A model generated the notes under the pieces. The model was not told the origin of the DNA. It did not search any database and was given only the letters and a program-made list of their open reading frames with translations. Shown here piece by piece: positions 1-64,000 of a stretch of DNA of 64,000 nucleotides (within the stretch, counting starts at the first letter, position 1; every line of letters begins with the position of its first letter). Source of the DNA: Solwaraspora sp. WMMD792 (GTDB lineage: Bacteria; Actinomycetota; Actinomycetes; Mycobacteriales; Micromonosporaceae); NCBI RefSeq assembly GCF_029626105.1, contig NZ_JARUBH010000009.1, positions 6,386,001 to 6,450,000 on the forward strand, given 5' to 3'. The position numbers were made by a program, and so were the translations under genes.

Positions 1-526
1 CGGCAGCGACGAGGACGTGATCGTGCTCGCCCCGCAGAACCAGCGGGTCGGTGCGGCGGCCGAGGCCGCGCTGCTGATCAAGCTGATCGACCAGTTCGTC
101 GACGAGTACAGCGTCGACCCCACCCGGATCTACACCACCACGGTCTCCTACGGATCACAGCTGGCCTGGGCGGCGTTCGAGCAGCGGCCGGATCTGTTCG
201 CCGCCGGTCTGATCACCGGTGGGTTCCAGATCAACGAGGAGCAGGCCGCCGCGGTGGCCGAGGCGGAGATGCCGGTGTACGTCACCCACGGCGTCAACGA
301 CCACCTGCTGAACATCTCGCTGGGACGCAACTCCCGCGACGCGCTGCAGGCGGCGCACGCGGCGCAGGGCAAGAGCGAGCAGGAGATCGCCGACCTGGTG
401 CGCTACACCGAGTACGAGAACGACGCGTTCTCGCTGCCCGACTACCATGCCGCCTACGGTCCGACGTACGAGGACCGCAGCATGCTGAAGTGGCTGCTCA
501 GCCAGCGCAACGACAGCGCCTCCTGA
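1..526 (+). CDS. Alpha/beta hydrolase (esterase/peptidase-like), 3' part only
   Basis: The reading frame is already open at the left edge, so the N-terminus is missing; about 175 residues remain. The visible part looks like the C-terminal half of an alpha/beta hydrolase of the PHB-depolymerase/prolyl-oligopeptidase type. A nucleophile elbow reads T-V-S-Y-G, with Thr where the first Gly of GxSxG is usual. It is followed by a V-T-H-G-V-N-D acid-residue segment and a D-Y-H-A-A-Y stretch that could carry the catalytic His. Two hairpins follow the stop, so it probably does not share a transcript with the xylanase genes downstream. Substrate unknown; an esterase acting on hemicellulose side chains is possible given the neighbours, but that is inference only. 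Confidence 0.65.
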   Translation, partial: GSDEDVIVLAPQNQRVGAAAEAALLIKLIDQFVDEYSVDPTRIYTTTVSYGSQLAWAAFEQRPDLFAAGLITGGFQINEEQAAAVAEAEMPVYVTHGVNDHLLNISLGRNSRDALQAAHAAQGKSEQEIADLVRYTEYENDAFSLPDYHAAYGPTYEDRSMLKWLLSQRNDSAS

Positions 527-531
527 GCCGA

Positions 532-625
532 CGGACCCGGATCCAAGCAACCGGGTCCGGGTCAGCCTGACTACCGCCCGACCGTGAGCCCGTCGGAGGA
601 TCGCCGGATCCTCCGACGGGCTCAC
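532..625 (+). terminator. Double hairpin terminator after the hydrolase
   Basis: Two inverted repeats follow the stop codon. The first has 9-bp arms at 532-540 and 551-559. The second has perfect 19-bp arms at 584-602 and 607-625 around a 4-nt loop. There is no T-run, which is common for actinobacterial terminators. Confidence 0.75.
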
Positions 626-669
626 GCGTGTCTCCGGTCGCCAGCCCTGGCTCCGCGGTCCGGCAACCT

Positions 670-685
670 CTCGAAACGATTCGAG
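670..685. promoter_or_regulatory. Palindrome, possible operator 1
   Basis: Six-bp arms CTCGAA and TTCGAG flank a 4-nt centre. The shape fits a dimeric repressor site; the regulator is unknown. Confidence 0.35.
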
Positions 686-692
686 TCAATGT

Positions 693-706
693 TGTTATCG
701 TAAACA
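693..706. promoter_or_regulatory. LacI-type operator candidate 2
   Basis: The sequence TGTTATCGTAAACA is a near-palindrome with a central CG, the usual design of LacI/GalR-family operators. It resembles the better site at 823-840. Confidence 0.45.
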
Positions 707-817
707 AGCAGCGGCTGGCTGAAACTGCTCGGCGGGTCGATGGGCAGTGAGGGTACAGCAGCTTTCCCAGTTGCATCGTTACAATGCGCCCGAGACAGAT
801 CTAGTTCTCTCGATGTA

Positions 818-846
818 TTGAAGGTGTTAGCGATAACACCTATGCT
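818..846 (+). promoter_or_regulatory. Promoter with LacI-type operator filling its spacer
   Basis: TTGAAG at 818-823 and TATGCT at 841-846 are separated by exactly 17 nt. A palindrome with 7-bp arms GGTGTTA and TAACACC around GCGA covers 823-840, that is, the spacer itself. A repressor bound here would block RNA polymerase. This is the likely inducible promoter of the three-gene xylan locus. Confidence 0.65.
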
Positions 847-1047
847 CCTGCTGTGGGGCGCGGGGCACGTCCCACCTGCTTCCACCGGCCTTGTCGGGAG
901 TCGGCCGGGTGTGGTGGCCGGCAGCGTTCCCGCCTTCCGAGCCGGGCCTCGGGCGCCGGGCGTTGCGGGCCGGGCGAGTCCACCTCGGTGAAGCGTCCCC
1001 GGGCCACGCCGTGCGACGCGGCTGTCCGGCGGTGCCGGTGCCTGCTG

Positions 1048-1086
1048 GCGTCGGCCACGGTGCCCAGCCCGCACCGTGGCCGACGC
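1048..1086 (+). promoter_or_regulatory. Leader hairpin upstream of the GH43 gene
   Basis: Perfect 16-bp arms at 1048-1063 and 1071-1086 enclose a 7-nt loop, 84 nt before the start codon. It could be an attenuator, a stabilising structure or a terminator of a short transcript. Confidence 0.45.
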
Positions 1087-1169
1087 CGCCATCCCAACTT
1101 TGCGATTCCGCTGAACCTTGCTGCCTGGGTACCCGGCGCCGTCGGCGCCCATCCCGGAAAGGAACTCCA

Positions 1170-4597
<3,428 letters not shown>

Positions 4598-4605
4598 GCA
4601 GCTCT

Positions 4606-4641
4606 GGGCCGGTGCGGAGGCCGTCCTCTCCGCACCGGCCC
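4606..4641 (+). terminator. Hairpin between the GH10 and GH30 genes
   Basis: Perfect 14-bp arms 4606-4619 and 4628-4641 with an 8-nt loop follow the GH10 stop. It may terminate or reduce read-through into the GH30 gene. Confidence 0.65.
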
Positions 4642-4745
4642 GGCCGCACCAGTTTCCTCCCGGCAGGCTTCCGGGCCGGCCCAATGCCTTTGACCGGCCG
4701 TGAGATTCCAACGCGTTCGACCGTCCATGAGATCAGGGGAAGTAG

Positions 4746-6476
4746 ATGAAGAGATGGAGAACCAACGCCGCCTTGGCGTCGGTCGGTGCTGTTCTGTTCG
4801 CCTCGGCTGCGGTGGCGGCTGCGGCGCCAGCCGCCGCAGCCGCCGGATGCTCGGTGAATTACGCGGTGTCGTCGCAGTGGCCGGGTGGGTTCGGCGCCAA
4901 CGTCGCCATCACCAACCTCGGTGACCCACTTACCAGCTGGACGCTCACCTGGTCGTTCGGCTCAGGCCAGACCGTGACCCAGGCGTGGAACACGACGCTG
5001 ACCCAGAGTGGTGCCACGGTGACCGCCAGAAACGTCAGTTACAACGGTGCCATCCCGACCAACGGCACGACCTCGTTCGGCTTCAACGGCTCGTGGAACG
5101 GCAGCAACCCCGCTCCCACCAGCTTCGCGTTGAACGGAGTGGCCTGCACCGGCGGTACCGCGCCGACGACGGCGCCTCCGACCACCGCGCCTCCGACGAC
5201 GGCGCCTCCGACCACCGCACCTCCGACCACGCCGCCTCCGACCGGGCCGGCCGACATCACGGTGAACAGCGCCACCCGCTACCAGACGGTCGACGGCTTC
5301 GGCGCCGCCACCTGGATCTGGGGCAGCGGCACGTGGTCGACCGCCGAAACCCAGACCATGGTCGGGCTCGGGCCCAACCAGTTGGGCCTTTCGATCATCC
5401 GGACCGGGATTTCCCCGGAGTCCGGTGAGTGGCCGGTCCAGGTCAACGCGCTGCGTACGGCGAAGTCGTACGGCTCCGACGTGAAGATCCTTGCGTCACC
5501 GTGGACCGCGCCGGCGGCATGGAAGACCAACAACAGCCGGATCAACGGCGGCAAGCTGCGGACCGACTACTACGACGACTACGCCAACCATCTGAACAGC
5601 TACGTCCAGTACATGCGCAACCAGGGCGTGACGGTCGACGTCACCTCGGTGCAGAACGAGCCGGACTGGCACCCGAGCTACGACTCGATGGACTGGAGCG
5701 GTACCGAACTGCGCAACTTCGTCCGCGACCACGGGTGGCGGGTGCAGAACACCGAGCTGATGGTCGCCGAAGCGGTCAACCTGAACTACAGCTACACCGA
5801 TCCGACCCTCAACGACGCGACCGCCCGCAACAACATCGGCTACATCGGCGGGCACCTGTACGGCACCGAGGCGTCGGGCCGGCTGGGGCCGTACAACCTG
5901 GCCAACCAGCACGGCAAGCCGGTATGGATGACCGAGTGGAACCTCCACGAGGCGGACGGAAGCGGTTCGAACATCTGGGGCAACCCGAGCAACCAGACCG
6001 TCTGGAACGAAACGCTAGACGACATCATGCGTACGGTGCACCGGTCGATGGAGGCCAACTGGACCGCCTACATCTGGTGGTACGGCAAGCGGTACTACTC
6101 CTTCATCGGCGACGGCGAGTCGGCCTTCGGCACCACGGCGGGAGTGCCGCTCAAGCGCGGGTACGCGTTTTCGCAGTACGCCAAGTACGTCCGTCCCGGT
6201 TACCAGCGGGTCGCCCTGACCAAGAGCTCCAAGGCGTCGCCGCTGGAGGTGACCGCCTACACCGGTGACGGGAAGACCACCCTGGTGATCCTCAACCGGT
6301 CGAACAGCGCGGTCAACGGTGCGGTCGTCCAGGCCCCGCAGAACGTCACGCGGGCGGAGCACTACCTCACCTCGCAGTACTCCAGCGCGGCCAGCCAGTC
6401 GGTGACGGTGAACGGCCAGCAGGTCACCGTCAACGTGGGCGCACGCAGCATCTCCACCGTCGTGCTCACCCACTGA
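4746..6476 (+). CDS. Secreted CBM2-GH30 xylanase
   Basis: A 576-residue secreted protein: signal peptide (about 1-33), CBM2 (about 34-136, nearly the same as the GH43 CBM2), Thr-Pro linker (about 139-167), GH30 barrel and a beta-sandwich side domain at the C-terminus. The acid/base is E305 in V-Q-N-E-P and the nucleophile is E397 in W-M-T-E-W. The layout best fits subfamily GH30_8 (glucuronoxylanases). The loop that normally carries the glucuronate-reading Arg reads W-W-Y-G-K-R here, so strict glucuronoxylan specificity is uncertain. The start is supported by AGGGGAAG just upstream. It would act together with the GH10 and GH43 enzymes: backbone cleavage, substituted-xylan cleavage and end trimming. 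Confidence 0.9.
   Translation: MKRWRTNAALASVGAVLFASAAVAAAAPAAAAAGCSVNYAVSSQWPGGFGANVAITNLGDPLTSWTLTWSFGSGQTVTQAWNTTLTQSGATVTARNVSYNGAIPTNGTTSFGFNGSWNGSNPAPTSFALNGVACTGGTAPTTAPPTTAPPTTAPPTTAPPTTPPPTGPADITVNSATRYQTVDGFGAATWIWGSGTWSTAETQTMVGLGPNQLGLSIIRTGISPESGEWPVQVNALRTAKSYGSDVKILASPWTAPAAWKTNNSRINGGKLRTDYYDDYANHLNSYVQYMRNQGVTVDVTSVQNEPDWHPSYDSMDWSGTELRNFVRDHGWRVQNTELMVAEAVNLNYSYTDPTLNDATARNNIGYIGGHLYGTEASGRLGPYNLANQHGKPVWMTEWNLHEADGSGSNIWGNPSNQTVWNETLDDIMRTVHRSMEANWTAYIWWYGKRYYSFIGDGESAFGTTAGVPLKRGYAFSQYAKYVRPGYQRVALTKSSKASPLEVTAYTGDGKTTLVILNRSNSAVNGAVVQAPQNVTRAEHYLTSQYSSAASQSVTVNGQQVTVNVGARSISTVVLTH
5160..5245 (+). repeat. Thr-Pro linker repeat in the GH30 gene
   Basis: Tandem units encoding T-T-A-P-P join the CBM2 and GH30 domains, matching the linker type of the GH43 gene. 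Confidence 0.85.
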
Positions 6477-6487
6477 GGGCAGCGGGC

Positions 6488-6515
6488 GCCGGTGCGGGTC
6501 CCCGCCCGCACCGGC
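6488..6515 (+). terminator. Hairpin terminator after the xylanase locus
   Basis: Eleven-bp arms 6488-6498 and 6505-6515 lie just after the GH30 stop. A second GC-rich, partly self-complementary repeat of GTCGGCCGG type follows to about 6585. Confidence 0.65.
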
Positions 6516-6657
6516 ACCCCGACCCCGACGGTGCCGGCCGGTGCCGGGCACGTCGGCCGGCACCGGACACGTCGGCCGGTGCCGGTTACTGTCCGATCCG
6601 GCCCCGACCTGCCAGTCTGGAGACAGCGAAGGGCAGCGATCGGGCCGGGAGGCGGTC

Positions 6658-6918
6658 ATGGCGGTCAACGACAGTGCGGATCGACCAGGGCCGGCCGACC
6701 GGGGCTACCCGGCGTCGGTATCGCGGGCCACGTTGTTCTGGTACGCGTTCGCGTCGACCCTGCTCGTCGGCTGGTTTCTGTTCGGCTGGCTGGTGCTGCG
6801 TCAGGGCTTCGTCGACTCGGTGGGTGAGGCACTCGGCACCGGATTCGCGCTGCTGCTCACGGTGTCGGTGATCGAGGCGGCCCGCCGGCACCGGCACGAC
6901 GGCCGGCCCACGGGCTGA
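6658..6918 (+). CDS. Small two-helix membrane protein
   Basis: An 86-residue protein with two predicted membrane helices (about 26-47 and 57-73), a polar N-terminus and a short basic C-terminus (R-R-H-R-H). The ATG has GGGAGG upstream at a good distance. I do not recognise the family. It stands alone, converging on the helicase-associated gene, and is separated from the xylan genes by a terminator. Confidence 0.6.
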   Translation: MAVNDSADRPGPADRGYPASVSRATLFWYAFASTLLVGWFLFGWLVLRQGFVDSVGEALGTGFALLLTVSVIEAARRHRHDGRPTG

Positions 6919-7000
6919 CGCTCCCGGGCGTACCGACCGGGCCGACCGGGGCCGCCGCGCGGTCCGGGCCGACCGCCGTGGCAGGCCGCAGTGCGGTCAG

Positions 7001-9586
7001 TCAGTCGTGCACCACCGCGGCGGTCACCCGCTGCAACGCGAAGGTGTGCAGCGTCTCGGTCCGCTCGTCCTCGGCCCGCAGGTAACCCGCGCCGATCGAC
7101 ACCGGACGGACCAGCCGGGACGCGGCGGCACCGTGCGCGTCCACGTAGCCCACCCAGACCAGCGCCTTGTCCCGTACCGCCTGCTGCAGCACGGCCAGCG
7201 CCTGCGAGTGCGCCTGCACCGCCGCCAGCCCGTCGACCGCCTGCCCGGTCGCCGCCCGGACCGGACCGGGTGCGCGCCGTACCGCACGGGCCGCCGCCTC
7301 ACCCCGGCGGAGCTGCTCGACCAGACCGCTGATCCGGGGGGCGGTCAGCTTCGGCGCGGCCAGCGGATCGACCGACCGCAACGTCACCGGATGCCGCACC
7401 GGTGCCCGTCGGGCCCGGGGCCGGCCAGTGCGCAGCGCGGCCCCGGTGCCGTCCTCCGGCACCGGGGCGTAGCCGGCCTGCCGCAGCGCCTCCAGCATCC
7501 GGCCAGCGGGCACCACGCTGACCAGCACCGTCGGCGCCAGCCGACGCAGCGACAGGGCAGCCAGCCGGCGGTCCGCCAGCACCGTGGCCAGCAACGCCTC
7601 GTCGTCGCTGCGCAGATAGCCGCCGGCCGATCCGGCGCGCAACCCACCATGGGTACGCGCTGAGTCGTCGATCAGGTAGGTGAGGCCCTGCGGCACCGGG
7701 GTGCGGGACCGCCGGGCGAACAACTCATGCAGCTCGGCCGCCTGGTAGCCGGCGTCCAACGCCCGGCGCACACTCGCCGGCGTGACCCGGTGCACACTGG
7801 CCGCCCCGGTCGACTCCGGCTCGGCGACCAGCTCCAACTCGGCAGCCAGGGCCGGCTCGGGTGGACCGGGCACCACCACGGTCAGGTCGGCCTGCACCAG
7901 AACGTGGTCCACCGGGGACGGCAGCAGGTCGTCCAGCGCGCGTTCCACCGTCGACGCCGCACCTCGGTGCTCCCGTTCGGTGGCCCGTACGCCGAGCGGA
8001 TCGTCGTCGGCCGCGATGTCCCGAGCGTCCCGGCCCTCGCCGGCGAGCAGCGAGCGGCCGTACCCGGTCAACACGCCCAGCCCGGTGACGCCCAGTTGAG
8101 CCGCCTCGTCGAGGACCTCGCGGTGCAGCTCGTCGCGGCCCCGGCTGCGCCGCGGCGCCTGCCAGGCGAGCAGCGTGAGCACTTCGTCGGCGGTCGGCGC
8201 GGCCCCCGGCGGCAGCGCGGCCAGCACCCCGAGCACGGTACGGCGTACCGTCGGCGCGCCGGCCCGCTCCACGTCGGTCGACAACGCGGTGATCGGCCGG
8301 TCCCGGTCGTCCCGGCGGCCGATCAACCCGGCCCGCCGGGTCATCGCCAGCCACGCCCCGGCCAGCCGCTCCCACCGCCGGGCCACCGGTTCGTTGATCC
8401 ACTGGTCGTAGTTGCCGGTCGGCAGGATCTGCTGGTCGACGGCGGTGCGGCTGGCCGAGGTGGGCAGTTCGGCGGCACCGAGCAGCCCGGCGGCGTACCC
8501 GATCTCGATCAGCAGCCCGGCCAGCGACTCGCTGACCCCACCGACGCGGGCCAGCCGGCGCAGCTCCCGCACCCCGATCCCGCCGGTACGCAGCAGCGGC
8601 GCCGGCTCGGCGGCCAACGCCTCCAGCAGCGCGCCGGCCAGCCGGACCAGCTCCATCGCCTGCCCGGCACCGGTCGAGTCAACCGCCTTCGGATCGCGTT
8701 CGGCGGAACCGGCGGCAGGCGGGTCGGGGCGCAGCGCGCCGAGCGGCCCGGTGTCCCGGCGCAGCAACAGCCCGACCTCGCGGGGCAATTCCACGGCCTG
8801 GCTGCCGGCCGTCGCCGGCTCGTCGGTGACCACCGCCAGCAGGCCGGCCTCGACCAGCCAGCGGACCGGGCTCACCCCGTCGCCTGGACCCAGGGCGGCC
8901 GGGGCAGCAGCGGCCGGGGCGGTAGCGGCCGGGGCAGCGGCGGCCGGGGCGGTAGCGGCCGAGGCCTCGCGGGCCTGGGCGCCGGCGGCCGGGCCGCCGG
9001 CGGCGGTAGTCACCGTGCCGAGCGGCGGACCGGCGGCGAGCCGGTCGAGCACCGCCCGCGCCGATGGCGGGGCGCTGAGCAGCGTCCGGCGCAACGCGGC
9101 CGGATCGGCGCACCGTCGCGCCACCCGGTCGCCCAGGTCGGCGGCGGGCCGGCCCAGCCCCGCCGGGTACGGCGAACTCGCCTCGTCCACCCCGCCGGCC
9201 ACCCGGAACCGCCCGGCCGACCCGTACAGCAGGCAACGGGCCAGCAGCCGGTCCACCGCCGCGCGGACCTGGGCCGCAGTCGCCCCGCTGCCCGGCGCGG
9301 TGGCCATCGCCAGCACCGCGTCCAGTCCGACGGTGGCGTCGGCGGTGTCGGCCGAACCGGCTCCGGCCGACGGCTCCCGGCACAGCCGCGCGGCGTCAAG
9401 GATCCGCAGAGTGAACTCGTCTAGGTCGTCGAGCGCGCGGGCAGCGGAGACCCGCGACTGGGCCCGGGCGGCCAGCGTGGCGATGTCGGTCGGCGCCGGC
9501 ACCACCAGATCCGGACGCAGGCGCAGCAGGTCACCCAGCTCCGCGTCGGAGCGGGAACGTAGGTGGTCGGCGAGTGTGTTGGCCAT
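7001..9586 (-). CDS. Helicase-associated protein with C-terminal WYL-like domain
   Basis: An 861-residue protein of the actinobacterial family represented by mycobacterial Rv0862c, which is encoded next to an XPB-type helicase there. The N-terminus (L-R-S-R-S-D-A-E-L-G-D-L-L-R-L-R-P-D-L) is typical. The middle resembles the XPB helicase C-terminal-associated domain. The last 80 or so residues look like a WYL domain (V-W-V-G-Y-V-D, then R-L-V-R-P-V-S, ending F-A-L-Q-R-V). A low-complexity Ala-Pro insert sits near residues 207-231. The role in DNA repair or regulation is inferred. No helicase gene is next to it in this window. Confidence 0.75.
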   Translation of the reverse strand: MANTLADHLRSRSDAELGDLLRLRPDLVVPAPTDIATLAARAQSRVSAARALDDLDEFTLRILDAARLCREPSAGAGSADTADATVGLDAVLAMATAPGSGATAAQVRAAVDRLLARCLLYGSAGRFRVAGGVDEASSPYPAGLGRPAADLGDRVARRCADPAALRRTLLSAPPSARAVLDRLAAGPPLGTVTTAAGGPAAGAQAREASAATAPAAAAPAATAPAAAAPAALGPGDGVSPVRWLVEAGLLAVVTDEPATAGSQAVELPREVGLLLRRDTGPLGALRPDPPAAGSAERDPKAVDSTGAGQAMELVRLAGALLEALAAEPAPLLRTGGIGVRELRRLARVGGVSESLAGLLIEIGYAAGLLGAAELPTSASRTAVDQQILPTGNYDQWINEPVARRWERLAGAWLAMTRRAGLIGRRDDRDRPITALSTDVERAGAPTVRRTVLGVLAALPPGAAPTADEVLTLLAWQAPRRSRGRDELHREVLDEAAQLGVTGLGVLTGYGRSLLAGEGRDARDIAADDDPLGVRATEREHRGAASTVERALDDLLPSPVDHVLVQADLTVVVPGPPEPALAAELELVAEPESTGAASVHRVTPASVRRALDAGYQAAELHELFARRSRTPVPQGLTYLIDDSARTHGGLRAGSAGGYLRSDDEALLATVLADRRLAALSLRRLAPTVLVSVVPAGRMLEALRQAGYAPVPEDGTGAALRTGRPRARRAPVRHPVTLRSVDPLAAPKLTAPRISGLVEQLRRGEAAARAVRRAPGPVRAATGQAVDGLAAVQAHSQALAVLQQAVRDKALVWVGYVDAHGAAASRLVRPVSIGAGYLRAEDERTETLHTFALQRVTAAVVHD
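8895..8962 (-). repeat. In-frame 15-bp minisatellite in the helicase-associated gene
   Basis: About four imperfect 15-bp units encode repeats of A-P-A-A-T/A and form a flexible low-complexity insert. Confidence 0.7.
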
Positions 9587-9758
9587 GGTTGTTCCACGCT
9601 AGCCCGCCGGACGCCCCAGGTGGCCTCGGCCGTCCGGAGCAGATGCGCCGGCTCGGGAGTCGCCCGCATAGGCTCACCCTCCGGCCGCCACCCGACCGGC
9701 CACCCGCGCCGGCCGGATCCACCCGTCGTGGCGGGCGTGACGAAGGAAGGACACGCGC

Positions 9759-10373
9759 ATGTCGCCGGTGGTCGGATTCGACCTGGACATGACATTGATC
9801 GACTCGCGGCCGGGGGTCGCCGCCACCTACCGGGCGTTGACCGAGCTCACCGGGGTGCAGGTGGACGCCGAGGTCGCGGTGTCCCGGCTCGGCCCGCCGC
9901 TGCGCCACGAGATCAGCCAGTGGTTTCCGGCCGACCAGGTCGATGCCGCGGTCGAGCAGTTCCGGTCGCTCTACCCCCGCTACGCGGTCGGTCCGACCCT
10001 GCCGATGCCCGGGGCGGTCGCCGCGCTCGAACTGGTCCGGGAGCGGGGTGGGCGGGTGGTGGTGGTCACCTCGAAGCTCGGCCGGCTGGCTCGCCTGCAC
10101 CTGGACCACCTGAGGCTGCCGGCGGACGAGGTCGCCGGGGACCTGTTCGCCGAGGGCAAGGCGGTCGCCCTGCGCGAGTACGCCGTACAGCTGTATGTGG
10201 GTGACCATACGGCGGACATGGTGGCCGCGCGGACCGCCGGGATACCGGGTCTCGGGGTGGCCTCCGGCCCCTGTTCGGCGGCTGAGCTGCGGTCCACCGG
10301 AGCGGCTGCGGTGATCGACGACCTGACCGGATTCCCGGCGGCGGCCGACACACTGCTCCGGCTAGCCTGGTGA
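9759..10373 (+). CDS. HAD-family phosphatase
   Basis: A 204-residue HAD hydrolase of the phosphoglycolate-phosphatase type, removing phosphate from a small metabolite through an aspartyl-phosphate. Motif I is D8-x-D10-M-T12, motif II is V-V-T-S-K, and motif IV is V-G-D-H-T-A-D-M. A helical cap lies between motifs I and II. The ATG has GAAGGA upstream. It is divergent from the helicase-associated gene across 172 bp and overlaps or abuts the cold-shock gene. Substrate unknown. Confidence 0.85.
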
Positions 10374-10405
10374 GGTCAATCCTGCGAGTGAAGTCGAGGT
10401 CAGTG

Positions 10406-10792
10406 GTGCCGACGGGTCGAGTGAAATGGTACGACGCGGGAAAGGGGTACGGATTCGTCACCAGTGACGAGGGTGGCGACGTGTTCCTGCCCAAGGGTGC
10501 GTTGCCGGCTGGCGTCACCGACCTCAAGTCCGGGCAACGGGTGGAGTTCGGGGTGGTGGACAGCCGGCGCGGCGCGCAGGCGCTCGGCGTACAGCTGCTG
10601 GAGGCCCCGCCGTCCGTCGCCGAGCTGCGTCGGCGACCGCCGGAGGAGCTGCACGGACTGGTCGAAGACATGATCAAGGTGCTGGAGGCCAAGGTCCAGC
10701 CGGACCTGCGGCGGGGCCGGTTCCCGGACCGCAAGACGGCGCAGACCGTGGCCCAGCTGGTGCACGCGGTCGCCCGCGAACTGGAGGTCTGA
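10406..10792 (+). CDS. Cold-shock protein with C-terminal extension
   Basis: A 128-residue RNA-binding protein. The cold-shock domain covers about 1-65 with the [15 protein letters not shown]-binding strand and a V-F-L-P-K second motif. A further 60 residues form an alpha-helical extension, as in the mycobacterial CspB-type proteins. The second of two adjacent GTG codons was chosen as start because GAGG lies 6 nt upstream and the protein then begins M-P-T-G-R-V-K-W, the usual family start. It follows the HAD gene closely and is probably cotranscribed with it. Confidence 0.88.
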
Positions 10793-10793
10793 C

Positions 10794-10819
10794 CTGCGGT
10801 CGCGGTCCCCGGACCGCAG
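10794..10819. terminator. Shared terminator between convergent genes
   Basis: Eight-bp arms CTGCGGTC (10794-10801) and GACCGCAG (10812-10819) lie in the 38-nt gap between the cold-shock gene and mqnD, which end towards each other. Confidence 0.55.
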
Positions 10820-10830
10820 TGGTCGGCTGT

Positions 10831-11730
10831 CTACCGCCGCCGTAGCTGGTCGTCGGGCGGTGGCGCGAGCAGCCCTGCCGTCGGTGGGGTGAGCCCGTGC
10901 GCCGCCGCCCGGTCCAGTAGCGCGGCGACCGCCGCATATCCGTCGGCACCGAGGTCGGCGGTGAATTCGTTGACGTACAGCCCGATGTGCCGGTCCACCA
11001 CGTCCGGCTCCATCTCCTGGGCGTGGGCCAGCACGTAGTCCCGGGAGGCGCCTGGATCCGCCCAGGCCAGTCGGACCGACTCGCGTACCCAGCCGGTCGC
11101 CTGCGCCGGGTCGACGACGCCCCGTCGGGCCAGGATCGCGCCCAACGGGATCGGCAGCCCGGTGTCCGACTCCCACCACGCCCCGAGGTCGACCAGCGCG
11201 GTGAGCCCGTACCGCTGGTAGGTGAACCGTGCCTCGTGGATCACCAGGCCGGCGTCGTACCGGCCGGCGGCGACGCCGGGCATGATCTCGTGGAACGGCA
11301 CGACCTCGATCCGGGCCGGCGGCCGACCTGCCGACCAGAGCCGGAACAGCAGGTACGCGGTGGTCCGCTCACCGGGTACGGCCACGGTCGCCCCGGTCAG
11401 GTCGCCGGCTGACCAGCGACCCTCCCCGGCCGTACCGCCGGCTGCGCCGCCGGTCAGCAGCAGCGGGCCGCAGCCCCGGCCCAACGCACCCCCGCAGGGC
11501 AGCAGGTGGTAGTCCGGCAGCAGCCAGGGCAACGCGGCGAAACTGACCTTGACCAGGTCGAACTCGCCACGTTCGGCGGCGGAGTTGGTGACGTCCACGT
11601 CGGCGTACCGGACGGTGACCGGCGGGGCGTCCGGCACCAGCCCGTGCACCAGGGCGTGGAAGACGAACGTGTCGTTGGGGCAGGGGGAGAAAGCCAGCCG
11701 CAGGGTCACGTCAGCCACGGTAGTCGGCAC
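10831..11730 (-). CDS. mqnD: 1,4-dihydroxy-6-naphthoate synthase MqnD
   Basis: About 299 residues. In the futalosine route of menaquinone biosynthesis MqnD turns cyclic dehypoxanthine futalosine into 1,4-dihydroxy-6-naphthoate. The family hallmark F-S-P-C-P-N-D-T-F lies near the N-terminus and the rest has the periplasmic-binding-protein-like fold pattern. It overlaps the end of mqnB, so the pair is translationally coupled. The start could be this GTG or the GTG at 11718, giving 295 residues; neither has a strong ribosome site. Confidence 0.88.
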   Translation of the reverse strand: MPTTVADVTLRLAFSPCPNDTFVFHALVHGLVPDAPPVTVRYADVDVTNSAAERGEFDLVKVSFAALPWLLPDYHLLPCGGALGRGCGPLLLTGGAAGGTAGEGRWSAGDLTGATVAVPGERTTAYLLFRLWSAGRPPARIEVVPFHEIMPGVAAGRYDAGLVIHEARFTYQRYGLTALVDLGAWWESDTGLPIPLGAILARRGVVDPAQATGWVRESVRLAWADPGASRDYVLAHAQEMEPDVVDRHIGLYVNEFTADLGADGYAAVAALLDRAAAHGLTPPTAGLLAPPPDDQLRRR

Positions 11731-12427
11731 TCCGGCTGGTCAGCGCGCTGGCCGCCGTGGTCAGCGCGGCCAGCGCCGACGGGATCCGCCAGCCGGCCCG
11801 GTCGCGCGGGCCGACCGGGTTGGAGATGGTACGCAGCTCCGCGAAGGGCAGCCCGGCCAGCCCGGCGGCGCAGGCGACCCCGTACCCCTCCATGGCCTCG
11901 GCCACCGCGTCGGGGTAACGGCCGGTGAGCGTCCCTGCGGTCGTCGCGGTGCCGGTCACGGTGTTCACCGTCAGCACCGCGCCGGGTACGGCGTCCGGTA
12001 GCGCCGCCCGCAGCCAGCCGGTGAGCGCGTCGTCGGCGGGGGCGACCGCGGTGCCGAAGCCGAGTTCGTCGATCGTCAGGAACCCGTCCGGCGACTCGGC
12101 GCCGAGGTCGGCCGCGACGCTGCGGGTGGCGACGGCGGTCTGCCCGACGGCGATCCGGTCGGGGAATCCGCCGCCGATCCCCGCGCTGACCACCGCGTCG
12201 TACGGGCGTCCGCTGCTCGCCGCGAGTGCCAGCTGCCGGCTGGTCCCGGCGGCGGCGGCCGCCGAACCGACCCCGACCACCGCGACGTCGACCGCTCGGT
12301 CGGCTGCGTCGCCCGTCGTGCCGCCGTCCGCTGCCGTGCCGCTACCGGCTGTGCTGCTGCCCGGGGCGATTCCGCGCCGGAGGGCGACCGCCTCGGCCTC
12401 GACCGCGGTCACGATCAGAATCCGCAC
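11711..12427 (-). CDS. mqnB: Futalosine hydrolase MqnB
   Basis: A nucleoside-phosphorylase-fold hydrolase of about 238 residues that releases hypoxanthine from futalosine. Visible features are the N-terminal R-I-L-I-V-T-A-V-E-A-E-A strand and G-I-G-G-G-F-P-D-R-I, plus the M-E-G-Y-G-V-A substrate segment. The GTG at 12427 gives the usual M-R-I-L-I-V-T start; a GTG at 12445 is possible. Together with mqnD it shows that this organism makes menaquinone through futalosine. The other mqn genes are not in the window. Confidence 0.88.
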   Translation of the reverse strand: MRILIVTAVEAEAVALRRGIAPGSSTAGSGTAADGGTTGDAADRAVDVAVVGVGSAAAAAGTSRQLALAASSGRPYDAVVSAGIGGGFPDRIAVGQTAVATRSVAADLGAESPDGFLTIDELGFGTAVAPADDALTGWLRAALPDAVPGAVLTVNTVTGTATTAGTLTGRYPDAVAEAMEGYGVACAAGLAGLPFAELRTISNPVGPRDRAGWRIPSALAALTTAASALTSRSADYRG

Positions 12428-12501
12428 CTGCCGCACCCTACCCACCGCGCCTTCCTGGACCTACCGGTCGCCGGGCAGGGTCGTTGGCCGGCCACTCGTC
12501 A

Positions 12502-12591
12502 CCGGCCCGTGGGTCGACGTCTTACCGGCCCGTGGGTCAGCGTCCGGCGTCCGGCCCGTGGGTCAGCTTCCGCTGTCCGGCCCGTCGGGTC
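12502..12591. repeat. Four direct repeats at the 3' end of the MFS gene
   Basis: Four copies of CCGGCCCGTGGGTC or a close variant begin at 12502, 12525, 12551 and 12577, with periods of 23, 26 and 26 bp. The array runs from the non-coding gap into the last codons of the MFS gene. Confidence 0.7.
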
Positions 12592-14347
12592 GATCGTCCT
12601 CGGCCGCGCGGCGCAGCGTCGACGACGGGCGGTAGATGTGGAATCCGGGTGGCGTCGGATCGTCGTCGTCGGCTTGGCCGTCGGACCGGTCGTCGTCGCG
12701 GTGACCGGCGGGTGCGCCGGCGGCCGGGACGCCGACCGGCTCGGCACCGACCGGGCCGGTGCCGCCCTGCCCAGCGCCGACCGGTGCCGGCGGTGCCGGC
12801 GTCGGCGGGGCGGGTCGCGGACGTGGCCGGATCCGGGCCGGGACGATCGACCGGCGGGCGCGTGGCGGAACAACCGTGCCGCCGTCGTCGGGTGAGCCGG
12901 CGTCGGGCGTACCGGGGTCGGCGTCGCCTGATCCGGCGGTGCCGGGTTCGGGCGTCTCCGGGACGTCGTCGGCTGCGTCGACCGGTCGGCCGTTGAGCCG
13001 GTCCTTGCGCTGCCGGCCGGCGACGATCATCGCGCGGGCGGCGGCGAGTATGCCGAAGCCGGCCGCCGCGACGACACCGACCCGGCCGTCCACCGGAATC
13101 AGCCCGAACGCGCCACCTGCGACGAACGACAGCATCAGAATGGTCTCGGAGTGGGCGAATGCGCTGGCCCGCAGCCGTTCCGGCAGCCGCTCCTGGATGG
13201 TGGCGTCCACCGCGAGCTTCGCAATGCCGCTGATGATCGCGGTGACGAAACAGAACAGCGCCACCATCAGCAGCGAAAACTGCAGGGTGGCGAGTACGCC
13301 GACACCGGCCACGATCACCAGCCCGCTGGACTGCAGGGCGAGTGGGCGGTTGATCCGCATCCGGCTGCCGATCGCGGTGGCGGCGAAGCTGCCGGCGGCC
13401 AACGCCGCTCCGACCAACCCCAGCGCGCCCTCGTCGCCGAGCTGCTGGCTGAACACCACCGTGGACAGATCGCCCGCCTTGATCGCGAACGCGAGGAAGA
13501 GCAGCAGGAAGCCGTAGAGGCAACGTAACGTGCCGCTGCCGACCAGGGTGGCGATCACCAGCCGGCTCCCGGTGAGAATCCGCTGCCGGTCGGTGCCGCG
13601 CCGCAGACCGAACACCCGGAACGCGCGCGGCACCCGCTCGGCGGGCTCGGAGTCGGCCCGAGGCGGCAGCCGCAGCGCGATCACCATGCCGACCAGGAAG
13701 ATCACCGACGCGACCCGCAGCGGCCACTGCGGCCCGAACCAGAACGCCGCCAGCCCCAGTGGTGCGACCAGCGCTCCGGCGATCGTGCCGTAGACGCTGG
13801 CCCGGGCCCCGGCCTGGGACAGCCCCAGCCCGGCCGGCAACAGCCGGGGCACGGCGGCGGAGCGGCCGACGCCGTACGCCCGGGACAGGGCGAGCACCCC
13901 GAACGCCGCCGGATACAGCCCGAACCCGTTCAGGTGGTCGGCGATCAACCAGGCCAGGAAGGCCCGGCCGAGCATGGTGGTGGCCAGCGCGTACCGCCGG
14001 CCGTGCCGGAAGTGGTCGAGCACCGGGCCGACCACCGGGGCCAGCAGCGCGAACGGGACCATCGTCACCAGCAGGTAGAGCGCCACGCTGCTGCGGGCCT
14101 CGCCGAGCGGCGCGCTGAAGAAGATGGTCCCGGCAAGCCCGATCGTGATCAGGGTATCCCCGGCGCAGGAGGCGGCGTGCAGGTCGAACAGGCGCGACAT
14201 GCCCGGTTCACCGCCCGCCCCGCGGTGGCGTACCTGCAGAACCTTGTGTCCGGCCCAGCGACCGCTGTGCGCCGTGCCGCGCAGCACCGCGCGGGTGCCG
14301 CGGAAGGCGGTCCCGGCCGTGTGCCCGAGCGAGCGAAACAGCCCCAT
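12563..14347 (-). CDS. MFS transporter with long disordered C-tail
   Basis: A 594-residue major facilitator protein with about 12 hydrophobic helices between residues 45 and 420. A Pro/Asp/Gly-rich cytoplasmic tail of roughly 150 residues follows. The ATG was chosen because GAGG precedes it and the protein then starts M-G-L-F-R-S-L-G-H. Upstream in-frame sequence back to 14707 is low-complexity and unlike a transporter. The substrate is unknown; the family resembles drug or metabolite exporters. It is divergent from the DUF3027 gene with a conspicuous palindrome between them. Confidence 0.78.
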   Translation of the reverse strand: MGLFRSLGHTAGTAFRGTRAVLRGTAHSGRWAGHKVLQVRHRGAGGEPGMSRLFDLHAASCAGDTLITIGLAGTIFFSAPLGEARSSVALYLLVTMVPFALLAPVVGPVLDHFRHGRRYALATTMLGRAFLAWLIADHLNGFGLYPAAFGVLALSRAYGVGRSAAVPRLLPAGLGLSQAGARASVYGTIAGALVAPLGLAAFWFGPQWPLRVASVIFLVGMVIALRLPPRADSEPAERVPRAFRVFGLRRGTDRQRILTGSRLVIATLVGSGTLRCLYGFLLLFLAFAIKAGDLSTVVFSQQLGDEGALGLVGAALAAGSFAATAIGSRMRINRPLALQSSGLVIVAGVGVLATLQFSLLMVALFCFVTAIISGIAKLAVDATIQERLPERLRASAFAHSETILMLSFVAGGAFGLIPVDGRVGVVAAAGFGILAAARAMIVAGRQRKDRLNGRPVDAADDVPETPEPGTAGSGDADPGTPDAGSPDDGGTVVPPRARRSIVPARIRPRPRPAPPTPAPPAPVGAGQGGTGPVGAEPVGVPAAGAPAGHRDDDRSDGQADDDDPTPPGFHIYRPSSTLRRAAEDDRPDGPDSGS

Positions 14348-14416
14348 GCGCCCATCCTCACCTATCCGCAGCCGTCCCGTCTCGGGCTGTGCCGGTTTTC
14401 GCGGTCGCGGGCCCGG

Positions 14417-14470
14417 GTCGGCGGGGGAGTGCCTGCCGACAACGAGTCGTTGTCGGCGGGGGAGTGCCTG
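14417..14470. promoter_or_regulatory. Palindrome flanked by direct repeats, divergent promoter region
   Basis: Ten-bp arms CCGACAACGA (14436-14445) and TCGTTGTCGG (14447-14456) share a single central base. A 19-bp direct repeat occurs on both sides (14417-14435 and 14452-14470). It sits between the divergent MFS and DUF3027 genes and looks like an operator or a recent duplication. Confidence 0.5.
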
Positions 14471-14504
14471 TCGGCGGTGCCGGCCGGTAGGCAACAATGG
14501 GACG

Positions 14505-15290
14505 GTGACCAGGAGCACCGCTCGTGCCGCCCGCCTCGACTCGGTCTGCGCCAAAGCCGTCGACGTGGCGTACGCCGCGCTGACCGACGCGGTGGATCCC
14601 GCCGAGGTCGGCGAGCACCTGCAGGCAGTCGCCGAAGGCGACCGGCTGGTGACCCACCTCTTCGACTGCCATCTTGCCGGGTACCAGGGCTGGCGGTGGG
14701 CGGTCACCGTGACCCGGGTCTCTCGCAGCCGGCAGGTGACCGTCTGTGAGACGGTGCTGCTGCCCGGCCCGGACGCGTTGCTGGCACCGGGTTGGCTGCC
14801 CTGGCACGACCGGCTGCAGCCCGGTGACCTGGGCGTCGGTGACCTGTTGCCGACCTCGTTCGACGACGACCGGCTCGCGCCCGGTTACCTGCAGTCGGAC
14901 GACCCGGCCGTCGAGGAGGTCTCCTGGGAGCTCGGGCTCGGCCGGAGCCGGGTGATGTCTCGCGAGGGCCGCGCCGACACCGCGCAGCGCTGGTACGACG
15001 GCGAACACGGCCCGCAGGCACCGATCTCGGTCGCCGCGCCGGACACGGCCCGCTGCGGCGCCTGCGGGTTCTACCTGATGCTGGCTGGGGCGCTGCGGCA
15101 GGCGTTCGGGGTGTGCGGCAACGTGTACGCACCGGACGACGGCCGGGTGGTGAGCGTGGACCACGGCTGCGGCGCGCACTCGGAGACGCTGACCGGCCCG
15201 GCGGTGACCCCGGTGGACGAGTTGCCCACGGTCTACGACGACGGCGAGGTCGAGACGGTCACGATGCGTTCGGGTCCGGCGGGCGACTGA
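14505..15290 (+). CDS. DUF3027 protein
   Basis: A 261-residue actinobacterial protein of unknown function (DUF3027). The conserved core includes G-Y-Q-G-W-R-W-A-V-T, L-P-W-H-D-R-L-x-P-G-D-L-G-V-G-D-L and a Cys pair C-G-A-C-G-F-Y near the C-terminus that may bind a metal. The GTG start gives the usual family N-terminus; the ribosome site is weak. The last 32 nt overlap the oppositely oriented DUF2530 gene. Confidence 0.85.
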   Translation: MTRSTARAARLDSVCAKAVDVAYAALTDAVDPAEVGEHLQAVAEGDRLVTHLFDCHLAGYQGWRWAVTVTRVSRSRQVTVCETVLLPGPDALLAPGWLPWHDRLQPGDLGVGDLLPTSFDDDRLAPGYLQSDDPAVEEVSWELGLGRSRVMSREGRADTAQRWYDGEHGPQAPISVAAPDTARCGACGFYLMLAGALRQAFGVCGNVYAPDDGRVVSVDHGCGAHSETLTGPAVTPVDELPTVYDDGEVETVTMRSGPAGD

Positions 15291-15582
15291 CCTGGTCGGC
15301 GTGGCGCCGTCGCCGGTTGGCGTCGTGCCGCAGCATCACCGCGAGCCCGGGCAGCCCGAGCAGGAGACCGGCCAGGCAGGTCCAGAGCCAGTCGGTACGC
15401 CCGGTGTCGGCCAGCCAGTCTCGGGCGAGCAGGCAGACCAGCCCGGCGATGGCCCAGGCGATCATCCCGCCGACGGCGAACGGCACCATCGGTGGGTCCA
15501 GCGGCGCCGGTCGGGGTGCCCTCGGCAGCCGCACCGGGCCGGTCGGGGCGTCCGGCGGAGTCATCGGCGGCGAGTCGGGCAC
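15259..15582 (-). CDS. DUF2530 small membrane protein
   Basis: A 107-residue protein with a Pro-rich N-terminus and two membrane helices (about 33-53 and 66-84), ending in a basic tail. It matches the actinobacterial DUF2530 family; function unknown. Its 3' end overlaps the end of the DUF3027 gene on the other strand. This two-gene pairing is common in the group. Confidence 0.8.
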   Translation of the reverse strand: MPDSPPMTPPDAPTGPVRLPRAPRPAPLDPPMVPFAVGGMIAWAIAGLVCLLARDWLADTGRTDWLWTCLAGLLLGLPGLAVMLRHDANRRRRHADQVSRPPDPNAS

Positions 15583-15697
15583 CCTACCAGGGTACGTCCC
15601 GGTTGATCGAGACCGCCGCGACGGGCCGGTCGACCCGGACGGCGGGCGGCCGGATCGGCGATGTCGCGGGACGTAACCGGATGGACCTCCACAGGTA

Positions 15698-15749
15698 ACA
15701 GCTGATCTGAGACGATGCGCGCAACCCAGTCAACCTGATGATCAGCTGT
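15698..15749 (+). promoter_or_regulatory. Inverted repeat in the leader of the purine permease gene
   Basis: Perfect 10-bp arms ACAGCTGATC (15698-15707) and GATCAGCTGT (15740-15749) are 32 nt apart. The right arm ends directly before the GAGG ribosome site, so folding could influence translation. Confidence 0.45.
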
Positions 15750-15757
15750 GAGGACCC

Positions 15758-17221
15758 ATGGCGACAGTGCCGGCAGAGACGACCGGGTCGACTCCGGACC
15801 GCAGCCCACGTAACGCGTTCGACCGGTTCTTCGAAATCACCGCCCGCGGCTCCACCCCCGGCCGGGAGGTACGCGGCGGGCTGGCCACCTTCTTCACGAT
15901 GGCGTACATCGTGGTGCTCAACCCGTTGATCCTGGGTAGCGCGGTCGACGGCGAGGGCGCCGCGCTGGCGATCCCGGCGATCGCCGCCGCGACCGCCCTG
16001 ATCGCCGGGTTGATGACGCTGCTGATGGGGGTGATCGCCCGGTTCCCGCTGGCGCTGGCCGCCGGTCTCGGGGTGAACGCCCTCGTCGCCTTCGAGATCG
16101 CCCCGCAGATGACCTGGGCCGACGCGATGGGCCTGGTGGTCATCGAGGGCGTGATCATCCTGGTCCTGGTGCTGACCGGGCTGCGTACCGCCGTCTTCCG
16201 GGCCGTGCCGACCCAGCTGAAGACCGCCATCGGGGTCGGCATCGGGCTGTTCCTCGCGTTGATCGGCTTCGTCAACGCAGGGTTCGTCACCGGTGGCACC
16301 GCCTCGCCGCCGCTCGGCCTGGGCGTCAACGGCATGATCGCCACCTGGCCGGCGTTCGTCTTCGTACTCGGCCTGCTGCTCACCCTGGTGCTGGTGGTCC
16401 GCAAGGTGCGCGGTGCGATCCTGATCGGCATCCTGGGCTCCACGGTGCTGGCCATCGTCGTCGAGGCGATCGGCGGGTTCGGGCCGGCCGGCGGCCCGGA
16501 CGGCCAACCCGGCGGTTGGGCGTTGACCGTGCCGAGCCTGCCCGACCAGGTCTTCGGCATGCCCGACCTGTCGCTGCTCGGCAACTTCTCCGTGCTGGGC
16601 GCGTGGGACTCGGCGACCTGGCTGATCGCCCTGATGTTCGTCTTCACCCTGCTGCTGACCGACTTCTTCGACACGATGGGCACCATGGTCGCGGTCGGTC
16701 AGGAGGGCGGCCTGCTCGACGCCGAGGGGATGCCGCCGAGGACCAAGGAGATCCTGGTCGTCGACTCGATCGCGGCGGCGGCGGGCGGCATGGCGAGTAC
16801 GTCGAGCAACACCTCGTACATCGAAAGCGCCGCCGGGGTGGCGGAGGGTGCCCGGACCGGAGCGGCGAACCTGGTCACCGGCGGGTTGTTCCTACTGGCC
16901 GTCTTCCTGTCCCCGCTGGTCGAGGTGGTGCCGTTCGAGGCGGCGTCGACCGCGCTGGTGGTGGTCGGCTTCCTGATGCTGACCGCGGTACGCACCATCG
17001 ACTGGACCGACTACGAGATCGCCATCCCGGCGTTCCTCACCATCGTGCTGATGCCGTTCACCTACTCGATCTCCAACGGGATCGGCGCGGGGGTGATCAC
17101 CTTCGTGCTGATCAAGCTGGTGAAGGGCCGCGCGGCGCAGGTGCATCCGCTGCTGTACGGGGTGGCCGCGCTGTTCACCCTCTACTTCCTGCGGCACCCG
17201 CTGGAGTTGCTGATCGGCTGA
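15758..17221 (+). CDS. NCS2 purine (adenine/guanine/hypoxanthine) permease
   Basis: A 487-residue transporter of the AzgA branch of the NCS2 family, importing purine bases across the cell membrane. Typical features: F-F-x-I-x-x-R-G-S-T-x-x-x-E near residue 27, T-F-F-T-M-A-Y-I-V-V-L-N-P, a G-L-G-V-N-A helix, and the T-D-F-F-D-T-M-G-T and S-S-N-T-S-Y-I-E-S motifs of this branch. About 13 hydrophobic segments are visible. The ATG has GAGG 5 nt upstream. It is transcribed alone. Confidence 0.92.
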   Translation: MATVPAETTGSTPDRSPRNAFDRFFEITARGSTPGREVRGGLATFFTMAYIVVLNPLILGSAVDGEGAALAIPAIAAATALIAGLMTLLMGVIARFPLALAAGLGVNALVAFEIAPQMTWADAMGLVVIEGVIILVLVLTGLRTAVFRAVPTQLKTAIGVGIGLFLALIGFVNAGFVTGGTASPPLGLGVNGMIATWPAFVFVLGLLLTLVLVVRKVRGAILIGILGSTVLAIVVEAIGGFGPAGGPDGQPGGWALTVPSLPDQVFGMPDLSLLGNFSVLGAWDSATWLIALMFVFTLLLTDFFDTMGTMVAVGQEGGLLDAEGMPPRTKEILVVDSIAAAAGGMASTSSNTSYIESAAGVAEGARTGAANLVTGGLFLLAVFLSPLVEVVPFEAASTALVVVGFLMLTAVRTIDWTDYEIAIPAFLTIVLMPFTYSISNGIGAGVITFVLIKLVKGRAAQVHPLLYGVAALFTLYFLRHPLELLIG

Positions 17222-17309
17222 GCCGACCGCCTCGTCGCTTCGTCTGCCGGCACCGGCGGTACCCTGGTGCCGCCGGTGACGGTGGTCATAACGGCTGGTC
17301 GATCGGTGT

Positions 17310-17335
17310 GTTCGTTAGTTAGGCTAACGAACGTG
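17310..17335 (+). promoter_or_regulatory. MarR-type operator overlapping a leaderless start
   Basis: Perfect 9-bp arms GTTCGTTAG (17310-17318) and CTAACGAAC (17324-17332) flank 5 nt. The TAGGCT inside it (17320-17325) is a good -10 element 7 nt before the GTG at 17333. A protein bound here would block its own promoter. Confidence 0.65.
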
Positions 17336-17785
17336 ACGGAGTGGGCGGTGATGGGAGAGCAGCAGGTCACGGCCGCGCAACTGGCGACGTCCCTGCGCGA
17401 TGCCATCACCCGACTCAACCGGCGGGTCCGACGGGCCCGGCCGGTCGGCGATCTGACGGTCACCCAGCTGTCCGCGCTCACCAGCCTGGAGCTGGCCGGT
17501 GCGATGACGCCGCGGGAGCTGGCCGACATCGAGCGGGTCCAACCGCCGACGATGACCAGGATCGTCGCCAAGCTCGAGGAGCGCGGACTGGTGCAACGCA
17601 CCCCGCACCCGACCGACGGCCGCCAGGTGATCCTGTCAGCCACCGAGTCAGGCCGCGAGGTGATCGCCGGGTTTGAGCGGATACGTGACGAGTGGCTCGC
17701 CACCCGGCTCGCCGCGCTGAGCCCTGCCGAACGGGACACGTTACGGCAGGCGGCGGAGATCCTGCAGCAGGTCGCCCGCGGCTGA
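17333..17785 (+). CDS. MarR-family transcriptional regulator
   Basis: A 150-residue winged-helix repressor. The core L-T-V-T-Q-L-S-A-L...M-T-P-R-E-L-A-D-I-E-R-V-Q-P-P-T-M-T-R-I-V-A-K-L-E-E-R-G-L-V matches the MarR DNA-binding helix-turn-helix and wing (D-G-R-Q-V). The GTG start fits a leaderless transcript; the ATG at 17351, with GGAG upstream, is the alternative (144 residues). It precedes an MFS exporter in the same direction and probably controls both, responding to an unknown ligand. Confidence 0.88.
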   Translation: MTEWAVMGEQQVTAAQLATSLRDAITRLNRRVRRARPVGDLTVTQLSALTSLELAGAMTPRELADIERVQPPTMTRIVAKLEERGLVQRTPHPTDGRQVILSATESGREVIAGFERIRDEWLATRLAALSPAERDTLRQAAEILQQVARG

Positions 17786-17856
17786 CGCGACAGTCGCCAT
17801 CGGGTCCGCTTCGTCCCATGTGGATGACGCGTACGATCCGAGGAGGCGCACCCCGA

Positions 17857-19170
17857 GTGCGGGCGACACTGAACACCACCTTCCAGTCCCTACAGGTCCG
17901 CAACTACCGGATCTTCGCAACCGGGCAGCTGATCAAGCTGATCGGTGTGTGGATGATGTTCATCGCGCAGGACTGGCTCGTCCTGCAGCTGTCGGACGAC
18001 TCCGCCACCGCGCTCGGCGTGGTCGTCGCCCTCCAGTTCACCCCGGTGCTGCTGTTCACCCTGATCTTCGGTCGGCTCGCCGACCGCTACGACAAGCGGC
18101 TGCTGTTGTTCGTCGCCAACGCCATCTGGTGCGTGCTGGCCCTGGTGATGAGCGTGCTGGTGCTGACCGGCGTGGTGGCGCTCTGGCACGTCTTCGTCTT
18201 CGCCGGCCTGCTCGGCGTCGGCAACGCCCTGGAGACCCCGGTCCGGCAGGCGTTCGTCTCCGAACTGGTCGGGACCCCGCTGCTGCCCAACGCCCTCGCG
18301 CTGTCCTCGGCGACGTTCAACACCGCCCGGATCGTCGGCCCGGCCGTGGCCGGGCTGGCCATCGCGGCGTTCGACGTCGGGCCGGTCTTCCTGATCAGCG
18401 CGCTCGCGTCCACGGCCCCGCTGGTCGGACTGGTCCGGATGCGCTCCGGCGAACTGCACCGGGTCGGCCTGCCGGTCGGAGCGCAGCGGGACGCCGCCAA
18501 GGTGGTCGACGGGTTGCGCTACGTCGCCCGCCGCCCCGACCTGATGCTGCCGATGGCCCTGATGGCCGTGCTCGGCCTACTGCTGTTCAACTTCCAGCTG
18601 ACCCTCGCCGCGTTGGCCAAGACGGTCTTCGAGACCGGTGCGGCGTCGTTCGGGCTGTTCACCACGGCGCTCGCGGTCGGCGCGCTGGCCGGTGCCCTGG
18701 CCGCCAGCGGCCGGCGCGACCGGCCGTCGGTCTACGTCGTGCTGGGCAGCGCGTTGACCTTCGCTGGCCTCGGCACCCTGGTCGGGCTGGCCCCGACGTA
18801 CTGGCTGGTGGTGCTCCTGCTGCTGCCGACCGGGTTCTTCATGGTCTACTTCGCGCAGGCCTCCAACCAGCGGGTGCAGCTCGGTGTCGACCCGGCGTTC
18901 CGGGGCCGGGTGATGGCGCTGTGGGTGCTGGTCTTCCTGGGCACCAACCCGGTCGGCGCACCGATCATCGGCTGGGTCGCTGAGCGCTTCGGTGCCGGGG
19001 CCAGCATCTGGCTGGGCGGCCTGCTGTCCTTCCTGACCGCCGCCGCCGCGCTGGCCTGGCAGTTGCGGCGCACCGGCGGCCGGCTGCGGCTGAGGTGGGC
19101 ACCGATGCCCCGGCTCTACGTACTGCCGGCCCGACCCGCGCCGGCCCATGCCGGAGCAGTCCGGGCCTGA
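17857..19170 (+). CDS. MFS exporter next to the MarR gene
   Basis: A 437-residue major facilitator transporter of the EntS/TCR-like type, with about 12 helices. The R-L-A-D-R-Y-D-K-R-L-L-L loop between helices 2 and 3 is typical. The GTG was chosen because a GAGGAGG site lies about 10 nt upstream and the protein then starts M-R-A-T-L-N-T-T-F. An ATG at 17818 lacks a ribosome site. It is probably a drug or metabolite exporter under control of the MarR protein encoded 71 nt upstream. Confidence 0.85.
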   Translation: MRATLNTTFQSLQVRNYRIFATGQLIKLIGVWMMFIAQDWLVLQLSDDSATALGVVVALQFTPVLLFTLIFGRLADRYDKRLLLFVANAIWCVLALVMSVLVLTGVVALWHVFVFAGLLGVGNALETPVRQAFVSELVGTPLLPNALALSSATFNTARIVGPAVAGLAIAAFDVGPVFLISALASTAPLVGLVRMRSGELHRVGLPVGAQRDAAKVVDGLRYVARRPDLMLPMALMAVLGLLLFNFQLTLAALAKTVFETGAASFGLFTTALAVGALAGALAASGRRDRPSVYVVLGSALTFAGLGTLVGLAPTYWLVVLLLLPTGFFMVYFAQASNQRVQLGVDPAFRGRVMALWVLVFLGTNPVGAPIIGWVAERFGAGASIWLGGLLSFLTAAAALAWQLRRTGGRLRLRWAPMPRLYVLPARPAPAHAGAVRA

Positions 19171-19251
19171 CCTGGAGCCGTACTGCCCGGGGTCCTGGAG
19201 CCGTACTGCCCGGGGCCGATCGGTCCCAGGCCGCCGGTGGCGGTCGGCGGG

Positions 19252-20319
19252 TCAGGAACTCGCGCGGTCGGCCGGGCCGCTACCGAACAGGACGTCGTCC
19301 CAGCTCGGCAGTCGCTTGCGGGGCTTGCCGGAGCTGTCGGCCGGGGTCTCGGTGGCACCGGACGCGGCGCGCCGGGGCCGCAGCACCGCCAGCGACGGCA
19401 CCGCCGGGACCTCCTTGGGTGCGTCGGCATCGTCGTCGAAGGCGGAACCCGCGCCGCCGCCGAGCAGGGCGGCGGCGCCACCGGCCACCGGCCGCTGCCG
19501 GGGCGTCTCGGCGTTGGCCGCCGGCTCCAGGCCGCGACCGGCCGCCGAACCGAGCGGTCGGTCCAGCGAGGCGAGCAGCGCGTCCCGCCCGGCCCGGATC
19601 GGGTCCCGGCTGGGTCGTGGCTGGTCACCCGGGGCAGCCGGGAGGCCGTGCCCGCCGCCCCGGCCCGGCTCGGCACGCGACGGACCGGGCAGCGCGTGCC
19701 CGCCCCGCTCCGGTGCCGGCTCCTGACCGAGGATCTGGGTCGGCCGTTCGGTGCAGAGGTACTGCGCCATGTCGTCGTGCGGCGAGATCACCTGGCGGCT
19801 CTTGTCGAGCTCCCAGATGGCCTGGGCGGTGGCCTTGCCGGACGGCCAGGTGGCGATGATCCGCCAGGTGCCGTCGTCGCGCCGGTACGCGTCCCAGGAG
19901 ATCTTCTCCGCGTCGATGCCGTGCTGGGCCAGCCGGCCGTCGACGACCTCGGCGAGCGGGGCACCCTTGTCGGAGTTCTTCAGCCTGGTACGCCGGGCGT
20001 GCTGGGCGAGCATGGCCCGCTCCTGCAGCACCGGTCCGGCGTAGCGCAGTACCCGGTCGACCGGCACTCCGGCGATCCGCGCGACGTCGTCGGCCGACTC
20101 GCCGGACCGGATCCGGGCCTGGATGTCCCGGGGGGACAGTGACGGCTGGGGATCACCGGGCTGGCTGGCCACCGTCAACGTGGTCGAGCTGTCCGGGTCC
20201 GCCTGCACGGCGGTGGATACGCGGTCGTCGATCGGTAGGGCGAGCAGTCGGCCGACCTCGTCAGCGAGGACCAGGGCCTGACCGTCCTCGGAGAGGGCGA
20301 CGAAGCGTACCGGGCGCAT
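19252..20319 (-). CDS. sepH: Septation protein SepH
   Basis: A 355-residue protein matching SepH (DUF3071), an actinobacterial activator of FtsZ assembly that works at cell division septa. The N-terminal conserved domain runs M-R-P-V-R-F-V-A-L-S-E-D-G...L-A-L-P-I. It includes a helix-turn-helix-like stretch (S-P-R-D-I-Q-A-R-I-R-S-G-E-S-A-D-D-V-A) and the I-S-W-D-A-Y-R-R-D-D-G-x-W-R segment. The rest is disordered with a short conserved C-terminal end (R-L-P-S-W-D-D-V-L-F-G). The start has GGAGG upstream. Confidence 0.92.
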   Translation of the reverse strand: MRPVRFVALSEDGQALVLADEVGRLLALPIDDRVSTAVQADPDSSTTLTVASQPGDPQPSLSPRDIQARIRSGESADDVARIAGVPVDRVLRYAGPVLQERAMLAQHARRTRLKNSDKGAPLAEVVDGRLAQHGIDAEKISWDAYRRDDGTWRIIATWPSGKATAQAIWELDKSRQVISPHDDMAQYLCTERPTQILGQEPAPERGGHALPGPSRAEPGRGGGHGLPAAPGDQPRPSRDPIRAGRDALLASLDRPLGSAAGRGLEPAANAETPRQRPVAGGAAALLGGGAGSAFDDDADAPKEVPAVPSLAVLRPRRAASGATETPADSSGKPRKRLPSWDDVLFGSGPADRASS

Positions 20320-20605
20320 CGCGTTGCCTCCGTCCCGCTGAGCTGCCCCACGCCGCAAGGTCGACCCGCCCGCGACGTCCTCCGCACACGGTACGCCGAT
20401 AAGTCACCCGATGGGAGTAGGCCACGCCGGGCATGTCGAGTGAGCTGCCCCGATCCGTCCGGCTGGGCGGGTCGGATGGCGGACGGTGATCGAGCGTCGG
20501 CGATCACGGTCGATCACGGATGGTCAGCGGTTGATCGTCATCCTAGAGCAAACCGGCCGGTTCGGCGACAATCAACGCCGAACCGGCCTTATCACCCGAT
20601 ATGCC
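20320..20605. other. Intergenic region between sepH and serC
   Basis: It holds the sepH promoter side, several GATCA-rich short repeats (20480-20540) and the serC terminator. I see no gene. Confidence 0.6.
20555..20588 (-). terminator. serC terminator
   Basis: Perfect 13-bp arms 20555-20567 and 20576-20588 with an 8-nt loop lie just after the serC stop. On the minus strand a TTTG stretch follows the stem. Confidence 0.75.
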
Positions 20606-21874
<1,269 letters not shown>

Positions 21875-21875
21875 T

Positions 21876-21909
21876 CAGGATCGGTGCCGGACCAGGATCC
21901 GTGCCGGAT
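21876..21909. repeat. 17-bp tandem pair at the end of the citrate synthase gene
   Basis: Two adjacent 17-bp units, CAGGATCGGTGCCGGAC and a copy with two changes, reach the stop codon. It may form part of the terminator. Confidence 0.5.
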
Positions 21910-23015
21910 CAGACGTCGTGCGGGACCGCGTCCCAGCCGGCGACCTGCTGCGGCTTGCGCGGCTGCGGGCCGACGTACCGGGCGGACGGGCGGACCAGCC
22001 GCTTGAGCCGCTTCTGCTCCAGGATGTGAGCGCTCCAGCCGCCCATCCGGGCGCAGGTGAACATCGAGGTGAACATGTGCGCCGGCACCTCGGCGAAGTC
22101 GAGCACCACCGCCGACCAGAACTCGACGTTGGTCGCCAGCACCCGGTCCGGCTTGCGGTTGTGCAACTCCTCCAGAGCGGCCTTCTCCAGCGCCTCGGCC
22201 ACCTCGTAACGGGGCGCGCCGAGCTCCTTGGCGGTGCGGCGCAGCACCCGGGCGCGCGGGTCCTCGGCCCGGTACACCCGGTGACCGAACCCCATCAGCC
22301 GTTCGCCGCGGTCGAGCACGCCCTTGACGTACGACTCGGCGTCGCCGCTGCGCTCGACGCCCTCGATCATGTGCAGCACCCGGGACGGGGCACCACCGTG
22401 CAGCGGTCCGGAGAGCGCGCCGATGCCCGACGAGATGCAGGCGGCGGCGTCGGCTCCGGTGGAGGCGACCACCCGGGCGGTGAAGGTGGAGGCGTTCATG
22501 CCGTGTTCGGCGGCGGAGATGAAGTACGCGTCGACCGCCTTGACGTGCCGCGGGTCGGGCTCGCCACGCCACCGGCGCATGAACCGCTCGACGATGGTCT
22601 GCGCCTTGTCGATCTCCTTCTGCGGCACGGCCGGCAGACCGAGCCCCCGGGCCGACTGGGCGACGAACGACAACGCGGTGACCGACACCCGGGCCAGGTC
22701 CGCGCGGGCCTGCTCGTCGGAGATGTCGAGCAGTTGGGACAACCCCCAGTACGGGGCGAGCATGGCGACCGCCGACTGCACGTCCACCCGGATGTCGCCG
22801 GAGTGCACCGGCACCGGGAACGGCTCGGCGGGCGGCAGACCCGGCCCGAACCGACCGTCGACCAGCAGTGCCCAGACGTTGCCGAAGGAGACCTGTCCGA
22901 TCAGATCCTCGATGTCGACGCCGCGGTACCGTAGGGCACCGCCCTCCTTGTCAGGCTCGGCGATTTCGGTCTCGAATGCGATCACACCTTCGAGACCCGG
23001 TTTGAAGTCGGACAT
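21909..23015 (-). CDS. citA: Citrate synthase 2 (CitA type)
   Basis: A 368-residue citrate synthase that condenses acetyl-CoA and oxaloacetate. It starts F-K-P-G-L-E-G-V-I-A-F-E-T-E-I-A-E-P-D-K-E-G-G, very like mycobacterial CitA. Catalytic residues are visible: H206 (L-H-G-G-A), H245 (M-G-F-G-H-R-V-Y) and D306 (L-D-F). The ATG has AGGAG upstream. It is divergent from pdxH. Confidence 0.92.
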   Translation of the reverse strand: MSDFKPGLEGVIAFETEIAEPDKEGGALRYRGVDIEDLIGQVSFGNVWALLVDGRFGPGLPPAEPFPVPVHSGDIRVDVQSAVAMLAPYWGLSQLLDISDEQARADLARVSVTALSFVAQSARGLGLPAVPQKEIDKAQTIVERFMRRWRGEPDPRHVKAVDAYFISAAEHGMNASTFTARVVASTGADAAACISSGIGALSGPLHGGAPSRVLHMIEGVERSGDAESYVKGVLDRGERLMGFGHRVYRAEDPRARVLRRTAKELGAPRYEVAEALEKAALEELHNRKPDRVLATNVEFWSAVVLDFAEVPAHMFTSMFTCARMGGWSAHILEQKRLKRLVRPSARYVGPQPRKPQQVAGWDAVPHDV

Positions 23016-23115
23016 GTGGCTCTCCTGGTGGGGATTTTGGCGGTGCTGCCCGAGCGCCCGGTAGAACTGCTGCAGGCTGCCCTGAACGGCTTTCACTGAC
23101 GTCCGTGTGCTGCGG

Positions 23116-23165
23116 TGACTGGTCGTTCGTGCCCGGTGGGTGACCGGTTGTTCGTGCCTGGTGGG
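23116..23165. repeat. 25-bp tandem duplication between citA and pdxH
   Basis: Units 23116-23140 and 23141-23165 match at 22 of 25 positions. They lie in the divergent promoter region. Confidence 0.7.
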
Positions 23166-23215
23166 TACCCAGCGTAAGTTCGGTGCCAGGGGTAGCCCTA
23201 GTTCAGGAGAGCGAC

Positions 23216-23875
23216 GTGACGGGAGACACACCGCGACCGAGTCTGCCGCGTCGTGACTATCGCGGTGCCCCGGAACTGCGTCGCCGCGACCTCGCCGTCG
23301 ACTGGCACACCCAGTTCGCCCGGTGGTTCGCCGACGCGGTGGCGGCCGGGTTGCCGGAGCCGAATGCGATGGTGCTGGCCACGGCCGACGTCGATGGGCG
23401 ACCGAGTACCCGGACGGTGTTGATGAAAGGGTACGACGAGACGGGAATCGTCTTCTTCACCAACTACCGGTCCCGCAAGGGCGCCGAGGCCACCGACAAT
23501 CCGTCGGTCAGCCTGCTCTTTCCATGGTTCGCGATGTCCCGGCAGGTGGAGGTACGTGGGGTGGTGGCACCGGTCCCCCGGGCGCAGACCGAGGCGTACT
23601 TCGCCACCCGGCCGCGCGGCTCCCAGCTCGGCGCCTGGGCCAGCCCTCAGTCGCGGGTGGTGCCGGACCGCGCGGCGGTCGACGCCGGTCTGGCCGCCGC
23701 CCGGCGGCGGTTCCCGGAGTCGACCGTGGTGCCACCGCCGCCGCACTGGGGCGGCCTGCGGGTGACGCCGTGGACCGTCGAGTTCTGGCAGGGTCGGGCC
23801 GACCGGCTGCACGACCGGTTGCGGTACCGCCGGGATGCCGGCGGTGGCTGGTCGATCGAGCGGATCGCGCCGTAG
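23216..23875 (+). CDS. pdxH: Pyridoxamine 5'-phosphate oxidase PdxH
   Basis: A 219-residue FMN enzyme that oxidises pyridoxine or pyridoxamine phosphate to PLP. Family signatures: R-x-Y-R-G-x-x-E-L-R, P-N-A-M-V-L-A-T, S-T-R-T-V-L-M-K-G-Y-D and the diagnostic C-terminal E-F-W-Q-G-R-x-D-R-L-H-D-R-L. The GTG start has AGGAG upstream. PLP made here serves SerC among others. Confidence 0.95.
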   Translation: MTGDTPRPSLPRRDYRGAPELRRRDLAVDWHTQFARWFADAVAAGLPEPNAMVLATADVDGRPSTRTVLMKGYDETGIVFFTNYRSRKGAEATDNPSVSLLFPWFAMSRQVEVRGVVAPVPRAQTEAYFATRPRGSQLGAWASPQSRVVPDRAAVDAGLAAARRRFPESTVVPPPPHWGGLRVTPWTVEFWQGRADRLHDRLRYRRDAGGGWSIERIAP

Positions 23876-23948
23876 CGCAACCTTTAATTTACTCTTAGCT
23901 ATTGTGGATCACTGGCCGGCGGGTGACCCGCGAGCTGGATTGAACCGT

Positions 23949-23961
23949 TATCGTCGCCGCA
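23949..23961 (+). promoter_or_regulatory. -10 element placed for a leaderless epimerase mRNA
   Basis: TATCGT at 23949-23954 ends 6 nt before the ATG, and no ribosome site is present. No clear -35 is visible. Confidence 0.45.
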
Positions 23962-24926
23962 TGGACAACGTCGATGCACGTCCGGGCCCGCCGTCCGGAG
24001 CGCAGTGGACGATCGCGGCGGACGGGCACGAGGCCGTCGTGGTCGAGGTGGGTGGCGGGCTGCGGGCGTACCGCGCCGGTGGGGTCGACTACGTCGACGG
24101 GTACGCCGAGGACGAGCTCTGTGTCGGCGGTGCCGGCCAGATCCTGGCTCCGTGGCCGAACCGGATCCGCGACGGCCGCTACACCTTCGCCGAGGTCACC
24201 CGGCAGCTGCACCTGTCCGAGCCGGACCGGCACACCGCGCTGCACGGGCTGGTCTGCTGGTTGCCCTGGCAACTGATCACCAAGACAGCCGACGAAGTGG
24301 TGGTCGGCTGCACCCTCTTCCCGCACCCCGGCTACCCGTGGTCGCTGGTGCTGCGTACCCGCTGGGTGGTCGGCGCCGACGGACTGCGGGTGACCCATCA
24401 GGTGACCAACGCCAGCGCCGAGCCGGCACCGTTCGGGCTCGGGGTCCATCCGTACCTGCGGCTGCCGGACACCGTCGTCGACGACCTGACCCTGCACCTG
24501 CCGGCCCGCAGCCGGCTGCTGGTGGACGGCCGGCTGCTGCCGATCGGTGCGGCGAAGGTGGCCGGTGGCGAGTACGACTTCACCAAGCCGCGGCGGATCG
24601 GTCCGGTGGTGCTGGACACCGCGTTCGGCGATCTTGAGCGGGATCCGTCGGGCGGCTCCGCGGTCCGGTTGTCCAACCAGGATGGATCGGAAGGCGTGAC
24701 GCTCTGGGCCGACGCCGCCTTCGGCTGGTGGCAGCTGTTCAGCGGGGACACCCTCGCGGAGCCGCGCTACCGGCGGTCGGTGGCGGTCGAGCCGATGACC
24801 TGCCCGCCGGACGCGTTCCGGTCCGGGCGGGATCTGATCGTCCTGGCGCCGGCCGAGACCTGGCAGGCGAGCTGGGGCATCCGGCCGGGGCAGGAGCCGG
24901 CGGGACCGGGGCCGGAGGGCCGGTGA
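23961..24926 (+). CDS. Aldose 1-epimerase family protein
   Basis: A 321-residue galactose-mutarotase-like protein that would interconvert anomers of a sugar. Motifs: G-G-L-R-A-Y, A-P-W-P-N-R-I-R-D-G, the histidine in A-L-H-G-L-V, and the second one in L-G-V-H-P-Y-L-R. The E-P-M-T-C-P-P-D-A segment carries the conserved Glu. The start at ATG gives M-D-N-V-D-A; no Shine-Dalgarno is visible and a leaderless transcript is plausible. It is translationally coupled to the nitroreductase gene. Confidence 0.88.
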   Translation: MDNVDARPGPPSGAQWTIAADGHEAVVVEVGGGLRAYRAGGVDYVDGYAEDELCVGGAGQILAPWPNRIRDGRYTFAEVTRQLHLSEPDRHTALHGLVCWLPWQLITKTADEVVVGCTLFPHPGYPWSLVLRTRWVVGADGLRVTHQVTNASAEPAPFGLGVHPYLRLPDTVVDDLTLHLPARSRLLVDGRLLPIGAAKVAGGEYDFTKPRRIGPVVLDTAFGDLERDPSGGSAVRLSNQDGSEGVTLWADAAFGWWQLFSGDTLAEPRYRRSVAVEPMTCPPDAFRSGRDLIVLAPAETWQASWGIRPGQEPAGPGPEGR

Positions 24927-25546
24927 TGGAGTTCCGCGACGCGGTACGTCGGCGGCGGATGGTCCGCAACTACGATCCGGACCGCCCGGTACCGCCCGAG
25001 ATCGTCGACCGGTTGCTGGAGCACGCCATCCACGCGCCGTCGGCCGGGTTCTCCCAGGGCTGGGCATTCCTGGTGCTGGACCGGCCGGACGACCGGGCGG
25101 CGTTCTGGGCGGCGACCACCCCGGTGGCGGCGGACCCGGACACCGAGCGGCGCAGCCGCTGGCTGGCCGGCATGACCCAGGCACCACTGATCATCGTCCC
25201 GCACGCCAACCGGTCGGCGTACCTGGACCGGTACGCCCAGCCGGACAAGGGTTGGACCGACCGCGACGAGGCGCGCTGGCCGGTGCCGTACTGGCACATC
25301 GACACCGGGTTCGCGGCGCTGCTGATGCTGCTGACCGCCGTGGACGAAGGGCTGGGAGCCTGCTTCTTCGGCATCCCGCCGGAGCGCACGCCGAATTTCC
25401 GGGAGGCGTTCGGCGTGCCGGACGAGTTCGTCCCGATCGGTGCGATCACCGTCGGCTACCGGGCACCTGACACGCGTTCCCCGTCGCTGCGTCGCGGTCG
25501 CCGTCCGGTCGACGAGGTGGTTCATCGTGGCCGGTGGAACGGTTGA
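24926..25546 (+). CDS. Nitroreductase-family flavoprotein
   Basis: A 206-residue NAD(P)H-dependent FMN oxidoreductase. It begins F-R-D-A-V-R-R-R-R-M-V-R-N-Y, the phosphate-binding Arg cluster of the family. A-P-S-A-G-F-S-Q-G-W and G-L-G-A-C-F-F-G-I-P further support FMN binding. The ATG shares one base with the stop of the epimerase gene (TGATG) and has GGAGGG upstream. Its substrate is unknown; homologues act on nitro compounds, quinones or F420-like factors. Confidence 0.88.
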   Translation: MEFRDAVRRRRMVRNYDPDRPVPPEIVDRLLEHAIHAPSAGFSQGWAFLVLDRPDDRAAFWAATTPVAADPDTERRSRWLAGMTQAPLIIVPHANRSAYLDRYAQPDKGWTDRDEARWPVPYWHIDTGFAALLMLLTAVDEGLGACFFGIPPERTPNFREAFGVPDEFVPIGAITVGYRAPDTRSPSLRRGRRPVDEVVHRGRWNG

Positions 25547-25717
25547 CCGGGGCCGGTTGCCGGCGGTGACGCTGCGATACGGGCCACAGGATCGCTCCGA
25601 TTGGTCGCGGCAGGTCGCTACGCTGGCAGACGCGCTGGCGTACGGTGGCGTCCGGCCGGCGGGTGGCGGTTCGGCAGACAGACGGTCCGGTAGGCGACAT
25701 GGGAGGAGCGCGCCGTC

Positions 25718-26029
25718 GTGATCTTCAAAGCGGTGCGGGACGGTCGTCCTTACCCTGAGCACGGTCTGACCCTGAAGCAGTGGGCGGAGATTCCGCCCCG
25801 CCCGCTGCGGCTCGATCAGCTGATCACCACCAAGCGGGAGCTGGCGCTGGACAAGCTGCTCGCCGAGGACTCGACGTTCTACGGCGACCTCTTCCCGCAC
25901 GTGGTCCAGTGGAACGGCGGTCTCTACCTGGAGGACGGCCTGCACCGTGCCCTGCGGGCCGCGCTCCAGCAGCGCAACCAGATCCACGCCCGGGTGTACC
26001 TGCTCATCCAGCAGCGGGCCGCCGGCTGA
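25718..26029 (+). CDS. Small conserved protein with ParB-like DGLHRALRAA motif
   Basis: A 103-residue protein conserved in actinobacteria; function not known to me. It opens I-F-K-A-V-R-D-G-R-P-Y-P-E-H-G and ends with L-Y-L-E-D-G-L-H-R-A-L-R-A-A-L. That last motif resembles the D-G-x-H-R-x-x-A-A loop of ParB/sulfiredoxin-fold proteins. The GTG start has GGAGG 11 nt upstream. No toxin gene is next to it, so I do not call it an antitoxin. Confidence 0.65.
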   Translation: MIFKAVRDGRPYPEHGLTLKQWAEIPPRPLRLDQLITTKRELALDKLLAEDSTFYGDLFPHVVQWNGGLYLEDGLHRALRAALQQRNQIHARVYLLIQQRAAG

Positions 26030-26174
26030 CCTGCCGGCCCGGCCCTGCCTGCCGGCCCGATCCGTCCGCCGGGCGTGATGCTCCGCCGGCCGGCTCCGGA
26101 TGCGGTTGTCGTACCGGGGCCGTACGGTGAATCCAGACGTCCCGGCGGTGGGCCGGCGTCTGGTGAGGACGGTG

Positions 26175-26933
26175 ATGGGGATGTCCCGTAGCGGCGATGT
26201 CAACACTCCTACTCGGGAATTTCCGGAATATCCCGACGGTACGCCGGAGCAGACCGGGCCGGTCGAGCCGGCTACGCCACCGGCGGAGTCCGGCGGGCGT
26301 CGACGCGGGCTGTTCGGCCTCGCCGCAATCGTCGGCCTGGTCGCGGTGGTGCTGCTGTCGACCCAGGCCGTCGGGTTGCTACCGAACTGGCGCAACCCCT
26401 TCGCCCAACAGGAGACCGATCGCACTCAGCCGCCGGTGCTGCAGTCGATCCAGGATCTCAGCCGGTTCGTCGCGGCGGAGGGCAACTACCAGGTCGTCGT
26501 CGACCTTGAGCAGGACCGACGGTACGTGCCGGATTTCCTGCTCAACGAACGAACCCTGTTCGTCGGGGTCGGAACGGTCGAGGCATACGTCGATTTCGGG
26601 CAAATCGGCGAGGAAGCCATATCTACCTCTGAGGATGGTCTTTCTGCGCAAATCGAGTTGCCGGCCCCGCAGTTGACCGACGCGGATCTCGATCTCGACA
26701 ACAGTTATGTCTTCGCCGAGGAGCGCGGCCTGCTCAACCGTCTCGGTGAGGTGTTCGGCGGTGACCCGAACCGGCGGCAGCAGGTCTACCAGTTGGCCGA
26801 GGACCGGATCACGGCTGCCGCCCGGGAGAGCGGGATCGCCGGGCGGGCCGAGGAGAACACCCGCAAGATGCTGACGGGGCTGCTGCGCTCTCTGGGATAC
26901 GAGGAAATCTCAGTCACCTTTGTGACGCCGTAG
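26175..26933 (+). CDS. DUF4230 membrane-anchored protein
   Basis: About 252 residues: a Pro/Glu-rich N-terminus of about 40, one membrane helix (about 46-64) and an extracellular DUF4230 domain. That domain has L-Q-S-I-Q-D-L-S-R-F-V-A-A-E-G-N-Y-Q-V near its start and a conserved L-F-V-G-V-G-T-V-E-A-Y-V-D core. Function unknown. The start was chosen by GAGG 7 nt upstream; GTG 26163 and ATG 26181 are alternatives. A strong terminator follows. Confidence 0.8.
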   Translation: MGMSRSGDVNTPTREFPEYPDGTPEQTGPVEPATPPAESGGRRRGLFGLAAIVGLVAVVLLSTQAVGLLPNWRNPFAQQETDRTQPPVLQSIQDLSRFVAAEGNYQVVVDLEQDRRYVPDFLLNERTLFVGVGTVEAYVDFGQIGEEAISTSEDGLSAQIELPAPQLTDADLDLDNSYVFAEERGLLNRLGEVFGGDPNRRQQVYQLAEDRITAAARESGIAGRAEENTRKMLTGLLRSLGYEEISVTFVTP

Positions 26934-26974
26934 ACATTTTCGCAGGCTGAAACCGCCCGTAAAGGATGGTGATA

Positions 26975-27008
26975 CGCCGGACCGAATCATCCTTCGGTCC
27001 GGCGTTTT
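26975..27008 (+). terminator. Rho-independent terminator after the DUF4230 gene
   Basis: Perfect 12-bp arms 26975-26986 and 26993-27004 with a 6-nt loop are followed at once by TTTT. This is the clearest intrinsic terminator in the window. Confidence 0.88.
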
Positions 27009-27158
27009 CTGTCCAGGGGTGGGCACTCGTTCCGCGTGGGTCGCGCTAGAGTGAAGTCGAGGGCCGGATCCGCGGAAACGGCGGGCCAGAAAATGAAATT
27101 GACTCATGACTGGTACGGCGGCCTGGCTGTGGTCAGTCTCTAATTCGGGGGTGCACCC

Positions 27159-28385
27159 GTGGCGCGTTCGGTGCGCAACGACGAGGTCGAGGTCACTGTC
27201 CTTCTGCCGTGTCTGAACGAGGCGGAGACGCTGGAGGTGTGCATCCGCAAGGCCCGCCGGTCCCTCGACGAGCTCGGGGTCCGGGGCGAGGTCCTGGTCA
27301 GCGACAACGGCTCCACCGACGGCTCACAGGAAATCGCCGTACGCGCCGGTGCCCGGGTGTCGCACGCCCCGATGCGCGGCTACGGCGGAGCACTGATCAA
27401 CGGCGTCGAGCAGGCCCGCGGTCGGTACGTCATCATGGCCGACGCCGACGACTCGTACGACCTTTCCGACCTCGGACCTTTCATTCATGAATTGCGGCGC
27501 GGTCGGGACGTGGTGATGGGAAACCGGTTCCGTGGCGGTATAGCCGACGGCGCGATGCCGTTTCTGCACCGTCATCTCGGCAACCCGGTGCTCTCCTGGC
27601 TGGGCCGTCGGCTGTTCAACCTGAACGTGGGCGATTTTCACTGCGGGATCCGTGGGTTCAACCGGGACCGGGTCCGGCAGTTGCAGCTGTGCATGCCGGG
27701 CATGGAATTCGCCTCCGAACTGGTCGTCCGGGCCGCGCTCAACGGCTACGACATCACCGAGGTGCCGACCACCCTGCGCCCCGACGGCCGGAGTCGGCCG
27801 CCCCACCTGCGGACCTGGCGGGACGGCTGGCGTCACCTGCGGTTCCTGCTGGTATTCGCCCCCCGGAAGATGCTGATCTGGCCCGGTGCGGTGCTCTTCA
27901 CGGTCGGCCTGATCGGCACCGTCACGTTGGCCGTCGGCCCGTTGGTCGTCGGCGGGATCGGGTTCGACGTCAGCACCCTCGTCTACACCTGTCTCGCCAT
28001 GCTCGCCGGCGCACAGCTGCTGCTCTTCGGAGCGTTCGCGCTGATCTACGGCAGATACGAGGGCATCACCGACCTGCGACAGTCCGACCGGTGGAGCCGG
28101 TACGTCAGACTGGAGACCTGCACGGCCGGCGGGATCGTGTTGATCCTGCTGGGTCTGGCCGGCACCATCCTGGCGGTCGCCACCTGGGGTGCGACCGGCT
28201 TCGGCGCCCAGGACGCGAGTGACACCATGCGGGTAGTGCTGCCCTCCTCGACCGCGATCGGCCTCGGCGCGACACTGATCTTCGCCGGGCTCTTCTCCAG
28301 CCTGCTCAGCCTGCGGCGGGTCTCCGTCGCCGTGGCCGATCAGCAGATCTCGGAGCCCGGCCCGCTGGTCGTCAGCACCCACTGA
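27159..28385 (+). CDS. GT2 glycosyltransferase (polyprenyl-phosphate sugar type)
   Basis: A 408-residue membrane glycosyltransferase. The GT-A domain (1-230) has L-P-C-L-N-E-A-E-T-L and a D95-A-D97 metal motif. R-G-Y-G-G-A-L-I-N-G is typical of enzymes related to dolichyl-phosphate mannose/glucose synthases. Four or so C-terminal helices anchor it. It likely charges polyprenyl phosphate with a sugar for the AftA-like transferase encoded 69 nt downstream. The GTG start has GGGGGTG upstream. Confidence 0.85.
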   Translation: MARSVRNDEVEVTVLLPCLNEAETLEVCIRKARRSLDELGVRGEVLVSDNGSTDGSQEIAVRAGARVSHAPMRGYGGALINGVEQARGRYVIMADADDSYDLSDLGPFIHELRRGRDVVMGNRFRGGIADGAMPFLHRHLGNPVLSWLGRRLFNLNVGDFHCGIRGFNRDRVRQLQLCMPGMEFASELVVRAALNGYDITEVPTTLRPDGRSRPPHLRTWRDGWRHLRFLLVFAPRKMLIWPGAVLFTVGLIGTVTLAVGPLVVGGIGFDVSTLVYTCLAMLAGAQLLLFGAFALIYGRYEGITDLRQSDRWSRYVRLETCTAGGIVLILLGLAGTILAVATWGATGFGAQDASDTMRVVLPSSTAIGLGATLIFAGLFSSLLSLRRVSVAVADQQISEPGPLVVSTH

Positions 28386-28454
28386 CCAGGACGGCCCGCC
28401 GATGCACGACATGGCCGGCGCGCGTCACGACAACGAACGGTTCCGCGGAGCACC

Positions 28455-30473
28455 ATGACTGTCGAGACATCCCCGGCCGGCGCTGGCGAGCCGTCCGGCC
28501 GGGAGGTCGGTTCGCCCGGCCGGGAGGTCGGTTCGCCTGGCCGGGAGGTCGGTTCGCAGGGCCGGACGGCATCGGGCCGGATCCCGGAGCAGGACAATCC
28601 GGACGGATCTCGTAGGCCGGAGTCAGGGCCAGAGCCGGGTCGGCCCCGGGTCAGCCGGTTGCCGGCACTGGCCGGCCGGCCGGGGCTGCTCGCCGTACTG
28701 ACCTGGCTGGTGGCCACACCGGTGGCGGTCGTGCTGCCGTCGGTGGTGCGCGCCGACCCCTTCACGGTGGCGGGTCGGGCGCTGCCGGTCGCCAGTGGCC
28801 TGCTGCTGGTCTGCCTCGGCGGACTGGCCGCTGCCGCCGTTCGGCGATGGCAGCCCACCGCGATGCCGGCACTGGCCGGAGTCAGCGCCGGCCTGGCCTC
28901 GGCCTGGCTGGCGCTGATCCTGCGGGCCGCGCTGTACGGCACCCCGTTCGGCTTCGGTGGCCTGTCCGGGGACATGCTGCGGATGACCGCCACCGCCACC
29001 CGGTACACGGTCACCGTGGCCAGCGCGGACACCACGGTGCCCGGGCTGCCGTCGGAGTACCCGCCGCTGTACGCCTGGCTGGTCGGCCGGGCGGCGGTGC
29101 TGCTCGACCAGCCCGCCTGGCGGTTGCTCGGCGACGCCGAGGTGCTGTTCGTCTCGGCGTCGGTGCTGGTCGGTTTCCTGCTGTGGCGCCGCCAGGTGGG
29201 TCCCTGGACGGCGCTGGCGATCTCCTGCGTGGGGGTGCTGGCCTGGTCCGACCCGCGGAAGGCGTACGAGGTCCTCGCCTTGATGATTTTCATCCCGTGG
29301 GTCCTGGAGACCTTCACCCGTCCGCCTCGCAGCCGGCTGCACTGGCTGGCCTGCGGGCTGCTCGGCGGTCTGCTGGTGGTGCTCTACCAGGCCTGGCTGG
29401 TCTACGCGGCGCTCGGCCTCGTGGTGATCATCGGGACGGCCTGGCGCGCCGAGCCGGACCGGTGGGCGTACCTGCGGCGGCTGCTGCTGGTCGCGGCGGT
29501 CGCCGCCGTCTCGTCGGCGTGGTACGTGCTGCCGTACCTGTGGGCGTTGACCACCGGCGGCGGCGGACAGCTGGTTTCCGACCTGTTCGTGTCGCCGTAC
29601 TACCTCGACGGTCTGCTGCCGTTCCTGGAGCGGGGTGACCTGCCGCTGCGTGGCCTGCAGCTGGCCGGCCTGGTGGGCTCGGTGTGGCTGATCCGGTCGA
29701 CCTGGTGGGCCCGGCCGCTGCTGCTGATCGCCGCCGGTGCGTTCGCCTACCGACTGCTGTCGATGGTGCGGTTCGTGCTGACCGGGCACACCGCCTTCGC
29801 GCACTACACGGCCCGGCTGTACGGCGTCGTGCTGGCCGTCGCCGGGGTGCTGACCCTGGTGCACGCGGTGCCGCTGCTGCTGCGCCGGCTGCGGATCAGC
29901 CCGCCGGTCGGACTGGCCGGCGTGCCGCTGGCGGTGCTGCTGGCCTGGGCGGTGCCGGTCTACTCCACGACTTGGATGCCGGGCACCAGCGGCTCCGGTT
30001 CGGGGTACGCGGCGGCCGCGCACGCCGAGCCGGTGCCCGGCGGCGGCTACCCCCGGTACGCGCCCGACACCGGCCGCGCTGACTGGTTCCCGGTCGAGCC
30101 GGTACGTCGAGCGGTCGAGCAGGTCACCGGGCCGGACCCGGACCGGGTCACCCTCAGCGTCGACGAACGGCTCTTCTCGTACCTGCCGTGGCCCGGTTAC
30201 CTGAGCAACGACCGGACCGCGGCGGGCACCCTGTCCCGGTGGGACGAACGCCGGGCCGAGCTGCGCGATCTGGCCGACCAGGAGGACCCGGCGGCGTTCG
30301 CCGCCGAGTCTGCGGCGACCGCGTTCGGGCCGATCGACGTCTTCGTCCTGACCCGGGACGGCGACGAGCTGATCTGGCGGGACCTGCGGTTCCATCGCGA
30401 CCAGTTCGACCCGCGGTACTGGGTGGTCCGCGACGACTTGCCGGGACAGGTCGTGGTCTCGGTCCGTCGGTGA
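28455..30473 (+). CDS. AftA-like arabinofuranosyltransferase (GT-C membrane protein)
   Basis: A 672-residue membrane protein resembling galactan arabinofuranosyltransferase AftA, which primes arabinan on cell-wall galactan using a decaprenyl-phosphate donor. There are about 11-12 helices (about 75-510), with the loop G-D-M-L-R-M-T-A-T-A...P-S-E-Y-P-P-L-Y-A-W-L after the third or fourth helix, and a soluble C-terminal domain from about 520. The first 60 residues are low complexity and contain three copies of G-R-E-V-G-S-P. The order with the preceding GT2 gene fits a donor-synthesis plus transfer pair. The exact linkage made is not provable from sequence. Confidence 0.75.
   Translation: MTVETSPAGAGEPSGREVGSPGREVGSPGREVGSQGRTASGRIPEQDNPDGSRRPESGPEPGRPRVSRLPALAGRPGLLAVLTWLVATPVAVVLPSVVRADPFTVAGRALPVASGLLLVCLGGLAAAAVRRWQPTAMPALAGVSAGLASAWLALILRAALYGTPFGFGGLSGDMLRMTATATRYTVTVASADTTVPGLPSEYPPLYAWLVGRAAVLLDQPAWRLLGDAEVLFVSASVLVGFLLWRRQVGPWTALAISCVGVLAWSDPRKAYEVLALMIFIPWVLETFTRPPRSRLHWLACGLLGGLLVVLYQAWLVYAALGLVVIIGTAWRAEPDRWAYLRRLLLVAAVAAVSSAWYVLPYLWALTTGGGGQLVSDLFVSPYYLDGLLPFLERGDLPLRGLQLAGLVGSVWLIRSTWWARPLLLIAAGAFAYRLLSMVRFVLTGHTAFAHYTARLYGVVLAVAGVLTLVHAVPLLLRRLRISPPVGLAGVPLAVLLAWAVPVYSTTWMPGTSGSGSGYAAAAHAEPVPGGGYPRYAPDTGRADWFPVEPVRRAVEQVTGPDPDRVTLSVDERLFSYLPWPGYLSNDRTAAGTLSRWDERRAELRDLADQEDPAAFAAESAATAFGPIDVFVLTRDGDELIWRDLRFHRDQFDPRYWVVRDDLPGQVVVSVRR
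28497..28559 (+). repeat. Three 21-bp in-frame repeats in the AftA-like gene
   Basis: Units start at 28497, 28518 and 28539 and encode G-R-E-V-G-S-P/Q. Copies are nearly identical, suggesting recent expansion. Confidence 0.85.
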
Positions 30474-30518
30474 CCGTGGTCGGCCGTTCCTGGGGCGGGC
30501 GGTGCCCGGGACGGGCGC

Positions 30519-30725
30519 TCAGTACGACGTGGCGAGGTTACGGTCCTCGTTTGGCATCACGATCCACAGCGCCAGGTAAATGATCACCTGGGTGCCGGGC
30601 AGCAGCAGGGAGAGCAGGAAGATCAACCGCACCATTCCCGCTGAGATGCCGAACCGTTGGCCGAGCCCGGCGCAGACGCCGGCAATCATCCTTCCGTTGC
30701 GGGGACGTACCAGTTTGCGGCTCAT
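30519..30725 (-). CDS. PspC-domain membrane protein
   Basis: A 68-residue PspC-family protein: K-L-V-R-P-R-N-G-R-M-I-A-G-V-C-A-G-L-G-Q-R-F is the family signature, followed by one or two membrane helices (about 32-57). PspC proteins sense or buffer membrane stress. The ATG has GGAG upstream. It lies on the opposite strand inside the surface-polymer locus. Confidence 0.88.
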   Translation of the reverse strand: MSRKLVRPRNGRMIAGVCAGLGQRFGISAGMVRLIFLLSLLLPGTQVIIYLALWIVMPNEDRNLATSY

Positions 30726-31043
30726 CGGACGCTCCTTCGGGTGTCGTTGCTGGCCGGTCTGCCACCTTCCACGGTAGGTACGCCGGGACGCGGTGGCCTC
30801 GGTCCACGGACCGATTCGCGGCGTGGCTCCCGTACGGCGTTACCCTGACCGATTCAAGATCATTCAGGGGGCCGCGCCCGGGTGGCGTCATGTCACGGAC
30901 GTGCGAGCTACCCGCATTGTTCACCGACTGCTAATCTTGCCGGCGTTGCCCACGCTGACGCTGCCCCCACCCTCGTCGGTGCGTTCGGGCGACGACACCC
31001 CTCGGAGCGCCTCGCGCGCTCGTCTAGACGGAAGCGCGCGAAT
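30726..31043. promoter_or_regulatory. Divergent intergenic region between pspC and the CDP-alcohol transferase gene
   Basis: A 318-nt gap. A TAATCT hexamer at 30932-30937 could be a -10 element for the rightward gene. I see no convincing small gene. Confidence 0.35.
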
Positions 31044-33224
31044 GTGACACTGGCGATCCTGATTTCGGCGAACCGGGCTTCTGCTACCCCCACCAGCGCC
31101 GATGCCGGAGAGTTGCGTACCGCAAGCGGATTGTCGCTTGACGATCACCTCCGGGAACAGCTTGCGGCGGTCGGTGCGGCCGAGGTGCGGACGGCGGAAC
31201 CGGCCGGCGTCGCCGACCTCGTCGAGCGGGCCGGTGGGCCGGTCCTGCTGTGCGCCACCGACGTCGTCGCTCACACCGAGGTGATCCGGGTCCTCTCCGT
31301 GGCACCGGCCGAGACCACCCGGGCGCTGCTGCTGCCCGCCGCGGACGGCTCCGGCGGCGGTCAGGCCGCCGCCGTCAGCGCGCTGCGCGGCCGGATCATC
31401 GAAGTCACCACCGGCCCGGCCACCACCGGCCCTGCCGGCGCTGGCCGGCTTCCGCTCTTCGGCGGCGTACTGCGGGTCGGCGTCGGTGACCTGCCCGCGT
31501 TTGCCACGGCGGCCCGGGCCGCCGCCACCCGGCGCCTGCCCCCGGGCACCCACCCGCTGGACGCGATCCTCGCCGAGTTCGTCGCCGACGGCGCCGTCGT
31601 CGGTGCGTACCCGCTGCGGCACCTGGTGGCCCGGCGGGTGGCCGACCCGGTCGGTCTGTCCGACGCCGAGGCCCGGATCCGTGCCGTCGACCCCAACCGG
31701 GCCCGCCTGCGTCTCGTGGTGAAGGAACAGGACGACCTGTTCGCCACCTACTTCGTGAGCAGTTGGTCACCGATGGTCGCGAAGCTCGCGGCCCGGATCG
31801 GGCTGAGCCCGACCGGGGTCACCGCGATCTCGGTCGCGTTCGCCGCCGCCGCCGCGCTGTTGTTCGCCGTCGGTGACCGGCCGCTGCTGCTGCTCGGTGC
31901 GGTCCTGCTCTATCTCGGCTTCGTGCTCGACTGCGTCGACGGCCAACTGGCCCGCTACACCGGCCGGTTCAGCGCGTTCGGCGGTTGGCTGGACACCATC
32001 GCCGACCGGGGCAAGGAGTACCTGGTCTACGCGGGGCTCGGCGTCGGTGTACACCAGGCGGGACTGGCCGGCGGGTGGGCGGCCGACGGATGGGTGCTGG
32101 CCACCGCAGCGATCGTGTTGCAGACCGTCCGGCACATGACCGACGCCTGGTACGGGGCGCTGCACGATGAAGCCGCCCACCGGACGCCGAGCCGACCGGC
32201 CATCGGCGCGTCGGCGGGCGGGGTCGGCGGTCGGCTCAGCCAGGCCTCCGATCGGGTGCTCGCCGGGCCGCGCTCGCCGATCTACTGGGCGAAGCGGACC
32301 ATCGTCTTCCCGATCGGCGAGCGGTGGGCACTGATCGCCGTCACCGTGGTGCTGTTCGGCCCGCTGGTCAGCCTGCGCGCCGTACTCGTCTGGGGGCTGC
32401 TCGCGGCCATCTGGACGGCGGGCCTGCGGACCCTGCGGGCCCGGTCGATGCGGGTCCCGGTACTGGCGGCGGTGGACACCGCGACCTACCGCGACGACGG
32501 TTTCCTGGCTGGTCGGATCGCCGGTCTGCTGACCGGTCGGTCCCCCGCCGGGCAGCTGCCCCTCGCGGTGACCGCCGCCGGGGCCGCCGCGACCCTGCTG
32601 GCCCTGACCGCGACCGGCGTGCTGTCCGGTGCCGGCGCCGTCCTCGTCGGCGCGGCGGCCCTGCTGGCGGCCGGCTCGGCCAGTGCGGCCCGGCCGGCCA
32701 CCGGCGCGCTCGACTGGCTGGTGCCGGCGGCGCTTCGGGCCGCTGAGCTTCTCTTCGTCGTCGCGGCCGGCGTGGTCGCCGGCGTGCCGGCCGCGGTCAC
32801 CTACGCACTGCTGCTGATCCTCGCCCTGCACCACTACGATCTGACCGCCCGGCTGGAGAAACGGCTCGACGGACCACCGCTGCGCCGGTGGAGCCTCGGC
32901 TGGGACGGCCGAACACTGCTGCTGGCCGCCGCCGCTGCCGGACCGACGCTGCTCGCCCCCGGGCTGCCCGCGACGGTCACCCCGGTCGCGGTGACCACCG
33001 GTGTGGTCGCCGCGTTCGCCGGCTACCTGATGCTGCACTTCCTCGTGACCGCGGTCGTCAACCACCGGCCGGCGGCGCCGGACCGAGCAGCGGATCATTG
33101 CCCGCCGGGCGCCGTCGCCCGGATCCCGGCACCCCGCCGGCGGCCGGCCATGCCGGTTGGTCCGGCTCCCTCCCTCCACCCCGCCGGCCGCCCCGCCGGC
33201 ACGATCGCAGGTGATGACCGATGA
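31044..33224 (+). CDS. CDP-alcohol phosphotransferase fused to a degenerate nucleotidyltransferase-like domain (DUF5941 type)
   Basis: A 726-residue protein. Residues about 1-200 have the layout of a sugar-phosphate nucleotidyltransferase (S-L-D-D-H-L-R-E-Q-L-A-A-V-G-A-A-E, then V-L-L-C-A-T-D-V-V) but lack the L-A-A-G-x-G-x-R-L signature. Residues about 235-440 form a membrane CDP-alcohol phosphotransferase with the complete motif D299-G-x2-A-R-x8-G-x3-D317-x3-D321. Hydrophobic C-terminal segments follow (DUF5941). It would move an alcohol phosphate from a CDP donor to a lipid or polyol. The fusion recalls IPCT/DIPPS enzymes of inositol-phosphate synthesis. ATGA overlap couples it to the next gene. 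Confidence 0.75.
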   Translation: MTLAILISANRASATPTSADAGELRTASGLSLDDHLREQLAAVGAAEVRTAEPAGVADLVERAGGPVLLCATDVVAHTEVIRVLSVAPAETTRALLLPAADGSGGGQAAAVSALRGRIIEVTTGPATTGPAGAGRLPLFGGVLRVGVGDLPAFATAARAAATRRLPPGTHPLDAILAEFVADGAVVGAYPLRHLVARRVADPVGLSDAEARIRAVDPNRARLRLVVKEQDDLFATYFVSSWSPMVAKLAARIGLSPTGVTAISVAFAAAAALLFAVGDRPLLLLGAVLLYLGFVLDCVDGQLARYTGRFSAFGGWLDTIADRGKEYLVYAGLGVGVHQAGLAGGWAADGWVLATAAIVLQTVRHMTDAWYGALHDEAAHRTPSRPAIGASAGGVGGRLSQASDRVLAGPRSPIYWAKRTIVFPIGERWALIAVTVVLFGPLVSLRAVLVWGLLAAIWTAGLRTLRARSMRVPVLAAVDTATYRDDGFLAGRIAGLLTGRSPAGQLPLAVTAAGAAATLLALTATGVLSGAGAVLVGAAALLAAGSASAARPATGALDWLVPAALRAAELLFVVAAGVVAGVPAAVTYALLLILALHHYDLTARLEKRLDGPPLRRWSLGWDGRTLLLAAAAAGPTLLAPGLPATVTPVAVTTGVVAAFAGYLMLHFLVTAVVNHRPAAPDRAADHCPPGAVARIPAPRRRPAMPVGPAPSLHPAGRPAGTIAGDDR

Positions 33225-35434
33225 CGTTGATCAGTATCGTTGTGCCGGTGTACAAGGTGCAGGGTTACCTGCGGGAGTGCCTTGACTCCATCCTCGGGCA
33301 GTCGTTCACCGACGTCGAGGTGATCGCGGTCGACGACTGCTCGCCGGACACCTCCGGGCAGATCCTCGCCGAGTACGCCGCCCGCGACCCCCGGCTGACC
33401 GTGCTGTCGCTGCCGGCCAACGTCGGCCTGGGCAAGGCCCGAAACGCCGGCCTGGACGCGGCGACCGGCGAGTACGTCTGGTTTCTGGACAGCGACGACT
33501 GGCTGACCGACGGTGCGCTGCGGGCGGTCGCCAACCGGCTCCGCGACACCACCCCCGACGTGCTGATCGTCGACCACGTACGGGTCTTCTGGAACAACTA
33601 CCAGGCGGGTAGCGCGCTCCGTCAGGCCTTCCCGACCTCGCCCGGCGCCGAGGTGTTCGACGTGCGGACCCGGCCGGAGACGCTCAAGGTCCTGCACACC
33701 GCCTGGAACAAGGTCACCCGCCGGGAGTTCCTGGTCGATCTCGGGCTGCGGTTCGAGGCCGGCTGGTACGAGGACGTGTCGTTCACCTTCCCGCTGCTGG
33801 TCGCGGCCGAGCGGATCACCGTGCTCGACCGGGCGTGCGTCAACTACCGGCAGCGTCGCACCGGGGCGATCACCCGGACCCGCAGCGCCCGGCACTTCGA
33901 GATGTTCGACCACTGGGGCCACACCTTCGACTGGTTGGACGCCCGCGGCTCGCAGGCCGATCCGGTCCGGCCCGAGCTGTTCGGTCTGATGATCTCCCAC
34001 TACCTGATGGTGCTGGGACACGGCGGTCGGCTGCCCCGCGAGCTGCACCGGGAGTTCTTCGCCCGGGCACACGCCGACTACCAGCGGCGGCTGCCGGCCG
34101 GCGGCTACCCCGAGCCGGACGGTGTGGAAGGGCTGAAGCGGCGGCTGCTGGCCGCCAACCGGTGGCGTACCTTCGCCGCCTTGCGGGTCGGCCAGCAGGC
34201 CCGCAAGAAGCTGCCCTCGGTCACCCGACGGTTCGGTCGGCCGGTCAAGCGGCGGCTGATCAACCTGGCCCGGGCCGGCCGGCGGACGTTGCTGCGTGGC
34301 TACTACCGGCTGCAGCTGCGGCTGCCGATGGACGAGTCGCTGGCGCTGTACGCCGCGTACTGGTACCGGGGTTACAGCTGCAACCCGGCGGCGATCCACG
34401 CCAAGGCGGCGCAGATCGCCCCGCAGATCAAGAGTGTCTGGGTGGTCCGGCGGGACCGGGCCCCGAGCATGCCGCCCGGAGTGCCGTACGTCGTCGCCGG
34501 CACCCGGGGCTACTACCGGGCCCTGGCCCGGTCGAAGTGGCTGATCAACAACGTGAACTTTCCCGACTACGTGCGCAAGCGGCCCGGCTCCGTGCACGTG
34601 CAGACCCACCACGGCACGCCGGTCAAGGTGATGGGCCTGGACCAGCAGCGGCACCCGATCGGTGCCACCTCGATGAACTTCTCCCTGCTGCTGCGCCGGG
34701 TGGACCGGTGGGACTACAGCGTCAGTGCCAACCACTTCTCCACCCAGATGTGGGAGCGCGCCTACCCGGCCAACTTCGAATCGCTCGACACCGGCTATCC
34801 GCGCAACGACCGGCTGGCGACGGCCACCGACGTCGAGGTGGCCGCGGCCCGGGAGGCGCTCGGCATCGCTGCCGGCGAGCGGGTGGTGCTCTACCTGCCG
34901 ACCCACCGCGAACACCAGCCCGGCTGGCGGCCCGACTTCGACGCCGACGCCTTCGCCGAGGTCCTCGGCCCGGACGCCTGGCTGCTGATCCGCAGCCACT
35001 ACTTCCACGACCGGCAGCGGACCGGCCGGGCGCCCAACGCCCCGGCCAGCGGCCGGGTCCGGGACGTGTCGGCGCACCCGGTGGTCGAGGACCTGTACCT
35101 CGCCGCCGACGTGCTGATCACGGACTACTCGTCGGCGATGTTCGACTACGCGATCCTGGACCGACCGATCGTGATCTACGCGCCGGACGCCGCGGCGTAC
35201 GCGATGGCGCGGGGCGTCTACTTCGACATCACCGCGGAACCCCCGGGAGCGGTCGCCACCACCTTCGGCCACCTGCTGGACGTGTTCCGTACCGGAGCGG
35301 TCGACGACGACGCCGCGGCCAAGGCCCGGACCCAGTTCCGGGGGCGGTTCTGCCACCTCGACGACGGGCACGCCGCCGAGCGGGTGGTCCGCCGCGCGTT
35401 GCTCGGCGAGCCGGCCCAGCCGGCTGCCCGCTGA
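33221..35434 (+). CDS. Bifunctional GT2 / CDP-glycerol glycerophosphotransferase-like enzyme
   Basis: A 737-residue protein for surface-polymer assembly. Residues 1-230 are a GT2 domain (V-V-P-V-Y-K-V, V-D-D-C-S-P-D, and F-L-D-S-D-D metal motif). Residues about 370-735 match the TagF/TagB polyol-phosphate transferase fold, with H-H-G-T-P-V-K near 462-468 and T-D-Y-S-S-A-M-F-D-Y near 633-645. It could add a sugar and a polyol phosphate, as in teichoic-acid-like polymers. The start overlaps the previous stop (ATGA) and the next GT2 gene begins 5 nt after its stop. Confidence 0.85.
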   Translation: MTLISIVVPVYKVQGYLRECLDSILGQSFTDVEVIAVDDCSPDTSGQILAEYAARDPRLTVLSLPANVGLGKARNAGLDAATGEYVWFLDSDDWLTDGALRAVANRLRDTTPDVLIVDHVRVFWNNYQAGSALRQAFPTSPGAEVFDVRTRPETLKVLHTAWNKVTRREFLVDLGLRFEAGWYEDVSFTFPLLVAAERITVLDRACVNYRQRRTGAITRTRSARHFEMFDHWGHTFDWLDARGSQADPVRPELFGLMISHYLMVLGHGGRLPRELHREFFARAHADYQRRLPAGGYPEPDGVEGLKRRLLAANRWRTFAALRVGQQARKKLPSVTRRFGRPVKRRLINLARAGRRTLLRGYYRLQLRLPMDESLALYAAYWYRGYSCNPAAIHAKAAQIAPQIKSVWVVRRDRAPSMPPGVPYVVAGTRGYYRALARSKWLINNVNFPDYVRKRPGSVHVQTHHGTPVKVMGLDQQRHPIGATSMNFSLLLRRVDRWDYSVSANHFSTQMWERAYPANFESLDTGYPRNDRLATATDVEVAAAREALGIAAGERVVLYLPTHREHQPGWRPDFDADAFAEVLGPDAWLLIRSHYFHDRQRTGRAPNAPASGRVRDVSAHPVVEDLYLAADVLITDYSSAMFDYAILDRPIVIYAPDAAAYAMARGVYFDITAEPPGAVATTFGHLLDVFRTGAVDDDAAAKARTQFRGRFCHLDDGHAAERVVRRALLGEPAQPAAR

Positions 35435-35439
35435 CCCCG

Positions 35440-37782
35440 GTGGGCGCACTGCTCAGCGTCGTCACACCGATCTACAACGTGGCGCGCTACCTGCCGGAAT
35501 GCCTCGACTCGCTGGCCGACCAGACCCACCCGGACATCGAGTTCGTCCTGGTCGACGACGGCTCCACCGACGACAGCGGTGAGATCGCCGCCGCGCGGGC
35601 CGAGGCCGACCCCCGGTTCCGGTTGATCCGGCAGCCGAACCGAGGGTTGGGCGCGGCCCGCAACACCGGAATCCGCGCGGCCAGCGGCGACTACCTGGCG
35701 TTCGTCGACAGCGACGACGTGCTTCCCCGGTACGCCTTCGAGCTGCTGGTCGGTGCGCTGGAGTCGACCGGTTCGCAGATCGCCTCCGGCAACGTCCTGT
35801 TGTTCAACTCACGCGGGCTCTGGCAGTCTCCGCTGCACCGGGGCACCCACCGGCGGACCCGGCTCGGTGCCCGGCTACGTCGCCGCCGGAACCTGATCTA
35901 CGACCGGCTGGCCTGCAACAAGGTGTTCCGGCGGGACTTCTGGACCGGCAACGAGCTGTGGTTTCCCGAAGGGGTGCGGTACGAGGACATCCCGGTGACC
36001 GTTCCGGCGTACGCTCTGGCCGCGAAGATCGACGTGCTGAGCACCCCGGTCTACCACTGGCGCCAGCGGGAGGCCGGTGCCGAGGAGTCGATCAGTCAAC
36101 GGCAGACGGAGATCACCAACCTGGTCGACCGGTTCGCGGCGGTGCGCAGCGCCAGCCGGTCACTCGCCGCGCTCGGCAACCGTAGAATGAAGAACCACTA
36201 CGACACCATCGCGTTACGCAGCGACCTGCGGATGTTCCTGTACCTGCTGCCGGACGTGGTGGACGAGGCGTACCGGCAGCGTTTCCTGCAGTTGGCCGGC
36301 GAGTTCCTCGCCGAGGTCGACCCGTCGGTGCCGGACCGGCTCGAACCGGGACTGCGGGTGGCCTGGCGGTTGGCTGGCGAGGGTCGACTCGCCGAGCTGC
36401 TCACCGTGGTGGCGGCGACCCGGCTCGGGCAGAAACCGCCGGTGGTGCCGGACGTCCCGGTACAGCTGTACCGGCCGGACCGGCGGTTGCGTACCGCCCT
36501 GCGGTCGGTCGCCTGGCGGGGCGGCCGGTTGCGGATATCCGGGCACGTCTACCGTGCGCCGCAGGTGGCCGGCGCACCCTGGCTACGGCTACGCGCCCTG
36601 TGGCTGCGCGAACGGGGCCGTTCCGGGCGGCGCGTGCCGGGGCCGGCCCACTCGCGGGTGTTCGCTGGTCGCGGCTCGGCGTCCTGTCAGTCGGCCGACG
36701 ACCCGCCGGCCGGGTCGGGGTTCGACGCATCGTTCCGTACGTCGGCGCTGCGGCCCAGCTCAGGATGGCGGACCGGCACCTGGCTGGTGATGACCGGCGT
36801 CGTCGACCCGGCCGGACCGCCGGTCAGCGGACCGGTCAAGGTCGGCGAGATCCAGCCGGCCCTCCCCGCCACCTGGGTGGCACCCGGGGTACGGATCGTG
36901 CCGGTGCTGTACGACGGTGCGCTGCGGTTGCGGGTCGAACGACCCAGGGTGTGGGCCACCGCCGCCGAGGTCGACGACGACAGCCTGGTGATCAGCGGAA
37001 CAGTCGCCGCCGGTGTCGCGCCGCCGACCGCCCTGTCCCTTTCCCGGGCGCCGGCGGTGGTGTGGCGGCGCTACCCGACCGCCGTCGGCGGATCCGCCCG
37101 GCCCGCCGCCGATCCGGCGGCGGCCGGTCCGGACACCGACGAGGCGACCGGAGCTGTCTTCAGCTGTCGGATCCCGCTCGCGGATCTGCTCGCCGGGGCT
37201 GCCGTCCAGCGACCGGCGCCGGTCGGTGATCCGGTGTCGGGCTGGTTGGTCGGCTACCGGCTCGGCGCCGACCGGACCGACGAACAACTGCCGGTCGGGG
37301 AGGGTTTCGTCGATCTGCACCCGGTCGGTGGGGGTCCGGGCCCGTTGGTGGAGCCGGGGGATCACGGCAGCCTGACGATCCGGATGCTGCCGACCGGTCC
37401 GGTGGTCACCTGGGCCACTGTAGACCAGGGCGGGGTGACGATCGGCGGTGAGTGCGCGGTTGGTGACCTACCGTCCCTGGCCGTCCTGCGGCACGCCGAC
37501 GACCTGCGGGACGCGGCCGCCCCGGCGGACCGCGACCTGCCGGTGGAGAGCGTCGACGAAGGCTGGCAGGTCCGAGTGCCGGCCGCCGGCCCGGACCAGC
37601 TTGAACCGGGCCGCTGGTGGTTCGGCTACCGACCGGGCGCCGCTGACCAGGTGTGCGACCTGCCGGTGTCCCTGCGTATCCGGGACGGCCTGGGCCGAGC
37701 GGACGGCACCGGCGGCAGGCAGCCGCTCCGGCTGCGACTGGAGCCGGACCGGCTGCACCGGGTCGCCCTGCTGGCCAGTTGA
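35440..37782 (+). CDS. GT2 glycosyltransferase with large unknown C-terminal part
   Basis: A 780-residue protein. The first 230 residues are a GT2 domain (V-V-T-P-I-Y-N-V, V-D-D-G-S-T-D, F-V-D-S-D-D, and an N-K-V-F-R acceptor segment). The middle (230-350) is helical and fits the usual GT2 tail. Residues about 350-780 are beta-rich with repeated R-I-S-G-H-V / L-V-I-S-G-T-V / V-T-I-G-G-E-C strands and match no family I recognise. The GTG start follows the TagF-like gene closely. Reading the frame further upstream only gives a shadow of that gene. Confidence 0.8.
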   Translation: MGALLSVVTPIYNVARYLPECLDSLADQTHPDIEFVLVDDGSTDDSGEIAAARAEADPRFRLIRQPNRGLGAARNTGIRAASGDYLAFVDSDDVLPRYAFELLVGALESTGSQIASGNVLLFNSRGLWQSPLHRGTHRRTRLGARLRRRRNLIYDRLACNKVFRRDFWTGNELWFPEGVRYEDIPVTVPAYALAAKIDVLSTPVYHWRQREAGAEESISQRQTEITNLVDRFAAVRSASRSLAALGNRRMKNHYDTIALRSDLRMFLYLLPDVVDEAYRQRFLQLAGEFLAEVDPSVPDRLEPGLRVAWRLAGEGRLAELLTVVAATRLGQKPPVVPDVPVQLYRPDRRLRTALRSVAWRGGRLRISGHVYRAPQVAGAPWLRLRALWLRERGRSGRRVPGPAHSRVFAGRGSASCQSADDPPAGSGFDASFRTSALRPSSGWRTGTWLVMTGVVDPAGPPVSGPVKVGEIQPALPATWVAPGVRIVPVLYDGALRLRVERPRVWATAAEVDDDSLVISGTVAAGVAPPTALSLSRAPAVVWRRYPTAVGGSARPAADPAAAGPDTDEATGAVFSCRIPLADLLAGAAVQRPAPVGDPVSGWLVGYRLGADRTDEQLPVGEGFVDLHPVGGGPGPLVEPGDHGSLTIRMLPTGPVVTWATVDQGGVTIGGECAVGDLPSLAVLRHADDLRDAAAPADRDLPVESVDEGWQVRVPAAGPDQLEPGRWWFGYRPGAADQVCDLPVSLRIRDGLGRADGTGGRQPLRLRLEPDRLHRVALLAS

Positions 37783-37810
37783 CGGCGATCAGCCCGGCCG
37801 CCGCGACCGG

Positions 37811-39424
37811 TCAGCTGTCGGTACGGCGCGACGTCAGCCGCCGCCGACCGGACCGTGCCGTCCGCCATGCCCGGCGGAGCAGGTTCCGGCTCTGCCGGGC
37901 ACCCATCTCGGACAGCCATTGCGGACTGCGGGCCAGGGTTCCGGCGGTGCCGTCGGTGACGACCAGCGTCGGCCCGCCGGCGTCCGGCGTCAGCCAGAGC
38001 ACCCGGGTGCCGACCCGGGTCGGTCGGGTGCCGAGGGTGCCCCGGCCGCCGCGCTCCGGACCCGGCGGTACGGCGTACTCGCGGCCGCTGTCCCGGACGA
38101 CCAGCCGGACCGGGTACCGGCCGGGAGCCAGCTCGCCGGCGGCCAGCCGGCAGGACCAGCGCAGATCGTTGCTCTCGCGGTACTCGACGGTGACCGGTTG
38201 GCGGAGCAGCCCGTCACCGACCTCCAACAGCAGGTCGGAGCGGATCTGACCGGGTTCGCCGTCGATGCCGGCGCAGCGCACCGTGCCCTCGACGACGACT
38301 GTCGGGCCAGCGGCTGTCGGGCCGGTGACCGGCCGACTGCCCCGCAGCGCCTTGACGCTGACCGTCACCTCACGGACCCGGAGCAGATCGCGATAGGTGT
38401 CGAAGTCGGGGTGCCCGAGGTACGGCTGGCCGGCGTGCACCCGCAGCGGTCGGCTGGAACGCGGCCGGCGTACTGTCGCGGCGTCCTGCTCGTAGATCGC
38501 GACGGCGCGCAACCCGGCCCCGGCGTTGCCGACGAACTCGCTGGCCACATCGATCGGGATGTCCTTGAAGAGGCTGTGCATCCGGGCGGTGAACTCGGCG
38601 AGCTGATCATCGTCGCAGCCGGCCGCCGCCCGCCACGCGTAATGCAGCTGCATGTAGGCGATCCACCGGTACACCGCTTCGCGGTCGTCGGGGCGCAGGT
38701 CACGCACCTCGTCGGCGAGCCGCTCGATGATGGTCAGATGCTGCATGATCCGGGCCGGCTGGCTGCGGGAATCCATCAGCGAGGAATTGTCCCCCCGCTG
38801 CCGGTAGAGGTAACTCAGCCGGGGAGTGAGGATCGTCCGAGGCGACCTGGCCAGCAACGGAATGGTGAACAACACGTCTTCGAACGCGGTGCCCTCGGTG
38901 AACTTGACGCCGACCGCGTCGACCAGATCCCGGCGGAAGATCTTGTTGCAGGCCGACGGGTTGCCAACCAGGTCCGGGGCGTGCGCGATGTGCTCGACGA
39001 CCCGTTCACCGATGAGCAGTTCACGACGCCAGGCGGGGTTCGGCCGGGGCGGCAGCCCCTGCATGTCGCCGACGGCGATCGCCGCCTCGTGGCGGTCGGC
39101 GAGCCCGGTCAGGTGACTGAGCGCGCCGTCCGGGTAGATGTCGTCCGAGTCGAGGAATGCCAGGTAACGGCCGGTGGCGAGGCGCACGCCGTGATTGCGG
39201 GCCGCGCCGAGCCCGGCGTTGTCCTGCCGGACGTAGCGCACCGCGGTGGCCTGACCGGCGTACCGCTGGGCGATCTCGGCTGACCCGTCAGTCGAGCCGT
39301 CGTCGACCACGACGACCTCGACCAGATCCCGACCAGGCTGGCGTTCGATGGATCCGAGCGCTTCCGCGAGCCATTTCTCTGTGTTGTAGACCGGCACGAC
39401 GACGCTGACCGTCGGGGATGGCAC
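37811..39424 (-). CDS. GT2 glycosyltransferase
   Basis: A 537-residue protein with an N-terminal GT2 domain (V-S-V-V-V-P-V-Y-N-T, V-D-D-G-S-T-D, F-L-D-S-D-D). The acceptor segment N-P-S-A-C-N-K-I-F-R-R is similar to the two GT2 genes on the other strand. The C-terminal 200 residues contain two beta-rich repeats (V-V-V-E-G-T-V-R, R-W-S-C-R-L-A-A-G). The GTG at 39424 has GAGG 8 nt upstream; a GTG at 39433 is an alternative. It converges with the 780-residue GT gene, separated by 28 nt. Confidence 0.85.
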   Translation of the reverse strand: MPSPTVSVVVPVYNTEKWLAEALGSIERQPGRDLVEVVVVDDGSTDGSAEIAQRYAGQATAVRYVRQDNAGLGAARNHGVRLATGRYLAFLDSDDIYPDGALSHLTGLADRHEAAIAVGDMQGLPPRPNPAWRRELLIGERVVEHIAHAPDLVGNPSACNKIFRRDLVDAVGVKFTEGTAFEDVLFTIPLLARSPRTILTPRLSYLYRQRGDNSSLMDSRSQPARIMQHLTIIERLADEVRDLRPDDREAVYRWIAYMQLHYAWRAAAGCDDDQLAEFTARMHSLFKDIPIDVASEFVGNAGAGLRAVAIYEQDAATVRRPRSSRPLRVHAGQPYLGHPDFDTYRDLLRVREVTVSVKALRGSRPVTGPTAAGPTVVVEGTVRCAGIDGEPGQIRSDLLLEVGDGLLRQPVTVEYRESNDLRWSCRLAAGELAPGRYPVRLVVRDSGREYAVPPGPERGGRGTLGTRPTRVGTRVLWLTPDAGGPTLVVTDGTAGTLARSPQWLSEMGARQSRNLLRRAWRTARSGRRRLTSRRTDS

Positions 39425-39462
39425 CGCGTTCACCTCACGTCACGACTGGGTAATCTGGATCG

Positions 39463-40074
39463 GTGACCCTGATTCGTAGAGTACGTCGCGTGCTGCGCCC
39501 GGCACGGCGGATGGTTGGTCGGTTACAGCGCATGGCCGGCCGGCCAGCGGCGCAACTCTACAGCCCGAACGTTACCGCGAGCGACGTTCGTCTTTTCGTC
39601 GGCGTCGCCGAGCGCAAGGGCGATCGTCAGGGCGTAACGGCGGCCCTGCTCCGGCTGGTGCAGCGCGGGGCGGCGAACGAGACCGAGCAGCGGCGGGTCC
39701 GGTCCGTCGGCGTCGGCGCACCGGCCCCGGCCGCCGACCCGCCGTCCGTAACCACCGACCGGCCGACCCCGGTCGCCGACCCGCCGCCCGCGGGTCGACC
39801 GGCCGGCGACGCAGTCCGGCTCACCCTGCACCGACCCGATCCGGCAGCCCCGATCGAGGCCACCGTCACCGGCCGAGCCGCACCGCTGTCGTACTGGCGT
39901 CCTGCCTGGGCTGAGTTGCCGCCTGACCTGCGAGACCAGCTCGCCGCCAGTGTCCTCACTCGACTCGCGGCGACCGGCGGCGTCATCGAGGTGCGCGCCG
40001 GCGACCCGGCCAGCACATCCGTCGCCCGAGCGGTCGCCGCCGGCACCGGTGCACGGTACGGTGGGCAGCCGTGA
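39463..40074 (+). CDS. Uncharacterised protein coupled to a GT4 gene
   Basis: A 203-residue protein. It has a very basic N-terminus (about 1-28), a short ordered region with R-L-F-V-G-V-A-E-R-K-G-D-R-Q-G, and an Ala/Pro linker (about 85-125). The C-terminal part reads S-Y-W-R-P-A-W-A-E-L-P-P-D-L-R. No family recognised. Its stop overlaps the start of the GT4 gene (GTGA), so a partner role for that enzyme is likely. The gene starts with GTG; the gap to the divergent GT2 gene is 38 nt. Confidence 0.6.
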   Translation: MTLIRRVRRVLRPARRMVGRLQRMAGRPAAQLYSPNVTASDVRLFVGVAERKGDRQGVTAALLRLVQRGAANETEQRRVRSVGVGAPAPAADPPSVTTDRPTPVADPPPAGRPAGDAVRLTLHRPDPAAPIEATVTGRAAPLSYWRPAWAELPPDLRDQLAASVLTRLAATGGVIEVRAGDPASTSVARAVAAGTGARYGGQP

Positions 40075-41249
40075 TCGTTCCCTGGCGCCGTGGCACCTCC
40101 GACGGACACCTGCTTGACGACGCGCTGAGCGCGCTGGCCGCCGCCGACTGGTCCGACACCGACCGCCCCCCGGTCGCCTGGCTGCACTGGCCGGTCGACA
40201 CGGCCAATCCGTACCAGTCGTTGCTGTACAGCCGGTTCTCCCAGCACAACCTGACGCCGATCCGGGTCCGCCGCCTCGACCAGCTGGACAAACTGCTGCC
40301 CGCGCTGCCCGACGGCATCGGCCGGGTGCTGCACGTGCACTGGCTCTACGACGTGACCTCCGGTTGCACCACCACCAGCCAGGCAGAAGCGGCGGTCGAT
40401 GCCTTCGCCAAGCAGCTGGACACCCTGCGCGACCAGGGCGTACGGCTGGTCTGGACGGTGCACAACCTGCTCCCGCACGAGACTGTGCACCGGGCGACCG
40501 AAACCCGGCTGCGCCAGGTGATGCTCGCCGCCGCCGACGTGGTGCACCTGATGCACGACAGCCACCTCGACATCCTGCGGGACACTTTCGGAGCCGAGCC
40601 CCGACGCGTGGTGATCGCCCCGCACCCCACCTTCGCCGGCGCCTACCCGGACTGGGTGGACCGGCCCGCCGCCCGCAGCCACCTCGGCATCCCGCTCGGC
40701 GCCCGGGTGCTGGTCACCTTCGGGCAGGTCCGGCCGTACAAGGGGCACGGCGACTTCCTCGACGCGCTCGACGTCGCGGTCCGGCACGACCCGCGACTGC
40801 GCTGGCTGGTCGCCGGGAAGGTACGCGAGGAGGCCGGCGGCCCCGAGTTCATGCGCCGGGCCGCCGAGCACCCGGCGGTGATCTTTCATCCCGGCTTCGC
40901 GTCCGACACCGACGTGCAGTACTTCCTGCGGGCGGCCGACGCCGCCGTCTACCCGTACCGGTCGTCGCTGAACTCCGGCGCGCTGGCGCTGACCGCCGGA
41001 TTCGGCCTGCCGGCGTACGTGTCGACCGGCACCACCGTCGGTGGTCTGCTGCCGGACGCCGCGCTGCGCCGGTTCGACCTGTCCGACCCGGACAAGACCG
41101 CCGAGACGATCACCGAGTCCGGTGGGGCCTGGGACCGTGCCGAGCCGGTCCGCGCGGCGGTCCGTGACCACGTCGAAGCCCTGGCCCCGGCAAAGGTCAG
41201 CGCCCGGTTCGCGGCCGAGTTACGGCGGCACCTCGACCCGCTGGCGTGA
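40071..41249 (+). CDS. GT4-type glycosyltransferase
   Basis: A 392-residue GT-B glycosyltransferase. The N-terminal half has W-L-H-W-P-V-D-T and H-V-H-W-L-Y-D. The C-terminal half has V-T-F-G-Q-V-R-P-Y-K-G-H-G-D-F (nucleotide-sugar side), A-G-K-V-R and the S-S-L-N-S-G-A-L-A-L-T segment. It replaces the more usual E-x7-E motif less strictly. It is a probable nucleotide-sugar-dependent transferase of the polymer locus, coupled to the preceding small gene and ending before a convergent operon. Confidence 0.82.
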   Translation: MIVPWRRGTSDGHLLDDALSALAAADWSDTDRPPVAWLHWPVDTANPYQSLLYSRFSQHNLTPIRVRRLDQLDKLLPALPDGIGRVLHVHWLYDVTSGCTTTSQAEAAVDAFAKQLDTLRDQGVRLVWTVHNLLPHETVHRATETRLRQVMLAAADVVHLMHDSHLDILRDTFGAEPRRVVIAPHPTFAGAYPDWVDRPAARSHLGIPLGARVLVTFGQVRPYKGHGDFLDALDVAVRHDPRLRWLVAGKVREEAGGPEFMRRAAEHPAVIFHPGFASDTDVQYFLRAADAAVYPYRSSLNSGALALTAGFGLPAYVSTGTTVGGLLPDAALRRFDLSDPDKTAETITESGGAWDRAEPVRAAVRDHVEALAPAKVSARFAAELRRHLDPLA

Positions 41250-41298
41250 CGGGGCGTCCAGTGGCTGGCGACCCTGCCGACTGGTCGCGCCGCCGGCC

Positions 41299-42906
41299 TC
41301 AGCCGGCGCTGTACGCGTACCGGGCGGCCCGTTCGGCCAACCACAGCCACCGGCGCTGCACCGCGCCGCTGGTCGCGGCGACCATGCCGAGCGCGTCGGT
41401 GCGCACCCTGTCCAGTGCGACGGCGTCAGCCGCCGGGGCGTCGAGCAGCCCGGCGCCGTCGCGGAACGCCTCCGCCTCGGCCCCGCCACCGAACCGGGGA
41501 GCGACCTCGTCGCGCCAGAAGTCCGCCCAGTCCAGCTCCGGGTTCCAGCCGAACCGGGCGTACGCCAGATAGCTGATCTCGTTCGTCGGGTGGTAGGCGC
41601 CCGCCTCGCCGAAGATGGTCAGCCCCCGCATGCCGGCCGCGCCGACCCGGGCCGCCATGTCGGCGTACAGCTGCGGCACCCAGGAGTGCCGCTGCCGGTT
41701 CCACTGCGATCCGGCGTGGGTACGCAGCACGTTCGTCGTGTGCGGTAGCGCTTCGACGTGCGCGGCGGTCAACCGGTCCCGGTTGTCGTACCAGAACCCC
41801 CGGTTGACGCAGTACTGGTAGGCCACGTCGTCGGGCAGGTCGGCCAGCGGACGCTGTGCCGGCAGGTCGAAGATGTTGTCCCAGTAGACCTCGACCAGGT
41901 GCCGCAGCGGCACCCCGGCCGGCCCGGTACGCCGGGCCGTGTCCAGCAGCGTCGGGTAGACCGACCGCATCGCCTCGTACGACCAGGAGGTGCGTTCACC
42001 GCCGGTGCGCCGGGTGCACCGAGCGCAGGCGCAACTGCCGTAGTCGCCGGTCTCGAAGTTGATCCCGCCCACCGGGATCGTCTCCAGCAGCCAGTCGACG
42101 GCGTCGCGATTCCAGGCCAGATTGTCCGGCTGCGACGGGCAGGCGGCCATCATGTACTCGCTGGCCGGGAAGTGCAGATCGCCGAACTCGTCGATGTCAA
42201 AGCCGACCTTCTTCGGCAGCTCGGCGGCCAGGTCGGGGCGTTGCCGCAGCCAGGTCGCCAGGTTGTAGCGGTGCCGACCGTCGAAGTAGATGCCACCGTA
42301 GGCGTTGACCCCGATCCCGGCGATGATCCGCACGCCCCGCTCGTTGGCGTACCCGCACAGGTCGCGGGCCGCGTCGACACCGCCGTGCGCGTCGCGCAGC
42401 AGCCCGTAGACGACGATCCCGCCGATCCGTTCCCGGCTGCAGAAGTCGACCAGTCGCCGGTAGTCGGCGCCGAACGCGTCGGCTGACTTGGCGTACGGGT
42501 TGAGCGCGCCGATCTCCTGTAGGCCGAGCTGGCGCAGATCCCAGTTGGTCGAGTGGTCCCAGGTCCACAGGGTGCGCAGTGCCAGCCCGGGTGCCTGCTC
42601 CCGTACCCCCACCGGGACCCGGCGTTCGGTGGCCAGCTCGGTCAGCTCCCGGGCGGCGTAGATCAGGCCGGCGAACGGGTCGCCGGTCAGCCGGATCCCA
42701 CCGTCACCGGTCGGGTCCGCACCCGGCCCGCCACCGGCCGGAACCTCGATCCGGTAGGTGCCCTCCGGCAGCGCCGGGTCGGCGTCGAGGTGCACCGGCA
42801 CCCCGTCGGTGGAGCTGCCGAAGGTCTCGGCGAGCAGCCGGGCGGCGTACGGCGCGGATTCGGCACCGCGTACCTGGACTCCGGCGATCTGGCGTAACTG
42901 CGACAT
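41299..42906 (-). CDS. Putative glycoside hydrolase with GH20/GH67-like N-terminal domain
   Basis: A 535-residue protein without signal peptide, so intracellular. The first 110 residues resemble the helper domain of hexosaminidases and alpha-glucuronidases (Y-R-I-E-V-P...I-R-L-T-G-D-P-F-A-G-L-I-Y-A-A-R-E-L). The rest looks like a TIM barrel. A motif E-T-G-D-Y-G-S-C-A-C-x2-C holds three closely spaced Cys and a possible catalytic Glu. It is the last gene of the E1/SDR operon, 2 nt after the YciI gene, with a GGGAGG ribosome site. The substrate is probably a glycoside or sugar-acid conjugate imported by the cell; no close characterised family is known to me. Confidence 0.6.
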   Translation of the reverse strand: MSQLRQIAGVQVRGAESAPYAARLLAETFGSSTDGVPVHLDADPALPEGTYRIEVPAGGGPGADPTGDGGIRLTGDPFAGLIYAARELTELATERRVPVGVREQAPGLALRTLWTWDHSTNWDLRQLGLQEIGALNPYAKSADAFGADYRRLVDFCSRERIGGIVVYGLLRDAHGGVDAARDLCGYANERGVRIIAGIGVNAYGGIYFDGRHRYNLATWLRQRPDLAAELPKKVGFDIDEFGDLHFPASEYMMAACPSQPDNLAWNRDAVDWLLETIPVGGINFETGDYGSCACARCTRRTGGERTSWSYEAMRSVYPTLLDTARRTGPAGVPLRHLVEVYWDNIFDLPAQRPLADLPDDVAYQYCVNRGFWYDNRDRLTAAHVEALPHTTNVLRTHAGSQWNRQRHSWVPQLYADMAARVGAAGMRGLTIFGEAGAYHPTNEISYLAYARFGWNPELDWADFWRDEVAPRFGGGAEAEAFRDGAGLLDAPAADAVALDRVRTDALGMVAATSGAVQRRWLWLAERAARYAYSAG

Positions 42907-42908
42907 GT

Positions 42909-43205
42909 CTACCTCCCGAGGGATTGCGGTGTGGCGGCCAGGTACTCGGCCACCTCGATGGCCGTCCACACCCCGTGCCGCCAGTACGGGTCGGCCTCGC
43001 ACACCGCGCGGGCGGCGTCGGCGTCGGCGGCCCGCACGATGAGCACCGACGCGCTCAGATCGGCGTACGCGCCGGCGACCAGCGCGGTGCCGTCGGCGAG
43101 CAGGGTGGCGACCCGGTCCAGGTGGGCGGACCGGTGCGGCCCGCGCCGCTGCGCCGCGTCGGCGGCGTACCTGGCGGTGACCAGGTAGGTCGGCTCGAAT
43201 CTCAC
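42909..43205 (-). CDS. YciI-like protein
   Basis: A 98-residue ferredoxin-like-fold protein of the YciI/dimeric alpha-beta barrel type. It has a typical R-x2-H-L-D...D-G-x-L-V-A-G-A-Y-A-D pattern and A-x-x-V-C-E-A-D-P-Y near the end. Members act as small isomerases, hydrolases or dehalogenases. The GTG start overlaps the stop of the regulator gene. In this operon it may isomerise or clean up a keto-sugar acid. Confidence 0.8.
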   Translation of the reverse strand: MRFEPTYLVTARYAADAAQRRGPHRSAHLDRVATLLADGTALVAGAYADLSASVLIVRAADADAARAVCEADPYWRHGVWTAIEVAEYLAATPQSLGR

Positions 43206-44554
43206 GCGTCACCGCCGATCGCCTCGAACAGCCGCTGCATCGCCACCCGGTAGACCGTCTGCGGGCGGCCGGCTCCGGTGCTGACGTGCACTCCGACCTC
43301 GTCGGCGTAGCCGGCGGCGCGCAGCGAGTTGAGCAGCCGGCGTGCCGAGCGGGCCTCCACCCCGTACGCGTCGGCCAGGCCGCGGGCGGTGACCTCGTTG
43401 GGGTCCAGCTGATGCAGCGCCTCCAGCAGGCGTCGGGTGGACAGCGGGCCGAGTTTGAGCTGTTCGGAGACGCGCAGGATGCCGGGCGCGGTCTCCCGCA
43501 GGCGTTGCTTGACCGGGCTCACCCGGGTGGAGTGGATCTCCCCGTCGGGGAAGACGACGTGGGTGTCGCCGCTGCCCCGGCTCAACGCGAGGGCCTTGCG
43601 GGCGTTGTCCTCGGCGGCGGCGATCGTCGTGCCGGCGCCGAAGCCGACGGTGTGGCCGCCGTCGACGCCGCGCAGGGTGAGCAGGGAGGCGTGGCCGGCC
43701 CGGTGGCGGGCGAGGGCACTGTCCACGGTGCCCCGGGTGGTGGTGATCACCATCGTCCGGTCGTCGATCATGCTGAGCCGCCCGCGCATCCGTTCGGCGT
43801 GTTCCAGCAGCGCCTCGCGCAGCCGCAGCCGCTGCCGTTCCACCTCGTACGGGTCGTGCCGGCGGCTGGCCGGCTCGGCGAACTCGATCATCATCACGGC
43901 GATCTGGGTGGCCCGGGACTGCCGGATCTCGGCGGCCAGCCAGGCGCGGCGCAGCGCGTCGCGCACCGACGCGCGGGTGTGCTCGACCCGCCAGACCGGC
44001 ACGCCCGCCTCGCGCAGGTCGCGGTGCACCGCACCGAGGCAGGTCAGGCAGGCTTCGACGGCACCGGTGGCGTACCGGTCACGGTGGTAGGCGGTGACGT
44101 CGTCGAGGGTGGCGTAGAGCAGTCCGGTCGAGTCGGCGATCGGCAGGATCTCGGTCGGTGCGGGCACCTCGATGTCGTGGTATGTCTCCCGTACCACCCC
44201 GGCCTCGATGGTGTCGACGCTGACCGTCGGCAACTGCCCGCCGGTCGCCAGCAGCATCCGGGACAGGGTGCGGTAGAGGTCGATGCCGCCGTGGCGGATG
44301 TAGTCGACCTCGGCGCGCAGGTCACCGGCGGCGGTGGCGAGCGCGTGCGGGATCCGGCCGGTGAACAGCAGTACCTGGCAGAGCTCGTCGAGCTCGCGGG
44401 CCAGTTCCGGGGCCTGCTCCGGCCGGGCGTACGCACGGCTGGTGAGTTCGCCGGCCCGCCCTTCGCCGGCCCGCCCTTCGCCGGCCCGCCCTTCGCCGGC
44501 GGCGACCTCCTGGACCAGCCGGATGGAGTCCTCCGGCCCGATGATGCCGATCAT
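43202..44554 (-). CDS. Transcriptional regulator with nucleotide-cyclase-like sensor domain and C-terminal winged helix
   Basis: A 450-residue protein. It begins I-G-I-I-G-P-E-D-S and has a middle region with A-V-M-M-I-E-F. A segment G-H-T-V-G-F-G-A-G-T-T-I-A-A-A-E-D-N-A follows, like the GTP cyclohydrolase III / GGDEF-related fold. The last 90 residues form a winged helix (S-T-R-R-L-L-E-A-L...V-T-A-R-G-L-A-D-A-Y-G-V-E-A-R-S-A-R-R-L-L). An expanded 15-bp repeat adds G-E-G-R-A units near residue 20. It is probably the local regulator of the sugar-acid operon; the ligand may be a nucleotide or sugar acid. The ATG has GGAGG upstream. Confidence 0.65.
   Translation of the reverse strand: MIGIIGPEDSIRLVQEVAAGEGRAGEGRAGEGRAGELTSRAYARPEQAPELARELDELCQVLLFTGRIPHALATAAGDLRAEVDYIRHGGIDLYRTLSRMLLATGGQLPTVSVDTIEAGVVRETYHDIEVPAPTEILPIADSTGLLYATLDDVTAYHRDRYATGAVEACLTCLGAVHRDLREAGVPVWRVEHTRASVRDALRRAWLAAEIRQSRATQIAVMMIEFAEPASRRHDPYEVERQRLRLREALLEHAERMRGRLSMIDDRTMVITTTRGTVDSALARHRAGHASLLTLRGVDGGHTVGFGAGTTIAAAEDNARKALALSRGSGDTHVVFPDGEIHSTRVSPVKQRLRETAPGILRVSEQLKLGPLSTRRLLEALHQLDPNEVTARGLADAYGVEARSARRLLNSLRAAGYADEVGVHVSTGAGRPQTVYRVAMQRLFEAIGGDA
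44447..44500 (-). repeat. In-frame 15-bp minisatellite in the regulator gene
   Basis: Three full copies and a partial copy of TTCGCCGGCCCGCCC encode G-E-G-R-A. Copies are identical, indicating recent expansion. Confidence 0.88.
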
Positions 44555-44610
44555 GTGTTGCTGCCTCCACGTCGTCGCCGGCTCGCGGGCGGGCTGCTCA
44601 GCCAGGCCGT

Positions 44611-45468
44611 TCAGCCGGTGTAGACGGTGCCGGTGATGCTGGCCGACAGTGGTGCCGCGAGCACCACCAACGCCGACGCCACATCTTCCGGCCGGCCCAG
44701 GTCGGCTTCGATGCCGGCGACCCGGCCGGCATCGACCCCGTTGGTCCGCGCCTCGTCCAGCGAGCGGCGCATCAACGGAGTGTCGATGTCGCCGGGGCAG
44801 AGCGCGTGCACTCTGACCCCCCGTGGGCGAAGCTGGCGGTCCAGGGTCAGTGCCAGGCCGTGCAACCCTCCCTTGCTCGCGCCGTAGGGTACCGACCCGG
44901 AGCCGGTCAGCACGCCCGCCTTGGAGCCGACCAGCACCAGCACCCCGGTGCCGGCGGTCAGGTGCGGTACGGCGTGCTTGGCGACCAGGAACGGCCCGGT
45001 CAGGTTGACCGAGAGCACCCGGTGCCACAGCTCGATCGGCACACTGGTCACATCCAGGCCCTGGCCCTGCATGATCCCGGCGACATGCAGCACCGCGTCG
45101 ATGCCGCCCCAGGCGGCGGCGATACTGCCGAACGCGTCGGCCACCTCAATCTCGACCGTGACGTCGACCTGACGGGAGTACGCCGTGACACCGAGGTGGC
45201 GGACCTCGTCGGCGGCGCGGGCCGCGCCGGCTCCGTCCGCGTCGAGGACGGCGACCGCGGCGGCGCCGGCCGTGGCGGCGGCCCGGACGGTGGCCAGCCC
45301 AATGCCGGAGGCGCCGCCGAGCACCACGACCCGCCGTCCGGCCAGCACGGGCGCCGTACCGCTGGCCGGTGTGGCCGCCGCCGGATCCTCCGCCGCCGGG
45401 TCCGCCGCCGCCGGGTCCTCCGCCGCCGGGTCCTCCGCCGGCGGGGCGTCCCGGGCGTCGCTGGTCAC
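44611..45468 (-). CDS. SDR-family dehydrogenase
   Basis: A 285-residue short-chain dehydrogenase. The first 40 residues are an Ala-Glu-Asp-Pro repeat with no counterpart in the family. Then comes the NAD(P) loop G51-G-A-S-G-I-G57, N155 and the catalytic S182, Y195 and K199 (Y-G-A-S-K). Acidic D76 after the second strand suggests NAD preference. Its GTG start overlaps the E1 beta stop. In the proposed pathway it would oxidise a 2-keto-3-deoxy sugar acid to a diketo acid. Confidence 0.88.
   Translation of the reverse strand: MTSDARDAPPAEDPAAEDPAAADPAAEDPAAATPASGTAPVLAGRRVVVLGGASGIGLATVRAAATAGAAAVAVLDADGAGAARAADEVRHLGVTAYSRQVDVTVEIEVADAFGSIAAAWGGIDAVLHVAGIMQGQGLDVTSVPIELWHRVLSVNLTGPFLVAKHAVPHLTAGTGVLVLVGSKAGVLTGSGSVPYGASKGGLHGLALTLDRQLRPRGVRVHALCPGDIDTPLMRRSLDEARTNGVDAGRVAGIEADLGRPEDVASALVVLAAPLSASITGTVYTG
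45377..45445 (-). repeat. In-frame 15-bp repeat in the SDR gene
   Basis: Four or five imperfect 15-bp units encode A-E/A-D-P-A at the N-terminus of the SDR. Confidence 0.8.
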
Positions 45469-46448
45469 GCCCCGACCGTCCGGCGCACGGCGGCGGCCAC
45501 GTCGGCGGCCTCCGGCACGACGGCGGCCTGCAGCGCCGGTGCGGCCGGCATCGGCACATCCGGGCAGGCGACCCGGGCGATGGGGGCACGCAGGTCGGCG
45601 AAGCACTCGGCGGCGGCACGGGCGGCGATCTCCGCACCGAAGCCGCCGGTCAGGTTGGCCTCGTGGGCCACGACGAGCCGGCCGGTACGGGCCACCGATG
45701 CCGCGACGGTGTCGAAGTCGAGCGGGTTGAGCCAGCGCAGGTCGATCACCTCGGCGTCGATGCCGTCGTCGGCGTGCAGCTGCCCGGCGGCGTCCAGCGA
45801 CGCGGACACCATCCGGGACCAGGCGACCACGGTGACGTCGGCGCCGGTGCGGACCACCCGCGCGCCGCCGACCGGCTCCACCGCCGCGTCGGTGCGGACC
45901 TCGCCCCGGGTCGGGTAGAGCATCCGGGCCTCGGCGACGACCACCGGGTCGTCGCTGGCCACGGCGGTACGCAGCATCTGGAACGCGTCGTCCGCAGTGG
46001 CCGGTAGAGCCAGCCGCAGCCCGGGGGTGTGCGCGAAGTACGCCTCCGGGGAGTGCGAGTGCTGGGCGCAGGCACCGGGTGAGTAGCCCTGCTGCATCCG
46101 GATCACCAACGGCACCCGCCACCGGCCGTTGCTGGCGTAGTGGATCGTCGGGATCTGGTTGACGAACTGGTCCATCGCGACGAACGAGAAGTCGGCGTAC
46201 ATGATCTCGGCGATCGGCCGCAGGCCGGTCATGGCCGCGCCGAGCGCCATGCCGAGGAAGCCGGACTCGGAGATCGGGGTGTCGAAGATCCGTGCCGAGC
46301 CGAACCGCTTGTGCAGCCCTTTCGTCGCGCCGAACGGCCCGCCGGGCAGGGCGACGTCCTCGCCGAAGTAGATGGTGTCGTCCCGGCTGTCCAACGCCCA
46401 GGTGAGGGCGGCGTTGACGGCCTGGATGTAGCGCAGGGACTCAGACAT
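45465..46448 (-). CDS. TPP-dependent dehydrogenase E1 component, beta subunit
   Basis: A 327-residue beta subunit of the 2-oxoacid/acetoin dehydrogenase E1 type. E30 in F-G-E-D-V-A contacts the thiamine ring. E-S-G-F-L-G-M-A-L-G-A-A, M-Y-A-D-F and Q-Q-G-Y-S-P-G-A-C-A-Q-H-S-H-S are the other typical segments. It overlaps the alpha gene by 8 nt. No E2 acyltransferase, E3 dehydrogenase or lipoyl protein is encoded nearby, so it may work on its own with another electron acceptor. Confidence 0.9.
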   Translation of the reverse strand: MSESLRYIQAVNAALTWALDSRDDTIYFGEDVALPGGPFGATKGLHKRFGSARIFDTPISESGFLGMALGAAMTGLRPIAEIMYADFSFVAMDQFVNQIPTIHYASNGRWRVPLVIRMQQGYSPGACAQHSHSPEAYFAHTPGLRLALPATADDAFQMLRTAVASDDPVVVAEARMLYPTRGEVRTDAAVEPVGGARVVRTGADVTVVAWSRMVSASLDAAGQLHADDGIDAEVIDLRWLNPLDFDTVAASVARTGRLVVAHEANLTGGFGAEIAARAAAECFADLRAPIARVACPDVPMPAAPALQAAVVPEAADVAAAVRRTVGA

Positions 46449-47394
46449 GGACGTGCTCCTTGACGGTCGCCGGGTCGGGCAGCGGCGTGGCGCGGGCGGC
46501 GGCGACGGCGGCTTCGATCTCGGCGTCCACCTCGGCGTCGATCGCGTCCAGGGCGGCGGTCAGCGCCGCGTCGGCGGCCTGCCGGATGCGGGTGAGCGGT
46601 TCACGCTGGCGGGCGGCGGCGATCTCGCCGGCCGGCCGGTAGTGCTGGGCGTCGCCGCTGTAGTGCCCGACCAGGCGTTCGGTCATTGCCTCCACGATGG
46701 ATGGGCCGGAGCCCTCGCGGGCGCGGGCCACCGCCTCGTCGACGGCGGCCGCGACCGCGTCCGGGTCGTTGCCGTCGACGACCCGACCGGGTACGCCGTA
46801 GCCGGGTGCCCGCTCGGTGAGCTGGCGTACCCGCACCATGTCTTCGATCCGCGACATCTCCGAGTAGACGTTGTTCTCCACGACGACGACCAGCGGCAGG
46901 TCCAGCACGGCGGCCATGTTGATCGCCTCGTGCACGTTGCCCTGGTTCATGGCGCCGTCGCCGATGCTCACCACCGAGACCGCGCCGGAGCCGGTGCGCT
47001 GCGCGGTCAGCGCGGCCCCGGTGGCCACCGGCACCCCGGCACCGACGATGGAGTTCTCGCCGACGAACCAGCGGCTCGGGTCCGACAGGTACGGCGAGGC
47101 GGCCCGGCCGCCGCACAGCGCGCTGTCGCGGCCCATCATCTCGGCGAACAGTCCGGCGAGGTCGACGCCGCGAGCGATCGCCCAGCCGTGGCCACGGTAG
47201 GTGGCAGTCACGTAGTCGCCGTCACGCAACGTACGGCAGGCACCGACCGGGATCGCCTCCTGGCCGTTGCACAGGTGGATCGACCCCGGGATCTCGCCGC
47301 CGTCCTTGAGGGCGGTCAGCCGCTCCTCGAACCGGCGGATCCGGGTCATCGACCGGTAGTCGTCCGGCAGCCCCATCACACCCCCAACGCTCAT
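46441..47394 (-). CDS. TPP-dependent dehydrogenase E1 component, alpha subunit
   Basis: A 317-residue alpha subunit. The TPP/Mg motif is complete: G145-D-G-A-M-N150...E-N-N at 173-175. R-G-H-G-W and G-R-A-A-S-P-Y near 68-101 occupy the substrate entry side. It is the first gene of a six-gene operon, with AAGGGA before the ATG. Together with the beta subunit it should decarboxylate or cleave an alpha-keto or alpha-diketo compound; the partner genes point to a sugar-acid product rather than pyruvate. Confidence 0.9.
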   Translation of the reverse strand: MSVGGVMGLPDDYRSMTRIRRFEERLTALKDGGEIPGSIHLCNGQEAIPVGACRTLRDGDYVTATYRGHGWAIARGVDLAGLFAEMMGRDSALCGGRAASPYLSDPSRWFVGENSIVGAGVPVATGAALTAQRTGSGAVSVVSIGDGAMNQGNVHEAINMAAVLDLPLVVVVENNVYSEMSRIEDMVRVRQLTERAPGYGVPGRVVDGNDPDAVAAAVDEAVARAREGSGPSIVEAMTERLVGHYSGDAQHYRPAGEIAAARQREPLTRIRQAADAALTAALDAIDAEVDAEIEAAVAAARATPLPDPATVKEHVHV

Positions 47395-47508
47395 TAGTCC
47401 CTTATTGAGGCTCGTTGAGAATGGAGCCTAGACCAGGGCCATCATGCTATGGAAGAGTGAGGGGCAAGTTTCTGGCCGTTATAGGTCTCAAATTTTCTGG
47501 GGGCAGCT
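47395..47508. promoter_or_regulatory. Divergent promoter region of the E1 operon and the dehydratase gene
   Basis: A 114-nt, relatively AT-rich gap. It contains TAGGTC at 47482-47487, a hexamer that also occurs twice in inverted orientation in the divergent promoter of the second operon (57187-57212). An inverted AGACC/GGTCT pair spans 47430-47488. Confidence 0.45.
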
Positions 47509-48639
47509 ATGGAGATCGCCGCCGTCGACTCGGTGGTGCTCGGCGACGCGCACTTCGTCCAGGTGCACACCGCCGACGGGCTGACCGGCGTCGGCCAGTC
47601 CGCCTGCTGGGGCTACCCCGCGGCGGTGCACGCCGTGGTCGAAGCCTTCCGCCCGTACCTGCTCGGCGCCGACCCGCGGCGGATCGAGCACCACTGGCAC
47701 CACCTGTACCGGATGGGGCCGTTCCGCGGCTCGGTGCTCACCGCCGCCGTCTCCGCGATCGACATCGCGCTGTGGGACGTGCTCGGCAAGCGACTCGGCG
47801 TACCCGTCTGGCAGCTGCTCGGCGGCCAGGTCCGGGACCGGATCCGGCTGCACCTGCTGCTGGGCGGCACCGGCGCCGACGACCTGGCCGCCCAGGCGGC
47901 GGCCGCCGTCGCCGACGGCTTCACCGCCGTCAAGTTCGACCCGCTGCCGGCCGACTACGCGAACCTGTCGGTGGCCCGGCTGGTCGCGCAGACCGAAGCC
48001 ACCACCGCAGCCGTACGCGACACCGTCGGGCCCGACGTCGACCTGCTGATCGAACTGCACCGCAAACTCACCCCGCTGCAGGCCGAATCGGTCGTACCCG
48101 CACTGGCCCGGCACCTGCCGCTGCTGGTCGAGGACCCGATCCAGATCGACAGCGTCAGCAGCCAGGCCGACGTGGCGCGTCGGGCGGCCGGCGTACCGAT
48201 GGCCAACGGCGAACGACTGCACACCATCTGGGAGTTCAAGGAGTTGCTCGCCCAGGGCGGTGCCCAGTATGTGCGCCCCGACGTCGGCCTGGCCGGCGGA
48301 CTCAGTCACGCCCGTAAGATCGCCGCCCTGGCCGAGGCGCACCACGCCGCCGTGGTCACCCACAACTGCCTGGGCCCGCTGCTGACCATGGCGTCGGTGC
48401 ACCTCGACGCGGCGATCCCGAACTTCGTCGTGCAGGAGTACTCGCCACTGGACGACACTCTCGCCACCGGCCCCGCCCGCCCGGCGGTCCGCCGTGACGG
48501 CGGCTACCTGCCGGTGCCCGACCAGCCGGGCCTCGGCGTCACCCTCGACCTGACCGACGCCGCACCACTGGACCTCACCGGCCGGCCACTGACCCGGATC
48601 CCGCGCCGCGCCGACGGCTCCGTCGCCTACGCCGTCTGA
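47509..48639 (+). CDS. Enolase-superfamily sugar-acid dehydratase (galactonate-dehydratase-like)
   Basis: A 376-residue mandelate-racemase-group enzyme. Metal ligands E182, E208 and E235 and the catalytic His pair H184 and H285 are visible (I-E-L-H, V-E-D-P-I, N-G-E-R, T-H-N-C-L-G-P). This is almost the spacing of D-galactonate dehydratase. It would dehydrate an aldonic acid to a 2-keto-3-deoxy acid. The ATG has GGGGG upstream. It is divergent from the E1 operon and should share its regulation. The exact sugar acid cannot be read from sequence. Confidence 0.82.
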   Translation: MEIAAVDSVVLGDAHFVQVHTADGLTGVGQSACWGYPAAVHAVVEAFRPYLLGADPRRIEHHWHHLYRMGPFRGSVLTAAVSAIDIALWDVLGKRLGVPVWQLLGGQVRDRIRLHLLLGGTGADDLAAQAAAAVADGFTAVKFDPLPADYANLSVARLVAQTEATTAAVRDTVGPDVDLLIELHRKLTPLQAESVVPALARHLPLLVEDPIQIDSVSSQADVARRAAGVPMANGERLHTIWEFKELLAQGGAQYVRPDVGLAGGLSHARKIAALAEAHHAAVVTHNCLGPLLTMASVHLDAAIPNFVVQEYSPLDDTLATGPARPAVRRDGGYLPVPDQPGLGVTLDLTDAAPLDLTGRPLTRIPRRADGSVAYAV

Positions 48640-48739
48640 GCCTGACAGCCCCGGCCTGCCCGACCCGGACCCCTCCGGCGTACTGTGTCACTCCAATTCC
48701 GACAGGTCGGACGAGCGAGGGGTCGATACGCTTGTCGGC

Positions 48740-49288
48740 ATGTCGCAACCGACGCCCGAGACCCGTCCGGACCGGCAACTGGTCTTCGCCTCCGACGAGG
48801 TGATGGGCCGTATCGCGCAGCAGGTCCAGCCGCAGATCCAGCAACCCGCGGCGGCCGAGCTGGTACGGGTCACGCTGTTCGCCTACGTCTTCAGCTGGCT
48901 GCCGGCCTTCGTCGTCCTCGCGGTGGCGACCGCCGTCGCACCGTCGGCGACCAGCGGGGCCAGCGTCGCGGCGACCGCGCTGTGGGCCCTGCAGTTCGCC
49001 ACGCTGATCGCGATCTCGACGGTCGTCACCACTCTGATCCAGCGGCGCGCCACCCCGGCTGAGCGAGCTGGCGCGGACACCCCGCCCAGCCGGGTCCTGC
49101 TGCGTGCCGTGCGCGGCGCGCTGTTCACCATCGCCTGCGCGGCACTGGTGCTGGCGTGGCAAGGGCTGTCGGTCGGTCAGATCGCGGTGCTCGCCGGGAT
49201 GATCGCCGCCCTCCTGCATCTGGCACCGATGTTCATCGCTCGACTGCTACTGCGTCGCCGCCAGCACGGCGAGGCGGCGGCGCGGTAA
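48740..49288 (+). CDS. Membrane protein of unknown function
   Basis: A 182-residue protein. A hydrophilic N-terminus (about 1-40) is followed by four hydrophobic segments (about 43-65, 70-95, 120-140 and 145-172) and a basic C-terminus. No family recognised. There is no ribosome site, but TACGCT (48727-48732) sits 7 nt before the ATG, so the mRNA may be leaderless. It converges with the AraC gene, the two stops being only 2 nt apart. Confidence 0.6.
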   Translation: MSQPTPETRPDRQLVFASDEVMGRIAQQVQPQIQQPAAAELVRVTLFAYVFSWLPAFVVLAVATAVAPSATSGASVAATALWALQFATLIAISTVVTTLIQRRATPAERAGADTPPSRVLLRAVRGALFTIACAALVLAWQGLSVGQIAVLAGMIAALLHLAPMFIARLLLRRRQHGEAAAR

Positions 49289-49290
49289 CT

Positions 49291-50160
49291 TCACTCCGGC
49301 TCGACCGGTAGCCACAGCTCGCAGGTCGCGGTGCTGAAATCGGCGGCGCGGTCGAGCACCGCGACCATCGACGGACCCGGCCGCAGCCGCCACGGATTCG
49401 ACGGAAACCATTCGGCCGCCGTCGCCGCCCAGGCCGACTGCAGGGCCTGCGGGTACGACCCGGTGATGCGGAAGACCGCCCACCTGCCGGCCGGTGCCGC
49501 CACGGCGTCCAGGTCGGCGGGCGTGGACGTCTGCGCCGCGACCGCGACCCCGTGCAGGTAGGTCAGCTCGCTGCCTTCGGTGGCGTCCGGGTCGAGGTCG
49601 GCGAAGACCTGCAAGATGCCGGCCGGCTCGGTGTCGCACAGCGCCTTCAGCCGCAGATGCTCCTGCGCCGGCAGCGCGGCGATGTGCTGCTGGATGTGCG
49701 GGTTGACGCCGTGGTGGACCAGCGGGACCCGGGTCGCGTGTCCAACGAGCCGAAACTCGGGCCGGTCGACGATACGGGTGTCCATCGGGATGCTCCCTTC
49801 GACGGTCAGGCGGAACCTGAGCTGTGACTGGCTGCGAAGAGGGCCTCCGTCGCGGCGCACGTCACTCGGGCCGACACCGTGGACCGCCCGGAACGCCCGC
49901 CCGAACGCCTCGGTCGAGCCGTACCCGTGCCGGACGGCGATGCTCAGCAGATCGTCGTCGCCGCGCACCAGCTCGGCGGCGGCGACCGTCATCCGGCGGC
50001 GGCGCACGTACTCCGACAGCGGCATCCCGGCCAGCGACGAGAACATTCGCCGCAGGTGGTACTGGGTCGTGCCGACCGTCCTGGCCATCGCGTCCAGGTC
50101 GAGCTCCTCGGTCAGATGCTCTTCGACGAGGTCGACCAGCCGGTTGAGTGCCGAGATCAC
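49291..50160 (-). CDS. AraC-family regulator with GyrI-like ligand domain
   Basis: A 289-residue protein. The N-terminal 105 residues carry the two helix-turn-helices of the AraC family (L-D-L-D-A-M-A-R-T-V-G-T-T-Q-Y-H-L-R-R-M-F, then I-A-V-R-H-G-Y-G-S-T-E-A-F-G-R-A-F). The C-terminal 160 residues are a GyrI-like effector-binding domain. Proteins with this order (Rob/SoxS-related) react to small hydrophobic or cationic compounds. The GTG has GGGAGG upstream. Target genes are unknown. Confidence 0.88.
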   Translation of the reverse strand: MISALNRLVDLVEEHLTEELDLDAMARTVGTTQYHLRRMFSSLAGMPLSEYVRRRRMTVAAAELVRGDDDLLSIAVRHGYGSTEAFGRAFRAVHGVGPSDVRRDGGPLRSQSQLRFRLTVEGSIPMDTRIVDRPEFRLVGHATRVPLVHHGVNPHIQQHIAALPAQEHLRLKALCDTEPAGILQVFADLDPDATEGSELTYLHGVAVAAQTSTPADLDAVAAPAGRWAVFRITGSYPQALQSAWAATAAEWFPSNPWRLRPGPSMVAVLDRAADFSTATCELWLPVEPE

Positions 50161-50272
50161 GTAGGCCTCCCTTCGACGTCCAGCCTGGCCGAGCGCACCC
50201 TGGCGGCGCCCGACCGTCGTGGCCCGATCCGATCATCCGGCCGCCGACGCGGGTTTGGGCGCCGATCAGGCG

Positions 50273-50797
50273 TCAGCCGATGATCGGGCTGCGGCGTTCG
50301 AGCAGCACCACGTCGCGCCAGCGGCCGTGGTGGCGGCCGACGCGCTCACGGGTGCCGATGGTGCGGAAACCGCAGGTGTGGTGCAGGGTGAGGCTGGCGG
50401 TGTTCTCCGGAAATATTCCAGATTGGATGGTCCAGATGCCGGCCTGCTCGGTCGAGGCGATCAACTGCCGGAGCAGTAGCCGGCCGACGCCGCGCCCTCG
50501 GGCGTCCGGGTGGACGTAGACGGAATGTTCGACGACCCCGGCGTAGACGCACCGATCGGAGACCGGGGTGCAGGCGGTCCAGCCGAGGACGGTGAGGTGA
50601 GCGGCATCGGCGTCGACGGCGACCCAGCGGTGGTCCGGCAATCGGGTGGCGGTGAACCTGTCCCAGCCGGGTGGTTCGGTTTCGAAGGTGGCGTCGCCGG
50701 TGGCGATGCCGAGGCGGTAGATGTCGAGCACGGCGTCGCGGTGCGCGTCGGTCATCGGGGTGAGGACCACCGGTGGCACCGCTCCGGCGGCGGTCAC
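50273..50797 (-). CDS. GNAT N-acetyltransferase, ArsN/phosphinothricin-acetyltransferase-like
   Basis: A 174-residue acetyltransferase with the acetyl-CoA loop R-G-R-G-V-G (100-105). The C-V-Y-A-G-V-V-E-H-S-V-Y-V segment and C-terminal H-H-T-C-G-F are typical of the Pat/Bar group. The GTG start overlaps the arsR stop, so the two are coupled. ArsN1 enzymes of the same group sit in ars operons and inactivate arsinothricin. Context therefore favours an arsinothricin- or phosphinothricin-acetylating role (inference). Confidence 0.78.
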   Translation of the reverse strand: MTAAGAVPPVVLTPMTDAHRDAVLDIYRLGIATGDATFETEPPGWDRFTATRLPDHRWVAVDADAAHLTVLGWTACTPVSDRCVYAGVVEHSVYVHPDARGRGVGRLLLRQLIASTEQAGIWTIQSGIFPENTASLTLHHTCGFRTIGTRERVGRHHGRWRDVVLLERRSPIIG

Positions 50798-51165
50798 CGC
50801 CCGGCTCCGGTGGTGGTGGCGACGTCGAGGAGCCGGGACAGGGCGGCGAGCCGGGTCGGGACGATCCAGTAGTACACCCAGGTGCCCCGGCGCTCGCAGT
50901 CGATCAGGCCGGCTTCCCGCAGCACCTTCAGGTGGTGGGAGATCGTCGGCCCGGTCAGGGTGAACGCCTCGGTCAGGTCGCAGACGCAGACCTCGCCGCC
51001 GGCCTGGGACGCGATCAGCGACAGCAGTCGCAGGCGTACCGGGTCGCCGAGGGCCTTGAAGCCGGGGGCCAGGCTCGCCGCCGCCTCGTCGGTGAGCGCC
51101 TGGTCGGTCAGCGGGGCGCAGCAGGTCGACGTGTGCGGCACGACCGGCAACTCTTGTCTCGACAC
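50794..51165 (-). CDS. arsR: ArsR/SmtB-family metalloregulator
   Basis: A 123-residue winged-helix repressor. The recognition helix T-G-P-T-I-S-H-H-L-K-V-L-R is clear. Cys pairs C15-C16 near the N-terminus and C60-V-C62 at the start of the DNA-binding region resemble the E-x-C-V-C-D-L arsenite site. C90 is an additional candidate. The GTG has no ribosome site. It forms a two-gene operon with the acetyltransferase; no arsenite pump or arsenate reductase is present in the window. Confidence 0.88.
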   Translation of the reverse strand: MSRQELPVVPHTSTCCAPLTDQALTDEAAASLAPGFKALGDPVRLRLLSLIASQAGGEVCVCDLTEAFTLTGPTISHHLKVLREAGLIDCERRGTWVYYWIVPTRLAALSRLLDVATTTGAGR

Positions 51166-51169
51166 GCGT

Positions 51170-51225
51170 CTAGTTTGACAATCATCAAGACAGCGCGCAA
51201 GTTTGTTGCTTAGATAAGCATCTAA
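51170..51225 (-). promoter_or_regulatory. ArsR promoter region with palindromes
   Basis: TTGAC-N-TCAAG (51175-51189) and a perfect TTAGAT-AAGC-ATCTAA palindrome (51210-51225) lie upstream of arsR in an AT-rich patch. Either could be the autoregulatory site. Confidence 0.5.
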
Positions 51226-51326
51226 TCAGCGATGGGGTACGGGATGTCCGTTGCCAACTCGCGCGCAGGTCACCGCCGCGACCGGCGGCTCGTCCGCCGC
51301 CGGCTGCTGCTCGTAGCGGCCCGCCC

Positions 51327-51692
51327 TCAGGCGGGCGGCGGCGGGTGGCCCGGATGGTCGAAGACCGGGTACGCCCACAGCGGCTCGCCGTCGGCGTCGG
51401 CGACCTCGGCGAACAGGTGTGCCAGCGAACGGGTCCACCGGGCCTGCACCTGCGACGCGGCGGTGACCCGGCTGGCGTGCCCGAAGCCGTTCCGGGTCCG
51501 CAGCACGCAGATCAGCAGCAGCCCTTGCCGGTAGATGCGGTAGTCGTAGATGCCCGCCTCGTCGATCAGCGCCGACAACTCCGGCCAGACCTCGGCGTGC
51601 CGCCGCTCGTACTCCTGCCCGGCGCCGGGCCGCAGCCGGTACACATAACACAGCTGCGCGCCCGGCGCCTCGCTGTCGGCGGGTGCGCTCAC
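51327..51692 (-). CDS. L-rhamnose mutarotase family protein
   Basis: A 121-residue ferredoxin-fold protein of the RhaM/DUF718 family. It has Y-V-Y-R-L-R-P-G-x-x-x-E-Y-E-R-R-H32-A-E-V-W-P-E-L and Y-D-Y-R-I-Y-R, typical of enzymes interconverting anomers of L-rhamnose or L-fucose. The GTG start overlaps the permease stop. As last gene of the transport operon it suggests a 6-deoxy-hexose or related sugar as substrate. Confidence 0.87.
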   Translation of the reverse strand: MSAPADSEAPGAQLCYVYRLRPGAGQEYERRHAEVWPELSALIDEAGIYDYRIYRQGLLLICVLRTRNGFGHASRVTAASQVQARWTRSLAHLFAEVADADGEPLWAYPVFDHPGHPPPPA

Positions 51693-52525
51693 TTGCCGGA
51701 GCCCGCGAGCGCGCCGGAGACCAGCTGCCGCTGGAACACCAGGTAGACGATCAGTACCGGCAGCAGCGCCACGATCAGGCCGGCGCTGACCAGCGGCACC
51801 GACACGTCGTATTGGCCGGACAGCAGCGACACCCCGACCATCAGGGTCTTGGAGTCCGACCCGCCCATGATGACCAGCGGCAGCAGCAGGTCGTTCCACA
51901 TCCAGACGAAGTTGAAGATGGCCAGCGCGGCCAGAGCCGGGGTGGCGATCGGCACCAGGAGCCGGAACAGGATGGTGAGGTGCCCGGCACCGTCCATCCG
52001 GGCGGCTTCGATCAGCTCGTCGGGCACCTGCTGGAAGTAGCCGGCCAGCTGGTAGGTGCCCAGCGGCAGGCCGAACGCCGCGTACGCCAGGATCAGCCCC
52101 TGGTACTCCCCGGACATGCCCAGGTCGAGCACGGTCTGGTAGAGCGGGTAGATGATCGCCTGGCTGGGGATGGTCAACGTGATGATGATCAGCAGGAAGA
52201 CGGCCTTGCCGCCGCGGAAGCGCAGCTTCGTCACCGCGTACGCGACGAGCAGCGCGGCCAGCACCGACAGCACCAGCCCGCCCGCGGTGGTGATCAGCGA
52301 GTTGAGCAGCAGCCGGGGCATGTCCATCCGGCGGAACGCCTCGACGTAGTTTTCCAGGGTCACTCCGGTGGTCGGCAGCCCGAGCGGATCCTCGGCGAAG
52401 CCGTACTGCGTCTTCAGCGAGCTGATCACGGTGAACAGCAGCGGGTAGATCGCCGCGACCGCGACGACGACCAGCGCGAACGTCAGTAGGTAGCGCCCGA
52501 GTCGGGCGGTGGTCCGTCGGCTCAT
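51689..52525 (-). CDS. Sugar ABC transporter permease (MalG type)
   Basis: A 278-residue inner-membrane permease with six helices. The E-A-A-R-M-D-G-A-G coupling loop for the ATPase lies near residue 180. It pairs with the MalF-type permease, overlapping it by 4 nt (ATGA). No ATP-binding gene is in the operon; such systems in actinobacteria often share MsiK. Confidence 0.93.
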   Translation of the reverse strand: MSRRTTARLGRYLLTFALVVVAVAAIYPLLFTVISSLKTQYGFAEDPLGLPTTGVTLENYVEAFRRMDMPRLLLNSLITTAGGLVLSVLAALLVAYAVTKLRFRGGKAVFLLIIITLTIPSQAIIYPLYQTVLDLGMSGEYQGLILAYAAFGLPLGTYQLAGYFQQVPDELIEAARMDGAGHLTILFRLLVPIATPALAALAIFNFVWMWNDLLLPLVIMGGSDSKTLMVGVSLLSGQYDVSVPLVSAGLIVALLPVLIVYLVFQRQLVSGALAGSGK

Positions 52526-53484
52526 CGCGGCTTGCGGGTCCCCTCTTTGAACATGTGCCGCACGGAGAAGATCGACAGCACGGCGACGAAGACGAACAGG
52601 GCGATGCCGATCGCGGACCCGTAACCGCGGTCGAGGAAGGTGAAGGTGGTCAGGAAGACCAGGTACTCCGGCAGCATGGTGGCGTCACCGGGGCCGCCCT
52701 GGGTCAGCGCGTAGATCAGCGGGAACAGCCAGATCAGCACCCCGGAGGCGCACAGCACACTCCAGTACGCCACGGTCGGGCGCAGCATCGGCACCACGAT
52801 CGAGAACAGCCGTCGCCAGAAGCCGGCCCCGTCGAGGTACGCCGCTTCGAGCATCTCGTCGGGGATGGTGGCCAGCCCGGCCAGGTAGGTCATCACCCCG
52901 AGCCCGAAGAAGCTCCACAACGCGACGGCGACCAGCGAGAAGAGTGCGCTGTAGCGGCCGTTGAGCCAGGCGATCGCCAACGGGTCGAGCCCGATCGTGC
53001 GCAGGCCGGCGTTGATCGGGCCGTCGGGGGCGAGGATCTGGCGGAACATGATGCCGACGACGATCGGCGCGATCGTGTACGGGACGAAGTAGACGGCCCG
53101 GAAGAACTTCCAGCCGGGGGCCCGCTGGTGGATCAGCACCGCCAGCACCAGCGGCAGCACCACCCACACCGGCAGGGTGGCGACCACCATCAGCGCGTTG
53201 CGGAAGCTGGTGATGACCATCGGGTCGTCGAGCATCCGCAGGTAGTTGTCGGCGCCGGCGAACGTGGCGCCGCCGAAGCCGGCCGACGACTCCATGCTGG
53301 TGATCACGCCCCGTACCAGCGGCACCAGTTTGAACGCCACGGCCAAGGCCAACGCCGGGGTCACCAGCAGCGCGGCCAGCCACCACTCGCGGGCGTGCCG
53401 GTGGCGGCGGGCCGGCCGGCGGGCGGTTCCGGGCGTCCGGTCGGCGGATGTCGGTTCCGGCGCAGGCGCGGTGGAGAGCGTCAT
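52522..53484 (-). CDS. Sugar ABC transporter permease (MalF type)
   Basis: A 320-residue permease with a Pro/Arg-rich cytosolic N-terminus (about 1-30) and six helices. It has the E-A-A-Y-L-D-G-A-G coupling loop near 214. The ATG has AAGGA upstream. It forms the transport channel with the MalG-type partner. Confidence 0.93.
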   Translation of the reverse strand: MTLSTAPAPEPTSADRTPGTARRPARRHRHAREWWLAALLVTPALALAVAFKLVPLVRGVITSMESSAGFGGATFAGADNYLRMLDDPMVITSFRNALMVVATLPVWVVLPLVLAVLIHQRAPGWKFFRAVYFVPYTIAPIVVGIMFRQILAPDGPINAGLRTIGLDPLAIAWLNGRYSALFSLVAVALWSFFGLGVMTYLAGLATIPDEMLEAAYLDGAGFWRRLFSIVVPMLRPTVAYWSVLCASGVLIWLFPLIYALTQGGPGDATMLPEYLVFLTTFTFLDRGYGSAIGIALFVFVAVLSIFSVRHMFKEGTRKPR

Positions 53485-53513
53485 GCGGTGTCCTTAACCT
53501 GGCAGGGGTACCG

Positions 53514-53548
53514 GTCGGTGGGCAGGCGGTGCCGGCCTGCCCACCGAC
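53514..53548 (-). promoter_or_regulatory. Intra-operon hairpin after the binding-protein gene
   Basis: Perfect 13-bp arms 53514-53526 and 53536-53548 lie between the binding-protein gene and the permease genes. It could slow mRNA decay or stop part of transcription, giving more binding protein than permease. Confidence 0.6.
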
Positions 53549-53555
53549 GCGGCGG

Positions 53556-54854
53556 TCAGTTCTGCTGCTTGGTCGGGCTGCGTTCCAGGGCCTGCTGCAT
53601 CTGTTCGGCCCAGGCGTCGACGGTGAGCTGGCCCAGCGTGACCTGCTGCCAGCCGCGGGCCAGCGCGTCGGCCTCCGGGCCGGAGAGCATCACGCCGGCG
53701 TGCAGGGTCGGGTCGGCGACCAGCTCCTGGATCTTGAGGAACGCCGGTGAGTCGGGCAGCAGTGACTGGTCCACGTTCGTGTTCAGCGGCTGCCCCTTGG
53801 CGTACTCCACCCACAGCTCGCCGTTCTCCTTGCTGGCCAGCCAGGAGATAAAGGTCAGACCGGCGTCCTTCTTGTCGCTCCACTGGGTGACGCCGTAGAC
53901 GGCGCCTTCGATGCCGGAGAACTTCTGCGCCAGCGGCGCGTCCGGGTTGATCACCGGCCAGCGGGTGACACCGAGGGTCTCGTCGCCGAGGGCCTCGCCG
54001 AACGCCTGCCAGTTGACCGCGTCGGAGATGATCGTGCCGGCGAAGGCGGCGTCACCGCGCTGGAAGATGTCCGCGCCGTCGGGCAGCATGGTGATCGACG
54101 GAGCGTTGTCGTTGGCCCAACCGCTGGTGGTGATCTCCGCCAGCTTTTCCAGCGTGGACACCAGTTTCGGGTCGGTCCAGGAGATGGTGCCGGCCAGCAG
54201 GGCGCGGATGTCGTCCTCGGTCAGGTAGTTGCGGGCAATCTCCGGGAAGTCCCAGTACGCCGGGAAGGTGCCGGACAGCCCGAGCGCCAGGCAGGTCTTG
54301 CCGGTGGCGGCGACCGCCTCGCAGGCCGCGCCGAACTCGTCCCAGGTGGCCGGCGGCTGTTCCGGGTCGAGCCCGGCGGCGGCCAGCACGTCCTTGTTGT
54401 AGTAGAGGACGTTGCCCTGGTAGGAGAACGGCACGCCGTAGCAGTTCTTGCTGGTGTCGAAGTCCTCGCAGGCGCCGCTGTAGGAAACCAGGTCCTTGTT
54501 GATCTCGGCCGCCTGCTCGCCGAGCGGCACGTACGCGTTGCGCCGATCGAACAGCTCCAGCCCGGCGTTGTTGGCCATCACGTCCGGCCCGGACTGGGAG
54601 GTGATGTACGGTCCCTGCACCTCGGGGTACTTGTCGAACGGGACCGATTCCATCTCCAGCTTGATGTCCGGGTGGCTGGCCTCGAAACGGCTCTTGACCT
54701 GCTGCCAGTATTCGGCACCGCCCGGCTCCCAGGTCAGCACCTTGAGGGTGACCGGTCCGTCGGCGGTGCCGTCGTCACCGCCGCAGCCGGTGAGCAGCAC
54801 GGCGGCTGCCGTCCCGGCGGCGGCGAGGCCGGCAAGGGTACGTCGTCGATTCAT
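53556..54854 (-). CDS. Sugar-binding lipoprotein of an ABC transporter
   Basis: A 432-residue solute-binding protein (MalE-like). The signal peptide ends in a lipobox L-L-T-G-C24, so it is attached to the outer face of the membrane. Body motifs include L-K-V-L-T-W-E-P-G-G, G-P-D-V-M-A and G-V-P-F-S-Y-Q-G-N-V-L-Y-Y-N-K. AGGAG precedes the ATG. It brings a sugar or oligosaccharide to the permeases. Confidence 0.93.
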   Translation of the reverse strand: MNRRRTLAGLAAAGTAAAVLLTGCGGDDGTADGPVTLKVLTWEPGGAEYWQQVKSRFEASHPDIKLEMESVPFDKYPEVQGPYITSQSGPDVMANNAGLELFDRRNAYVPLGEQAAEINKDLVSYSGACEDFDTSKNCYGVPFSYQGNVLYYNKDVLAAAGLDPEQPPATWDEFGAACEAVAATGKTCLALGLSGTFPAYWDFPEIARNYLTEDDIRALLAGTISWTDPKLVSTLEKLAEITTSGWANDNAPSITMLPDGADIFQRGDAAFAGTIISDAVNWQAFGEALGDETLGVTRWPVINPDAPLAQKFSGIEGAVYGVTQWSDKKDAGLTFISWLASKENGELWVEYAKGQPLNTNVDQSLLPDSPAFLKIQELVADPTLHAGVMLSGPEADALARGWQQVTLGQLTVDAWAEQMQQALERSPTKQQN

Positions 54855-54870
54855 CGGGTGAAGCTCCTAA

Positions 54871-55875
54871 TCAGCGAGAGGTGTGGCGGATCCGGTGGGT
54901 GGCGCCGCCGGCGGCGGCGCTGGCGGCGATGGCGGCGGCGACCTGGACCACGTGCAGGCCGTCGGCGAGCGGTACGACCGGAGTCGGGTCCCCGCCGTCG
55001 ATCCGGCGCAGGAAGTGTCGGAGCTCGGCGGCGAGCGCACCGCCCCCGTCAGCGGGCGAGAGCAGCCAGTCCGGCGCCTGCGTCCGGTCGGCGGCCTGCA
55101 CGAGCAGGGTGGGCCGGCCGAGGTCGACGTGACCGACCCCGTCGGTGCCGTACACCTCGACGAGGTCGTCGGTGTGGTTGGGCGCGTGTTCGGGCAGCAG
55201 GTAGCTGTTGCGGATCGACGACACGACGTCGTTGGCGTGCCGCAGTTCCGCCCAGACCAGGACCGGCGTGACCGATCCGGGTCGGGTCCGGGCGGCGGCG
55301 CGGACCTCGACCACCGGCGCCTGCGCGTACCACAGAGCGAGGTCGATGTCGTGCACCGCGGTGAGCAGCGCGGGATGCTCGTGCGGGAAGAGCCGGCTCA
55401 ACGCGCGGGGCCGGTCCCGGCGCGACGAGACGGCCAGCACCTGGCCGAGTCCGCCGGCGTGCACGGTGTCGTACAGTGCCCGGTGCGCGGGGCTGAACCG
55501 CAGGATGTGGCCGGGCTGGCAGAGCACGTCGTGCGCCTGGGCGGCCGCGACGATCGCGGCGGCGTCGTCGACCGTCGTGGCCAGCGGCTTCTCCACCAGC
55601 ACTGGCACACCGGCGTCGAGCAGCGCGACGGCGACCGCGCGGTGGACCGGGCCGGGTACGCAGACCGAGGCGGCGTCGGGCCGGGCCGCGGCCAGCAGTT
55701 CGGTGACGGTGCCGAAGGTGCGGCCGACGCCGTACTGCCGGGCGACGTGTTCCCGGGCGACCGGGTCGGGGTCGACGACGGCGTCGACGGTGACACCGAG
55801 TGATCGGTAGGCGGCCACGTGCCGGGTGCCGAACGCACCTGCTCCGAGTACGGCGACCCGCGGTCCGGAGTTCAT
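54871..55875 (-). CDS. Gfo/Idh/MocA-family oxidoreductase
   Basis: A 334-residue NAD(P)-dependent sugar oxidoreductase. The nucleotide loop is G11-A-G-A-F-G16, and the family motif E95-K-P97 is present. H-I-L-R-F-S-P and H-D-I-D-L-A-L-W occupy the substrate side. The ATG overlaps the M20 amidohydrolase stop (ATGA). It could oxidise the imported sugar, for instance at C1 to a lactone, feeding the lactonase encoded divergently. It is also close to inositol and 3-keto-sugar dehydrogenases. Confidence 0.88.
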   Translation of the reverse strand: MNSGPRVAVLGAGAFGTRHVAAYRSLGVTVDAVVDPDPVAREHVARQYGVGRTFGTVTELLAAARPDAASVCVPGPVHRAVAVALLDAGVPVLVEKPLATTVDDAAAIVAAAQAHDVLCQPGHILRFSPAHRALYDTVHAGGLGQVLAVSSRRDRPRALSRLFPHEHPALLTAVHDIDLALWYAQAPVVEVRAAARTRPGSVTPVLVWAELRHANDVVSSIRNSYLLPEHAPNHTDDLVEVYGTDGVGHVDLGRPTLLVQAADRTQAPDWLLSPADGGGALAAELRHFLRRIDGGDPTPVVPLADGLHVVQVAAAIAASAAAGGATHRIRHTSR

Positions 55876-57155
55876 CGGTCCACCGCCCCGGTGGCCGGCG
55901 TCGGTTCGGCTGGTGCGGACGGCTGTGGCTGCGCAAGGCCCGGCTGCGCCGGGGCGGACGGCTGTGCCGGGATCGTGGTGCCGGGCTGGGCGAGTCCGCC
56001 GGCGAGGACGGCCCGGGTCAGCCGCTCCAGCACCGTCACCCCGACGCCGATGCACCGTTCGTCGACGTCGAACGAGCCGGAGTGCAGGGGCGCACCGCCG
56101 ACTGTGCCGTTCGACACGCCGAGTTTGACGTACAAGCTGGGACCGAGCGCGCCGAGCAGCGCGAAGTCGTCGGTGGTCAGCGGTGGGACCGACAGCGGGT
56201 GCAGGTCGACGAGACCGGGCAGTACGGCGTCGGCAAGGGCGACGAGCCGGTTCGCGTTGCGTACCGGCGGCATCTCGTTGGCCCAGGTGAAGCGCAGGTC
56301 GAGGTCGAGAGCGTCGGCCTGCCCGACGGCGACCCGTTCGATCGCCTGTTTCAGCCGGGCCCGGGCGGCCGGATCGTGGGTGCGCAGCGTGCCGGTCGCT
56401 TCGGCGCGTTCGGCGACCTGGCTCTGGCTGGCGCCGCCGGTGATCGTGCCGATGTTGAAGGCGACCAGATCGTCGGGGTTCTGTGCCCGGGCGACGGCGG
56501 CGTGCAGGGCGGTCACGGTGGTGGCGAGACCGAGGATGGCGTCGCGGCCGCTGGCCGGGGTGGCGGCGTGTGCGGCCCGGCCGACCAACTCGACGCGGAA
56601 GGCGTCCTTGGCGGCCATCGCGGTGGTCCGGTCGACACCGAGGGCTCCGGCGGGTAGTCCTGGCCAGCAGTGCAGGCCGAGTACGGCGTCAAAGCGCCGG
56701 TCGGCGAGTGCCGGGTCGGCGAGCACGGCGGCGGCCCCTGAGTCGGCGCCGAACGGGATCTCCTCTGCGGGCTGGAAGAGCACGGTGACGCTGCCGGCCG
56801 GTGGCGGGTCGCCGGCGATCCGGGCGGCGACCCCGTACGCGACGGTCATGTGTACGTCGTGCCCGCAGGCGTGGCAGACGCCCGGGGTACGGGAGGCGTA
56901 AGGCACCTCCTTGGCATCCGACACCGGGTACGCATCCATATCGGCCCGAATAAGTACGGCTGGTCCAGGTGCGGCGGAGTTGAGCTCCAGAAGCAGCCCG
57001 GTGCCGGCTACGCCAGTGTGTAGCCGGCCCAGTGGTCCCAGCAGTCTCTGCAGTGTCGCTGCCGTCTGCTTCTCCTCGAAGCGCAGCTCAGGGTGCTGGT
57101 GAAGTTGGCGCCGTAACTGCGTCAGCGCTTCGACCTCGTCGCCTGCCAGCGTCAC
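55872..57155 (-). CDS. M20D-family amidohydrolase
   Basis: A 427-residue metal-dependent amide hydrolase of the hippuricase/IAA-amino-acid hydrolase group. Metal ligands are visible in C-H-A-C-G-H-D-V-H (94-102), Q-P-A-E-E (128-132) and L-H-S-G-S-F. The last 40 residues are a Pro/Ala/Gln repeat with no family counterpart. The GTG has GAGG upstream. As first gene of the transport operon it may deacylate the imported compound (inference). Confidence 0.88.
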   Translation of the reverse strand: MTLAGDEVEALTQLRRQLHQHPELRFEEKQTAATLQRLLGPLGRLHTGVAGTGLLLELNSAAPGPAVLIRADMDAYPVSDAKEVPYASRTPGVCHACGHDVHMTVAYGVAARIAGDPPPAGSVTVLFQPAEEIPFGADSGAAAVLADPALADRRFDAVLGLHCWPGLPAGALGVDRTTAMAAKDAFRVELVGRAAHAATPASGRDAILGLATTVTALHAAVARAQNPDDLVAFNIGTITGGASQSQVAERAEATGTLRTHDPAARARLKQAIERVAVGQADALDLDLRFTWANEMPPVRNANRLVALADAVLPGLVDLHPLSVPPLTTDDFALLGALGPSLYVKLGVSNGTVGGAPLHSGSFDVDERCIGVGVTVLERLTRAVLAGGLAQPGTTIPAQPSAPAQPGLAQPQPSAPAEPTPATGAVDR

Positions 57156-57263
57156 CTAGCTTCACCTCACGTGTGGCATAAATCCGGACCTAATAGAGAC
57201 AGAACCTAGGTCAGTGGGTGCGTCGCGTCAATGGGCTGGTCGGATCCGGGTTAGGGTCCGGCC
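57156..57263. promoter_or_regulatory. Divergent promoter region of the transport operon and lactonase-like gene
   Basis: GACCTA (57187-57192) and TAGGTC (57207-57212) form an inverted repeat with 14 nt between. TAGGTC also occurs upstream of the dehydratase gene at 47482, so one regulator may control both loci. Confidence 0.5.
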
Positions 57264-58133
57264 ATGGAACGGGCCGACGCACACCTGCACCTGTTCGCCG
57301 ACGGCTATCCGGGCCGGTACGGCAGATCCCCGTCAGGCGGGCTGGAAATATCCGTATATCAAGACATACGACGAGAACACGGGATCAGCCGCGCTCTCGT
57401 CGTCGGCTACGAGGGCGAGCCCCGCTTCGCAGGCAACAACCACTACCTGGCGAGCCTCGCCGCCGTACACGACTGGCTGGCCCCGGTCGCCTACCTGCAC
57501 CCCGGCGGACCGAAACCCGGCGACGAGAGCGGCGGCCGGCGGGGCCAGGCCGGTGACACCGCACCCGGCCACTGGCTGGCCGCCGGGTTCGTCGGCTTCG
57601 CCGCGTACCTGGGCGACCGGGACAGCGCCGACTGGTTCGCCGACTGGTTGACCCGGCACACCGCCACCGTCAACCGGGCGCACTGCCTGCTCAGCGTGAA
57701 CGCCGTACCGGCCGCCGTCGCCCGGCTCGGCCCGGCGCTCGCCGCGGTCGGCGACTGCACCGTGCTGTTCAGCCACCTCGGTCTGCCTGGCCGCCAACCC
57801 ACACCGCCGGCGCCGGCGACGGCAGCCACCATCCTCGCCCCGCTGGGCGAGCTGGCCAGGCTGCCCCACGTCGGGGTGAAGGTCTCCGGCCTGTACGCGG
57901 TCAGCGACCCCCCGTACGACCACCCGCACGCGGCCGCCCGGCCCTTCGTCGAGCAGCTGATCGAGTGGTACGGGCCACAACGGCTCTACTGGGGCTCCGA
58001 TTTCCCGCCCTGTCTGGACCACGTCTCGTTCGCCCAGACACTCGATCCGGTCGGCCTGGCCGGCCTGAGCGTCGGCGAACACGCGGACGTGGCCGGCCGG
58101 AACCTGCTGAGGGCTCTCGGCGACAACGGATGA
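57264..58133 (+). CDS. Amidohydrolase-2 family lactonase-like protein
   Basis: A 289-residue metal-dependent hydrolase of the amidohydrolase-2 group, which contains L-fuconolactonase. H7-x-H9 (D-A-H-L-H-L-F) and the catalytic Asp in L-Y-W-G-S-D-F-P-P near residue 248 are visible. The ATG has AGGG upstream at a long distance. It is divergent from the transport operon. A role in opening a sugar lactone fits the neighbours. A short patch near codons 28-40 uses A/T-ending codons unlike the rest of the gene. Confidence 0.78.
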   Translation: MERADAHLHLFADGYPGRYGRSPSGGLEISVYQDIRREHGISRALVVGYEGEPRFAGNNHYLASLAAVHDWLAPVAYLHPGGPKPGDESGGRRGQAGDTAPGHWLAAGFVGFAAYLGDRDSADWFADWLTRHTATVNRAHCLLSVNAVPAAVARLGPALAAVGDCTVLFSHLGLPGRQPTPPAPATAATILAPLGELARLPHVGVKVSGLYAVSDPPYDHPHAAARPFVEQLIEWYGPQRLYWGSDFPPCLDHVSFAQTLDPVGLAGLSVGEHADVAGRNLLRALGDNG

Positions 58134-58140
58134 CGGCCGG

Positions 58141-58773
58141 TCAACGGTCGTGCACTCGGGGCCGGGGCTCACGCCACATCGGCCAGATCGGCGGGCCGTC
58201 GGGCAGCCGGACCGGCCCGTGCGGCCGGTAGCCGTGCCGGAGGTAGAGATCCCGGTTGCGGGGCGTGGTCGCCTCCAGGTAACCGGGGGTGCCGTAGCCG
58301 TCCAGATGCCGGTGGTGGTGCCGCAGAAGCGCACTGCCCAACCCACCGCCCTGCCGCCATGGCGCCACCGCCAGGTAGGCCAGATGCCAGTGCGGCTGCC
58401 ACGGATGGTGCGCCGCCAGGATCCGGCCCAACGCGGCGAAGCGGGGTTGCCACCGTCCGGTCGCGGTGAGCAGCTGGAGCTCGTGATCGCTGACCGTCTC
58501 CGGCTCGGTGGGCGTACGTCGCCCGCGCGGGTGCCAGACCGCGACCCCGCTGAACTGACCGGCGACGTGCACCGTGCCGCCGGCCCGGATGGCGTGCTCC
58601 AGCTCGATGGTGAACAGCGTCCGGAAGACCTCCGCCCGTGCCTCCAGGTCTTTGACCAGCCACTGCGACACCGGCGCGATCAGGAACGCCTCGGTGAGCA
58701 GGGTGGCGGCCTGCGGGAGGTCGTCCACTCCGGCGGTACGGATCGTCACGGCGGCTGGGTGGATCGCGGTCAT
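58141..58773 (-). CDS. GNAT N-acetyltransferase
   Basis: A 210-residue acetyltransferase: V-T-I-R-T-A-G-V-D-D-L at the N-terminus and L-A-Y-L-A-V-A-P-W-R-Q-G-G-G-L-G-S-A-L-L as the acetyl-CoA loop. Y-L-E-A-T-T-P-R-N-R-D-L-Y-L-R-H-G-Y closes the fold. The ATG with AGGAGG upstream is preferred over one at 58836. It converges with the lactonase-like gene (7 nt apart). Substrate unknown. Confidence 0.87.
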   Translation of the reverse strand: MTAIHPAAVTIRTAGVDDLPQAATLLTEAFLIAPVSQWLVKDLEARAEVFRTLFTIELEHAIRAGGTVHVAGQFSGVAVWHPRGRRTPTEPETVSDHELQLLTATGRWQPRFAALGRILAAHHPWQPHWHLAYLAVAPWRQGGGLGSALLRHHHRHLDGYGTPGYLEATTPRNRDLYLRHGYRPHGPVRLPDGPPIWPMWREPRPRVHDR

Positions 58774-58958
58774 CAGCGGCCTCCTGCCGGTCGGCGTATC
58801 TGCGTGACGGGTGGCCCGGCCGGTGGGCCGGGTCATGCAGATGACGCCCGTGGGACCGGGCCGGATGGCGTAGCGGCAGGTCAGATGCCCGACACTCGTA
58901 CTGTCGGTGGTGGATGCTGCAATACACCGGGTTGGTACCCGGGCGGGCTGGAGGCTCG

Positions 58959-59615
58959 ATGGCGACGTTCGTACTGATCCCCGGCGGTGGGACCGACCCG
59001 TGGTACTGGCACCGGCTGGTCAACGAGTTGCGGGTCCGTGGGCATGAGGCGATCCCGGTCGACCTGCCGTGCGAGGACGACGCCGCAGGGTTCGACGAGT
59101 ACGCCGACACCGTGGTCGCCGCGATCGGCGGCCGAGCGGACGCCGTGCTGGTCGCGCATTCGCTCGGCGGCTTTACCGGGCCGCTGGTGGCCGCCAGGGT
59201 GCCGGTGCGGATGCTGGTGCTGCTCAGCGCGATGATTCCGGTGCCGGGTGAGACCGCCGGGGACTGGTGGGCGAACACCGGGCACGCGGCCGCCCTGGCC
59301 GGGCAGCCCGAGTTGGACGTGCTCGCGTTGTTCACCCACGGGATGCCGGACGACTTGGCGGCGGAGGTGCTGCGGCACGACCGCGACCAGTCCGGCGCGC
59401 CGTTCGGGCAGCCCTGGCCGCTGCCGGCGTGGCCGGATGTACCGACCCGGTTCGTCGTCTGCCGCGACGACCGCTTCTTCCCCGCCGGCTTCATTCGCGG
59501 CCTGGTCGCGCGGCGGCTCGGCATCACGCCCGACGAGATCGGCGGTGGCCATCTGGCGGCGCTCACCCACCACCGGGAGCTGGCCGACCAGTTGGAGGCG
59601 TACCTCCTCGACTGA
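58959..59615 (+). CDS. Alpha/beta hydrolase
   Basis: A 218-residue hydrolase of the small esterase type (similar to salicylate/pheophorbide esterase-like proteins). The triad residues are visible: Ser in A-H-S-L-G-G, Asp in C-R-D-D-R-F and His in G-G-G-H-L-A-A-L. F-V-L-I-P-G-G-G at the start forms the oxyanion side. The ATG has GGAGG upstream. It is cytosolic; substrate unknown. Confidence 0.88.
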   Translation: MATFVLIPGGGTDPWYWHRLVNELRVRGHEAIPVDLPCEDDAAGFDEYADTVVAAIGGRADAVLVAHSLGGFTGPLVAARVPVRMLVLLSAMIPVPGETAGDWWANTGHAAALAGQPELDVLALFTHGMPDDLAAEVLRHDRDQSGAPFGQPWPLPAWPDVPTRFVVCRDDRFFPAGFIRGLVARRLGITPDEIGGGHLAALTHHRELADQLEAYLLD

Positions 59616-59664
59616 CCCAACCGGGTTGCCCGCCGAGCGTGAGCCCGGCGCGCAACCGGACCGA

Positions 59665-59688
59665 GGGCGTCGCAGACCTGCGACGCCC
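59665..59688. terminator. Terminator between convergent genes
   Basis: Ten-bp arms 59665-59674 and 59679-59688 with a 4-nt loop lie between the hydrolase and the subtilase genes, which point towards each other. Confidence 0.6.
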
Positions 59689-59753
59689 CCGGTTCCGGTG
59701 CGCTGTCCGGCCAAGGCCTGGTCAGGATCGACTCGACCGGGCCCTGGGCAGGA

Positions 59754-61613
59754 TCACAGCTCCAGTGACCAGGTGTTGATGTAGCCGGTGTCCCCGCTGA
59801 AGACGTCGCGGACCCGCAGCTGCCAGGTGCCGTTGGCGGTCTCCGAGGACAGGTTCACCGTGTACGTCTCGATCACGTTGTCGGCTCCGTCGAAGAACGC
59901 CCAGCTCTTCAACCGGTAGGAGGAGCCGTCCGGGGCGATCAGGTCGACGATCAGGTCACCCCGGTAGGTGTGCTGGATGTTGACGTCCACCGTCGACGAC
60001 GACGAGGGGGTGCTGCTGCAGCCGCTGATCGAGATGCTGCTGCTCACCCACGATCCGCTGTCCGGGATCGCCACGTCGGTGCCGTTGGTGCCGGTGCAGC
60101 TGCCGCCCGGACCGATCACCGTCAGGGTGAACGTCGCGGTACGGGTCGCCGAGCTGCCGGTGCCGGTGACGGTGACCGGGTAGCTGCCGCCCGGGGTGCT
60201 CGCCGAGGTGCTGACGGTCAGGGTGGCCGAGCCGCCCGAGGTGACGCTCGACGGGCTGAAGCTGGCGGTCGCGCCGCTCGGCAGACCGCTGGCCGAGAAG
60301 CTGACCGACTGCGCCGAACCGGACGTGGTGGCGGTGGAGACCGTCGCCGTCACCGAGCCACCCGGGGTGGTCGAGCCGGACGTCGGGCTGACCGACATGG
60401 AGAAGTTGTCCGCCGGCGGGGTGCCGTCGTTGACCACGTACAGCAGCCGGTTGGGCGAGCCGCTGCCCGGGTTGCCCACCGCGCCCACCGTCGCGTTGTC
60501 GTACAGGTAGTCGCGGACCTCCTGCGGGCTCCAGCCAGGGTTGGTCGAGGCGACCAGGGCAGCCGCGCCGGCCACGTGCGGCGCGGCCATCGAGGTGCCG
60601 CTGATGGTGTTCGTCGCGGTGTCGCTGGTGTGCCAGGCCGAGGTGATCGACGACCCGGGGGCGAACACGTCAAGGCAGGTGCCGTAGTTGGAGAAGCTGG
60701 ACCGGCCGTCGTTGCTGGTGGTGGAGCCGACGGTGATGGCTTCGGTGACCCGGGCAGGGGAGGTGTTGCAGGCGTTGGCGTTGCTGTTGCCCGCCGCCAG
60801 GCTGTAGGTCACACCGGCCGCGATCGAGTTGCGCACCGCGGTGTCCAGCGAGGTGTTGGCGCCGCCGCCGAGGCTCATGTTGGCCACCGCCGGCAGTTCG
60901 GCGTTGTCGGTCACCCAGTCCACACCGGCGATGACACCGGCGGTGGTGCCGCTGCCGGAGCAGTTCAGCACCCGGACGCCGACCAGGGTGACGTCCTTGG
61001 CGACGCCGTACGCGGTGCCGCCGACGGTGCCGGCGACGTGCGTACCGTGGCCGTTGCAGTCGTCCGCGGACCCGCCGTCGACGGCGTCGAAGCCGCTGAC
61101 CGCCCGGCCGCCGAAGTCGTTGTGGCCGAACCGGATCCCGGTGTCGATGATGTACGCGTGCACGTTGGACGCGGTGTTCGGGTAGGTGTACGAGTCGTCC
61201 AGCGGCAGATCACGCTGGTCGATCCGGTCCAGCCCCCATGACGGCGGGTTCGGCTGGGTGCCGGTGATTCGTACGGTGTGGTTCTGCTCGACGTACTCGA
61301 CCGCCGGGTGGGCGGCGATCCGGGCCGCCTGCTTGGCGCTGGCGGAGATCTCGAAGCCGCGCAGCGCGGCGGTGTAGGTGCGGGCGACCGTCCGACCGTG
61401 CTGGCTGGCCAGGTTGCGGGCGGTCGCGGCGACCTGTCCCCGGGTGACCGCGCTCTTCTTGAAGACCACGATGTAGCTGTCCGGTACGGCGGTCGGTCCA
61501 CCAGCGTGCCGGATCGTCCCCTCCGGTTCGGCGGCGGTGACCGGTCCGGTGACTGCCGCCACCATGGCCAGTGCGGTGGCACCGACGATGATGATCCTGC
61601 GGGGGAGATTCAT
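59754..61613 (-). CDS. Secreted subtilisin-like serine protease with P-domain
   Basis: A 619-residue secreted protease. Order: signal peptide (about 1-28), I9 propeptide (about 45-115), S8 catalytic domain (about 125-385) with D157, H189, N276 and S341 as active-site residues, a Ser/Thr-rich Ig-like domain (about 400-490) and a P-domain (about 500-619). The ATG at 61613 has GGAGG 7 nt upstream; an ATG at 61628 is less likely. It degrades external protein, as do similar actinomycete aqualysin/proteinase-K-type enzymes. Confidence 0.93.
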   Translation of the reverse strand: MNLPRRIIIVGATALAMVAAVTGPVTAAEPEGTIRHAGGPTAVPDSYIVVFKKSAVTRGQVAATARNLASQHGRTVARTYTAALRGFEISASAKQAARIAAHPAVEYVEQNHTVRITGTQPNPPSWGLDRIDQRDLPLDDSYTYPNTASNVHAYIIDTGIRFGHNDFGGRAVSGFDAVDGGSADDCNGHGTHVAGTVGGTAYGVAKDVTLVGVRVLNCSGSGTTAGVIAGVDWVTDNAELPAVANMSLGGGANTSLDTAVRNSIAAGVTYSLAAGNSNANACNTSPARVTEAITVGSTTSNDGRSSFSNYGTCLDVFAPGSSITSAWHTSDTATNTISGTSMAAPHVAGAAALVASTNPGWSPQEVRDYLYDNATVGAVGNPGSGSPNRLLYVVNDGTPPADNFSMSVSPTSGSTTPGGSVTATVSTATTSGSAQSVSFSASGLPSGATASFSPSSVTSGGSATLTVSTSASTPGGSYPVTVTGTGSSATRTATFTLTVIGPGGSCTGTNGTDVAIPDSGSWVSSSISISGCSSTPSSSSTVDVNIQHTYRGDLIVDLIAPDGSSYRLKSWAFFDGADNVIETYTVNLSSETANGTWQLRVRDVFSGDTGYINTWSLEL

Positions 61614-61866
61614 CTCCCGTCCTCCCATCAGATCGGCAGGCGTCAGTCCGCTGACGGTGACAGCGGATCAGTGAACGCCGATCTTGCTGAGAGTAATCTG
61701 AGTCGACACTGGGAAGTTATATTCCGAAACGTCTATACCACTGGTGCGATGGAACCGACGGGATCATCGCCCACCTGCGGTGCCGTGCCCGAAGAGCGGG
61801 TGGTGCCGGGTGGTCTGAAACAAGGAATTTTCATGATCGCCCTTGGCGGGGGCGGGTGATCGAGGC
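61614..61866 (-). promoter_or_regulatory. Upstream region of the subtilase gene
   Basis: A 253-nt gap with a clearly AT-rich patch at 61690-61745, including TATAAC- and TATAGA-like hexamers on the minus strand that could be -10 elements. No gene seen. Confidence 0.4.
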
Positions 61867-63396
61867 TCAGCGGGAGACCAGCCGACGCCGTACCCCGCGG
61901 GCGTACTTGCGGGCGACGAAGACGGTCGCCCGGCCGAGGCTGCGGGCCCCACCGACGGTGACCGTCTGCCCGGCCCGTCGGCCGCCGCGCGGTCCGGCCG
62001 TAGCCGAGCCGCCCGCCGCGCCCGACCCGGCCGCGGTCAGGTCGACCACGTCGTACTCGCTGCCGGTCTCCCACCGTTGCCCGTGGCTGGCGGCAACCGC
62101 CTCGACCAGCGCGCCGTCGGCGGTACCGGCGTGCAGCGCCCGGCTGCGGGCTGCGGTGGACCACAGCTCGACGGCGTGGGTCGGGGCACCGGCACCGGCC
62201 GGCAGCACCCGGAGCAGCCCGCACCGCCACTTCTCCATCGCCGCGACCAGCGAGCGGACGGCCCGCGGACCGACGCCCAGCCGGGCCGGCACCCGGAGCA
62301 GGTACGGCGCGGGGAAGGCGGTCACCGGAGCGCTGCTGACCATGCGTACCCGTGGTTCGCTGCGGTACTCGGCGGCCAGCAGCCGCAGGTCGGCCCGGCC
62401 GCTGTCGGCTCGGCTGCCGTCGGTCCCGCTGCCGTCGGTCCCGCTGCCGTCGGTCCCGCTGCTGTCGGCTCCGCTGCTGTTGGTCCCGGCCACGGCCCAG
62501 TCGCCGACCAGGGCCACGTGCAGGTCGCGCTCGTCGCTGCCGAGCAGCCGGTCGACGCAGGACCGGACCACCTGGTACGGCTGGTCGACCGGTACCACGG
62601 CGGTCACCAGTGGCACCTGCCAGACCCGGCCGGGCCGGTTGCGACGCTCGCGGGGGAACGGCACCAGGTCGGTCAGCTCGGCGTCGGCCCGCTGCCCGGC
62701 GGTGACCGGATCCGCCGGGGCGGCCGTCCACAGCGTCGCCGCCGGCTCCGGCACGAACACCGCCCCAGCCTGCGCCAGCCGGTAGGCGACCTCGACGTCA
62801 GTGCCCTGGAACCGGTCGGAGCCGGCCTGGTAGCGGTCCCGCTGGAAGGCGTAACCGGTGCCGGCGGCGGCCAGGAAAACGAGATGGTCGGCGGTGCGGA
62901 GCTGATGTGTGGTATCGAGCAGCCGGGCCAGCCCGGGGTCGACCGTACTGCCCGGGAAGAGTTGGCCGAGGGTGCCGGCGCTGGCATGGGCCACGATCAC
63001 GTCCGGGTCCGGGGCCCGGCCGGAGAAGATCATCGGTACGGCGACACTGACCGCCGCCGGACTGGCCTGCTGCCAGCGGGTGAGCGCCGAGACCAGGTCC
63101 GGTGCCGGGACCGCCCCGGCCGGAATCCGGACGATGATCTCGCCCTTCGCGGTGCCGACCTGGTCGGCGAAGTCGCTGTCGGCGGTGACGGTGACGATCT
63201 GCAACAGCCGGTCCGGGTACCGCTGCTGGCGCAGCGCGGCGACGGTACGGGCGGCGCCCGCCGGGTCGCCACCGTCACCGACGACCAGCACGCTCACCTG
63301 GGCGGTGGGCGCCGGGTGACCGGGCTCCACGGGGGCGATCAGGGTCCAGTCGTTGTGTGGTGACGGAGCGGCGGACACGGCACCAGGCAGGGACAC
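61867..63396 (-). CDS. Divergent GT2-type glycosyltransferase-like protein
   Basis: A 509-residue protein. Residues about 25-250 follow the GT-A layout (V-S-V-L-V-V-G-D-G-G-D, A-L-R-Q-Q-R-Y-P-D-R, A-K-G-E-I-I-V-R-I-P-A-G-A-V-P). The usual D-x-D is replaced by I-P-A-G, so catalysis is doubtful. A G-T-D-G-S repeat follows near 320-345 and a basic C-terminus ends it. The GTG start begins V-S-L-P-G-A; upstream in-frame sequence is non-protein-like. It is divergent from the gene at the right edge. Confidence 0.65.
   Translation of the reverse strand: MSLPGAVSAAPSPHNDWTLIAPVEPGHPAPTAQVSVLVVGDGGDPAGAARTVAALRQQRYPDRLLQIVTVTADSDFADQVGTAKGEIIVRIPAGAVPAPDLVSALTRWQQASPAAVSVAVPMIFSGRAPDPDVIVAHASAGTLGQLFPGSTVDPGLARLLDTTHQLRTADHLVFLAAAGTGYAFQRDRYQAGSDRFQGTDVEVAYRLAQAGAVFVPEPAATLWTAAPADPVTAGQRADAELTDLVPFPRERRNRPGRVWQVPLVTAVVPVDQPYQVVRSCVDRLLGSDERDLHVALVGDWAVAGTNSSGADSSGTDGSGTDGSGTDGSRADSGRADLRLLAAEYRSEPRVRMVSSAPVTAFPAPYLLRVPARLGVGPRAVRSLVAAMEKWRCGLLRVLPAGAGAPTHAVELWSTAARSRALHAGTADGALVEAVAASHGQRWETGSEYDVVDLTAAGSGAAGGSATAGPRGGRRAGQTVTVGGARSLGRATVFVARKYARGVRRRLVSR
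62405..62475 (-). repeat. In-frame 15-bp repeat in the GT2-like gene
   Basis: Units of CTGCCGTCGGTCCCG, three almost identical plus degenerate flanking copies, encode S-G-T-D-G. Confidence 0.82.
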
Positions 63397-63506
63397 GCGT
63401 GCAGCGTACCGGAAGCCTGGCCGGTAGCCTCTGCCGTGATGTGGGTCGGCGTCGCGAGCGTCGGCCCGACGTGGTGCTCCGAGCCGGAACGACAAGGTGG
63501 CGCAGG

Positions 63507-64000
63507 GTGGCGGAGAATGCGGTGGGTGGCGTCGTGCGCGGCGGGAGCCCCGATCACCGGCGCTGGTGGTGGCGGGTCCGATTGACTGATCGACCGGACG
63601 GCCGCCCGGTGTCCGGGCCGACCACCGGGGCGGCCCGCCGGGCGCTGGTGGACGCCGACTCGGTGGCGGCGCTGCGCCGCCTGCTGGCTGAGCCGGCCGC
63701 GGCCACGCCGACCCGCCAGCTGGTGGTCCGGGTACGCCGTTGGCGTCCGCCGACCGCCGGCTGGTCCGGCCGGCTGGGCCCGGTACCGGGCCTGCGGCGG
63801 CACCGGGTGCGGCTGCCGCGCGGTGGCGGCAACGCACGGCTGAGCGTCGATCTGGCCGAGCCGGTCCCGCTGCACGATCTGCTCACCGCCGCGCTGGCGG
63901 TGCTGGCGCCGGTCCGGCCGTTGCCCCGACCGGCCAGCGCCGACGTCGCGGCGGTCGGGGTGGCGCCCGGCTGGCTGCCGGTCGACGCCAACCACTCGGT
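63507..64000 (+). CDS. Unidentified protein, N-terminal part
   Basis: An open frame runs from GTG 63507 to the right edge with no stop (at least 164 residues). It begins V-A-E-N-A-V-G-G and contains H-R-R-W-W-W-R-V-R-L-T-D-R-P-D-G-R-P-V. An Arg-rich segment is followed by S-V-D-L-A-E-P-V-P-L-H-D-L-L. Its codon pattern is normal for this genome, with G/C in the third position. It is divergent from the GT2-like gene. I do not recognise the family, and the start is uncertain. Confidence 0.5.
   Translation, partial: MAENAVGGVVRGGSPDHRRWWWRVRLTDRPDGRPVSGPTTGAARRALVDADSVAALRRLLAEPAAATPTRQLVVRVRRWRPPTAGWSGRLGPVPGLRRHRVRLPRGGGNARLSVDLAEPVPLHDLLTAALAVLAPVRPLPRPASADVAAVGVAPGWLPVDANHS

Follow-up and report, generated by a model that had tools for sequence, protein, structure and literature searches.

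A recurrent non-phosphorylative sugar pathway built around an E1 alpha/beta pair without its own E2 is well supported by the sequence comparisons reported here. This conclusion rests on a conserved gene unit, a distinct E1 clade with invariant residues of its own and a second type of cluster with a Lyase_1 protein. The window, a stretch of 64,000 nucleotides from Solwaraspora sp. WMMD792 (contig NZ_JARUBH010000009.1, positions 6,386,001 to 6,450,000), contains one copy of the unit. With a probability of roughly 0.55, this locus encodes a pathway by which a single sugar or small glycoside is imported and catabolized, and the E1 pair would cleave a carbon-carbon bond at ThDP. The order of the steps, the E1 reaction and the substrate are what we infer from the genes and their relatives.

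The preliminary description of this DNA reported two operons, each divergent from a single enzyme gene, and the gene content was as described. Operon A runs from the E1 alpha gene to the GH-like gene, and operon B from the M20 gene to the RhaM-like gene. The features are as follows.

41299..42906, minus strand: GH-like protein, 535 aa; signal peptide absent by eye; N-terminal domain resembling GH84/GH20 hexosaminidases
42909..43205, minus strand: YciI-like small protein (PF03795, 47 bits)
43202..44554, minus strand: regulator-like conserved protein without a family match; by eye, the C-terminus resembles a winged helix
44611..45468, minus strand: SDR dehydrogenase (PF13561/PF00106); motifs GGASGIG and YGASK
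45465..46448, minus strand: E1 beta, ThDP-dependent (PF02779 and PF02780); Glu61 retained
46441..47394, minus strand: E1 alpha, ThDP-binding (PF00676, 236 bits); GDG...NN motif retained
47395..47508, no strand: divergent promoter region between the E1 alpha and dehydratase-like genes; conserved blocks in 9 aligned rows
47509..48639, plus strand: enolase-superfamily dehydratase-like enzyme, galactonate dehydratase relative (PF13378/PF02746)
51327..51692, minus strand: RhaM-like mutarotase (PF05336, 68 bits)
51689..52525, minus strand: ABC permease (PF00528)
52522..53484, minus strand: ABC permease (PF00528)
53556..54854, minus strand: extracellular solute-binding protein (PF01547, 99 bits)
54871..55875, minus strand: Gfo/Idh/MocA dehydrogenase (PF01408, 87 bits); EKP motif
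55872..57155, minus strand: M20 amidohydrolase (PF01546; TIGR01891, 253 bits, above the cut-off of 154)
57264..58133, plus strand: Amidohydro_2 lactonase-like hydrolase (PF04909, 47 bits); HxH, His171 and Asp246 retained in the alignment

Both E1 subunits scored below the NCBIfam cut-offs (E1 alpha, 265 bits vs. 394 for TIGR03182; E1 beta, 298 vs. 321 for NF006667). The dehydratase-like enzyme reached 269 bits against galactonate dehydratase NF010624, below the curated cut-off of 311, and its residues H184, E208, E235, D258 and H285 are invariant in the seven aligned rows. The lactonase-like protein, whose PDB relatives are 4dlf and 2ffi, scored 40 bits against L-fuconolactonase NF052480 (cut-off, 400) and met only the broad family PF04909. 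Sequence searches with the GH-like protein gave no match in Pfam, in NCBIfam or on plasmids at E up to 0.001, and none among PDB sequences at E up to 1. The N-terminal alpha/beta domain of this protein, the sole part that could be placed, is GH84/GH20-like by fold, and the barrel was modelled at low confidence. Six orthologues of the regulator-like protein share 81-87% identity; the AlphaFold model of this protein was too poor to use (mean pLDDT, 36). For the two divergent promoter regions, no exact words of 8 to 12 bases were shared in either of two species (the window and L014) that would point to a common operator. GGTCT-type words look alike in both regions, a resemblance that is unproven.

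In the proposed pathway, the ABC system would import a sugar or small glycoside, and the GH-like protein and the M20 amidohydrolase may release or trim the substrate. RhaM would exchange the anomers, the Gfo/Idh enzyme would oxidize C1 and the Amidohydro_2 protein would open the lactone. From the sugar acid, the enolase-type enzyme would remove water, leaving a 2-keto-3-deoxy acid. The SDR, probably NAD-linked, would then oxidize C4 or C5, and the resulting diketo acid would at the same time be an alpha-hydroxyketone. By analogy with acetoin dehydrogenase, the E1 pair would cleave a carbon-carbon bond of this compound at ThDP, and either an E2 in trans or another acceptor may take over the acyl group. 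The M20, YciI-like and GH-like proteins have no settled place in this scheme.

Operons A and B co-occur in eight other genomes, as expected from the earlier suggestion that they belong together: they adjoin in seven other Micromonosporaceae loci and lie about 40 kb apart in the eighth. The genes flanking the unit vary between the loci examined, and E1 is present in every intact copy. The co-occurrence of E1, SDR and dehydratase genes without FAH, which had been suggested as a check, was also found, in that searches with one seed each gave no FAH match, and no E3 match, in the stretches of the window-type loci.

At E <= 1e-65, E1 homologues were listed at 62 places, spread over 50 of 296 genomes; 60 of these places belong to genomes other than that of the window. 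Forty of these 60, mostly top-ranked, were fetched and 39 were used; L066, on a 3.3-kb contig, was dropped. The tree also includes ten plasmid rows, hand-picked among the 40 matches listed of 258, both matches of the phylum sample from other genomes and four of the six other E1 places of the window's own genome. Left out were L015 and L023, at a contig end, the remnant L019, L024, which covers the stretch of L016 again, and L026 and L037, both partial at contig ends; the plasmid records L142 and L143 stand outside the tree and its counts. Fetched flanks extended to about 10 kb at most, and neighbours beyond the Pfam-checked or record-annotated loci were called by phmmer from a small number of seeds (sometimes one), by which distant members may be missed.

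In the tree of 64 E1 alpha-plus-beta rows, the window pair belongs to a clade with 27 members (9 window-type and 18 other; support, 100/99), and 37 rows lie outside it. An E2 gene was found within the fetched stretch in none of the 9 window-type rows, in 1 of the 18 other clade rows and in 17 of the 37 rows outside (19 if the two lone lipoyl domains of L127 and L130 are included). These counts gave Fisher P values, uncorrected for kinship, of 0.002 and 0.0009, respectively. In the class sample alone, the counts were 0 of 11 vs. 10 (or 12) of 28 (P = 0.04 [or 0.009]). At L039, in the window's own genome, an E2-like match was partial and weak (36 bits) and was scored as no E2; at the clade member L098, a match of 19 to 23 bits about 8 kb away was treated as chance. 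Two of the refuting conditions named in the preliminary description thus did not occur: the operons are found together, and an E2 stands beside the E1 of close relatives with one exception, L090, only. In L090, E1 is directly followed by an E2 that has a lipoyl domain and is fused to a domain resembling muconolactone isomerase. The tree also contains another E2-less clade, whose neighbouring genes differ, and the lack of a nearby E2 alone therefore does not indicate sugars.

The 27 clade rows share seven invariant residues (E1 alpha S38, Y66, E113 and S115; E1 beta Q119, Q120 and P124), each of which is seen in no more than 2 of the 19 rows linked to E2. Where the window pair carries Y66 and W71, His stands at each position in 17 of these 19 rows. 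A C-terminal E1 beta glutamate (window column Q307) is missing from all 27 clade rows, L090 included, and is present in every E2-linked row that has a residue at this position (18 of 18). The glutamate is also kept in 14 of 14 rows of the second E2-less clade, which weakens its link to E2; its loss may be a correlate of E2 absence only. E2-docking residues on E1 beta were also sought by Bacillus stearothermophilus numbering, which misfitted the alignment and was dropped.

The genome contains four strong E2 matches, all outside the window's range and one fused to E1. With such an E2 acting in trans, the E1 pair could therefore carry out a normal 2-oxo acid dehydrogenase reaction. An acyl-CoA might then form by oxidative decarboxylation of a 2-keto-3-deoxy or diketo acid, with E2 and E3 borrowed from elsewhere. 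The E2 of L090 and the retention of the conserved E1 alpha H69 and H244 and E1 beta E61 are consistent with this. The missing glutamate throughout the clade, whose contact with E2 is itself putative, and the absence of E2 from the fetched stretch in 26 of the 27 clade rows speak against it, and we regard this explanation as possible, with odds well below even.

Six clade loci carry genes for an SDR, a Lyase_1/ADSL_C protein, E1 alpha, E1 beta, a VOC protein, an Amidohydro_2 protein, a Gfo/Idh enzyme and a LacI regulator together. Five of the six have an Rbs-type ABC transporter, and one adds RhaM and a muconolactone-isomerase-like protein. Judged by gene content, these clusters appear to follow the same logic in another build, with the Lyase_1 protein replacing the enolase-type dehydratase. 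The grouping of E1 with SDR, Gfo/Idh, lactonase-like and dehydratase-like proteins noted earlier for the window thus recurs in other actinobacteria with a different dehydratase-like enzyme. Within the fetched stretches, Amidohydro_2 was found in 7 of the 18 other clade rows (one, L097, weak) vs. 0 of the 37 outside rows, and acyl-CoA dehydrogenase in 0 of 18 vs. 15 of 37. Against the sugar pathway, the clade members L032, L034 and L092, on Rhodococcus, Streptomyces and Microbacterium plasmids, are accompanied by M20, IclR, acetoacetate-decarboxylase-like and ADH genes, and L142 has similar company; no lactonase- or dehydratase-like match was found near E1 in these four.

The genome has eight FAH (PF01557) matches, four of them strong and none in the window's range. 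The known diketo-hydrolase pathway might thus operate with an FAH protein from another locus, E1 handling a side product or a later intermediate. This is improbable, as E1 is kept in every intact copy of the unit with no FAH match in the same stretches, recurs with an SDR in differently built clusters and has FAH nearby in only 1 of the 18 other clade loci (single-seed search). The FAH genes elsewhere, together with an FAH gene near E1 in the clade cluster L035, argue against a simple replacement of FAH by E1. Two suggested substrates, L-rhamnose and L-fucose, found no support. A second RhaM gene elsewhere in the genome scores far better than that of the window (104.5 vs. 69.2 bits), which leaves L-rhamnose unsupported, and the distance of the lactonase-like protein from the fuconolactonase cut-off does the same for L-fucose.

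The E1 pair could also be a carboligase that forms a C2-branched sugar or, running backwards, splits one. In PMC12247030, alpha-keto acid dehydrogenase 2 pairs are described as carboligases in antibiotic-sugar biosynthesis (aldgamycin and kibdelomycin), with the same role presumed for trioxacarcin, paulomycin, avilamycin and everninomicin. The window unit, however, has uptake genes (binding protein and permeases), a mutarotase and lactonase-like and dehydratase-like proteins; none of the 20 window genes run against Pfam encodes a nucleotide-sugar enzyme, and the flanking genes differ between the loci examined. A carboligase is accordingly very unlikely, and cleavage in a catabolic pathway is preferred.

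More tentatively, and with considerable doubt on our part, the clusters may represent an actinobacterial family of non-phosphorylative sugar-acid pathways in which an E2-independent ThDP enzyme cleaves an SDR-made keto sugar acid, replacing the aldolase or FAH end. Such a family would have at least two builds (enolase type and Lyase_1 type), in which a small partner protein (MIase, YciI or VOC) is often present. No description of an E1 pair ending such a pathway was found in the titles and abstract openings of the open-licence papers searched, which is weak evidence of absence. If the proposal is true, it would add another ending for non-phosphorylative sugar oxidation, a catabolic role for an E1 clade annotated as 2-oxo acid dehydrogenase subunits, and new enzymes that cleave or join carbon-carbon bonds. 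The clade residues and the two builds make the pathway testable with few purified proteins.

Compared with D-galactonate dehydratase (DgoD), the window dehydratase is 40-45% identical to three aligned dgoD-like relatives and retains the catalytic positions, but it lies under the NCBIfam cut-off and has Glu instead of Asp, as do two of the three relatives, at what we take to be the first metal ligand. The E1 alpha and beta subunits have the conserved catalytic positions of a 2-oxo acid dehydrogenase complex, but no E2 is encoded alongside. To our knowledge, the clusters of alpha-keto acid dehydrogenase 2 carboligases likewise have no E2. These carboligases (KbDH and the aldgamycin enzyme) are a precedent for E1-type pairs that work outside a 2-oxo acid dehydrogenase complex; they differ from the window pair in their biosynthetic context and pyruvate donor and are absent from the E1 tree. 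Acetoin dehydrogenase, or acetoin:DCPIP oxidoreductase (AcoAB), is likewise an E1-type alpha/beta pair and cleaves an alpha-hydroxyketone. According to PMC12247030, this cleavage is the physiological role of the Bacillus enzyme, which works with a lipoamide-bearing second enzyme. The window pair, in contrast, has no nearby E2 and carries Tyr and Trp in place of the two histidines of most E2-linked rows.

The L-fucose/L-rhamnose diketo-hydrolase pathway of Xanthomonas, Herbaspirillum and Sphingomonas shares with the window a mutarotase, a C1 dehydrogenase, a lactonase-like protein, an enolase-superfamily dehydratase and an SDR. Its first step is catalysed by an SDR, whereas the corresponding enzyme of the window is of the Gfo/Idh type. 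The window cluster lacks the FAH-family hydrolase of that pathway, has the E1 pair and adds the M20, YciI-like and GH-like proteins.

The genes named in the preliminary description were all found where it had placed them in this 7.4-Mb actinobacterial genome:

Operon A, minus strand: E1 alpha, E1 beta, SDR, regulator (43202-44554), YciI and GH-like protein, divergent from the enolase-type dehydratase-like gene, plus strand
47395-47508: divergent promoter region, with conserved blocks in nine aligned rows, perhaps operator or promoter elements
48740-51165: four unrelated genes between the dehydratase-like gene and RhaM
Operon B, minus strand: M20, Gfo/Idh, binding protein, two permeases and RhaM, divergent from the Amidohydro_2 lactonase-like gene, plus strand

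The proteins of both operons and of their divergent genes matched Pfam families, except the regulator and the GH-like protein, which had neither a Pfam nor an NCBIfam family match. The regulator-like family includes six Micromonospora rows that are 81-87% identical. The E1, dehydratase-like and lactonase-like proteins fell below the NCBIfam equivalog cut-offs, so their exact substrates are not readable from names. In the alignment, the enolase-type enzyme agreed with dgoD-like relatives at its catalytic positions (H184, E208, E235, D258 and H285).

When the GH-like protein was used as a marker, matches were found in 6 of 250 family genomes, counting the genome itself and one partial match, and in a phylum sample (n = 396) only in the genome itself. 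The regulator as a marker gave eight Micromonospora loci. A gene-by-gene comparison showed operon A, the dehydratase-like gene and operon B adjoining in identical order and orientation in seven loci (L014, L016, L017, L018, L020, L021 and L022), operon B being compared as far as each stretch extends. The four intervening genes of the window (one without a Pfam match, AraC/GyrI-like, GNAT and ArsR) are absent there in the seven related loci. In another genome (G037), about 40 kb separates operon A (L025) from operon B and the lactonase-like gene (L136). The two operons therefore co-occur in related genomes and are inherited together. Only a remnant of the cluster was found in Micromonospora rubida (L019), and G036 contains pieces (L026 and L037), some at contig ends, which suggests cluster loss or assembly gaps. 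The distribution of the cluster in the family is rare and patchy.

Seven E1_dh matches were found in the genome, along with six E2 matches, of which four are strong. E2 lies near the E1 genes at 2304719 and 5779055, and the E1 gene at 319186 forms one 1305-codon frame together with E2. None of the E2 and FAH matches of the genome lies inside the window's range. Another E1 alpha/beta pair of this genome, at G000:C9:5448374 (L041), had no E2 match within its fetched stretch, and the tree places it far from the window's pair. Its neighbors, judged by eye from the sequence, are aminotransferase-like and transporter-like genes, and this pair is possibly biosynthetic.

Relatives of E1alpha were gathered by similarity from a class sample, a phylum sample and plasmids; neighborhoods were fetched for part of them, and E2 genes in the fetched stretches were sought with a profile. 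In the tree of E1alpha and E1beta (64 rows), a branch supported at 100/99 sets apart a group of 27 rows that includes the window, made up of 9 window-type rows and 18 others. E2 was present within the fetched stretch in 0/9 window-type rows, 1/18 other clade rows and 17/37 of the rest (19/37 if two lone lipoyl domains are included). The E2 trait needed 6 changes on the tree (20 E2 labels). The sole clade row with E2 is L090, a Rhodococcus sp. WB1 plasmid, in which a complete lipoyl-bearing E2 behind a fused muconolactone-isomerase-like domain (L090:8012-9706) directly follows a fused E1 alpha/beta gene. In a plasmid search, one record spanned the whole fusion at full identity, namely itself, and no second clear fusion was found among the 12 plasmid matches listed. 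The isomerase-like protein may be a partner of the window's E1 clade. A second E2-less E1 clade of 14 rows, with an acyl-CoA dehydrogenase match nearby in 8 of them, is separate from the window's clade:

L103, L105-L114, L117, L118, L129: no E2 in fetched stretch

Residues S38, Y66, E113 and S115 of E1alpha and Q119, Q120 and P124 of E1beta are present in 27/27 clade rows; outside the clade, each occurred in at most two of 19 E2-linked rows (E113 and Y66 in two, Q120 in none). E1alpha H69 and H244 and E1beta E61 were retained in every row counted. At E1beta column 307, Glu was found in all 18 E2-linked rows having a residue there and throughout the second E2-less clade (14/14 rows), and in none of the 27 rows of the window's clade, L090 included. 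This Glu does not simply track E2, because it is kept in the second E2-less clade. The residue pattern is consistent with an altered substrate pocket and perhaps also an altered partner.

Among the other 18 clade loci, six (L093, L094, L095, L096, L098 and L104) carry a second cluster build, with SDR, Lyase_1/ADSL_C, E1a, E1b, VOC, Amidohydro_2, Gfo/Idh and LacI, and five of these six have an Rbs-type sugar transporter. The lyase, Amidohydro_2, Gfo/Idh and SDR were confirmed by Pfam in L094 and L104; in the other four loci they were assigned by phmmer similarity to those proteins. L094 has an apiosidase-like glycosidase nearby. L104 contains a mutarotase (RhaM), Gfo/Idh, a lactonase-like protein, the lyase, SDR, the E1 pair and a sugar transporter, and had no E2 or FAH match; its RhaM and a muconolactone-isomerase-like protein were also confirmed by Pfam. 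L104 thus has the window unit's composition with the lyase swapped in for the enolase-type enzyme. In L090, E1 is accompanied by two SDRs, Gfo/Idh, an enolase-type protein and an SMP-30 lactonase. The E1 pairs of L030, L100 and L102 lie together with SDR, LacI, a metallo-beta-lactamase-fold protein and a Dpp-type transporter. L035 has a fused E1, SDR, amidohydrolase, ADH, VOC and FAH too; a muconolactone-isomerase-like protein lies near E1 here, as in L104. The sugar-acid pattern is not universal among members, since L032, L034, L092 and L142 (Rhodococcus jostii RHA1 pRHL1) instead have M20, IclR, the E1 pair, ADH and acetoacetate-decarboxylase-like genes, and L091, L097, L099 and L101 had none of these gene sets. 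The gene set M20-IclR-E1alpha-E1beta-ADH is conserved in L142, which belongs to a well-studied strain, and in L092 and L034; MFS and acetoacetate-decarboxylase-like genes accompany it.

L-rhamnose itself, named earlier as a possible inducer, is made less likely as the substrate by a second RhaM gene elsewhere in the genome that scores higher than the window's RhaM. The GH-like N-terminal domain resembles the N-terminal domains of GH84/GH20 hexosaminidases, and the M20 protein scored above the general amidohydrolase cut-off of NCBIfam; together these lead us to guess at an N-acylated or amide-bearing sugar.

From family knowledge, Gfo/Idh would oxidize the anomeric carbon, the Amidohydro_2 protein would open the lactone, the enolase-type enzyme would dehydrate the aldonate and the SDR would oxidize the 2-keto-3-deoxy acid at C4 or C5, either of which would give an alpha-hydroxyketone. 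Acetoin dehydrogenase E1 is described as cleaving this bond type of alpha-hydroxyketones (PMC12247030). By this analogy, we propose, with a probability of slightly over one half, that the E1 pair cleaves the SDR product at ThDP. The acyl group would then pass to E2 in trans or elsewhere.

E1-type carboligase pairs in biosynthesis and the diketo pathway, the nonphosphorylative route for L-fucose and L-rhamnose, are each already known. We found no account of the two together in one conserved catabolic unit in the open-licence literature searched. In the known diketo pathway, the corresponding cleavage step is described as performed by an FAH-family hydrolase (PMC13406643).
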